Shown: positions 1-40,107 of the stretch, piece by piece | Numbering within the stretch: position 1 is the first letter of the stretch | Layout of the letters: every line of letters begins with the position of its first letter | NCBI GenBank assembly: GCA_903845055.1 | Contig: CAIMWF010000146.1 | Location: 1 to 40,107 of the forward strand | From: an uncultured Bacteroidales bacterium | GTDB lineage: Bacteria; Bacteroidota; Bacteroidia; Bacteroidales; FEN-979 | Length of the DNA: 40,107 nt | Direction: 5' to 3' | Translations under genes and position numbers: made by a program | The notes under the pieces: generated by a model | The model's input: the letters and a program-made list of their open reading frames with translations, nothing else | Told to the model about the DNA's origin: nothing | The model's database searches: none

Positions 1-2160
1 ACCAAGGGTTTTCGGCCCCTCCTTCTCATGGTAATGCGATGAACCGAACAAAACGCCCATGGTACTCACCACAACCTCCTTGGCTGCCGCACCCGTGATG
101 AGGCTGACCCCCATGCGCCAGTCGAAACCGAGCGGCAGGATCACGGGTTCGATGGCATGGCCGATCATGCCGATGTAGGAATTCTGCAGCCTCACCTCCG
201 GGCTTGCTTTGCTGCCGGCCGGGAAATATTCGAGCGCCCAGATCAGCACCACGGCAATGAGAATGACACCCCCCATTTTCTGTAGGTACTGGCGGCCCTT
301 TTCCCACATGTGACGGATGATGACCCGTACCGTCGGCATACGGTAGGGCGGGAGTTCCATAACAAATGGAGCCTCCCTGCTCCTGAAAAGGGTTCTCTTG
401 AAAACCAGGGATATCAGCACCGCCAGGATAATCCCCGTCATGTACAGTCCGAAAATGACCGTACCGGCATGCGCCGGGAAAATCGCCCCGGAAATCAGGA
501 TGTAAACGGGCAGACGGGCGCTGCACGACATGAACGGGTTGATGAGCATCGTTAGGAGCCGGTCGTTGCGGTCCTTGAGGGTCCGGGTAACCATAATGGC
601 CGGCACGTTGCACCCGAAGCCCATGATGAGCGGGATGAACGACTGCCCGTGTAGTCCCATCTTGTGCATCAGTTTGTCCATGATGAAGGCCGCCCGGGCC
701 ATGTAGCCGGTATCCTCCATCAGTGAAATGAAAAAGAAAAGGATCAGGATATTCGGGAGAAAAACGATGATGCTTCCAATGCCATTGATGATCCCGTCAA
801 CCAAAAGGTCCTTGAGCGGCCCCTGGGGAAGCAGACCGCTGACCTGTGAGCCGATGGCGGCAACCAGCAGATCGATCCAGTGTTTCGGGTACTCCCCCAG
901 CGAAAAGGTCGACTGGAACATCAGCCATAAAAAGAGGATGAAAATCGGAAATCCAAGCCATTTGTGGGTGATCACCCTATCGATGATCTCACTTGCACTC
1001 TTTTCGGGCTCCACACGTTCATTCGGGACGAGCGTTTCTTTGAGGGCACCTGCAATGAAGCCATACTTTGCATCGGTGACAAGGGTTCCCGAATCTTCCC
1101 TGAAGTTGGTTTCAAGGTCCAGGATCTCTTTCCCGGTTCGCTCCATGATTGCCTTATAAAACGGTGACGGGGAGAGGAATTCATTCATTTTCCGATCCTT
1201 CTCCAGCATTTTGATACTGATGTATCGTGACGAAAGGAGATCGGTCAGTGATTTATCCCGCCATACCACATCCTGGATTTTGCGCAACGACTTTTCGATA
1301 TCGGTTCCGTAGTTGATATGGACATGTCTCACCACCGGGTCGCGGTCTTCGAAAACTTCGATCAGGCGGTCGAAAAGTTCACTGATCCCTGTTCCTTTTG
1401 AACTTACCGTGGGAACGATGGGGATTCCAAGCAATTGCCCGAGCGATTTGTAATCAAGCTGGTGGCCCTGTTTGATGAATTCGTCGTGCATGTTCAGCGC
1501 GATCACCACCCTGATGTCCATGTCGATAAGCTGGGTGGTCAGGTACAGGTTGCGCTCGAGGTTGGAGGCATCCAGGACATTAACCACGATATCTGGAACT
1601 TTTTCAAGGATGTGATTGCGCACATAAAGTTCTTCGGGCGAATAGGCAGTAAGCGAGTAGGTACCCGGCAGGTCGGTGATGTTGAAAAGGTAACCCGCCT
1701 GCCTGAAGGTGGCCTCTTTCGAATCAACGGTTACACCGCTGAAATTACCAACCCGCTCATGCGATCCCGAGGCAAAGTTGAAAAGGGTGGTCTTTCCGCA
1801 ATTCGGGTTGCCGACCAGGGCAACGTCGATAACCCGGCCGCGATCAGGTGACCCGGTGCGCAGCGATTCATTTTCAAGCGTCCCATGGTATGAAGGGATT
1901 TCGCCGGAGGCCTGTCCCGCACCGGCAGCATTCTCCTCCGACAGGATGCCGATGAGACGTGCCTCGCTACGACGCAGCGATACATGGTAACCCATAATTT
2001 TATACTCGACCGGGTCCTGAAGAGGCGCGGCTTTGATGACGGTAACCTCTTTTCCCTTCACAAAACCCATCTCGGTGATGCGTTTACGAAACGCACCCCG
2101 TCCCTTCACCTTGGTGATGATACCGGTAGCACCTTGCGGAAGATCGAAGAGGGTTGCCAA
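1..2160 (-). CDS. feoB: FeoA-FeoB fusion ferrous iron transporter (3' end beyond window)
   Basis: Imports Fe(II) across the inner membrane. The first about 75 residues are a FeoA (SH3-like) domain, followed by the FeoB G domain. Visible motifs are the P-loop GNPNCGKTT (residues 117-125), G3 DLPG (163-166) and a G4-type NMHD (223-226). After these come the helical insertion and hydrophobic Gate segments (for example ILILFFFISLMEDTGYMARA, then GFGCNVPAIM). The 720 visible codons stay open to the window edge, so the C-terminus lies outside. The start is a TTG at 2160: an in-frame TAA lies immediately before it, and the next in-frame ATG would cut into FeoA. A good -7 element lies 22 bases upstream. 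FeoA-FeoB fusion is common in Bacteroidota. Identification is secure; the TTG start is an inference. Confidence 0.95.
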   Translation of the reverse strand, partial: MATLFDLPQGATGIITKVKGRGAFRKRITEMGFVKGKEVTVIKAAPLQDPVEYKIMGYHVSLRRSEARLIGILSEENAAGAGQASGEIPSYHGTLENESLRTGSPDRGRVIDVALVGNPNCGKTTLFNFASGSHERVGNFSGVTVDSKEATFRQAGYLFNITDLPGTYSLTAYSPEELYVRNHILEKVPDIVVNVLDASNLERNLYLTTQLIDMDIRVVIALNMHDEFIKQGHQLDYKSLGQLLGIPIVPTVSSKGTGISELFDRLIEVFEDRDPVVRHVHINYGTDIEKSLRKIQDVVWRDKSLTDLLSSRYISIKMLEKDRKMNEFLSPSPFYKAIMERTGKEILDLETNFREDSGTLVTDAKYGFIAGALKETLVPNERVEPEKSASEIIDRVITHKWLGFPIFILFLWLMFQSTFSLGEYPKHWIDLLVAAIGSQVSGLLPQGPLKDLLVDGIINGIGSIIVFLPNILILFFFISLMEDTGYMARAAFIMDKLMHKMGLHGQSFIPLIMGFGCNVPAIMVTRTLKDRNDRLLTMLINPFMSCSARLPVYILISGAIFPAHAGTVIFGLYMTGIILAVLISLVFKRTLFRSREAPFVMELPPYRMPTVRVIIRHMWEKGRQYLQKMGGVILIAVVLIWALEYFPAGSKASPEVRLQNSYIGMIGHAIEPVILPLGFDWRMGVSLITGAAAKEVVVSTMGVLFGSSHYHEKEGPKTLG

Positions 2161-2181
2161 TTAATTTAGATTAAATTAAGG

Positions 2182-2189
2182 CAAAGGTA
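2182..2189 (-). promoter_or_regulatory. Putative -7 element of the feoAB promoter
   Basis: The minus strand reads TACCTTTG, an exact match to the Bacteroidota -7 consensus TAnnTTTG. It sits 22 bases upstream of the TTG start and implies a very short leader. No clear -33 TTTG was found at the usual spacing. The rest of 2161-2342 is AT-rich, has one short GC palindrome near 2290, and shows nothing else. Confidence 0.5.
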
Positions 2190-2342
2190 GTGAAAATAGC
2201 AACACGAAAAAGACAGAAATATGAAAAGAAAACTGGAATCCCCATACACTGTTATAAAATTCACAAAATCAGGAGATAAACGGAGAGCAGGCGGGCGCCC
2301 GACAATAAAAAACCAGTGAGAAACGGTTTATACGAAGTTGAA

Positions 2343-2978
2343 TCATTCTGAAACCTGACGTCCGGCCTGTACCCGCTTTAGGTAGTCAACCGTTTCGGGC
2401 CCGAGGTTGAAGAGGATGTCAAGGATGCTGAGCCCCGGTAAAAATCCGTGCCGGGGTTCAAAAACCTGCGTGTAGTGCGGGTAAGCCCATGTTCCGTCTT
2501 CATGCTTTGCGGTCAGATCATCCCGGAGGCCGGGGGCACCGGCAGGATTTTTTTTATACGTGCTGCTTTCAGCGATGGTAATATCCAGTTGCAGCACCCT
2601 GAAAATCTTTTCGAGCATCCCGGTGTTGAAATCAACCAGGAAATCCACCTTTTTTTCATAAAAAGGGGCGAGCTCATCCTGGTAATACAGAAAGAACGGT
2701 GAATTGCTGTAAGCGCTGCAAACCGAACGCCAATGGATTCTTTGCCAGGGCTGGTGATCCGAAACACGGATATCCCTCGTGATGGTCCGGTTGCCATTCG
2801 GTTTAATGACCGGAATAGTCAGTGTATGCAGGCCATTGGGCCCATAAATGGCACAATGGTTCCTGCAGGTCTGTTTGGGGTAGGTTTCATGCAACTCAAC
2901 GGCCACGCTGCCGGAATTCACCAAGGCTGCCATGTACCTGGCTGGCGGACAGTATGCGGTAGCGATCAGCAGCGGCAT
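2343..2978 (-). CDS. WbqC-family protein
   Basis: A 211-residue protein with the hallmark WbqC N-terminus (ATAYCPPARYMAAL, then a YPKQTCRNHCAIYGPNG segment) and the conserved centre (WQRIHWRSVCSAYSNSPFF, then PFYEKK). The family is about 200-230 residues long, so this copy is full length. WbqC-like proteins are linked by name to O-antigen clusters but have no established reaction. I therefore assign only the family. The start lies 2 bases after the stop of the upstream thioredoxin gene, so the two are almost certainly cotranscribed. No signal peptide is seen, so the protein is probably cytoplasmic. Confidence 0.85.
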   Translation of the reverse strand: MPLLIATAYCPPARYMAALVNSGSVAVELHETYPKQTCRNHCAIYGPNGLHTLTIPVIKPNGNRTITRDIRVSDHQPWQRIHWRSVCSAYSNSPFFLYYQDELAPFYEKKVDFLVDFNTGMLEKIFRVLQLDITIAESSTYKKNPAGAPGLRDDLTAKHEDGTWAYPHYTQVFEPRHGFLPGLSILDILFNLGPETVDYLKRVQAGRQVSE

Positions 2979-2980
2979 TG

Positions 2981-3346
2981 CTAGTTTTCTTTCACCTTCA
3001 GCAGAATATCATCAATGGCTTTTTTCAGTGAATCTTTCGGAAGGGCACCCACCGACATCTGTGGTGGTTCCGCCATGGGTACGAAAAGCATCGAAGGGAT
3101 GCTGCGGATGCCAAAGGCACCGGCGAGTTCCTGCTCGGCTTCCGTATCAATCTTGTAGATATTTATTTTTCCATTGTATTCAACCGCAAGATCATCGAGG
3201 ATCGGCGCCACCATTTTGCAGGGCCCGCACCAGTCGGCGTAAAAATCAATGATACAGGGCAGTGTGCCCTCGAATTTCCATTCCTGGTTCTGCTCGTAAT
3301 TGAAGACCTTTTCCAGGAAACTTTGTTTTGACAAATGCTCAACCAT
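2981..3346 (-). CDS. Thioredoxin (cytoplasmic type, WCGPC)
   Basis: A 121-residue thioredoxin-fold protein with the classical active site WCGPC (Trp39, Cys40, Cys43) in the context IIDFYADWCGPCKMVAPIL, and the cis-proline segment RSIPSMLFV. It reduces disulphides of cytoplasmic partners, normally recycled by thioredoxin reductase, which is not in this window. The sequence is slightly longer than E. coli TrxA at the N-terminus and lacks a signal peptide. It lies 63 bases downstream of a second, lipoprotein thioredoxin that is clearly its paralogue, and 2 bases upstream of the WbqC-family gene. Confidence 0.93.
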   Translation of the reverse strand: MVEHLSKQSFLEKVFNYEQNQEWKFEGTLPCIIDFYADWCGPCKMVAPILDDLAVEYNGKINIYKIDTEAEQELAGAFGIRSIPSMLFVPMAEPPQMSVGALPKDSLKKAIDDILLKVKEN

Positions 3347-3409
3347 TTGGAAACGAATTAAATATTAAAAATTAAAAATGACATAGTCCATTAAACGCGG
3401 TTAATCCAT

Positions 3410-3889
3410 TTATTTAGCCGGCTCCACATTAACAAGAAGGATGTTCCGGATCATTTCCACGTAGGCGTTCTTCTGCAGGGCACCCACCGACATCTGCGGC
3501 TTGCCCGATTTGGGAACAAACATCACGACAGGGATTGAATTGATATTGAATAACCCTGCCAGTTCACGGTTTTCGTCGGTGTTTACTTTATAAACCCTGA
3601 TCTTTCCTTTGTATTCTTTTGAAAGTTCCGCAAGGATGGGGGCAACCATCTTGCACGGGCGGCACCAGTCGGCGTAAAAATCAATGATGCAGGGCTCGTC
3701 ACCGCTGAATACCCAGGATTTCGGGCTGGCCTTGTAATCCCATACGAGTTTCTGGAAGGTGGCGGTAGTCAGGCTCACCACCTGACCGTCGTTGTTATCT
3801 GTGGTAACATTGCCTGTTCCTGGGGTGTTTGTACAGGCATAAATGGAGAGTGATCCAATAAAAAGAAAAATAAATGCTATTTTAGACAT
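3410..3889 (-). CDS. Lipoprotein thioredoxin with WCRPC active site
   Basis: A 159-residue protein. Residues 1-18 are a lipoprotein signal peptide (hydrophobic stretch, then SIYAC with Cys19), followed by a polar linker and a thioredoxin domain (about residues 45-155). The active site is WCRPC (Cys76, Cys79) in the context IIDFYADWCRPCKMVAPIL, so Arg replaces the usual Gly. The cis-proline segment is NSIPVVMFV. A membrane-anchored periplasmic oxidoreductase is expected. The X-X dipeptide tunes redox potential in this family, so Arg-Pro may shift it from that of the neighbouring WCGPC paralogue. Strong similarity to that neighbour suggests tandem duplication followed by a change of compartment. 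Confidence 0.9.
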   Translation of the reverse strand: MSKIAFIFLFIGSLSIYACTNTPGTGNVTTDNNDGQVVSLTTATFQKLVWDYKASPKSWVFSGDEPCIIDFYADWCRPCKMVAPILAELSKEYKGKIRVYKVNTDENRELAGLFNINSIPVVMFVPKSGKPQMSVGALQKNAYVEMIRNILLVNVEPAK

Positions 3890-3915
3890 AGGGTCAGTGT
3901 TTTAAAACGAAGATG

Positions 3916-3923
3916 CAAAGATA
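3916..3923 (-). promoter_or_regulatory. Putative -7 element for the thioredoxin operon
   Basis: The minus strand reads TATCTTTG, an exact TAnnTTTG match, 27 bases upstream of the lipoprotein thioredoxin start. It could drive both thioredoxins and the WbqC-family gene, which follow on the same strand with gaps of 63 and 2 bases. Confidence 0.45.
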
Positions 3924-3967
3924 AAAAGAAAATGTATCTAAATCGCATAAATACCACTATAATTTTG

Positions 3968-3975
3968 TATTTTTG
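3968..3975 (+). promoter_or_regulatory. Putative -7 element for the zinc-ribbon gene
   Basis: TATTTTTG followed by C matches TAnnTTTG. It lies 10 bases before the TTG start and 22 bases before the first ATG of the IS1595-type zinc-ribbon gene. An overlapping earlier match, TAATTTTG, is at 3960-3967. The closeness to the TTG favours the downstream ATG at 3998 as the real start. Confidence 0.4.
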
Positions 3976-3985
3976 CGCCTGATTA

Positions 3986-4420
3986 TTGAAAAAGCTAATG
4001 GGGCTTCTTATAGAAAAAGTTGATATTGAGCTGATTGGGAAGAAATTTTCGGAAAACGAGGATTGCCTGCAATTTCTTGCAGAAAAAAAATGGGCGGATG
4101 GCTTCACCTGTAAAAAGTGCGGTCATGTGAATTTCTGCAAGGGCAAGTCACCCTTCGCCCGCAGGTGTACCCGCTGCAAACATGAGGAATCGGCCACAGC
4201 ACACACGATCTTTCACAGGTGTCATATTCCCCTTACCGAGGCATTCAGGATTGTTTACATGGTTTGTAATGACCCGTCTGTTTCGACCTATGAGATTTCA
4301 CGCCAGCTGGAACTGCGCCAGATGACCTGCTGGAAACTGAAAACAAGGCTGATGGAATGCATCAGGCGCAAGGGTGAAGTGGATATCCTCCTTGATCCCA
4401 CGGTCATCATGACCGAATAG
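3986..4420 (+). CDS. Orphan IS1595-type zinc-ribbon/HTH protein
   Basis: A 144-residue protein from the TTG at 3986; an ATG at 3998 would give 140 residues. It contains a CX2C...CX2C zinc ribbon (CKKC, then CTRC) followed by IFHRCHIPLTEAFRIVYMVC and a helix-turn-helix-like stretch STYEISRQLELRQMTCWKLK. This is the N-terminal zinc-ribbon region of IS1595-family transposases. The ISXO2-like DDE catalytic domain that should follow is absent: the gene stops normally at 4420, 21 bases from the convergent protease gene. I see no terminal inverted repeats or target duplication. It is either a remnant or, since it is intact and has a promoter-like element, a domesticated DNA-binding protein. Confidence 0.7.
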   Translation: MKKLMGLLIEKVDIELIGKKFSENEDCLQFLAEKKWADGFTCKKCGHVNFCKGKSPFARRCTRCKHEESATAHTIFHRCHIPLTEAFRIVYMVCNDPSVSTYEISRQLELRQMTCWKLKTRLMECIRRKGEVDILLDPTVIMTE

Positions 4421-4441
4421 ATCAGCCTTGGTGCGTTTAAA

Positions 4442-6604
4442 CTAACGAACCACGAACTTCCGGATTACGACCGCGGCATCGCTGCCGATCTGCAACAGGT
4501 AGATCCCGGGCCGGAGATTTGAAATATCAATGATTTGCTCATGATCCGCGGAATGGATGGCGGCAGTGACAACCGAAATGGTATTCCCCGTAATGTCAGA
4601 AACCCTGAAAGTAAGTGCTGCTGTGTTGCCGGGCCTGTATCCGACATACAATTTGCCGGAAGCCGGGTTCGGGTAGATTTGCAGGTCCCGCACCGGCCCT
4701 TCGCTGTCAATCCCCACATGTGAAAGAGGATAGTAAATTTCCCAGCCTGCGGCGGTGACCGAACTGTTGGTCATGAAGATGAGCATCATTTTCCCGCCCG
4801 GTGCTGTCACCGAATCGGGCAGGTTCCCGGCATCATAGTGACCGGATATCTCCTTCAGTTTCGTATTGTTCCCGAGATCATACACGCTGAGAATGTCTTT
4901 CCCGGCTTCTGTATCGAACCTCCTGAAATGGATTGTGAGGGGAGTGCTCTTGCCCGACTGCAGGATCCACCTGCACACCGAGTTGTTGTGGTAATTGAAG
5001 CCATAGCTTCCGTCGGTAATAACGGCAGTATCGCCGGTGATGGTGTTCGTTCCTGAACACCAGACCGGTATTTTCGATTTATAGGTGGCGAACCACCCCG
5101 GAGCGCCCGCACCGTTGCTTCCTTTGAACTTTACAAGCATTTTATTGGTTGTACCGGTAATGGCCGGTGGGATGGTGTCGCCGGAAAAATTACCAATGAC
5201 CGGGGCAGCCTCCGTACCGCCGTCGTAAATGGTGACTTTGTCGGCAGGACCGGTATTGATGTTGTTGAAGGTGAGGGTCACCGAAGATACCGAATCGCCG
5301 GCAGGCTGCGGATCGATGAGCCACGAACAATCGCTGTCGGGCGTGTAGTTGCTGATGGGGCCGCTGCCATCGGTCAGGCTGCCGGAAAGGGTGGTGAGAT
5401 GTTTGCTCCCGGTGCAATATACAGGATATGTATAGTTGAGCGTATCAGGATAGGCATTGATGATCACCTCCTGCGCCAGCTTGAAGTTGTTGCCCCCGGG
5501 GGTGAGGTTATCGGTGTAAAAATAGCCGTTGTTCTGCCCGCTCCAGCCAAAATTGAAATGGAAATAGGCGGTATCCTGGTACCCGTCGCACACAAAGGCG
5601 TGTCCTGAGATGTTTGGGTCCGACCAGCCTGCATAGTAAAGGGGCATTTTACGGTCGAGATGGGCGATCAGGATGCTGTCCCAGTTCATGGTGGTGCTGT
5701 CGCGGAACACATACCGGGTCTCCGGCGAATACCTGAAAAATGTCCGAAGGGCATAGGCCGCCTTGTGGTTATACATCCCCGAAGCGGCGGGACCGTAAAC
5801 CAGGTCGCACGACACGCCCAGGTGGTACAGGAGTTTTGCGATGCCGGGGTTGCTGATGGTGCTGGTATTGGTCATGTTGTCCCAGTCATATGCCGTATTC
5901 CCAAAATCGGCTGAAAGGGTCCCGTAGATGGAGTCATGATATGAATAGGACCCGGTTCCCTTGAGCGGCCAGCGGTAATAGTACATGATCTGTCCCATGC
6001 AAACGGGGACACAGCCTACGAGGGTATGTCCGCCGGGGCCGGCGGGGTCGGGAGGGCACTGCTCGTTGTAGGGCATGGGCTGGTCCCAGTTTGAAATAAT
6101 AAGCGGGGCCACCGCATTTCCCAGGGCGGGTTTACCTGGGAGTGGCACTCTTCTGGCAGCTTCGAACGCGGCTGTGGGAACGAGGTAACGGTTCCATGCT
6201 TTTTCAACAGGCTCGCTGGCTTTCAGGTTCTTTGCTATTGCACCTGCGATCTGTGCCTCGTACTGTTTCATCCATGCGGTGAACTGGGAAGGGGCGTTCG
6301 CCAGTGAACAGCTCCCCGTAAATGAATAGGCCAGCACCGGCGTAACGGCATCCTCTGCCGAAACGGCGATGTAGCCGGCAGGCTCCATGTTGAAAATGTA
6401 ATAAACGATCCTGCCATCCGACTTTTGTGTCAGGGTTTCGATGATCCGGATCCCGGATGCAGGGGTCGGCAGGAACTGGTTGATCCGTTCAAAATAGAAG
6501 TTCAGGCCGGCCTGCTTTGCATCCGCCAGCTGCACCTCCCTGCCAAATCCGGTCACGCCTGCCAGCGCAAGAACCAGGCCCAGAATCACACCTTTTGCCT
6601 TCAT
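4442..6604 (-). CDS. Secreted C10 (streptopain-like) cysteine protease with two CUB-like domains and T9SS tail
   Basis: A 720-residue precursor: signal peptide (about 1-21), an inhibitory-type propeptide (about 25-150), then a C10 peptidase domain (about 165-395). The catalytic Cys198 lies in VGCVPVCMGQIMYYYRWP and the catalytic His335 in SGHAFVCDGY, followed by FHFNFGWSGQNNGYF. Two CUB-like beta domains follow (about 397-509 and 516-625), each starting with a Cys and carrying an SVxxxWxL-type or DKVTIYDG core. Residues 640-720 form a type A T9SS sorting domain (IYPNPASGKLYV, then LRPGIYLLQI and KFVV). The protein is thus expected on the cell surface or in the medium as an extracellular protease. 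Its substrates cannot be read from sequence. Confidence 0.92.
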   Translation of the reverse strand: MKAKGVILGLVLALAGVTGFGREVQLADAKQAGLNFYFERINQFLPTPASGIRIIETLTQKSDGRIVYYIFNMEPAGYIAVSAEDAVTPVLAYSFTGSCSLANAPSQFTAWMKQYEAQIAGAIAKNLKASEPVEKAWNRYLVPTAAFEAARRVPLPGKPALGNAVAPLIISNWDQPMPYNEQCPPDPAGPGGHTLVGCVPVCMGQIMYYYRWPLKGTGSYSYHDSIYGTLSADFGNTAYDWDNMTNTSTISNPGIAKLLYHLGVSCDLVYGPAASGMYNHKAAYALRTFFRYSPETRYVFRDSTTMNWDSILIAHLDRKMPLYYAGWSDPNISGHAFVCDGYQDTAYFHFNFGWSGQNNGYFYTDNLTPGGNNFKLAQEVIINAYPDTLNYTYPVYCTGSKHLTTLSGSLTDGSGPISNYTPDSDCSWLIDPQPAGDSVSSVTLTFNNINTGPADKVTIYDGGTEAAPVIGNFSGDTIPPAITGTTNKMLVKFKGSNGAGAPGWFATYKSKIPVWCSGTNTITGDTAVITDGSYGFNYHNNSVCRWILQSGKSTPLTIHFRRFDTEAGKDILSVYDLGNNTKLKEISGHYDAGNLPDSVTAPGGKMMLIFMTNSSVTAAGWEIYYPLSHVGIDSEGPVRDLQIYPNPASGKLYVGYRPGNTAALTFRVSDITGNTISVVTAAIHSADHEQIIDISNLRPGIYLLQIGSDAAVVIRKFVVR

Positions 6605-6768
6605 GGTCTTAATAATTTACAAATCAGTTCCTTTTTTTTGATATGCTACAATCTCCCTGCTAAGGTAAAAAAATGATGGTTAGCCCCCGCGGAATATTGA
6701 GATAATACAGGTATAATTTTTAAGGTGCCGCGATTAATGGTTAATTTCGCAGCTGAAAAAAATGTATC

Positions 6769-8034
6769 ATGGCCCTTCTGATCATAAATATCCAGGAACT
6801 TGTACAGGTTGAAGAAAACCCGGTGCCGTTTGTTGCAGGTGAGGCAATGTCGGAACTGTGTACGTTACGAAACAGCTGGCTACTGACCGACGGTGACAGG
6901 ATCGCTGATTTTGGGGAAATGCCTTTGCCTGAGTGGCTGAAAACTTCGGCGGATGCCGGGTTGACGGTCATTGACGCCCGGGGACGAACGGTATTTCCCA
7001 GTTTCTGCGACAGCCATACCCATCTTGTATACGCTGGCAGCCGCGAGGTTGAATACATCGACAAGATCAGGGGACTGAGTTACGAGGAGATTGCGAGGCG
7101 GGGTGGTGGCATTCTCAACTCAGCCAAACGCCTGCACGACGCCAGCGAGGATGAACTTACCGAACAGGCGCTGGGCAGGCTTAACGAGATCATGATGCTG
7201 GGGACAGGGGCTGTGGAGATCAAGAGCGGTTACGGGCTCAACCTGGAAGATGAGTTGAAAATGCTCCGGGTCATCCGGAAGCTGAAGGATTTGTCGCCGC
7301 TGACCATCGTCCCGACCTTCCTGGGGGCGCATGCCGTACCGGCTGAATACAGGGGCCGGCAGGATGCCTTCGTTGACCTGGTGGTCGGGGAAATGGTCCC
7401 TGCTGTGGCTGCTGAAAAGCTGGCCGGTTTTATCGACGTATTCTGCGACCGTGGTTTCTTTACGGCCCGTGAAACGGAACGTATCCTGGAGGCGGGCATT
7501 AAGCATGGGATGCGGGCCAAGATCCATGCAAATGAACTGGATTATTCAGGCGGTATCCAGGCTGGCGTAAAATACAAGGCACTGTCGGTCGACCACCTCG
7601 AGTTTACCGGTGACGAAGAAATAAATGCCCTGCTCCACTCGGGCACGATGCCGACGGTACTCCCGGGTGCTGCTTTTTTTCTTGAAATGGTTTGTGCGCC
7701 GGTGCGCAGGATGATCAGCGCAGGGCTCCCGGTTGCCATGGCCAGTGATTTTAATCCCGGCTCCTCCCCGTCGGGGAATATGCAGTTCATTCTTTCGCTG
7801 GCCTGTATAAAATACAAAATGGTCCCGGAAGAGGCCATCAACGCGGTGACCATCAACAGCGCCTATGCCATGGGGCTGAGCAAGGATTTCGGTAGCATCG
7901 CACGCGGCAAGGTGGCCAACCTCTTTATTACCCATCCCATCCCGGGCTATGCCTTCATGCCTTATGCCTACGGAAGCAACAAGGTCGAAACCGTTATCCT
8001 GAAGGGCAAGATCATTGCAGGCAACAAGGAATGA
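6769..8034 (+). CDS. hutI: Imidazolonepropionase
   Basis: Hydrolyses 4-imidazolone-5-propanoate to N-formimino-L-glutamate, the third step of histidine degradation. The 421-residue length is typical. Amidohydrolase-fold motifs are visible: metal ligands His83 and His85 in FCDSHTHLVYAGSR, a histidine at 253 in KIHANELDYSGG, SVDHLEF at 273-279, and metal Asp327 in SDFNPGSSPSGNM. There is no signal peptide, so it is cytoplasmic. The ATG at 6769 gives the expected N-terminus; the ATG at 6762 is out of frame. FTCD, which handles the product, is at 12101 on the same strand but is separated by two minus-strand genes. hutH and hutU are not in this window. Confidence 0.95.
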   Translation: MALLIINIQELVQVEENPVPFVAGEAMSELCTLRNSWLLTDGDRIADFGEMPLPEWLKTSADAGLTVIDARGRTVFPSFCDSHTHLVYAGSREVEYIDKIRGLSYEEIARRGGGILNSAKRLHDASEDELTEQALGRLNEIMMLGTGAVEIKSGYGLNLEDELKMLRVIRKLKDLSPLTIVPTFLGAHAVPAEYRGRQDAFVDLVVGEMVPAVAAEKLAGFIDVFCDRGFFTARETERILEAGIKHGMRAKIHANELDYSGGIQAGVKYKALSVDHLEFTGDEEINALLHSGTMPTVLPGAAFFLEMVCAPVRRMISAGLPVAMASDFNPGSSPSGNMQFILSLACIKYKMVPEEAINAVTINSAYAMGLSKDFGSIARGKVANLFITHPIPGYAFMPYAYGSNKVETVILKGKIIAGNKE

Positions 8035-8103
8035 ACGTTAAGAAATGGGAGGGCATTTATTGCCAATTAAAATTAATAATTACTTTTTGATAGGGAGCAG
8101 GCC

Positions 8104-8145
8104 GGTTGCCATTCACTATTGCCAATTGCCTATTGCCTACTGCCT
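8104..8145 (+). repeat. Intergenic heptanucleotide tandem repeat (ATTGCCW type)
   Basis: Six consecutive seven-base units: GGTTGCC, ATTCACT, ATTGCCA, ATTGCCT, ATTGCCT, ACTGCCT, followed by a T-run. The tract lies in the convergent gap between hutI and the next gene. Units drift by one to three bases while keeping the seven-base register. No coding function is seen. Confidence 0.7.
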
Positions 8146-8197
8146 TTTTTTTTACTTCAACCTTCAAAACTCGTTAATAAATATTCCCTGTTCAAAG

Positions 8198-8232
8198 AAA
8201 AAGGCTGTTCCTGATTTCGGAACAGCCTTTTT
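8198..8232. terminator. Bidirectional intrinsic terminator between convergent genes
   Basis: A perfect 14-base inverted repeat (left arm 8198-8211, right arm 8219-8232) with a 7-base loop. The stem core is GGCTGTTCC paired with GGAACAGCC, flanked by A5 on the left and T5 on the right, so both strands end in a U-run. It can terminate hutI (plus) and the T9SS-tailed gene (minus). Confidence 0.9.
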
Positions 8233-8263
8233 CTTTTTAACCGGTAAAACCGGTTCAGCTCAT

Positions 8264-9730
8264 TTATTCAATAACGAACTTGCCCTTCGCGATGTTTTCC
8301 TTTCCGGTAAGCAGGTAAAGGTACAACCCGGGATTAAGGTTGTTCCTGTCGAAGCTCATGTGGCTGGAGGTCACCCTGGTGCGGTAAACTTCCCTGCCGA
8401 CAATGTTGTAAATCACGAACTGCAGGTCCTGATTCATGTTGACACCTTCGATGACCAGTTCGGCCGAGTTTTTCATCGGGTTGGGGACAATGCGCACCAG
8501 CTGGGCATTTGCTGATGGCTGTTCCTGGACATCAAGCAGTGGCGAACATTGTGTGCCGATGGCGGTACCCCATATTTCAGTTCCTTTTTTGTAATAAACC
8601 AGGTTGTAGTAATTCTGAACCGTTTGATCATCACGGAAATAGGTGGACAAGCCCAATCCTTCAGAATAGTTTTCATTCAGGATGACACTGCCGGTGGGAA
8701 CCACGAAGCAGGTATTGATATAACGGTATTTGTCCTGGCCGATCTTTTTTGACTGTCGGTTGTTAAAGGCTTTCTGGTAGCGGTCGAACTGCGAGGCATA
8801 AATGTTCTCGCGGTAGAACTGGTCGGGAAAACGCATGATCGATGAATCGTGAGCCATTGTCTTGAAATTGTATTTTACGATGATCGTGTCATGAATATAT
8901 ACGTGGTTGTTGCCCGGGTTGGTGATGGTGCTCCTGCAGCGGTCGAACTTGTACTGAACGGAGTCGATGGCGGTTCCCCACGTCGTTTTGGCGAAAACCG
9001 TTTTGATCTCTTTCCAGTTGGAGGTCTGGCCCGGGGCAAGTCCGTTGTCATATCCGGTGAAATCAAACACATCGCCGATGTTGTAGCTGTAAACATCTTT
9101 CCAGGTGAAATCCTGGATGCCGATGACGGGGGTTGACTTCCCGACCAGGGTGTAGTAGGTGGTATCGAAGGGGACATTCACCATGTCGAAAATTCTTGAA
9201 AAACCATAATGCTCGCTGAGTTTGAAGAACTTGCCGTTCCACGGATTTGAAACGGTGGTTCCATCGGTCCTCTTTGCCGTGAGCTGTACCAGCATGACAT
9301 TATCGAGAATCCCGACAACCGTGTCGGGAGCCATGCTGATCACATTCGCCTGGAGGAACGTTCCGGCAGTAAGGTTGACAAATTTCCAGGTATAACCAAC
9401 CTGGGCCTTGGCCTCCACGCGGACGGTGTCTTTCTTCTTGTTGAAGAAAAAGAAGGTTTTGGTTGCACCAACCCTGTAAATTTTCCTGCCGAGGATCGAT
9501 CCCTTGGTGGTGTCGAAGCAGCTTGCGGCAGTATCCCTGATTGTTGCGAAACTGGCAAAGATGGTGTCAGTGCCGCCAGGAAGTGTATAACTTGTTGTTT
9601 TATAGGCCTTCACCATATTCGTGGTGCTCTTTTTGAAGAAGGTGGTCCCCGTTGTGCAGATATTCGTATAATCCTGGGCCTGGAGCAGGATTGGGGTAAT
9701 GAATAAAAGGATAAATATGAGTTTTTTCAT
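8264..9730 (-). CDS. Secreted protein of unknown function with T9SS type A sorting domain
   Basis: A 488-residue protein with a clear signal peptide (MKKLIFILLFITPILLQAQ). A long beta-rich body (about 20-400) resembles no family I know. Residues about 410-488 form a T9SS sorting domain (VRIVPNPMKNSAELVIEG, then NLNPGLYLYLLTGKE and KGKFVIE). It should cross the outer membrane through the T9SS and be displayed or released. The body has scattered cysteines (for example NICTTG, CFDTTKG, FDRCRS, NTCFVV), and two or more may pair. The gene is bounded by a strong terminator at its 3' end and an upstream -7 element, so it is probably monocistronic. Function is not assigned. Confidence 0.85.
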   Translation of the reverse strand: MKKLIFILLFITPILLQAQDYTNICTTGTTFFKKSTTNMVKAYKTTSYTLPGGTDTIFASFATIRDTAASCFDTTKGSILGRKIYRVGATKTFFFFNKKKDTVRVEAKAQVGYTWKFVNLTAGTFLQANVISMAPDTVVGILDNVMLVQLTAKRTDGTTVSNPWNGKFFKLSEHYGFSRIFDMVNVPFDTTYYTLVGKSTPVIGIQDFTWKDVYSYNIGDVFDFTGYDNGLAPGQTSNWKEIKTVFAKTTWGTAIDSVQYKFDRCRSTITNPGNNHVYIHDTIIVKYNFKTMAHDSSIMRFPDQFYRENIYASQFDRYQKAFNNRQSKKIGQDKYRYINTCFVVPTGSVILNENYSEGLGLSTYFRDDQTVQNYYNLVYYKKGTEIWGTAIGTQCSPLLDVQEQPSANAQLVRIVPNPMKNSAELVIEGVNMNQDLQFVIYNIVGREVYRTRVTSSHMSFDRNNLNPGLYLYLLTGKENIAKGKFVIE

Positions 9731-9748
9731 GTTGGTTGGATTTTTTTA

Positions 9749-9756
9749 CAAAAATA
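9749..9756 (-). promoter_or_regulatory. Putative -7 element for the T9SS-tailed unknown gene
   Basis: The minus strand reads TATTTTTG, an exact TAnnTTTG match, 19 bases upstream of the ATG at 9730. A TTTG lies further upstream (9770-9773 on the complement), but only 13 bases away, which is shorter than the reported -33 spacing. Confidence 0.4.
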
Positions 9757-9863
9757 GAGAAAATTATGACAAATTGTTCAGGGTGCCTTCATTAAAGAAT
9801 ATCAATGATACAGACAATTATTTCATGCAATGGTTGCCCTGTACCGGTATTGTTATTTAAAAA

Positions 9864-11942
9864 TTATTTCGCGGTTGAGACAGGATTTGCCGATAATTTT
9901 TTCAACCCGGCATCGGTGGCATCGAGCATCGGTTTGATGGATATTTCACTGCCAACCGCATTCTTCATCCAGACTTGCGGGATCAGGCGTCCTGCCGAAT
10001 AGATCCGGATGGCTTCGTCGGCGAAATTCTTTCCCTGGAAAAACTGGTCGAGCTGAAAATCAATAAGATGACCCACCGGGTAATTCGACAGGTAAAGGGG
10101 ATTGTCGATCATGTGCGAATAGATGGCAAGAATCGGGGTATCCTTTACGCCGAAGACAGGGGCATAATACTGGTTCCATATCTCAATGGCGGTTTTTACG
10201 ACGGTTTCCTTAAGCTCCTTTTTAGAGGCACCGGGGTTGTTGTACAGCCACTGCCAGACCTTCATGTCGAGCAGCGACACGCCCATGATCTCGTAGCTCA
10301 TCCAGAAGTTGTCGATGGCAGCCAGTGCCTCCTTGTCGGGATCGGTGTTTTTCATCCCCAGCAGTTCGAGGTCATGTTTCTGGAAGGTAAAGGCGAAGGC
10401 TTCGGTGAAAGCTGTGTTAGGAACTCCCTGCATCATATAATTGTCTACAAAATTCAGCGAAATGGTTTGCTCCACGTTATGGCCGAGTTCATGAACCGCA
10501 ATGTTATAGCCTTTATAATCCATCCCTTCTCTGCCGATGCGCGTACGCAGGTGATTCTTGTCACCCTTCATCTGGGCTCCCCATGCATGCCCGCTGCCTC
10601 TGGCAGGATCGACGGTAATGTGCGAGGCGATCTCTTTGGCCTTCTCGGGTTTGAACCCGAGCTTGACGAGAATGTTCGGGATGTCGGCCTCGAAGGCTTT
10701 GGTATCGGGGTATCTGGCACGCGTGGTCTTATCCAGCATCTCCATGTTCATGCTGCTTCGGGCCTTGAAACCATCGTACCATATGTCGAATGGCAGGAGC
10801 GGCCTGCCCAATCGTTTGCTGATGAGATCTCCAACCTGTTTTACTTCAGGAGAAGAGCAAAGGTCGGTGAATAATTTCTCCACCTGTTCCTGCCTTAGTT
10901 CCATACCGCCGTCGAACGAGCGGGCGATGAAGGTGGGATTCATGGGCGTAAAGGGATCCATCGCCTTCATTACCTTGAAGTTGGTCAGGAAAAACTCGTA
11001 ACGGGTATCGGGTTCCGCAGTATTGGCCACCTCGGAGCCATTGCTGAAAACCTTGTTGGTGAAAGGATTCCATTGAAGTGCCGGGTTGTTGATCACATTT
11101 CCCGGGATATCCTGGTTGATGATTCGCAGCATGACCTGGTAGATCATCTTTTGTTTGAGCAGTCCCTCTTCGGTTTTGTTGTAATTTGATTTCAGTTCGT
11201 CGCGCAGGTTCCAGTGGGAAATCAGCTTCATGTCTTTGGCAAAATGGGTTTTCTTCTGGTCGTCGAGCAGGTTTCCCATGTAAATGTTGTAATTCGAAAT
11301 GTAATTGTCTGCAGCGGTCAGGGCCTCCGCAATTTTTACATTGACATCGGCAGGAACGCGGGCGGTGAACTGGTCGCCCATCCGGGCGTAAGCCCATTCG
11401 TGACGGGTCCATTTGGGTCCGAGTTCTTCCTTTTCCTTCAGGGTCCAGGAGGGGAAATTGAGAATGGTGACAAAAGCCAGTTTGTTGGCGAAAAAGTCAT
11501 CGTTGAAATGGGAGCCTGGTTCATAGGCGGCAAAAACCGGGTCGACGTCGAGCATGTCGCCGATTTCAAGCTGCATGCCGCGTTTCAGGTCGAGGCTGAT
11601 CATGTTGAAATGACCGTTTACCGATTCAATGTTATCGGTAATCCTTTGAAAAAGCACATCAAGTTTGCCAGGATCATTCACAAAATATTTCAGGCAGAAG
11701 GCCTGGAATTCCTGGTCATTTCCATCGCCTGCGGTCCATAATGCGGCACACTGCCTTACCCCTCGTTCCATGCGGGTTTTCCCGGCATCCGTATATTGTT
11801 TCGAGAGCTTCAGCATTACCGAATCGACGGTGACCTGTTTAATGAACTGTACCGGGGTTTGCTGGCCGGCAGGACCGGGTTGTTTGCACTGGGTCAATAC
11901 CAGCGATAATGGAAGCAGCAGCGCAAGGAAAAGCTTTTTCAT
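9864..11942 (-). CDS. HEXXH zinc metallopeptidase lipoprotein (gluzincin-like)
   Basis: A 692-residue protein from my preferred ATG at 11942. It starts with a signal peptide (MKKLFLALLLPLSLVLTQ) followed by Cys19, probably lipidated, although Gln before the Cys is unusual. The zinc site is HELGH at residues 484-488, with a candidate third ligand Glu514 in AFTEAFAF, 26 residues after the second His. This HEXXH-(about 25)-E spacing fits the gluzincin clan (M2/M3-like peptidases). It is not the HEXXXGH motif of dipeptidyl peptidase III. An in-frame ATG at 12008 would add 22 residues before the signal peptide, and a perfect -7 promoter element lies between the two ATGs. Substrate unknown; a periplasmic or surface peptidase is likely. 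Confidence 0.8.
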   Translation of the reverse strand: MKKLFLALLLPLSLVLTQCKQPGPAGQQTPVQFIKQVTVDSVMLKLSKQYTDAGKTRMERGVRQCAALWTAGDGNDQEFQAFCLKYFVNDPGKLDVLFQRITDNIESVNGHFNMISLDLKRGMQLEIGDMLDVDPVFAAYEPGSHFNDDFFANKLAFVTILNFPSWTLKEKEELGPKWTRHEWAYARMGDQFTARVPADVNVKIAEALTAADNYISNYNIYMGNLLDDQKKTHFAKDMKLISHWNLRDELKSNYNKTEEGLLKQKMIYQVMLRIINQDIPGNVINNPALQWNPFTNKVFSNGSEVANTAEPDTRYEFFLTNFKVMKAMDPFTPMNPTFIARSFDGGMELRQEQVEKLFTDLCSSPEVKQVGDLISKRLGRPLLPFDIWYDGFKARSSMNMEMLDKTTRARYPDTKAFEADIPNILVKLGFKPEKAKEIASHITVDPARGSGHAWGAQMKGDKNHLRTRIGREGMDYKGYNIAVHELGHNVEQTISLNFVDNYMMQGVPNTAFTEAFAFTFQKHDLELLGMKNTDPDKEALAAIDNFWMSYEIMGVSLLDMKVWQWLYNNPGASKKELKETVVKTAIEIWNQYYAPVFGVKDTPILAIYSHMIDNPLYLSNYPVGHLIDFQLDQFFQGKNFADEAIRIYSAGRLIPQVWMKNAVGSEISIKPMLDATDAGLKKLSANPVSTAK

Positions 11943-11969
11943 AGGAGGAAAGGTTTGTGAAAGTTTAAA

Positions 11970-11977
11970 CAAAGATA
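11970..11977 (-). promoter_or_regulatory. Putative -7 element for the metallopeptidase lipoprotein gene
   Basis: The minus strand reads TATCTTTG, a perfect TAnnTTTG match, 28 bases upstream of the ATG at 11942. It lies downstream of the alternative ATG at 12008, so it decides the start choice. Confidence 0.5.
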
Positions 11978-12031
11978 ACGAAATAGCCATGCGGAACAGC
12001 GCGAACAATCAAAAATATTGGCGGAATTATC

Positions 12032-12039
12032 TACTTTTG
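12032..12039 (+). promoter_or_regulatory. Putative -7 element for ftcD
   Basis: TACTTTTG followed by C is an exact TAnnTTTG match, 62 bases before the ftcD ATG. It suggests ftcD has its own promoter and is not cotranscribed with hutI. Confidence 0.5.
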
Positions 12040-12100
12040 CAAAACGGAAATACCTGTTGTATTTCGGTCACGGAGCCAATAAAAAATTAAATTCTTCCAG

Positions 12101-13789
12101 ATGAAGCAGCTAATCGAATGTGTCCCGAATTTCTCTGAAGGGTGCGACATGCAGGTGATCAAAACAATTACAGATGAAATTGAAAAAGTTGATGGGGTGA
12201 CACTGCTGGACGTAGATCCAGGTAAAGCCACCAATCGCACGGTAGTTACGATGGTAGGCACCCCCGAAGCCGTTATTGAAGCTGCCTTCATGGCCATCCG
12301 GAAGGCTTCGGAGGTGATCGACATGAGCAGGCATCATGGCGAACACCCGCGTTTTGGCGGCACCGACGTGTGCCCGCTGGTCCCGGTTGCGAACATCTCC
12401 ATGGAGGAAACCGCCCGTTTTGCCCGGATCCTGGCCGAACGGGTCGGCCGTGAACTCGGGATCCCAGTCTATTGTTACGAAAATGCAGCCCTGGTCGAAG
12501 AGCGCCGGAACCTTGCGAATTGCCGGGCGGGCGAATATGAAGGCCTGTCGCGGAAACTGGAAGACCCTCGCTGGAAGCCTGATTTCGGACCTGCGAAATT
12601 CAATCCGCGCACGGGAGCCATTGCCATTGGCGCCCGCGATTTCCTGGTTGCCTACAATGTGAACCTGAATACAACCTCCACCCGCCGGGCCAATGCCGTC
12701 GCCTTTGATATCCGGGAAAAGGGAAGGCCGGTTCGCGAAGGAAACCCGGTTACCGGGAAGATCAAAAAGGATGAATCGGGAAACGAGGTCTGGATTCCCG
12801 GCGCACTGAAAGCCTGCAAGGCCATCGGTTGGTTCATCGAGGAGTACGGGATCGCACAGGTTTCGGTCAACCTGACCAACATCAGCATTACCTCGGTTCA
12901 CCAGGCCTTCGAGGTTGCCAATGAAAAGGCCATTGCACGGGGATTGCGGGTGACGGGTTCGGAACTGGTGGGTCTTATTCCCAAAATAGCGCTGATCGAA
13001 GCCGGGAAATATTTCCTGAAAAAGCAGCAGCGTTCGGTGGGGGTTTCGGAAGAGGAGATCATAAAAATCGCCGTAAAATCGCTTGGGCTCGACGACCTGA
13101 AACCATTCAACCCGCAGGAGAAGATCATCGAATATTTGCTAGCGGATTCCAAAGATAAAAAACTAGTAAGCCTTACGGCAGAAGGTTTTGCAAACGAAAC
13201 GGCTTCTGAGTCGCCCGCCCCAGGCGGTGGTTCGGTATCGGCATACATTGCCGCGCTGGGCGTATCGCTGGCCACGATGGTCGCCAATCTTTCATCGCAC
13301 AAGGCTGGCTGGGACGACCGCTGGGAGGAGTTCTCCGTTTGGGCTGAAAAGGGTCAGAGGATCAAGGATGAACTGCTATACCTGGTGGATGAAGACACCC
13401 GGGCCTTCAACAAAATCATGGATGCCTTCGGCCTTCCCAAATCGGGGGAAGAAGAAAAGGCGGCGCGCAGCCAGGCCATCCAGGCAGCGACAAAGGTTGC
13501 CATCGAGGTTCCTTACCGTACCATGCAAAAAGCATTTGAGTCGTTTGAAATCATTGCCGCAATGGTGGAAACGGGGAACCCGAATTCGGTGACCGATGCC
13601 GGCGTAGGCGCCCTGTGCGCACGTTCGGCCGTGATCGGCGCGTACCTGAATGTGAAGGTAAACGGGTCGGGGTTCAAAGACAAAGTTTTTCTTGACGATA
13701 TCCTGAAAAAAGCAGAAGAACTGGTCGCCATGGCAAAAGCCACCGAGGAGGCGATCCTTGCATCGGTGATCCTGAAGATTTCAGAATAG
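12101..13789 (+). CDS. ftcD: Bifunctional glutamate formimidoyltransferase / formimidoyltetrahydrofolate cyclodeaminase
   Basis: Transfers the formimino group of formiminoglutamate to tetrahydrofolate and then cyclises it to methenyl-THF with release of ammonia. This ends histidine degradation and feeds one-carbon units to folate. The 562 residues match the bifunctional form. The N-terminal transferase domain (about 1-180) begins IECVPNFSEG and contains the His-rich SRHHGEHPRFGGTDVCPLVP. The C-terminal transferase subdomain follows (about 181-330, ending near SELVGLIPK). The cyclodeaminase domain (about 345-555) includes SPAPGGGSVSAYIAALG and TDAGVGALCARSA. The protein is cytoplasmic. It works directly after HutI (6769-8034) although the genes are not adjacent. 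Confidence 0.96.
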   Translation: MKQLIECVPNFSEGCDMQVIKTITDEIEKVDGVTLLDVDPGKATNRTVVTMVGTPEAVIEAAFMAIRKASEVIDMSRHHGEHPRFGGTDVCPLVPVANISMEETARFARILAERVGRELGIPVYCYENAALVEERRNLANCRAGEYEGLSRKLEDPRWKPDFGPAKFNPRTGAIAIGARDFLVAYNVNLNTTSTRRANAVAFDIREKGRPVREGNPVTGKIKKDESGNEVWIPGALKACKAIGWFIEEYGIAQVSVNLTNISITSVHQAFEVANEKAIARGLRVTGSELVGLIPKIALIEAGKYFLKKQQRSVGVSEEEIIKIAVKSLGLDDLKPFNPQEKIIEYLLADSKDKKLVSLTAEGFANETASESPAPGGGSVSAYIAALGVSLATMVANLSSHKAGWDDRWEEFSVWAEKGQRIKDELLYLVDEDTRAFNKIMDAFGLPKSGEEEKAARSQAIQAATKVAIEVPYRTMQKAFESFEIIAAMVETGNPNSVTDAGVGALCARSAVIGAYLNVKVNGSGFKDKVFLDDILKKAEELVAMAKATEEAILASVILKISE

Positions 13790-13852
13790 GGATTGAAAGG
13801 GTTGCATCTGCAGCCCGTGACCGGTGGCCCCGCCATTTACGGGGGTGGAATA

Positions 13853-14317
13853 CTAATTGATCCAGATCTTTGCGCTGGTCACTCCGTGACATGCGTTGCA
13901 GTTCCCCGAAAGGCAAAGTTGCGGCATGTTCAGGATGTTCCCGGTTGTGCCGACAACCTGCGGGTAATAACCCTCTGCCGGGAGAGCCAGCGTACTGCTG
14001 TAAAAATTACCTTCGGCATCCACCTCGAGTGTCCCGATAAGGTTGCCGGTTCCATTGGGGCCCGTGTAGAAATTAATGGTGGCGTTTGGATAAACGGTTG
14101 AATAATCCTCCGTGTATATCGTCCCTGCAGCCGTCCACCAGCCTTTTGCCGTTCCGCCCGACGTGTGGCAGCTCTGGCATGCGCCTCCCATTTTTTTACT
14201 GGCGGTTGAGTTGTGCATGGATGCGGCAGTTACGTTTCCGCCGCTGTTCTTTTTACAACCGGAAAAGGAAAAAAGGGCGGTGACCAGGATGATGGATAAG
14301 AATGCTGTTATTTTCAT
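13853..14317 (-). CDS. Lipoprotein with two c-type heme motifs
   Basis: A 154-residue protein with a lipoprotein signal (FSFSGC, Cys21). There are two CXXCH heme-attachment motifs: CQSCH at 47-51 and CNACH at 140-144, the latter close to the C-terminus. Between them lies a segment of about 85 residues rich in Gly, Tyr and Thr (for example INFYTGPNGTGNLIGTLEVD) that looks like a small beta domain and not like a standard helical cytochrome c. A Met-containing stretch (ILNMPQLC) precedes the second motif. It may be a diheme electron-transfer lipoprotein. The family is not recognised. A terminator lies on its 5' side, and no good -7 element was found. Confidence 0.7.
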   Translation of the reverse strand: MKITAFLSIILVTALFSFSGCKKNSGGNVTAASMHNSTASKKMGGACQSCHTSGGTAKGWWTAAGTIYTEDYSTVYPNATINFYTGPNGTGNLIGTLEVDAEGNFYSSTLALPAEGYYPQVVGTTGNILNMPQLCLSGNCNACHGVTSAKIWIN

Positions 14318-14463
14318 AGGGATTTTGGAATTTGATTTACTTTATACGTAAATATTTTGAAATTATTGCAGTGGAAAAAACCATGAAGGAGGGTTGAACC
14401 TGGAAATATGGTTCCCGGAAATGCGGAATTCAGGTTTCCGGTCTACCTGTTGCGGGTAGTTGA

Positions 14464-14492
14464 AAAAGCCGGATCCTGTTGATCCGGCTTTT
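14464..14492 (-). terminator. Intrinsic terminator after the PepSY-like gene
   Basis: A perfect 12-base inverted repeat, left arm 14464-14475 (AAAAGCCGGATC) and right arm 14481-14492, with a 5-base loop. The minus-strand transcript of the 14513-14917 gene meets it 20 bases after its stop and ends in a U-run. The rest of 14318-14512 shows nothing else. Confidence 0.85.
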
Positions 14493-14512
14493 CCAGGGGC
14501 CTTGAGAACGGG

Positions 14513-14917
14513 CTATTTTTTAGGTGCCGGTGCATCCGCGGCGGGGGTTTTGGCTGCCCCCGTTTTTACCGGTGGCAGGGCTGCCGGCGTTGTGCCGGGC
14601 GTATTGGCCGATTTGTCAACTGCAGGTTTGGCGGGCTGGTTGAATAAATGATCGCCTTTGCCTTTGAAGGTGCCGTTCTTGTCGAAAAGATAGGTATGTT
14701 TTGATCCCTTTACATCAACAGTCGCAACATAGGTAACTTCACCTTTTTCTTCGATTTTACCTGCGCGGGTGATGGGGGCACCGGGCAGGTTTTTGCTGAT
14801 ATAATCCGTAACGCCTTTGGGCAACTGACTGACCTTCAACTCCGACATTGTCCGGTCCTGGGCAAAAACCATCGTTGCAAGGATTGCTGCTACCAAAAGA
14901 AACACGATCTTCTTCAT
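14513..14917 (-). CDS. PepSY-like periplasmic protein with Ala/Pro/Lys-rich tail
   Basis: A 134-residue protein starting at the ATG at 14917 (MKKIVFLLVAAILATMVFAQ signal peptide). A longer in-frame start at 15004 would place about 29 residues before the signal peptide and lies upstream of the -7 element, so I reject it. Residues about 25-88 (SELKVSQLPKGVTDYISKNL, then TYVATVDVKGSKHTYLFDKN) have the pattern of the PepSY-like domain (beta-lactamase-inhibitor-like) found in small Bacteroidota periplasmic proteins. The last about 45 residues are a low-complexity Pro/Ala/Thr/Lys tail. The role is unknown. Such proteins often lie next to two-component systems, as here. Confidence 0.72.
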   Translation of the reverse strand: MKKIVFLLVAAILATMVFAQDRTMSELKVSQLPKGVTDYISKNLPGAPITRAGKIEEKGEVTYVATVDVKGSKHTYLFDKNGTFKGKGDHLFNQPAKPAVDKSANTPGTTPAALPPVKTGAAKTPAADAPAPKK

Positions 14918-14949
14918 AAATGTATATTTAACTGGTTGTAATGATATTA

Positions 14950-14957
14950 CAAAGGTA
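14950..14957 (-). promoter_or_regulatory. Putative -7 element for the PepSY-like gene
   Basis: The minus strand reads TACCTTTG, an exact TAnnTTTG match, 33 bases upstream of the ATG at 14917. It sits directly after the terminator of the preceding gene, consistent with an independent transcription unit. Confidence 0.5.
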
Positions 14958-14961
14958 AAAA

Positions 14962-14989
14962 AAAGGCCAAATCTTTCGGTCTGGCCTTT
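14962..14989 (-). terminator. Intrinsic terminator after the Lys/Ala/Pro-rich gene
   Basis: An inverted repeat with arms AAAGGCCA (14962-14969) and TGGCCTTT (14982-14989). On the minus strand the hairpin is followed by a run of eight T. It lies 22 bases after the stop of the 15011-15247 gene. Confidence 0.75.
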
Positions 14990-15010
14990 CACAAACTTAA
15001 ACAAACAGGA

Positions 15011-15247
15011 TTATTTTGCCGGTTTGGTTTCTTCAACTTTTTTAGCAGGTTTTGCAGCAGGTTTTGCAGCAGGTTTTGCATCCTTGGTAGCAGCAGGTTT
15101 TGCAGCTTCTTTGGTAGCGGCCGGCTTTGCAACTTCGGTCTTGGCAGGTTCTTTTTTCTTTTCAACCGGTTTTGCTTTTTCCTGTGTCTGAGCAAACATC
15201 GACATGCTGAACATTGCCGCGAGGGCGATTAACATTACTTTTTTCAT
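15011..15247 (-). CDS. Small exported Lys/Ala/Pro-rich low-complexity protein
   Basis: A 78-residue protein: signal peptide MKKVMLIALAAMFSMSMFAQ, then a mature part of about 58 residues made almost only of K, A, P, E and T in AAKPAATK-like and KPAA units. No folded domain is expected. The strongly basic, Pro/Ala-rich composition recalls histone H1-like tails, but the signal peptide sends it to the periplasm or beyond. Binding to polyanions or peptidoglycan is only a guess. It is flanked by two PepSY-like genes on the same strand and ends at a strong terminator. The coding DNA contains 12-base tandem repeats. Confidence 0.7.
   Translation of the reverse strand: MKKVMLIALAAMFSMSMFAQTQEKAKPVEKKKEPAKTEVAKPAATKEAAKPAATKDAKPAAKPAAKPAKKVEETKPAK
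15045..15080 (-). repeat. Three 12-bp tandem repeats within the Lys/Ala/Pro-rich gene
   Basis: Three perfect copies of GCAGGTTTTGCA (plus strand) in a row, encoding repeated AKPA units. A further partial copy lies near 15092-15103. As the unit is a multiple of three, copy-number change would alter length without a frameshift. Confidence 0.8.
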
Positions 15248-15297
15248 TGTTTTTGATTGTTAGGTGAAACGTTATGGATAACTAAAAAATAAAAGGT

Positions 15298-15597
15298 TCA
15301 TTTTTTTAAGGAATCCTGGCAACATTCGTTGGTACAGGATTGTTTTCTGACGAATTTACCATCCTTGTCAAAGAAAAGCTTTTCATGATTCTTGTCCCTT
15401 GAAACGCAAACATCGTAGGTGATGATTCCTTTGTCATCCACCTTAAAAACCTTGACAATGGTATACCCGGTGAAATTTTTCAGGATATACTCTGAAATCG
15501 GTTTTTGAAGTTCTGAGGATTTTAATTCAGTTTTTGTTTGAGCAAAGATTAAGGTACTCAGCACACAAATAAAAAGTATCAAAAATGCTTTTCTCAT
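15298..15597 (-). CDS. Small PepSY-like periplasmic protein
   Basis: A 99-residue protein with a signal peptide (MRKAFLILFICVLSTLIFAQ). The core LKSSELQKPISEYILKNFTGYTIVKVFKVDDKG plus YDVCVSRDKNHEKLFFDKDGKFVRK fits the same PepSY-like family as the product of 14513-14917; both share an SEL..P...YI.KN pattern. It ends in a Cys-rich tail (QSCTNECCQD) with three cysteines that the paralogue lacks. It begins 84 bases after the stop of the histidine kinase gene, with a near-consensus -7 element (CACCTTTG, minus strand) upstream. Role unknown; possible modulation of the adjacent sensor kinase is inferred from position only. Confidence 0.7.
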   Translation of the reverse strand: MRKAFLILFICVLSTLIFAQTKTELKSSELQKPISEYILKNFTGYTIVKVFKVDDKGIITYDVCVSRDKNHEKLFFDKDGKFVRKQSCTNECCQDSLKK

Positions 15598-15681
15598 AAT
15601 TACTTTTCCCCTGACGTATTTAATTTTAACCCTGCAAAGGTGAATTATGAATCTGTGGGAAATCTGGAGTCGGTCATTTTT

Positions 15682-16944
15682 TTAAAAAAAAATCTTCAAC
15701 ACATGGATCCCCTCTTCGCAGGCATAGGATGCCTTCATCCTGTAAAGGTTGGCTATTTTCTGCACGATCGACAGCCCGAGCCCTACTGAATCGGGATTGT
15801 TTTCCGATTTCCTGAAGCGTTCGAACAGGTGGGCCGGGTCGGTTTTAAGGGGTTGGCCGGTGTTGGAAATGCTGAATGATTCGGGAAATACGAATATGTC
15901 GATCTTCCCACCCGGCATGTTGTGCCTGATGGCGTTGGAAACGAGGTTGGTGATCAGGATTTCAGCCAGGGTGCGATTCATGAAAATTTTCGAGGGGTGA
16001 TAATAATTTTTTGTGACGACAATCCCGAGATGATCGATCATCTCCTCGAAATGTTCCAGGGTTTTGTCGAGGATCTGCGTAAGGATGATCTCTTCGTTCT
16101 GGCCGAACTGGTTGTTTTCAATTTTGGAGATCAGCAGCAATCCCTGGTTCAGCTTTGACATGCGGGTGGTGGCGTCAAAAACCGTGCTGATAAGCTGAAG
16201 CTGCTGCTCGTCGAGATCTTCCCGCTGGATGAGCAGCTCAAGTTTTGATTTGATGATGGCGATCGGTGTCAGAAGTTCATGGGCCGCATTCTCATTGAAT
16301 TCCTTGAGATTGATATAATCCTGTCTTATTTTTTTCGACATCTTTTCAAGGGCGTTGTTCAGCAGGTTGAACTCATGGATGTCCGATTTGGTCAGGGTGA
16401 GCGGTTTCTCCTGGTTGATTTCATACATGCCCAGGTTGGTGATGGTCCGGTAAAAGGGGATCCATACCCTCCGGGAGATGAAATAATTCACCCAGACCAG
16501 CAGGAACAGCAGGAAGATGAAAACGAGGGCCACGGCGATCACGATCTCGGCGATGAGCTTTTCGGAGTCGCGGAGCGGTTTGTAGATGTTGATGGTGTAC
16601 CCCTTCATCTCTTCCGAGGTGTTCTCGACGAAAAGGTGCCTGAAGGTTGCGAACGAACCCAGGTCGCTGTCGTACATCAGCGTATCCCTGATGTATTCGG
16701 TTTTATGACGCGGCGTGTTCAGGATGGTGATGTCGATCATGTGGCCGAACACCGAACGGAAGTCGGGTACGCTGTCGGAATCGTTGATGGTTTGCTCAAT
16801 CAGCAGTTTTTCCTCAAAAAGGGTGTCGTCGAGTTGCTTCTCGAAAATATTGTGGAGCAGTTTGAAAAATATCAGTCCGCTGACAATGAAGACCATGACC
16901 GAGATCAGGAGGTAGGAACGGGAGGTGCGGGTAAGTAGTTTCAT
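15682..16944 (-). CDS. Sensor histidine kinase
   Basis: A 420-residue membrane kinase. TM1 is about 10-30, a periplasmic sensor region spans about 31-128, and TM2 is about 131-155. A linker is followed by HisKA with the phospho-acceptor His222 in NENAAHELLTPIAIIKSKLELL, then the ATPase domain with N-box NLVSNAIRHN (333-342) and GLGLSIV (388-394). The usual DxGxG box is represented by SISNTGQPL (about 358-366), with Asn in place of Asp, a form I recall from some Bacteroidota kinases. It starts 29 bases after the response regulator stop and is surely its partner. The periplasmic signal is unknown. Confidence 0.93.
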   Translation of the reverse strand: MKLLTRTSRSYLLISVMVFIVSGLIFFKLLHNIFEKQLDDTLFEEKLLIEQTINDSDSVPDFRSVFGHMIDITILNTPRHKTEYIRDTLMYDSDLGSFATFRHLFVENTSEEMKGYTINIYKPLRDSEKLIAEIVIAVALVFIFLLFLLVWVNYFISRRVWIPFYRTITNLGMYEINQEKPLTLTKSDIHEFNLLNNALEKMSKKIRQDYINLKEFNENAAHELLTPIAIIKSKLELLIQREDLDEQQLQLISTVFDATTRMSKLNQGLLLISKIENNQFGQNEEIILTQILDKTLEHFEEMIDHLGIVVTKNYYHPSKIFMNRTLAEILITNLVSNAIRHNMPGGKIDIFVFPESFSISNTGQPLKTDPAHLFERFRKSENNPDSVGLGLSIVQKIANLYRMKASYACEEGIHVLKIFF

Positions 16945-16973
16945 GAGGACGCTTTAAGGATCCGCCGGCAGGA

Positions 16974-17657
16974 TCACCCTGCCGCGGCGGTAAATTTGTA
17001 TCCCATTCCATAGATGGTGCGGATATAATCCTCCCCGCCCTTTTCCATGATTTTTTTTCGCAGGTTTTTAATGTGGGTGTAGATGAAATCAAAGGAATCG
17101 GCCATGTCCATCTCATCTCCCCACAGGTGCTCGGCTATGGACTCCTTGGTGAGGACCCGGTCCTTGTTGGAGATGAAAAAAATCAGCAGGTCGTATTCCT
17201 TTTTGGTCAGGATGATGGTTTGGTCGTTTACGCTTACCATCATTTGTTCGGGCAGGATCCGGATGTCGTTGAAAATAATTTCATTGGTTCCCCCGAAGCT
17301 GCGCCGGCGGATGATGGATTTGATGCGGGCATTGAGTTCGGGCAGGTGGAAGGGTTTGGTCAGGTAATCATCGGCTCCGATTTCAAGCCCCGAAATTTTG
17401 TCGTCCACCGAATTCCTTGCCGAAATGATGATGATCCCGGTTTCCGATTTCAGCTTTTTAAGCGCCCTGATCACATTCAGACCACTCCCGTCGGGCAGGT
17501 TGATGTCGACAATGATGCAGTCGTATTCGTAGAGGTTTATCTTTTCGATCGCATCTTCATAGGTCAGGACCGCCTCGCAGAGGTAGTTCTCCTTTTGCAT
17601 GTATTCGGTGATGGAACCGGAAAGTTCTTTTTCATCTTCAATCAGGAGGACCTTCAT
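16974..17657 (-). CDS. OmpR-family response regulator
   Basis: A 227-residue protein with a receiver domain (1-115) and a winged-helix DNA-binding domain (about 128-225). Phospho-acceptor Asp51 is in DCIIVDINLPDGSG, and the conserved Lys101 is in YLTKPFHLPELNARI. The output domain shows TKKEYDLLIFFISN, SIAEHLWGDEMD and the end YIRTIYGMGYKF. The start lies only 15 bases after the stop of the giant surface-protein gene P1, and the kinase follows 29 bases later. This suggests P1, regulator and kinase can be cotranscribed. Targets are unknown; the adjacent surface-protein genes are the obvious candidates. Confidence 0.95.
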   Translation of the reverse strand: MKVLLIEDEKELSGSITEYMQKENYLCEAVLTYEDAIEKINLYEYDCIIVDINLPDGSGLNVIRALKKLKSETGIIIISARNSVDDKISGLEIGADDYLTKPFHLPELNARIKSIIRRRSFGGTNEIIFNDIRILPEQMMVSVNDQTIILTKKEYDLLIFFISNKDRVLTKESIAEHLWGDEMDMADSFDFIYTHIKNLRKKIMEKGGEDYIRTIYGMGYKFTAAAG

Positions 17658-17672
17658 CGTTGTTGGTTGTAT

Positions 17673-20600
17673 TCAGTTTCGTACGCATCGCACCGGGAAA
17701 GCATTGGCACGGCTTGAAGAATAAAGTGAGACGCTGAGATTGTAAAAATTAAGCCCGCGGGCCGTTGCATAGGCAGCGAGACCGGCGTCGGCCGTCCAGT
17801 ACATCGACCCGGTGTTGGCACCGGTTCCGAAATTCCAGGTGTCGTTTTCATAAAGAATTCCTTTCAGCAGCCCGTGAAAATCGTTTGACGACAGGGTGTC
17901 CTTCAGCGAACTGCCTGCAATGCCGTTGCCCAGGCGCGATATGATGAGGTTGTCCCATTCGGCGGCGGTTGAAACGTGCCAGCCCGGGGGACAGATGTCC
18001 TGGTATACGGGGGTCTCCTGGTATTGCATCACCTCTCCCCATTGATAGTAACCGCCGAAAATGTCACACTGGGCAGCCAGGTTGTTCCGGCAATATTTTT
18101 CCTGGATGCAGTTGTCGGTCTGCGTCTGGAGCTTTTCGGTGTAGGTGCCGTAGTTCAGGTTGGCAGCGGTCCAGCAACGGGCATTGATCCCGGTACCGGC
18201 AAGAAATGTAGGATAAACCTGGTTGTCGCGGTAATCCTTCAGGTTGCCCGGGCAGGGATCATTGGCGTTGGAGCCAAAGACCGAAACTTTCAAGGTTTTT
18301 TCGTCGAAACAGCTGTAGGTATTGGTATAACGGTAGGTAATGTCATAATCGATGCTGTTCACGGTTCCGCCGCCGGTTACGGCAATATTGCCGGGGTCGA
18401 AGACATAGACCCCCGGGCTGACCTGCGTCACGCCGGTTCCGCTGTAGGTACTCCCGCCGCCTTTCGGCAGTCCCCCCTTCAGGATGATCGGACGGCCGTT
18501 TTTAGTCGTTTTCAGGTCGTTGCACACCTGGTATTCGGCGATCGGTTTTGGGTTCACGGCCACCGGGAACAGGGCCGAACCCGGCCCGGTTCCACAGCTG
18601 TTCTGGCCGGTAACGCTGAGGTTCCCGGAGGTTGCGGTCGCCGAAAAATCAACAAGCAGGTTCGAACCATTGTTGGTGAGGGTCAAGCCGCTGCCGGTGA
18701 AATTCCAGAGATAGCCGGCGGCATTGGCGATGGCGGGAACCGCATAGGGAACGCCGGAGGTTCCCTGGCAAACGATGGCCCCGGTTGCGCTGGTGATGGC
18801 TCCTGCGGCGCCCGGCAGCGGGTTGACGATCACGGGTTTTACAGCGGAAACGCCATAATTGCAGTCGGCGTTAAAACCGCGGACGGTGAAGGTTCCCGAT
18901 GTCGCAGCCGTGGTGAAGACACAGCTTATCTGGCTGGTGCCGCTGCCGCCGGTGATGGTCACCCCGGCCGGGATGCTCCAGTCGTACGAGGTGGTGAAGG
19001 AGAGCGGGGCGATCGAATAGGTCAGTACACTGGCACCCTGGCAAACCGGGCTGGGACCTGTGATCGGTCCTGCCGCCTGGGGTGTGGGATGGATGGTCAG
19101 GATAAGGCTGGAGGAAGCCCCGTTGCCGCAGTTGTTGCTGTGGGGCACTACTGTGACGGGTCCTGAAACGGCAGCCGTGCTGAAGTCGGCGGTAATGGCC
19201 ATTGTTCCGCTACCGCCGGTGATGGTTGTGCCGCCAGGCACGGTCCACACATAGGTATCGGCACCGGTAACAGGGGTGATGGAGTAATTAATACCGGTGA
19301 CCGGTGTGCAAAGGGTGTTTAGCCCGGTTACCGTTCCCGCGGCCTGTGGGGAGAGGTGAATGCTGACCGGAAGGGTTGAGGGCAGGCCCGGGCCGCAACT
19401 GGCACTGATACCCTGCACCGAAATATTACCGGAGACAGCCAGTGTAGGGAAATCAACAGTGATTGAGTTGGTATTCCCGCCCGACGTAATGGTTGCGCCC
19501 GGGGGCAGGGTCCACTGGTAGGTGTTGGCACCGGTAACAGGGGGTATGGAATAGATTATCGCGGTTGCCGGTGTGCAGATGGCGGTAATCCCCGTTACCG
19601 GTCCGGCTGCCTGGGGGCTTGGCGCAACGGTGACCGCCAGGTTCACAGGCGTTCCGGAGCCGCAGATGTTGTTGACTCCCTTGACGCTGATGGTTCCGGA
19701 TACAGCCGCAAGGCCGTAGTCGACCGTAACCGAGTTCGTCGTACCCCCTGACACGATGGTTGCTCCTGCCGGGAAGGTCCACAAGTATGAATCCGCACCG
19801 GTCATGACGGGTATTGAATAGATGATACCGGAGGATGGGGTGCATACCGTGGCCGGACCTGTTACCGGGAAGGCGGAGGAGGGCAGGGTCCCTGCATCCA
19901 CGGAGGTGGGCGCAATGGCTGTCTGGCTGCAGGCATCGGTAACGCTAACCGTATAATTGGTATGTCCCATGACGGGAGGGAAGGTAATGGACTGAGAAGT
20001 AGCAGCAGTGCTCCACACGTACTGGAAGGTGTTGGATGGCAGGATGGGCTGCCCGCCGGTCACTGCCGCGGTGAGGGTTACCGGGGTGCCGTTGCAGACG
20101 GTCACCGGGGCGGCGGTTACGGAAACCGGTGTAATGTCCTTTAACCACAATTCGGTAACCAGGGTGTTGGTTACACTGCAACTGGTGGTGGTGCCGTTGA
20201 TCAGCAGGTTCTCGATGGGCTCCGTAATCCCGTCGGAGATGGCCTGGATGACGATCGGGGGAGCCTGGGTCGATCCGGCGGGAATAACAACCGACGAGGG
20301 GAATGGATTCGGTAAAATGTCGGCCTGTGTGGCCGTTCCTGCAGGATCGATGGCAAGGTCGATGGTGAAATTTGTTGAATGGGGCTCAGGGATTTCGTAT
20401 TGCAGGGTAACGCTGCCGCAACCCTCCACGAGGTACTGCCCGGTCAGGGGATTCGAAAAGGAGGTGGAGCCGATGATGCTGTTGCTCGTAAAGCTGTTCT
20501 GTTCCAGGAAGACCCCTGAATCCCAGGTCCCGTCGCCAGCATCGCCGATGGCAAATTTCATGTGGTAGGTCTGGTTGCAGTTGATCGAATAGCTGGCTGT

Positions 20601-21347
20601 AAAAACGTAGGTAATCCGGTTATAGGATAAATAATCCTTCGCTGCATTCCACCATGAATAGGTTCCATGTCCGGTATTTCCGTTATCGGCGGCGCACACA
20701 TTGTGAATGGTGACATAGCTTGCAGTTTCAGGAAGCAGTGCGATGTTGACGGCATTGTTGGTGAAGCCGGCCCCTCCCGCAATGCCCGGTCCGCTCAGGA
20801 AAAGGCCGAAAGCGTCGTTGTAGCTTGAATTGCAGTATTGGTCGAATTCAATGGAGGAAAAGACATACCGGAAGGTGATCACATCGGTTTGGGGGATAAA
20901 ATCGAATTCCAGAACCGATTTGTCATTGATGGTAGAGTTCGCCAGGATAAAGAGATCGGGATCCGACTCGAAAGGCTGGTTGTTCCCCTCCATGTCATCG
21001 TTGGGATTTGCGGGGGCGATGGCCTTTGCAGTATATCCCGTTGAAAGGAGCACCCCGCCTGCAATCCCGAGTTCGGTCAGCGCTCCGCCGGCCGCCGCGA
21101 AGGAACCAATCTGGTCACGATATTTCAATGGAGTGCGCAGGGTGCTGTTGAGGGGTTCGGGCGACCCGTTGTATAACGCATTTGAAACCGTTACACCGGT
21201 ACCCACCAGGTAGGTCTGTACAAACTGTAAAGGTGTCATGCTGATGGCCGTGCCCGTGTTCACCGTTAACTGGGCGTGTGATTCAAGGGTTAACCCCAGA
21301 ATAGCTGCCAGGATAAGGGTACAAGTCGCGAGGACACGCAGGTTCAT
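17673..21347 (-). CDS. P1: giant surface protein, choice-of-anchor L head, PKD-like stalk, FISUMP C-terminus
   Basis: A 1224-residue protein with a signal peptide (about 1-26). Residues about 27-310 match the choice-of-anchor L domain (TGVTVSNALYNG, FDFIPQTDVITFRYVFSSIEFDQYCNSSYNDAFGLFLSGPG, then IGDAGDGTWDSGVFLE). Residues about 310-487 carry further beta modules. Residues 488-933 are five PKD-like repeats of 89-90 residues. Then comes a module of about 90 residues (pattern YSGTGV...FDP...YTNTYSC), and a FISUMP domain to the end (CWTAANLNYG, YQWGEVMQY, ICPPGWHVSTAAEWD, NAFPVRCVRN). No lipobox, TM anchor or canonical T9SS tail is seen. It is probably an adhesin or matrix protein. It lies 44 bases from P2 and 15 bases from the response regulator gene. 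Confidence 0.85.
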   Translation of the reverse strand: MNLRVLATCTLILAAILGLTLESHAQLTVNTGTAISMTPLQFVQTYLVGTGVTVSNALYNGSPEPLNSTLRTPLKYRDQIGSFAAAGGALTELGIAGGVLLSTGYTAKAIAPANPNDDMEGNNQPFESDPDLFILANSTINDKSVLEFDFIPQTDVITFRYVFSSIEFDQYCNSSYNDAFGLFLSGPGIAGGAGFTNNAVNIALLPETASYVTIHNVCAADNGNTGHGTYSWWNAAKDYLSYNRITYVFTASYSINCNQTYHMKFAIGDAGDGTWDSGVFLEQNSFTSNSIIGSTSFSNPLTGQYLVEGCGSVTLQYEIPEPHSTNFTIDLAIDPAGTATQADILPNPFPSSVVIPAGSTQAPPIVIQAISDGITEPIENLLINGTTTSCSVTNTLVTELWLKDITPVSVTAAPVTVCNGTPVTLTAAVTGGQPILPSNTFQYVWSTAATSQSITFPPVMGHTNYTVSVTDACSQTAIAPTSVDAGTLPSSAFPVTGPATVCTPSSGIIYSIPVMTGADSYLWTFPAGATIVSGGTTNSVTVDYGLAAVSGTISVKGVNNICGSGTPVNLAVTVAPSPQAAGPVTGITAICTPATAIIYSIPPVTGANTYQWTLPPGATITSGGNTNSITVDFPTLAVSGNISVQGISASCGPGLPSTLPVSIHLSPQAAGTVTGLNTLCTPVTGINYSITPVTGADTYVWTVPGGTTITGGSGTMAITADFSTAAVSGPVTVVPHSNNCGNGASSSLILTIHPTPQAAGPITGPSPVCQGASVLTYSIAPLSFTTSYDWSIPAGVTITGGSGTSQISCVFTTAATSGTFTVRGFNADCNYGVSAVKPVIVNPLPGAAGAITSATGAIVCQGTSGVPYAVPAIANAAGYLWNFTGSGLTLTNNGSNLLVDFSATATSGNLSVTGQNSCGTGPGSALFPVAVNPKPIAEYQVCNDLKTTKNGRPIILKGGLPKGGGSTYSGTGVTQVSPGVYVFDPGNIAVTGGGTVNSIDYDITYRYTNTYSCFDEKTLKVSVFGSNANDPCPGNLKDYRDNQVYPTFLAGTGINARCWTAANLNYGTYTEKLQTQTDNCIQEKYCRNNLAAQCDIFGGYYQWGEVMQYQETPVYQDICPPGWHVSTAAEWDNLIISRLGNGIAGSSLKDTLSSNDFHGLLKGILYENDTWNFGTGANTGSMYWTADAGLAAYATARGLNFYNLSVSLYSSSRANAFPVRCVRN
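18549..19886 (-). repeat. P1 stalk: five tandem PKD-like repeats
   Basis: Four units of 267 bp and a last of 270 bp (starts on the minus strand at 19886, 19619, 19352, 19085 and 18818). Each encodes an 89-90 residue PKD-like unit with the pattern P..AG.(V/I)TG....C......Y.I....GA..Y.W..P.G..I..G...N.I.V...(T/A)A.SG...V.G....G. The units are diverged at the DNA level. Confidence 0.85.
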
Positions 21348-21391
21348 CCTAATAAAATTTCAAAATGTCGTGTAAAAATACAACTAAAAAT

Positions 21392-24300
21392 TTAATCCTT
21401 TATACAACGGACTGAAAACGCATTGGCACGGCTGGAAACATACCTGGAAACACTTGGCGTATTGATGTTCAGACCCCGGGCGACGGTCTGGCCGGAGGCA
21501 TTCAGAGAAGAGGACCAGTACATGGTACCCTTGTTTGCTCCCGTATTGAAGGCCCAGGTATTGTCGAGATAATTCATTCCTCCAAGCAAGGCATAGAACC
21601 CATTCGGCAAAAAGGAATCGGTCAGTTCGGGGGCGATCAGGGCGTTGGCGTTTGGTGCGGCGATGCCGGCCACGAGGTTGTCGATCAGTTGCTGCCATTC
21701 GGCATCCGAAGGCAGGTGCCATTCGGGCGGACAGATCCCCTTGGATCCCTGCACAATAGCATAATCCATGATTTCATCCCACTGGTAAAGTCCCCCGTAT
21801 GCCGAACAGGTTGCATCGGTAGGTGCGCAGTATTTTTCAGCGATGCAGTTGTCCGTTTGCGCAGGTACGGGTGAACTGACCAGCGCAGCGCCGTAATCCA
21901 GGTTCTGGGCCATCCAGCAGTGGCCCGCAAGCATAGCGGTTTTGTAGGTTTTGCCGTCGCGCACGTCAGTCAGGGTGCTTCCGCAGAAAAAGGCGATGTT
22001 CTGCACCGAAATGTTCACAGGTCCCGCATTTGCCGGGCAGCCAAAGGTGTTGGTGTAGGTATAGGTCACAGCATAGCTGCCCGCCGTGGCGCCGAGCGGG
22101 TCAAACTGGTAGTACCCGTTAAGGGGGTTGAACGAAACACGGGTTCCCGAATAGATTCCCTGTGCCGGCAGGGAGGGTGCTCCGCCACGCAGGATGATCT
22201 TCTTTGCGCCAGGGGTGGTCACAAGATCGAAGCACGGGGTGAATGCCGGAGCAGGCTTCGGTTTGACATCCGCAACATAGGTTGAGGAAGACAGGCACCC
22301 TGTGGTATTGTTGGTCCCGGTTACTGCAACGGTTGAAGTGCCGGCATTTTGCCAGTCGATGGTGGCAGCATTGGTGCCCTGCCCGCCGGAGATCACCCCA
22401 TTGGTGGAAGGAATGACCGTCCAGGTGAAGGTGCTGGACGGGTCGGCAGGGGTTTGATACAGGTGGGGAACCGACTGGCATACAGGGACAGCGTTTTCAG
22501 TAATGGTGGTAACCGGCAGCGGGTTGACGGTGACATCATATTTTGTAGGGGCAACAGCGGTACAGTTGAATGCATTGATATAATTGGCCGTAACCGATTG
22601 TATGCCGGCAATGTTCCACCTGACGGTGAGTGTGTTGGTAAGGCTGCCCGATAAAACGGTTCCGCCGGGGGTGATCGTCCAGGCATACCCCGACATGCCC
22701 GGCTGTGTCGTATACATTGTGGAGGAGGTGGCGCAGATGGGGTTCAGCGGACTGGTGATCGTGGGGGTGGAAGAGGGATTGACGCTCACATTGTAGGTGG
22801 TTGGGCTTCCTGCTGTACATCCTGTTCCAAGTGTGTAGTTCACGGTTACCGTGTTTGGCCCGGGGGTTGTCCAGTTGACCGTGACGGTTGGATCCGTAAT
22901 GCTTCCACCGCCTGTTTTGGTTCCTCCCGGGGAGACAGACCAGGAATATTGCGACATCCCTGCTTCCGTCGTATAAACCGTCGGAATGCCCGTACAGATG
23001 GAATTAAGGCCCGACAGGGTCGGTACCGGGAGGGTATTGACCAGGACGTTATAACTGCTGGCCACGGGTGCGGTGCACCCGTTGAGGTCGGTGTAATTTA
23101 CGGTGATGGTTTTGGTGCCTGTGGAGCTCCATAAAACGCTGATATTGTTCGTTGTTCCGCCCGAAATCGTCCCGCCCGTTGTAACCGTCCAGGAGTATCC
23201 CGACATGCCCGGGTCGGTCGTGTAGGAGCTGCTTGCGTTCAGGCAGATGGCAGCAGGGCCCGCAAGGGTCGGAACCGGTCGCGGGTTGATGGTGATGACG
23301 GCGCTGCCAGGTTGAAGCTGGCTGCAGGTCGTTGAACCCGCATCCCGCACGCTTACCAGGTTGTATGTGTAGGTGCCTGGAACATTGGTAGGGGCAAAAA
23401 GCGTGATGCTGTTTCCGGCCGCCGTCGTAATGGTTTGTGCCGCTCCCCCGTTGATATTGTAGGTAAAGGTATAGGGAGCGATGGTTGAACCTCCCGTGAA
23501 AGTTACGGGCTGTGAAGGGGCATTCTGGCACACGGTGGTGGTTCCCGAAATGTTGGCGGTCGGGAGCGGGTTGACCGTGACGGTGACATCGCCCGGCTGG
23601 AGCTGGGAGCACAGGGTTGAACTGGCATCCGAAACACTGATGAGGTTACAGGTAAAGGTGCCTGCGACATTGGTCGGCATGGCGATGGTGACACTGTTGC
23701 CCGCGACGGTTGAAACGATCTGGTTGCCGCCCCCGTTGATGCTGTAGGTAAAGGTATAGGGAGGGGTGGCTGATCCGCCGGTAAAGGTGATCAGTTGGGG
23801 CGGTGCGTTCTGGCAGACCGTAACCGTTCCCGTGATGGTGGCGGTAGGCAGTGGGTTGACGACCAGGGTGGCACTGCTGTTTTGCAGTTGCGAACACAGG
23901 GTAGAACTTGCGTCCTGGACGCTTACCAGGTTGTATAAGAAGGTTCCGGCCGTCCCGGTGGGAGCTGTAACGGTCGCGCTGTTCCCGGCGGTGGTGGTGA
24001 CGGTGAGGGCTGACCCCCCGTTGATGTTGTAGGTGAAGGTATAGGGAGGCGTGCCGTTCCCGCCGGTGAAGGTGATGGATTGCGGTGCAGCATTCCTGCA
24101 GACCGTGGTTGTTCCTGAAACAGAGGCGACCGGTAGCGGGTTGACCGTCACGATGGCGCTTCCCGGCTGTAATTGTATACAAGAAGTGGAACTTGCATCC
24201 TGCACACTTTCAAGGGTGTAGGTAAAGGTTCCCGGCAGGGCGGTCGAAACCGTGACCGAAACGCTATTCCCTGCTGCGGTAGTTATGGTTTGCGACGCCC

Positions 24301-26890
24301 CCCCGTTGATGTTGTAGGTAAAGGTATAGGGTGCCGTACCCGATCCGCCGGTAAAGGTAACCGGCAGGTTTGGTGAACCCTGGCAAACAGAGACAGTTCC
24401 TGAAATGGAAGCGGTGGGCAGCGGGTTCACCGTAACCGTGGCGCTCCCGGCCTGGAGCTGGCTGCAGGTTGTTGAACCGGCATCCTGCACGCTTATAAGG
24501 TTGTAGATGAAGGTTCCGGGAATATTGACTGGTGCCTGGAGGACGATGCTGTTCCCGGCAGTGGTGGTTATCGTTTGATTCGCCCCCCAGTTGATATTGT
24601 AGGTGAAGGTATATGGAGGCGTTGACCCCGAACCGGTGAAGGTGACGGGCTGGCTCGCCGGATTCTGGCAGACGGTCGCGTTTCCCGAAATGGTGGCGGA
24701 GGGCAGCGGGTTCACCATAAGGGTTGCCGATCCTGCCTGCAACTGGGTACATCCCGTGGAACTGGCATCCTGCACACTGACCAGGTTGTAGATGTAGGTT
24801 CCCGGAATCGTTGCCGGGGCTGAAAGGATGACGCTGTTTCCAACCGTGGTGGCAATGGTTTGATTTGAGCCGCCGTTGATGTTGTAGGTGAACGTATAGG
24901 GCGGTGTTCCTGTGGTGCCGGTAAAGGTGACCGGTTGGGACGGCGCATCCTGGCAAACTGTGGCGGTCCCCGAAATGGTTGCCGATGGCAGCGGGTTTAC
25001 CACCACCGTGCTGCTGCCCGCCTGGGGTTGTGTGCATGCCGTAGTGCCGCCGTCCTGCACACTGACGAGCTGGTATACAAAGGTGCCGGCAACGCCGGTG
25101 GGCACGGGCAGGGTTACACTATTCCCGGTGACGGTGGAGATGGTTTGGTTCGGGCCACCGTTGACCTTGTAGGTAAAGGTATAGGGAGCAGTGGCACCTG
25201 ATCCTGTAAAGGTGAGGACAGGGGAGGCCGCATTCTGGCAAACCGTTGCAGAGCCGCTGATGGCGGCGGTGGGGAGAGGATTGGCGGTAACAACGGCAGT
25301 ACCCGTGACGATGCCGGTGGGACAACCCATGTTCGCGGTGGTTACCGATGCAAGGGTGTAAGTCCCCGGCGTCGAAGTAGTGATCACATAGGGCACGGTA
25401 TTGTTATAGACCACGGGGGGCTGGTTCACCCCGTTGATGGCGTATATGAAGGTAAACGGGGGTATCCCTGAAGGAAAGGAGACCGTAACGGTCGAATGTT
25501 GTGCTCCGTCGTTGCAGAAAGCGCCTCCTCCGCTGATCTGGGCCTGCGGGCACGGAGCCGAAGGCGCTGTAAACTGTTGCGTAAGGTTGCAGTTGAGGCT
25601 GTCGCTGAAAACGGCCGAAAGCATGTGGGAGGCACCGTCGCATGGGAGACCGGCAAGATTGAAGGGCACCGGGCTGACGAACGGAGGGTTGAATGTTTGC
25701 GATACGGGCGGTATTGCCGTAATGTCGGTAACGGTAAGCGTGCCGGTGGGCGAGGGATTGCTGAACTCGACGTTACCCGATACCGAGAAGGTGTTGGTCG
25801 CATTATCACATGGCGTAGGAATCGCGGAGATGTCGATGACCGTGCAATGAAGAATAATGTTGCAGTTGGTGATACCCGTTCCCCCGGTCTGTGAAAAGGT
25901 GATTGTCCCCGCCGCCTGGCTGAAGTTTGTCATCAGCAGGATGTAGATTTCGCCTACCTGTGCATTGTAGATGTGGCAGGTTTCGGTTGCGTTCCCCGAA
26001 TAGCTGCAGTCGGTCATGTTGCCTTTCGGATAGGTGCACCCTGGATTTACATTGGTACAACAGGGGTCGGTTGGTTTGGGACAGGTGCCGGTCAGGCCGG
26101 TGGCGCATCCGTCGGTTACGTTTGAAAAGGGGCCCCAGCATATAAAATCGACATCCCTCGGCGTGCCGCCCAGGTCGACCTGGGAAATGGAGATGATGAT
26201 GTCGCCGGGAGTTCCCACCTGCATGTAGTACCATGCGGGGCAAGGGGTGGAACCGAGACATCCGTAATTCGGGTAACCGGCCACGGCGGGAGGTGCCGTA
26301 CCTGAAGTGCCCGAGGGGAAGGAGTAGGTGTTGGCCGAACAGGAAACCTGCGCGCTGGAACAGTCATTGGTGCCTTCAAGCGGTGTGATGCGCGGTTCAG
26401 GTTCAATCCCGGTGACCGCCGGATAAAAGGGCGATGACTTTGCTATAGCCTGCTGGTCCTCAACTGCAGTGGATGCCGATGCCGCTTTCACATCAAGAAA
26501 CAACTGGCCGAAGGCAGGCCGGGCATCCTCCCTGTAAAGCCTGGTCATGAAAAGGGCGGAGTCATTCTTCACCTCATTCTTGTCGGCTATGTATATTTTC
26601 TGGTCGCCCGCCTGGGTCAGGAATTCTATCCGTTCAAAAGCAGAATTCAGGAAGGAAAACCTGACATAGTAAAAATCATACCCGTTTTCGGAGAAACTGA
26701 ATCTTGCAAAATTCCGGAGGGTATCGAACCGGAGATTATTAAAACCGGATGAATCGTTTGCCGAAGAATAGCATTTAAAAGCATCGGCCGTGTGATGGCT
26801 TGTGATGCTGATGGATGAGGAGGGAGCCAGTGCGAAAATCCCGGGATGGAAAAAGAAAAGGAAAAGGAAGAAAAGATAGATTTTATTCAT
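21392..26890 (-). CDS. P2: giant surface protein, seven 95-residue repeats, FISUMP C-terminus
   Basis: A 1832-residue protein. A signal peptide (about 1-20) is followed by a distinctive head (about 25-370). The head has an ordered N-terminal section (RFDTLRNFARFSFSENGYDF) and then a Cys-rich section (AWYYMQVGTPGDIIISISQV, DVDFICWGPFSNVTDGC, CHIYNAQVGEIYILLMTNFS) of a kind seen in other secreted Bacteroidota proteins. Linker modules lead to seven 95-residue repeats (537-1201), then four Ig/PKD-like modules (about 1202-1540). The shared penultimate module (IYSGTRVSFNPLNGYYQFDP) and the FISUMP domain (about 1635-1832) follow. No T9SS tail is visible. It is preceded by a promoter-like element and leader similar to those of P3. 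Adhesin-like; ligand unknown. Confidence 0.85.
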   Translation of the reverse strand: MNKIYLFFLFLFFFHPGIFALAPSSSISITSHHTADAFKCYSSANDSSGFNNLRFDTLRNFARFSFSENGYDFYYVRFSFLNSAFERIEFLTQAGDQKIYIADKNEVKNDSALFMTRLYREDARPAFGQLFLDVKAASASTAVEDQQAIAKSSPFYPAVTGIEPEPRITPLEGTNDCSSAQVSCSANTYSFPSGTSGTAPPAVAGYPNYGCLGSTPCPAWYYMQVGTPGDIIISISQVDLGGTPRDVDFICWGPFSNVTDGCATGLTGTCPKPTDPCCTNVNPGCTYPKGNMTDCSYSGNATETCHIYNAQVGEIYILLMTNFSQAAGTITFSQTGGTGITNCNIILHCTVIDISAIPTPCDNATNTFSVSGNVEFSNPSPTGTLTVTDITAIPPVSQTFNPPFVSPVPFNLAGLPCDGASHMLSAVFSDSLNCNLTQQFTAPSAPCPQAQISGGGAFCNDGAQHSTVTVSFPSGIPPFTFIYAINGVNQPPVVYNNTVPYVITTSTPGTYTLASVTTANMGCPTGIVTGTAVVTANPLPTAAISGSATVCQNAASPVLTFTGSGATAPYTFTYKVNGGPNQTISTVTGNSVTLPVPTGVAGTFVYQLVSVQDGGTTACTQPQAGSSTVVVNPLPSATISGTATVCQDAPSQPVTFTGTTGTPPYTFTYNINGGSNQTIATTVGNSVILSAPATIPGTYIYNLVSVQDASSTGCTQLQAGSATLMVNPLPSATISGNATVCQNPASQPVTFTGSGSTPPYTFTYNINWGANQTITTTAGNSIVLQAPVNIPGTFIYNLISVQDAGSTTCSQLQAGSATVTVNPLPTASISGTVSVCQGSPNLPVTFTGGSGTAPYTFTYNINGGASQTITTAAGNSVSVTVSTALPGTFTYTLESVQDASSTSCIQLQPGSAIVTVNPLPVASVSGTTTVCRNAAPQSITFTGGNGTPPYTFTYNINGGSALTVTTTAGNSATVTAPTGTAGTFLYNLVSVQDASSTLCSQLQNSSATLVVNPLPTATITGTVTVCQNAPPQLITFTGGSATPPYTFTYSINGGGNQIVSTVAGNSVTIAMPTNVAGTFTCNLISVSDASSTLCSQLQPGDVTVTVNPLPTANISGTTTVCQNAPSQPVTFTGGSTIAPYTFTYNINGGAAQTITTAAGNSITLFAPTNVPGTYTYNLVSVRDAGSTTCSQLQPGSAVITINPRPVPTLAGPAAICLNASSSYTTDPGMSGYSWTVTTGGTISGGTTNNISVLWSSTGTKTITVNYTDLNGCTAPVASSYNVLVNTLPVPTLSGLNSICTGIPTVYTTEAGMSQYSWSVSPGGTKTGGGSITDPTVTVNWTTPGPNTVTVNYTLGTGCTAGSPTTYNVSVNPSSTPTITSPLNPICATSSTMYTTQPGMSGYAWTITPGGTVLSGSLTNTLTVRWNIAGIQSVTANYINAFNCTAVAPTKYDVTVNPLPVTTITENAVPVCQSVPHLYQTPADPSSTFTWTVIPSTNGVISGGQGTNAATIDWQNAGTSTVAVTGTNNTTGCLSSSTYVADVKPKPAPAFTPCFDLVTTPGAKKIILRGGAPSLPAQGIYSGTRVSFNPLNGYYQFDPLGATAGSYAVTYTYTNTFGCPANAGPVNISVQNIAFFCGSTLTDVRDGKTYKTAMLAGHCWMAQNLDYGAALVSSPVPAQTDNCIAEKYCAPTDATCSAYGGLYQWDEIMDYAIVQGSKGICPPEWHLPSDAEWQQLIDNLVAGIAAPNANALIAPELTDSFLPNGFYALLGGMNYLDNTWAFNTGANKGTMYWSSSLNASGQTVARGLNINTPSVSRYVSSRANAFSVRCIKD
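23288..25282 (-). repeat. P2 stalk: seven tandem 285-bp repeats
   Basis: Seven units of exactly 285 bp (95 residues) fill 1995 bp without gaps. Each begins NPLP and contains (S/T)G..(T/S)VC(Q/R), TFTG, PYTFTY(N/K)(I/V)NGG, QT(I/V)(S/A/T)T, GNS and LVSVQDASST. The family differs from the P3/P4 repeats. Confidence 0.92.
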
Positions 26891-26971
26891 GAATCAGAAA
26901 AAAGTTACCCGACCTTGCTTAAAGGACGAGGTGAACCCTGAAAGGTTGCTTCAAAAAATGGATTTAGGCTG

Positions 26972-27002
26972 TAAAGTTACACTTATTTATCAAACGGGCA
27001 AA
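26972..27002 (-). promoter_or_regulatory. Putative P2 promoter (-33 TTTG, N19, -7 TAACTTTA)
   Basis: On the minus strand, TTTG (27002-26999), then 19 bases, then TAACTTTA (26979-26972). This matches the Bacteroidota consensus TTTG-N19-TAnnTTTG with one mismatch. The -7 box begins 82 bases before the P2 start, exactly as the similar box does for P3. P2 and P3 share TAnCTTTACAGC at this position. Confidence 0.55.
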
Positions 27003-27044
27003 GCCTGATTAGGGTGTTACCCATACAAGTGTAACATTGGGAGG

Positions 27045-30000
27045 TCAATTTTTGACGCACCGCACGGAAAATGCATTCCCCCGGCTGCAGCTGTACAGGG
27101 AGATGCTGGGATTGAAGATGTTCAGGCCGCGGGCCACGGAGCGGGTTGTCCCGCTGACGTTGGAGGTCCAGTACATGGTGCCGGTTACGCTGCCGCCGGT
27201 GAAGGACCAGGTATTGTCTTCATAATTCAATCCCCCAAGCAGGGCATGAAAGCCGCCGGGCAGCAAAACATCCCTCAGGGTCGAGCCTGAAATTGCGTTG
27301 GCGTCGGGTGACCCCACCCCTGCCACCAGGTTGTCGATGAGCGATTGCCATTCAACCATCGTGGGCACATGCCATTCGGGGGGACAGATTCCCTTGGCTG
27401 CGGGTGCTGCGGTGTAATCCATCAGTTCATCCCACTGGTACATCCCGCCATAGGCCGAACAGGTCGCATCGGATGGCGCGCAGTATCTTTCGGGAACGCA
27501 GTTGTCGGTTTGGGGCAACCCCGGCGACACCAGCGATGTTCCATAGGCAAGGTTTTCGGTCATCCAGCATTGCCCCGAAAGCCATGCGGTTTTATAGGTT
27601 TTCCCGTCGCGCACGTCGGTGAGGGTTCCGCCGCAGCTGAAGGAGTTGTTCTGTACGTTAATGGTCACAGCCGGGGCGGAGGCCATGCATCCATAGGTGT
27701 TGGTGTAGGCATAACTGATGGCATAGTTGCCTGCAGGGTCTCCCAGCGGGTCAAACTCGTACAGGCCGGTCAATGCATTCAGGCTCACCCTCGCCCCTGA
27801 AAAGACACCCTGGCCTGCAAGCCACGGCGTTGCGCCCCGGAGTACGATCTTTTTCGCCCCGGAGGTGGTGACGACATCGAAACAGGGGGTGAAGGATACC
27901 TCCGGCAGGTTGTGCACGGCAATATTGAGGATCTTTGAAACCGTCCCGCTACCGCAGTTGTTTACCCCTTTCACCGTCAGCGAGCCGCTGGTGGCGGAAG
28001 CGGTAAAGGTAATGGTAATGGCAGCAGAACCGTTGTTGGTAAGGGTCACCCCCGACCCGGAGTAACTCCAGAGGTAGGAGGTGGCATTGGTGATGACCGG
28101 GATGGTATAAGGATAGGTGGAGGTCCGGCAAACCGATTTCTGGCCGGTAATGGTGTCGGCCGCCGCGGGCCATGGTTCGAGAACCACGGGGAGGGTTGTA
28201 GCGGGGGCTGAGCAAGATACCCCCGGGTAGCCGATGGTCTCCGTCAGGTCGAGCGATCCGCCGGCGGTATTTCCCCACCACACCTGGACCGTGCTGCCGT
28301 TCTGCCCGGCCATGATGGTCCCCCCGGCAACGGTCCAGCTGTATAGGTGACCGCCGATCACCGGGGTGAGCGTGTAATTCTGGGTCGACAGCGCGCATAC
28401 GGGAGAAGGACCTGTGATTTGCGGGGAAGGCAAGGCATTTACCGTGACTCCGTAATTCGTTGGAACAGCAGCCGTACAGCCGGTGCCGACCACGTAGTTC
28501 ACGCTGATGGTATAACTGCCCGCCACCGTCCATTTGATCGTAACAAAGTCGTCAAGGGATCCGCCGCCGGCTACCGGGACAAAACCCGAAGGAGGAAGCC
28601 CCCAGGCATAAGAGGTGGCACCGGTTTGGGTCTGGTAAGTTTTGGTATCGCCCGCGCACACGGTGGTGGCGCCGGTGATGGTCGGGTTGGGCAGTGAATT
28701 GACCACGATCTGCCGGGAGACGGGTGCCTGGGCCGTGCAGCCGTTGGCATCGGTCCAGTTCACGGTGATGCTGTGCGTGCCGAGGGCTGTCCAGTTTACC
28801 ACCGCCTGTTTCGTGCTTTGGCCTGAGATAATGTTTCCTCCGGCCACAACATTCCAGAAATAGCCTGACTGGAAATCCTCGGTGGTATAGGTCGCCGGCA
28901 CGTTCAGACATACGGCTGCGGGTCCCGTGATGGTCGGCACGGGTAAGGGGTTGACCGTGATGGTGAAGGTTGACGGGTTCCCGGTGCATGTCAGCCCGGC
29001 ATTGGTGAACGAAGGTGTGACCGTGATGGTTGCAGTAAGAGGGGCCGCTGTTGTATTGGTTGCGGTGAACGGGGTGATGTTCCCGGTTCCGGTGGCACCC
29101 AGCCCGATGGAGGGGTTGGAATTGGTCCAGCTGTAAATGGTACCGGGCACGCTCCCGGTGTAAGTTACAGGGGCGGTGGTAAACTGGTGGCACAGCACCT
29201 GGTTTGCACTGGTGTTGACCATGGGGACCGGGTTCACGGTAATGGTAAAGGATGTTGAAATCCCGGTGCATGTTACCCCCGCATTGGTGAAGGAGGGGCT
29301 GATGGTGATCGTGGCTGTGGCAGGTACTATCCCGGTATTGACGACCGCGAATGAGCCGATGTCGCCGGCACCGGCGGCTGCCAGCCCGATGGATGGGTTG
29401 GTGTTGGTCCAGCTGTAAACGGTTCCCGGAACAAACCCGGTGAAGAGGGCCGGCGCGGTCGATGCATTATGGCAAAGCACCTGGTTCGGCAGCCCGTTGA
29501 CAGTCGGGATCGGGTTTACGGTAAAGGTAAACAGTAAGGGGGTCCCGGTGCAGGTAACGCCTGCATTGGTAAACAAAGGGGTGACGGTCACGGCGGAGGT
29601 CTGCGGCACGGCCGTGGTGTTGAGGGCCGTAAAGGCGGATATGTTGCCGGTTCCCGCAGCGGCAAGCCCGGTCGATGCATTGGTATTGGTCCAGGTGTAG
29701 ATCGTTCCGGGTACATTTCCTGTAAAGTTGACCGGGAGGGTGGCCGACTGGTGGCACACGACCTGGCTGGAAATGGTGTTGACCGTTGGAACGGGGTTCA
29801 CGGTGATGCTGAAGGATGCGGGGGTACCGGTACAGGTTAGACCCGCATTGGTATAGGAGGGTGTTACCGTGATGGTGGCGGTGACCGGTGCCGGTGTGGC
29901 ATTGATCGCCGTAAAGGCGGGAATATCTCCCGTGCCTGCGGCAGCCAGACCGATGGCGGGGTTGGTGTTGGTCCAGTTGTAAACAGTTCCCGGAACGTAC

Positions 30001-33000
30001 CCGGTGTAATTGATGGCATTCGTCATAACATTGTGGCACAGCACCTGCCCCGCAATGGCATTGACCGTGGGGGTGGGGTTCACGGTCATGGTGAACACGG
30101 AGGGTGTGCCCGTGCAGGTCACCGCCGTGTAGGTGAACAGGGGAGTCACCGTGATGGTTGACGTTACCGGGGCGTTGGTGGTGTTGACGGCGGTAAAGGT
30201 TACGATGTTCCCCGTTCCTGCCGCTGCAAGCCCGATCGAAGGGGTGGTGTTAAACCAGCTGTAAACGGTGCCCGGCACATTCCCGGAATAATTCACTGCT
30301 GTGGTGGGCGACTGGTTGCACAATACCTGGTTTGCCAATGCATTCACCGTTGGCACCGGGTTGACGGTGATGCTGAAGGATGCGGGGGTTCCCATGCAGG
30401 TCACACCGGTATTGGTGAAGGATGGCGTGACGGTAATGGTGGCGGTAACCGGCCCCGGGTTGTTATTGATGGCCGTAAAGGGTGGGATATCCCCCGTGCC
30501 GGCGGCAGCCAGCCCGATGGAGGGGTTGGTGTTGCTCCAGCTGTAAACAGTTCCCGGAACGAACCCGGTGTAATTGACGGCATTGGTCAGCACATTGTGG
30601 CACAGCACCTGTCCCGCGATGGCATTGACCGTGGGGATGGGGTTGACGGTGATGGTGAAGGAAACCGGGTTTCCGGTACAGGGGACCCCGGTATTGTTAA
30701 AGGTCGGGGTTGCCGTAATGGTGGCGGTGACCGGTGCCGATGTCGTGTTGGTGACGGAAAATGGCGCGATATCACCCGTTCCGGCAGCGGCAAGACCGAT
30801 GGAGGCATTGCTGTTGGTCCATGAATAGACGGTTCCGGGTACAAATCCTGTAAAAGTGACCACGGTAGTCGAAGCGCCATGGCATAGCACCTGGCCGGGC
30901 AACGGGTCGACCGTAGGAATGGGGTTGACCGTGATCTGGAACTGGTGCGGCGTCCCGCTGCAGGTGGCTCCCGAATTGGTAAAGGAGGGGTGGATGTCTA
31001 TGGTGGCAACCTGGGGGATGCTGGTGACGTTGTTCACCGTGAAGGAGGCGATATCCCCGGTGCCGGTTGCTGCAAGCCCGATGGAGGGATTGGTGTTGGT
31101 CCAGGCAAAAACGGTGGACGGAACATCGCCGGTAAAGAATACCTGGTTGGTTGCCATATTATGACAGAGTACCTGCGGATCCACCACGTTGACATTCGGC
31201 TGGGGGTTCACGGTGATGGTGAAGGAGAGGGGCAGCCCGGTGCAGGTGTGCCCGGCGTTGGTGAACGAAGGGGTTACCGTAATGGTTGCGGTAACCGGGA
31301 GATTCGTAGCGTTGGTCGCTGCGAATGAGGAGATGTTTCCCGATCCGGCCGGGGGCAGCCCGATGGTGGGGGTGTCGTTCGTCCAGCCGTAGATGGTTCC
31401 CGGCACGTTGCCTGTGAATGAGATCGCCGTGACCATGGCCGACGGACAAAGCACCTGGCTTGCCACCGGGTTGATCGCCGGGAGCGGGTTTACCGTAATT
31501 GTAAAGGAAACAGGCGTCCCGGTGCAGGTGGCGCCCGCATTGGTGAAGGCGGGGGTGACGGTGATGGTTGCGGTGATGGGCGCAGAAGTCGTGTTGACGA
31601 CGGTAAAAGGGGCAATGTCGCCGGTGCCGGCGGCTGCAAGCCCGATGGAAGGGGTATCGTTCGTCCAGGTGAAAACGGTGCCGGCAGCATTGCCTGCCAG
31701 CGGAACCGCGGCCGTTTGTTCGTTATGGCACAAAACCTGGTTCACAACGGCATTCACCGTGGGAATGGGGTTGACGGTAACGGCGAAATCCTGCGGGTTG
31801 CCCACACAGCCGTTCAGTTTGGGAGCGATGTGGTAGGTAACCAGTCCCGGGTTGGGGTCGGTAACGGCCAGCACGTCGGCGATCGAGGTGCCGGAGGAGA
31901 GCCCGGCCGGGCATGACAGGATGTTGGCCGAACAGGTGGGGGGCGGGAGGTTCCAGGCGAAGTCGGACCCGGGCGGGGTGGAAGACAGGGCGATGGAGGT
32001 GTTGCTCCCCGAGCAGATGGTCCTGGCCAGCGGCCCGTTCACCGAGGGGATCGGCTTGATGGTGACCTGTTTGGGGGTGGGAGGGTCGCCCGTGCACCCC
32101 GCATCGGTATAGTTCACCGTGACGGTTTTGACCCCCGGGGCTGCCCACGACACCACAAGGGTGTTGTCGGCAGGGCTGCCCCCGGAGATCCACGTGGCTC
32201 CCGAGGTGAGGTAATCCCACACGTAATTTGTCTTTCCCGGCTGTGTCGTAAAGGTAACAGGCACGCCGGCGCAATATTCGCTGGCGGGGGTGGTGAGAAC
32301 CGGCACCTCGAAAGGGTTGACCGTCAAATTCAGGGTGGTGGCGCCCATCGCCTGGCACCCAGAGGCATTTGAATAATTGATCGAGACGAAGTTGGGACCG
32401 GTGGTGCTCCATTTGAGGGTGACCGTGTTGTCGGAGGTTCCTCCGCCGGCGATCCAGGTTCCCGAATAGGTCCAGGTGTAGTTGCTGCCGCCGGTATCGG
32501 TGGTATAGGTCTTTACGTCATTCTGGCATGAGGTCGAAAGCCCCCCGGTGAGCATGGGTGATGGCCTTGGGTTTACCGTGACGGTAACCGAACTGGAGGC
32601 GTTGGTGCCGTCGCAGTTGCCCACCACGGCATAATAGGTGGTGGTGGCCGTTGGTGAAACGGTGAGCGTTGTGCCGTACCCTACCTGGGTGCCGCCGGGG
32701 TAGGCGTCCTTGTACCAGGTGATGCCGCTTGGGGTGAACCGGGTTCCTTCGTTGGCGGCCGTCCACACCTGGTAGTTCCTGCCTGTGGCGGTATAAGCCT
32801 GGTCGCCGACCAGGTTGATGACCCCCTGGGTGGCGCCCTCACTTGAACCACTTCCCGAACATTCAGGCTTGAGCTGGATGAAATTTTCAATGATGCTGGT
32901 CGATTCATTCAAAACGATCATGAAGGTTCCCCGGTTGGCAGTCTGGGTCTGGCAATCAAAAAGCGGGCAATGGTTCCAGTAAACGACCAGTTTACGGTCG

Positions 33001-33524
33001 GGGGCAGTCCCGGTGGTGTAATAATAAACATCATTGCCGGACCCGTTGGCCCCGGGGTACCAGTCCTGCCATGGAGCGAAAATACAGTTTTTCGGTACGT
33101 TGCTGGCGGTATTGGGAATCGTAGTTGCAACGTAGGTTGTCCACGATTGCCCGCTGGGATTGGTAAACCCGATCCATCCGTTCGATCCGACCCAGAAGTG
33201 GTCGTATTGCTGGTTGAAAAAACAGAAACTGAAACCGATCGGGTATCCGGATGTGAGTCCGGGCGCATAACAATCATCATGTCCGGAGGAGGTGCATCCC
33301 GTGAAATCAGGATCTACAACCGTTCCGCCGAAAAACAACTGCGGTGCGTAGGGTATGGTCTCAAAAATATAGTTGGTTGTTCCGTAGCTGCTCCCCGAGG
33401 TGGTTGCCGTGAGGGTGGTGGATTCCCCGGCGCACAGGGTGTTGATCCCGGTGATGGTAATCTGGGCAACAACGCTGCAGGTCAGCATGAAAAAGGCAAG
33501 GATGAAATAATACTTTTTTCGCAT
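27045..33524 (-). CDS. P3: giant surface protein, ten 94-residue repeats, FISUMP C-terminus
   Basis: A 2159-residue protein, the largest here. A signal peptide (about 1-20, ending SVVAQ) is followed by a unique head (about 21-325) with motifs PIGFSFCFFNQQYDHFWVGS and GWIGF, APWQDWYP, DRKLVVYWNHCPLFDC and FMIVLNESTSIIENFIQ, a beta-sandwich pattern. Three PKD/Ig-like modules (about 325-586) lead to ten 94-residue repeats (587-1526). The 633-residue C-terminal block is nearly parallel to that of P4: several Ig/PKD-like modules, the shared penultimate module (GVFSGARVSLNALTGLYEFDP) and FISUMP (1964-2159: DVRDGKTYKTAWL, CWMTENLAYGT, MYQWDELMDY, ICPPEWHVPTMVEWQSLIDN, NAFSVRCVKN). No T9SS tail or lipobox. 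Probably a filamentous adhesin or matrix protein. Confidence 0.87.
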   Translation of the reverse strand: MRKKYYFILAFFMLTCSVVAQITITGINTLCAGESTTLTATTSGSSYGTTNYIFETIPYAPQLFFGGTVVDPDFTGCTSSGHDDCYAPGLTSGYPIGFSFCFFNQQYDHFWVGSNGWIGFTNPSGQSWTTYVATTIPNTASNVPKNCIFAPWQDWYPGANGSGNDVYYYTTGTAPDRKLVVYWNHCPLFDCQTQTANRGTFMIVLNESTSIIENFIQLKPECSGSGSSEGATQGVINLVGDQAYTATGRNYQVWTAANEGTRFTPSGITWYKDAYPGGTQVGYGTTLTVSPTATTTYYAVVGNCDGTNASSSVTVTVNPRPSPMLTGGLSTSCQNDVKTYTTDTGGSNYTWTYSGTWIAGGGTSDNTVTLKWSTTGPNFVSINYSNASGCQAMGATTLNLTVNPFEVPVLTTPASEYCAGVPVTFTTQPGKTNYVWDYLTSGATWISGGSPADNTLVVSWAAPGVKTVTVNYTDAGCTGDPPTPKQVTIKPIPSVNGPLARTICSGSNTSIALSSTPPGSDFAWNLPPPTCSANILSCPAGLSSGTSIADVLAVTDPNPGLVTYHIAPKLNGCVGNPQDFAVTVNPIPTVNAVVNQVLCHNEQTAAVPLAGNAAGTVFTWTNDTPSIGLAAAGTGDIAPFTVVNTTSAPITATITVTPAFTNAGATCTGTPVSFTITVNPLPAINPVASQVLCPSAMVTAISFTGNVPGTIYGWTNDTPTIGLPPAGSGNISSFAATNATNLPVTATITVTPSFTNAGHTCTGLPLSFTITVNPQPNVNVVDPQVLCHNMATNQVFFTGDVPSTVFAWTNTNPSIGLAATGTGDIASFTVNNVTSIPQVATIDIHPSFTNSGATCSGTPHQFQITVNPIPTVDPLPGQVLCHGASTTVVTFTGFVPGTVYSWTNSNASIGLAAAGTGDIAPFSVTNTTSAPVTATITATPTFNNTGVPCTGNPVSFTITVNPIPTVNAIAGQVLCHNVLTNAVNYTGFVPGTVYSWSNTNPSIGLAAAGTGDIPPFTAINNNPGPVTATITVTPSFTNTGVTCMGTPASFSITVNPVPTVNALANQVLCNQSPTTAVNYSGNVPGTVYSWFNTTPSIGLAAAGTGNIVTFTAVNTTNAPVTSTITVTPLFTYTAVTCTGTPSVFTMTVNPTPTVNAIAGQVLCHNVMTNAINYTGYVPGTVYNWTNTNPAIGLAAAGTGDIPAFTAINATPAPVTATITVTPSYTNAGLTCTGTPASFSITVNPVPTVNTISSQVVCHQSATLPVNFTGNVPGTIYTWTNTNASTGLAAAGTGNISAFTALNTTAVPQTSAVTVTPLFTNAGVTCTGTPLLFTFTVNPIPTVNGLPNQVLCHNASTAPALFTGFVPGTVYSWTNTNPSIGLAAAGAGDIGSFAVVNTGIVPATATITISPSFTNAGVTCTGISTSFTITVNPVPMVNTSANQVLCHQFTTAPVTYTGSVPGTIYSWTNSNPSIGLGATGTGNITPFTATNTTAAPLTATITVTPSFTNAGLTCTGNPSTFTITVNPLPVPTITGPAAVCLNVPATYTTEDFQSGYFWNVVAGGNIISGQSTKQAVVNWTALGTHSITVNWTDANGCTAQAPVSRQIVVNSLPNPTITGATTVCAGDTKTYQTQTGATSYAWGLPPSGFVPVAGGGSLDDFVTIKWTVAGSYTISVNYVVGTGCTAAVPTNYGVTVNALPSPQITGPSPVCALSTQNYTLTPVIGGHLYSWTVAGGTIMAGQNGSTVQVWWGNTAGGSLDLTETIGYPGVSCSAPATTLPVVLEPWPAAADTITGQKSVCRTSTYPYTIPVITNATSYLWSYSGSGVTLTNNGSAAITITFTASATSGSLTVKGVNNCGSGTVSKILNIAVHNLPEVSFTPCFDVVTTSGAKKIVLRGATPWLAGQGVFSGARVSLNALTGLYEFDPLGDPAGNYAISYAYTNTYGCMASAPAVTINVQNNSFSCGGTLTDVRDGKTYKTAWLSGQCWMTENLAYGTSLVSPGLPQTDNCVPERYCAPSDATCSAYGGMYQWDELMDYTAAPAAKGICPPEWHVPTMVEWQSLIDNLVAGVGSPDANAISGSTLRDVLLPGGFHALLGGLNYEDNTWSFTGGSVTGTMYWTSNVSGTTRSVARGLNIFNPSISLYSCSRGNAFSVRCVKN
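28947..31766 (-). repeat. P3 stalk: ten tandem 282-bp repeats
   Basis: Ten units of exactly 282 bp (94 residues). Core pattern: PTVN....QVLCHN.....V.(F/Y)(T/S)G.VPGT.Y.WTN.NPSIGLAAAGTG(D/N)I..F...N.....TATITVTP.FTN.G.TCTG.P..F.ITVNP. This is a PKD-like Bacteroidota domain. Units 5-10 (28947-30638) alternate between two subtypes as three A-B dimers. Confidence 0.95.
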
Positions 33525-33605
33525 GTATCAGGAAAAACGACCTATTTGAATAAACGGACAATCTTAACGCCCGGAGGTTGCCTGCCGGATTAAATATTAG
33601 TGCTG

Positions 33606-33613
33606 TAAAGGTA
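33606..33613 (-). promoter_or_regulatory. Putative -7 element for P3
   Basis: The minus strand reads TACCTTTA followed by CAGC, one mismatch from TAnnTTTG. It begins 82 bases before the P3 start, the same distance as for P2, and the following leader shares short blocks with P2. No TTTG lies at the usual -33 distance. P4 has a related TATCTTTACCAG at 39365-39376. Confidence 0.4.
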
Positions 33614-33683
33614 TAAATTTTTTTGCAAATGAAAAGCATCTCATTAGGGTTCTGACCTTACAAAAACCAGGTACCGTCAATGA

Positions 33684-33732
33684 ATTTCGGATTTCGGATT
33701 TCAGATTTCAGATTTCAGATTTTATATTTCAT
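33684..33732. repeat. Intergenic heptanucleotide repeat (ATTTCRG type)
   Basis: Seven consecutive seven-base units: ATTTCGG twice, ATTTCAG three times, then ATTTTAT and ATTTCAT. A reverse-complement copy (TGAAATC twice) lies at 33788-33801 and can pair with 33697-33710 or 33704-33717 over 14 bases. It lies in the 284-base gap between P4 (its 3' end) and P3 (its 5' side). The stem could form a 3' end structure for P4 mRNA, but no classical U-run follows. Confidence 0.8.
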
Positions 33733-33808
33733 ATATTACATTTTTTGCCCTCAATTTTGTTCTGATACGTGGTTTGAATGTGAGATGTGAAATCTGAAAT
33801 CTGTGAAA

Positions 33809-36800
33809 TCAGTTTTTAATGCACCGTACGGAAAATGCGTTTCCGCGGCTGCTGCTGTAAAGGGAGATGCTGGGGGTGAAGATGTTCAGCCCGCGCGAAA
33901 TGGATTGGGTCATGCTGCTGGTGGTGGAGGTCCAGTACTGGGTACCGGTATTGGTGCCGTTGGTGAAGGCCCAGTAATTGTCCTCGTAATTCAGCCCTCC
34001 AAGCAGCCCGTGAAAGCCGCCGAAAATCAGCACATCCTTCAGGGTCGACCCGACCAGCGCGTTGGCATCTGGCGAGACGATCCCTGCGAGCAGGTTGTCG
34101 ATGAGCGACTGCCACTCGACCTGCGTGGGTACATGCCATTCGGGGGGGCAGATCCCTTTGACGGCCGGGGTGATGGCGTAATCCATCATCTCGTCCCACT
34201 GGTACATGCCGCCGAAGGTGGTGCAGGTTGCATCGGCCGGGGAGCAGTATTTTTCGGGGACGCAATTGTCGGTCTGGGGAAGCCCGGGCGACACCAGCGT
34301 GGTGCCATAGGCAAGGTTCTCGGTCATCCAGCAGCGGCCCGCCAGCCAGGCGGTCTTGTAGGTCTTCCCGTCGCGCACGTCCGTCAGGGTGCCGCCGCAG
34401 GCAAATGCACTGTTCTGCACGCTGATGGTCACCGCGGGGGCCGATGCCATGCACCCGAAGGTATTGGTATAGCCATAGGTGATGGAATAGTTGCCCGACG
34501 GGGCCCCGAAGGGATCGAATTCATAAAACCCGGTGAGTGCATTCAGCGCTACCCTTGCGCCGGTATAGACCCCCTGTCCGGTGAGCCATGGCGTTCCGCC
34601 ACGCAGCACGATCTTCTTTGCCCCGGAGGTGGTGACCAGGTCGAAACAGGCGTTGAAGGCTACCTCCGGGAGGTTGTGCACGGCGATATTGAGCAACGGC
34701 GAATCGGGCCCGTTCCCGCAAAGGTTGACCCCTTTAACGGTGAGGGCGCCGCTGGTGGCGGCGGCTGAAAAGGTGATCGTAATGGTCGCATTCCCGTTGT
34801 TGGTGATGGTTACCCCCGCGCCGCTATAGATCCAGTTGTAGGATGTGGCGTTTGCAATGACGGGAACTGAATAGGTGTAGGTGGATGTTTTGCACACCGA
34901 GTTCTGCCCGGTAATGAGCCCTGCGGCCACGGGCCATGGATTCAGAACCACCGGGAAGGTGTTGGCAGGCGCCGAACAGGAGATGCCCGGGTAGCCGATC
35001 GTTTCGGTCAGGTCGAGCGAACCGCTGGCGGCGGTGCTCCACAGCACCTGGACGGTGCTGCCGTTTTGCCCGGCAAGGATGGTCCCCCCGGTAACGCTCC
35101 AGTTGTAGAGATGGCCGCCGATCACCGGCGTGAGGGTGTAATTCTGGGTCGACAGCGCGCACACGGGCGACGATCCCGTGATCTGGGGCGCAGGCAGGGG
35201 GTTGACCGTAACGCCGTAATTCGTCGGAACCGCGGCCGTGCAGCCGGTACCGACCATATAGTTGACGCTGACGGTATAGCTGCCCGCAACGGTCCATTTG
35301 ATGGTTACAAAGTCATCCAGCGATCCGCCGCCGGCAACAGGTATGAATCCCGACGGGGGAAGGCCCCACGTGTAGGAGGTGGCCCCGGCCTGGGTCTGGT
35401 AGGTCTTGGTATCGCCGGCACACACGGTGGTGGCGCCGCTGATGGTGGGGCTGGGCAGTGAATTCACCACGATCTGCCTGGAGGTGGCCGCCTGGGCGGT
35501 ACAGCCGTTGGCGTCGACATAATTCACGGTGAGGGAGTGGGTCCCGATGACGGTCCAGTTCACCACCACCTGTTTCGAGCCCTGGCCCGAGACGAGGTTC
35601 CCGCCGGCCACCACATTCCAGAAATAACCCGACTGGAAATCTTCGGTATTATAGGTGGCAGGCACATTCAGGCAAACCATGGCTGGTCCTGTGATGGTGG
35701 GCACGGGCAACGGGTTGACGGTGATGGTAAAGGAGCCGGGCAGCCCGGTGCAGGTGACGCCCGCACTGGTATAAAACGGTGTAATGGTGATGGTAGCCGT
35801 TACGGGTGAACCCGTTGTATTGGTCGCGGTAAAGCCGGCGATGTTCCCGGTTCCCGCAGCGGCAAGGCCGATGGTGGTGTTGGAGTTTGTCCAGGCATAG
35901 ACGGTTCCGGGCACATACCCTGAAAAACTGACCGCCGAGGTCAGGAACTGGTGGCACAGCACCTGGTTGGCGACGGCACTGACGGTTGGCGTGGGGTTGA
36001 CGGTGATGTTAAAGGAACTGCCGGCCCCGGTGCAGGTTACCGCGCCATTGGTAAAGGATGGGGTTACCGTTACGGTGGTGGTAACAGGAGCATTGGTGGT
36101 ATTAGTGGCGGTAAACGCGCTGATATCGCCGGTTCCGGCTGTTGCCAGCCCGATGGAGCCGTTGCTGCTGGTCCACGAGTAGACTGTTCCGGGAACAGAC
36201 CCGGTAAAGGGTACCTGCGAGGAAGTCATGTTGTTGCAGATCACCTGGTTTGCCGTTGCGTTAACCGTGGGAATGGGGTTAACGGTGAAGGTGAAGGGGG
36301 TGGGCAACCCGGTGCAGGAAGGTCCCGCGTTGGTATAGAAAGGTGTTGCCGAGATCGTAGCAGTAACCGGGGCGTTTGTGACATTGAACGCAGTAAAGGA
36401 TGAGATGTCGCCGGTCCCGGCGGCTCCCAGTCCGACCGTTGTATTGGTGTTGGTCCATGTATAGGTGGTTCCTGCAACATCCGCGGTAAAATGCACCGGG
36501 GCGGTGGCCGTATTGTGACATAAAACCTGGCTTGTCACCGGGGTGATCACCGGGATGGGGTTCACGGTGATGATGAACTGGTGCGGCGTGCCGTTGCAGG
36601 TGGCTCCTGAATTGGTGAACGAGGGATGGATGTCGATGGTGGCGGTTTGAGGAACAATGGTGATGTTGGTGGCCGTAAAAGAGGCGATATCCCCGGTGCC
36701 GCTTGCCGCAAGGCCGATGGATGGGTTTGTGTTGGTCCAACTGTAAATAGTTGACGGCACATCGCCTGTGAACAATACCTGGGTGGATGTCGTGTTGTGA

Positions 36801-39313
36801 CACAGCACCTGCGGATCCATCACGTTGACATCCGGCTGCGGGTTGACGGTAATGGTGAAGGATGCCGGCGGTCCCGCGCAGGTGATCCCTGCATTGGTAA
36901 AAGAAGGTGTCACGGTTATGTTGGCGGTAACCGGCGCAAAGGATGTGTTGACGGCCGTGAAGGCTGCAATGTCGCCCGTTCCGGCAGCGGCAAGACCGAT
37001 GGAAGTGTTGTCGTTGGACCAGGTGTAGACGGTTCCGGCGACATTCCCGGTTAACGATACGAGCGATGACTGGGTTCCGGGACATAAAACCTGGTTCACC
37101 GGGGCATTTGCAGCAGGGATCGGATTAACCGTGATGCTGAAGCTGGCCGGCGGACCGGTGCAGGTTAGCCCGGCATTGGTATAGGTTGGGGTTACGGTGA
37201 TGGTGGCGACAACCGGCGCATTGCCGGTATTGGTGGCAGTGAAAGGCAGGATGTCGCTGTTGCCGGTTGCCGCGAGCCCGATGGTGGCATCGCTGTTGGT
37301 CCACGAATAGGTCGTACCGGGAATGGTTCCTGTAAAAAGGACAGGGGAGGTCTGGGCATTGTGGCACAGCACCTGTCCTGCAACCGCATTGACCGTGGGC
37401 GAAGGGTTGACCGTCACCGCGATCACCCCGGGAACGTCGGGGATGCACTGCGACACCGGGTCGGTGTAGTTGACATGGATGCTGAAGGTTCCCGCCGCCG
37501 TCCAGGTGACGGTCACAAAATTATTGGCGGCGGTTCCACCTGCGGTGGGGGTGGCCTGTGGAGGCAGCACCCAGTTGTAAAAAGTTTTTCCCGGTTCGGT
37601 GGTATAGGTTTTCCCGGGTACCCCCAGGCAAGTGGGGTTTTCGCCGGTGATGACAGGGGATGACATCGGCTGAACGGCAACCGAGAGGGTTGTCGCGTTA
37701 TCGGCGGTACAGAGGGTGGCAGGGATGGTATAGTTTACGCCGATCACCCAGGTCCCGATGGTATTCCAGTGGAGGGTAACCGTGTTTTCCGCCGGGCCGC
37801 CCCCGGAGATTTTGGTTGCCTGCGGGGGAATGGTCCATACATAATTCGATTTGCCGGGGTCGGTGGTATAGGTGAGATTCGGGCCGTTGGTGCAGGAGGT
37901 GGCGCTTCCGGTCAGGGTCGGCACCGGTTGGGCCGGGATGGTGATGGTGTGGGTGCTGGTGGCAGTGCAGCCCTCGGTGGAGTATGAGGTGAGCGTAACC
38001 GTATAGTTGCCGGGGTTTGTGTACACATGGGTCGGTGTTGAGGTACCTGTAACAACCGGGGTGGCGTCCCCGAAATTCCAGTGCCAGTCGACCACGGCAT
38101 TCTGGTTGACGGTGGAGGCGTCGGTGAAGGTACTGGCCTGCCCGGCGCAGTTGGGCATAAAGGTAAAATCGGAAGTGACCACCGTGAAGATGATCTGCTG
38201 GCTCAGGTCGTTGACCGTACATCCGTTCACGGCGGTAAGGTTGACATAATAGACGTCGCCTGCTTGCGGAGCACCGATGATGATGGAGGGAGTGGTCCCG
38301 ATCACCGGGCCGTTATAACCCGGTCCTCTCCATTCATAGGTTTGGAAACCCGGGGGGGCCGTCAGCGTGGCCGTTGAACTGCCGGCGCACAGCCCGATCT
38401 GGATGGCAAGGGCGCTGCAGTAAGCCGATATGTAACCGTACCCGAAATGGGTATCGTAGGTGCAACCCCTGACCTTGAAATTGAGGTAAACGGTCTGGCC
38501 ATAATAGGGGGTGAGATCCATCCCTACGGTGGTCCATCCTTTCCAGTAGACATTTCCATTGGTAACGGCTGTGCACAAACCCCATCCCGGTGCCGGGGGG
38601 CCGTTGTTCTGGGCGGTAATGTAATAGGAACCGCAGGTCGGGTCAAGTTCAACGCCCGCTGCGTTGGTGATCTGTACCTTGAAGTCGGGCTGCTGGTTGC
38701 TGTTATGGCCCCCGGTCTGGAGGATGATCGCGTACCGGTAGATAAAAAGGTAAGAATTGGAATTAACACTAACGGCATATTTCAGTTCGGCCTCTTTCGG
38801 GATATTCTTCGGAGTACCCTGCGCAGTGTACATCGTATCCCCGAGCCTGGCGGCGAAGGCCTCGCCGGGAAAAACATTGATCAGTCCATAACAGGTCTGG
38901 GCATCCTCCCACCCGGGGGAGGGAATCAGTTTGTGAAGGGGATGGGGATACATGCCGGGGAGACTGAACCCGGGAGTCTGGCAGTTTGTCACCGGGTCGA
39001 AATAGCCAAAACAGCCGATCCAGTTGTTCCAGGTGCCCGTGCTGAAGTTTGAATTGTTGCAGGATGTTTCAAGCAGCAGCGGCCCTCCCTGGCTGTCTTT
39101 CAGGGTGTCGGGGGGAGCAGACAACGGAAGAAGCTGCGGGCCGAGGTGGTAATTGGGAAGCGGGTTGGGCATGACAGGAACATTCCGGATGGCCGCATCC
39201 TGTATGGCATCCTGGGCGGTAACCTTTATAAACGGGAATAAGCCGGAAAGAACCAGGAGTACAAAGACGATCCGGGTTAAAACAGGTTTGGTACGATATA
39301 AAGGTCTCTTCAT
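33809..39313 (-). CDS. P4: giant surface protein, PKD domain, six 94-residue repeats, FISUMP C-terminus
   Basis: A 1834-residue protein. A long signal peptide (about 1-34) is followed by a head (about 60-310) resembling a jelly-roll/lectin-like fold (CNNSNFSTGTWNNWIGCFGYF, later GMDLTPYYGQTVYLNFKVRGC). It does not match the heads of P1-P3. A gliding-protein-type Ig module (SSTATLTAPPGFQTYEW) precedes a canonical PKD domain (WNFGDATPVVTGTSTPTHVYTNPGNYTVTLTS, about 415-460) and two PKD-like modules. Six 94-residue repeats (638-1201) follow, then a 633-residue C-terminal block matching P3, ending in FISUMP (1639-1834). No T9SS tail. It lies 95 bases after P5. Expected to be exported via Sec; the surface route is unclear. 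Confidence 0.87.
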   Translation of the reverse strand: MKRPLYRTKPVLTRIVFVLLVLSGLFPFIKVTAQDAIQDAAIRNVPVMPNPLPNYHLGPQLLPLSAPPDTLKDSQGGPLLLETSCNNSNFSTGTWNNWIGCFGYFDPVTNCQTPGFSLPGMYPHPLHKLIPSPGWEDAQTCYGLINVFPGEAFAARLGDTMYTAQGTPKNIPKEAELKYAVSVNSNSYLFIYRYAIILQTGGHNSNQQPDFKVQITNAAGVELDPTCGSYYITAQNNGPPAPGWGLCTAVTNGNVYWKGWTTVGMDLTPYYGQTVYLNFKVRGCTYDTHFGYGYISAYCSALAIQIGLCAGSSTATLTAPPGFQTYEWRGPGYNGPVIGTTPSIIIGAPQAGDVYYVNLTAVNGCTVNDLSQQIIFTVVTSDFTFMPNCAGQASTFTDASTVNQNAVVDWHWNFGDATPVVTGTSTPTHVYTNPGNYTVTLTSYSTEGCTATSTHTITIPAQPVPTLTGSATSCTNGPNLTYTTDPGKSNYVWTIPPQATKISGGGPAENTVTLHWNTIGTWVIGVNYTIPATLCTADNATTLSVAVQPMSSPVITGENPTCLGVPGKTYTTEPGKTFYNWVLPPQATPTAGGTAANNFVTVTWTAAGTFSIHVNYTDPVSQCIPDVPGVIAVTVNPSPTVNAVAGQVLCHNAQTSPVLFTGTIPGTTYSWTNSDATIGLAATGNSDILPFTATNTGNAPVVATITVTPTYTNAGLTCTGPPASFSITVNPIPAANAPVNQVLCPGTQSSLVSLTGNVAGTVYTWSNDNTSIGLAAAGTGDIAAFTAVNTSFAPVTANITVTPSFTNAGITCAGPPASFTITVNPQPDVNVMDPQVLCHNTTSTQVLFTGDVPSTIYSWTNTNPSIGLAASGTGDIASFTATNITIVPQTATIDIHPSFTNSGATCNGTPHQFIITVNPIPVITPVTSQVLCHNTATAPVHFTADVAGTTYTWTNTNTTVGLGAAGTGDISSFTAFNVTNAPVTATISATPFYTNAGPSCTGLPTPFTFTVNPIPTVNATANQVICNNMTSSQVPFTGSVPGTVYSWTSSNGSIGLATAGTGDISAFTATNTTNAPVTTTVTVTPSFTNGAVTCTGAGSSFNITVNPTPTVSAVANQVLCHQFLTSAVSFSGYVPGTVYAWTNSNTTIGLAAAGTGNIAGFTATNTTGSPVTATITITPFYTSAGVTCTGLPGSFTITVNPLPVPTITGPAMVCLNVPATYNTEDFQSGYFWNVVAGGNLVSGQGSKQVVVNWTVIGTHSLTVNYVDANGCTAQAATSRQIVVNSLPSPTISGATTVCAGDTKTYQTQAGATSYTWGLPPSGFIPVAGGGSLDDFVTIKWTVAGSYTVSVNYMVGTGCTAAVPTNYGVTVNPLPAPQITGSSPVCALSTQNYTLTPVIGGHLYNWSVTGGTILAGQNGSTVQVLWSTAASGSLDLTETIGYPGISCSAPANTFPVVLNPWPVAAGLITGQNSVCKTSTYTYSVPVIANATSYNWIYSGAGVTITNNGNATITITFSAAATSGALTVKGVNLCGNGPDSPLLNIAVHNLPEVAFNACFDLVTTSGAKKIVLRGGTPWLTGQGVYTGARVALNALTGFYEFDPFGAPSGNYSITYGYTNTFGCMASAPAVTISVQNSAFACGGTLTDVRDGKTYKTAWLAGRCWMTENLAYGTTLVSPGLPQTDNCVPEKYCSPADATCTTFGGMYQWDEMMDYAITPAVKGICPPEWHVPTQVEWQSLIDNLLAGIVSPDANALVGSTLKDVLIFGGFHGLLGGLNYEDNYWAFTNGTNTGTQYWTSTTSSMTQSISRGLNIFTPSISLYSSSRGNAFSVRCIKN
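35711..37402 (-). repeat. P4 stalk: six tandem 282-bp repeats
   Basis: Six units of exactly 282 bp (94 residues), of the same family as the P3 stalk. Units 1-3 correspond in order to P3 units 1-3; units 5-6 (35711-36274) correspond to one A-B dimer of P3. Confidence 0.95.
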
Positions 39314-39368
39314 CCAGGATCAGTTTGGCGGCATAAAACAATGCCTGTACAACAATAACTTAAACTGG

Positions 39369-39376
39369 TAAAGATA
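39369..39376 (-). promoter_or_regulatory. Putative -7 element for P4
   Basis: The minus strand reads TATCTTTA followed by CCAG, similar to the TAnCTTTACAGC boxes before P2 and P3, but 56 bases from the start codon instead of 82. No -33 TTTG is seen at the usual spacing. Confidence 0.3.
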
Positions 39377-39408
39377 CAAATAAAATATAACGACCTTACA
39401 TCGTGGTT

Positions 39409-40107
39409 TTAGGGCGTATCCTTAACACAGCGAACCGAAAAAGCATTCATCCTGCTGCCATCGTAGCGCGACATGCTCGGGTTGAAAATATTCAGCCCCC
39501 TCGCCAGGGCACGTTCAGTGCCATTGACGGTCGACGACCAGTACATGGTGGCGGTAAGCGACCCGGTGGTAAAACTCCAGGTGTTGTTGATATAGTAGAG
39601 TCCTTTCAGCAGGGCAAAAAATCCCGGGTTCAACAGCGGATCCTTCATGAAACTGCCAGCAAGGGCATCCGCAGGGGAGATCACCGCAACCGAGATGTTG
39701 TTGACCAGCAGCTGCAGTTCTGCCTCGGTCGGCACATGCCATTCGGGCGGACAAACGCCCTGGTTTCCCGTAGTGGAGGCGTAACGCATCAGTTCATCCC
39801 ACTGGTAAAGCCCGCCGTACTGCGAACAGGTCGCGTCTGCAGGCAGGCAGTACTTTTCATTGATACAGTTGTCCGTCTGCGGGGTGGTTTGCCCGTCGAT
39901 GATGGTACCGTATGCCAGGTTCTGCGCCATCCAGCATTTGCCGCCTACCAGGGAGGTTTTGTAGGTTTTGCCGTCACGGACATCGGTAAGGAGTCCGCCG
40001 CAGCTGAAACTGCTGTTTACAATGCTGATGGCAACCGGCCCGGCGCTGTTGACGCATCCGTAATTGTTGGTGAAGGTGTAGGTGATCGGGTAACTGCCGA
40101 TCCCGGC
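39409..40107 (-). CDS. P5: C-terminus of a fifth FISUMP surface protein (5' end beyond window)
   Basis: The open frame runs from the stop at 39409 to the window edge without interruption, about 230 residues. It reads through the end of the shared penultimate module (a YPITYTFTNNYGCVNSAGPV stretch at the window edge), then FISUMP: DVRDGKTYKTSLVGGKCWMA, NLAYGT, LYQWDELMRY, VCPPEWHVPTEAELQLLVNN, MYWSSTVNG, MNAFSVRCVKD. It ends with three extra residues (DTP) instead of the terminal N or D of P1-P4. Head and stalk lie outside the window. It is most likely the fifth member of the array; the array may extend further. Confidence 0.85.
   Translation of the reverse strand, partial: AGIGSYPITYTFTNNYGCVNSAGPVAISIVNSSFSCGGLLTDVRDGKTYKTSLVGGKCWMAQNLAYGTIIDGQTTPQTDNCINEKYCLPADATCSQYGGLYQWDELMRYASTTGNQGVCPPEWHVPTEAELQLLVNNISVAVISPADALAGSFMKDPLLNPGFFALLKGLYYINNTWSFTTGSLTATMYWSSTVNGTERALARGLNIFNPSMSRYDGSRMNAFSVRCVKDTP

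Follow-up and report, generated by a model that had tools for sequence, protein, structure and literature searches.

The window analysed here, the complete 40107-bp contig C146 of an uncultured Bacteroidales genome (3.95 Mb, 175 contigs, 95% complete), carries most members of a conserved and recombining array, a real one, of giant proteins that are probably surface-exposed. We argue that the best joint explanation is a tandem array, conserved across the genus, whose giant stalked surface proteins resemble adhesins and recombine with one another, and in which the shared C-terminal pair, an Ig-like module followed by FISUMP, serves as a sorting or anchoring end. We give this combined reading a probability of about one half. 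Each protein would have a signal-peptide-like start, an N-terminal head, a long PKD/Ig stalk and the shared C-terminal pair.

The array and its address

Five co-oriented open reading frames of 1224, 1832, 2159 and 1834 aa, plus one partial, lie on the (-) strand of the window (P1 to P5, Table 1). An earlier note on this DNA had claimed exactly these lengths. It had also described a common C-terminal pair and a PKD stalk, and the profiles bear this out. The tail of P1-P5 is FISUMP (PF09603 E 3e-17 to 7e-22; TIGR02145 E 5e-22 to 3e-30), PKD-like domains are found in P1-P4 and the Ig-like module before FISUMP aligns among the paralogues. In the Pfam/NCBIfam search that the note had proposed, all five score above the curated cut-offs of both FISUMP models, as does P6, introduced below. 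The stalks contain tandem DNA repeats, with 282-nt units in P3 and P4 and 285-nt units in P2.

Table 1. Features of the array, its borders and the second group of giants (positions are those of the window unless a contig is named)
Feature	Position	Strand	Remarks
Small PepSY_2-like protein	15298..15597	-	Kept beside the kinase; E 0.0017, below the Pfam cut-off
Histidine kinase	15682..16944	-	Adjoins the regulator
OmpR-type response regulator	16974..17657	-	Starts 15 nt after P1; downstream array border in relatives
P1, 1224 aa	17673..21347	-	Choice-of-anchor-L head ~20490-21221; PKD_6 stalk; C-terminal pair ~17676-18581
TANNTTTRC promoter-like motif before P1	21372..21380	-	
P2, 1832 aa	21392..26890	-	Head H2, without Pfam match; type-B stalk; C-terminal pair ~21395-22297
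P2 stalk, 285-nt repeat units	23208-25193		Tandem-repeat analysis
TANNTTTRC promoter-like motif before P2	26971..26979	-	
P3, 2159 aa	27045..33524	-	Head H3; ten type-A stalk repeats; C-terminal pair ~27048-27950
P3 stalk, 282-nt units	28981-31818		Tandem-repeat analysis
TANNTTTRC promoter-like motif before P3	33605..33613	-	
P4, 1834 aa	33809..39313	-	Head H5, same as P5; six type-A stalk repeats; C-terminal pair ~33812-34714
TANNTTTRC promoter-like motif before P4	39368..39376	-	
P5, C-terminal end	39409..40107	-	Remainder on C40; 3368 aa in total; head H5
141-bp exact overlap with end of C40	39967..40107	.	C40 carries the remainder of P5 and P6
Second group, L057	C103:78490-83741		
Second group, L059	C88		
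Second group, L058	C100		

The array does not stop at the end of the window. The right end of C146 and an end of contig C40 share an exact 141-bp overlap, and a 161-nt probe over it has 5 matches in the genome, at 100% only at these two ends. Across the join P5 is an unbroken frame. Upstream of it lies a sixth FISUMP-ended gene, P6 (1664 aa, C40:103755-108749), which adjoins a divergent gene that reads as lyase-like. The home array is bordered by the lyase-like gene on one side and the response-regulator/kinase pair on the other. The note had suggested looking past position 40107. Its array of five genes stands for the window, but there are six genes in total once C40 is joined. It had also raised the possibility of an assembly artefact. 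This was rejected because the overlap is unique and three relatives hold five-gene arrays inside single contigs. The start of C146 overlaps the start of C50 by 141 bp too, and C50 ends in another FISUMP giant.

The head of P1 matches NF038133 (choice-of-anchor L) above cut-off with E 7.7e-54, and G021, G018 and G023 have orthologues of P1 that are 1223-1224 aa long and 59-69% identical to it. The Pfam scan leaves the heads of P2 and P5 unnamed and gives no match above cut-off for those of P3, P4 and P6. The P2 stalk repeats match Pfam nucleoporin Pom152 Ig-like models above cut-off, which is probably general Ig similarity. Elsewhere in the window are a FeoA-FeoB fusion cut at the contig start (1-2160), a C10 peptidase with an inhibitor prodomain, CUB domains and a type IX A tail (4442-6604), and a small lipoprotein-like protein with a CxxCH motif (CNACH; 13853-14317). 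The last has weak cytochrome and NifU matches below cut-off and is kept downstream of the kinase in G021 and G023.

Across the genus the array keeps the same address, and the loci vary in how many members they have, in the order of these and in their head types and stalks. The regulator has a match (E up to 1e-60) at 75-89% identity in 13 of the 18 other genus genomes, with a second match in G015 at 52%; 5 of all 19 show no such match. Of the 14 genus genomes with the regulator, the home genome included, 13 have a FISUMP-ended gene directly upstream of it; in G022, G017 and G015 this gene runs into a contig end, and in G012 it is split. The split one is a P1-type gene in two ORFs of 793 and 193 aa before the regulator (L211 4960-7936). 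G010 is an empty site, with the lyase-like gene and the regulator as neighbours and no array between them (L212, G010:C222 1-8875). The earlier note had named scattered loci in related genomes as evidence against itself; the comparison finds the genes together at one address. From lyase to regulator there are 6 genes in the home genome, 5 each in G021, G025 and G016, and 0 in G010, where the home array is read over two contigs and the G016 lyase appears as two overlapping shorter ORFs. The heads run H6-H5-H5-H3-H2-H1 in the home genome, H7-H6-H5-H2-H1 in G021, H6-H6-H5-H2-H1 in G016 and H6-H6-H1-H5-H3 in G025.

It must be noted that the FISUMP giants of the home genome are not all in this array. 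The genome has 26 FISUMP matches, 25 of them above cut-off, and beyond the array these include giants that stand alone and, on C103, C88 and C100, a second group whose members closely resemble one another. In DNA the members of this group are mostly 84-89% identical towards the tail and 75-79% farther upstream, while C88a and C88b share a longer stretch, including part of the tail, at 79%. A DUF5723 protein lies near the second group and may be a shuttle-like partner.

Many array genes would have their own promoter. The motif TANNTTTRC, which we take to resemble the Bacteroidota -7 promoter element, was first noticed in the home genome and counted afterwards. Of 31 array genes, 17 have it in the 200 nt upstream and 14 do not; 500 order-1 resamplings give 1.3 such genes on average and never more than 5. 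By locus the counts are 5/6 in the home genome, 5/5 in G021, 1/5 in G025 and 2/5 in G016. The whole window has 19 matches where 6.5 are expected, at least eight of them inside array genes. A generic promoter/terminator scan was at chance (10 against 9.2 and 20 against 18.9). The linked two-component system may adjust expression of the array; control by the regulator/kinase pair is inferred from linkage.

Exchange of heads, stalks and tails

The note had called this a diversifying surface-protein locus. We find support for that, with surface location as the predicted part. Number, order, head and stalk all differ between loci, and head and tail trees conflict. The mosaic set consists of 31 array proteins, sorted by hand into six head groups from an all-against-all BLAST. 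Genes start-cut by contig ends, the split G012 genes, ORFs of up to 700 aa and a 3944-aa G018 protein outside the locus were dropped. Six head types are combined with at least two stalk-repeat types in varying numbers and with one tail. One head type is choice-of-anchor L, and another, present only in G021 and G023, is IgGFc_binding (from a scan of the G021 member). On the sequences compared, FISUMP is the more constant part of these proteins and not the diversifying part. P6 makes the point, with a head conserved at 31-54% and a stalk and tail mostly at 71-83%. P1 is an exception. Its residues 1-300 are conserved at 63-78% against 47-67% for the stalk, so there the head is the better conserved part.

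Stalks vary under the same head. With H2 heads the stalk is BBBBBBBB in the home P2 but BBAAAAAAA in a 1913-aa protein of G021, and with H3 heads there are ten type-A repeats in the home P3 against two type-B repeats in G025. The type-A profile was built from 18 stalk pieces that partly overlap one another, and several proteins fit neither profile. The G021 1913-aa protein was considered as a P2 head on a P3/P4 tail. That idea is weakened since its tail groups with the P2-type tails (support 85/81); the protein departs from P2 in the stalk.

Tails also part from heads. P3 (H3) and P4 (H5) have different heads, yet their tails are sisters in the tail tree with support 100/98. Within H6 the heads of G016_1473, G023a_1675 and G020_1190 group together, and the tail of G016_1473 groups with that of G016_1897. 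AU tests reject the head clade on the tail data (p 2e-31) and the tail clade on the head data (p 6e-55). These p-values are optimistic because the clades were picked after the BLAST results and the 31-row tail tree had been seen, and G020_1190 has a long tail branch. Over the whole tail tree there are 11 head-label changes, where the minimum possible is 5 and shuffled labels give a mean of 19.3. Head and tail are therefore linked, but not fully. For 22 of 31 proteins the closest tail belongs to a protein with a head of the same type, and for 9 of 31 it comes from the same genome.

One can imagine a scenario of ordinary tandem duplication, divergence and gain and loss in which modules are never exchanged. 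The tails that match their head type fit such a history, as do P1 and P6 with their clear full-length orthologues. It must then account for AU tests that reject in both directions, for the BBAAAAAAA stalk chimera and for sister tails under the different heads of P3 and P4, and we consider it improbable. Since head and tail conflict and a relative holds a stalk chimera, recombination between paralogues is the best-supported diversifying process. We argue that exchange of head, stalk and tail is real but episodic, the latter because most tails still track head type. The array would diversify through recombination among neighbouring paralogues.

The C-terminal pair

The pair is about 290 aa long, with nine cysteine columns held in more than 60% of rows in an alignment of 122 sequences. 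Over 14 giants of the home genome (two partial) it has 42 invariant columns. Of the 122, 110 have the Ig-like module, and the 12 without it are the truncated P5 plus 11 small FISUMP proteins. A model of the P3 pair from the 122 sequences has a pLDDT of 95.7 and a pTM of 0.90 with both domains confidently placed, where an earlier model from 14 rows had reached a pLDDT of 44. In this model the FISUMP domain is packed with the Ig-like module. Of the 157 complete ORFs at the loci examined, 155 have the end of FISUMP no more than 10 aa from the stop. The other two have partial profile alignments, and their last residues are also the end of FISUMP. The last six residues have a column entropy of 0.65 bits, second-lowest of 30 blocks; the lowest is the 10-residue block 181-190 at 0.61 bits.

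By sequence search the genomes sampled show the pair as a family-level feature. With a threshold of E 1e-60 it turns up in 39 of the 43 genomes of the family (up to the best 56 candidates scored); the four without such a match are G010, G011, G019 and G026. Among 198 genomes sampled from the order it is found in 2, both of this family, and among 296 sampled from the phylum only in the home genome itself, with the best 8 or 12 candidates per genome scored in these two samples.

The proteins would be exported to the cell surface, probably via the type IX translocon. SprA_N is present in 43 of 43 family genomes, so the hosts have this translocon component. The home genome has at least 150 PF18962 matches (150 of 179 candidates scored), at least 140 of them over cut-off, and 13 PF13585 matches. 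PKD stalks resembling that of P4 occur in ORFs with type IX tails, for example on C46, C79, C101 and C120. The FISUMP giants do not carry these tails. P1-P5 have no match to the type A and B models (TIGR04183/PF18962 and TIGR04131/PF13585) at E up to 0.01, and neither PF18962 nor PF13585 matches P6 or the 8 other giants. In all, the direct scan of these 14 home-genome giants, 7 of which (ORFs or pieces) are cut by contig ends at the N-terminal side, gives 0 matches to either Pfam model. A lipobox-like pattern is found in 0 of the 31 array proteins.

The best hint comes from the choice-of-anchor-L heads. The family name implies a head used with alternative anchors. Among 29 genus matches, 12 end in the FISUMP pair (one split), 8 in type IX A, 4 in type IX B and 2 in IPTL-CTERM, and 3 are cut by a contig end; the end of G015:C107 was assigned by a PF13585 match in the same 762-aa frame. 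The FISUMP pair thus fills the place of type IX A, type IX B or IPTL-CTERM ends, which hints at a sorting slot. From this we infer that the Ig-like and FISUMP pair may act as a surface-sorting or anchoring module, and as such an end it would leave the variable heads outermost. The two IPTL-CTERM cases are short proteins (L213 1443-2363, L214 2170-3072). Two papers describe C-terminal domains (CTDs) as holding both secretion and targeting information, and a type C besides A and B (PMC12618676, PMC10202324). A fuller version of the claim has the pair as a further outer-membrane sorting and anchoring signal, used by this Bacteroidales family instead of known type IX tails or IPTL-CTERM, borne by recombining arrays of interchangeable giant adhesins under a dedicated two-component system. 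We put that version forward tentatively, and would bet against all of its parts holding at once.

FISUMP could instead form the tip of an adhesin, a lectin-like domain at the C-terminus that binds a ligand, with export and anchoring achieved by other means. Domains related to FISUMP have a C-type-lectin-like fold, and the FISUMP giants have sub-threshold Lcl_C matches. The pair model resembles predicted phage proteins (best E 8e-8), with phage FISUMP and DUF1566 proteins among the best matches. In the PDB no fold match is found at E up to 0.001, which does not help a lectin-like tip; the best is 4eps (E 2.7e-3, TM 0.25), and a PDB sequence search gives 7b5h at E 6e-6 over the Ig-like part and three others above 0.1. 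Several small FISUMP proteins of the home genome carry lipoprotein-like signals by eye, and a simple lipobox pattern is found in 6 of 12 distinct ones, one at an unlikely lipobox site. FISUMP can therefore occur without being an anchor. Published work on Fibrobacteres lists FISUMP as a putative domain for attachment and perhaps a cohesin analogue, and FISUMP and DUF1566 are reported as targets of diversity-generating retroelements (PMC4159848). The small lipoprotein-like proteins, the retroelement targets and the phage resemblance make the binding tip a serious rival, and we rate it at somewhat less than an even chance. A tip sits badly with a pair that is kept while most heads diverge (P1 excepted), with the low entropy of the last six residues and with the anchor slot that the pair occupies in the choice-of-anchor family. 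The published retroelement targets also raise the scenario that the tails here are varied by such an element. We reject this as highly improbable: the home genome, at 95% completeness, has 0 PF00078 reverse transcriptase matches, the C-terminal residues are among the most conserved rather than hypervariable, and variation is mainly in heads and stalks. A sorting or anchoring end is the reading of the pair that we prefer.

FISUMP in known systems

FISUMP domains have been tallied in great number, with no agreed function. In published counts, Fibrobacteres genomes have 17-119 copies, C. alkaliphilus excepted (PMC4704652), and Ornithobacterium hominis has up to 17 FISUMP genes, a quarter of them with a predicted Ig-like fold, in gene sets that vary between samples (PMC6421346). 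The domain here is the same by curated cut-off and also has many paralogues. It differs in ending stalked proteins of 931-3368 aa, in standing behind an Ig-like module and in belonging to a syntenic array with module exchange. Like type IX cargo such as the giant adhesin SprB, these proteins combine a signal-peptide-like start, head, stalk and C-terminal module, but their tail is of a length, cysteine content and profile unlike the type A and B tails. As in choice-of-anchor L proteins, the P1 head passes the NF038133 cut-off and related heads in the genus bear differing C-terminal signals, but the FISUMP pair as one of these ends has no published description that we found. Retroelement variable proteins share the C-terminal FISUMP, but here the home genome has no reverse transcriptase match and no hypervariable tail is seen. 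The earlier note knew of no described array of this kind. Our literature search, with subscription papers outside its scope, likewise turned up no account of an array like this one or of FISUMP in a sorting role.

A tail that acts as a sorting module would be new. The role of FISUMP becomes testable because, in one head family, the pair stands where other members have known sorting signals. At the very least, uncultured lake bacteria here provide a clear example of recombination at a locus for giant adhesin-like proteins, with an address that is conserved, a genome in which the site is empty and a regulator attached to the array. If our reading of the tail is true, the pair lets one lineage display, from recombining arrays, many giant adhesins that are interchangeable.
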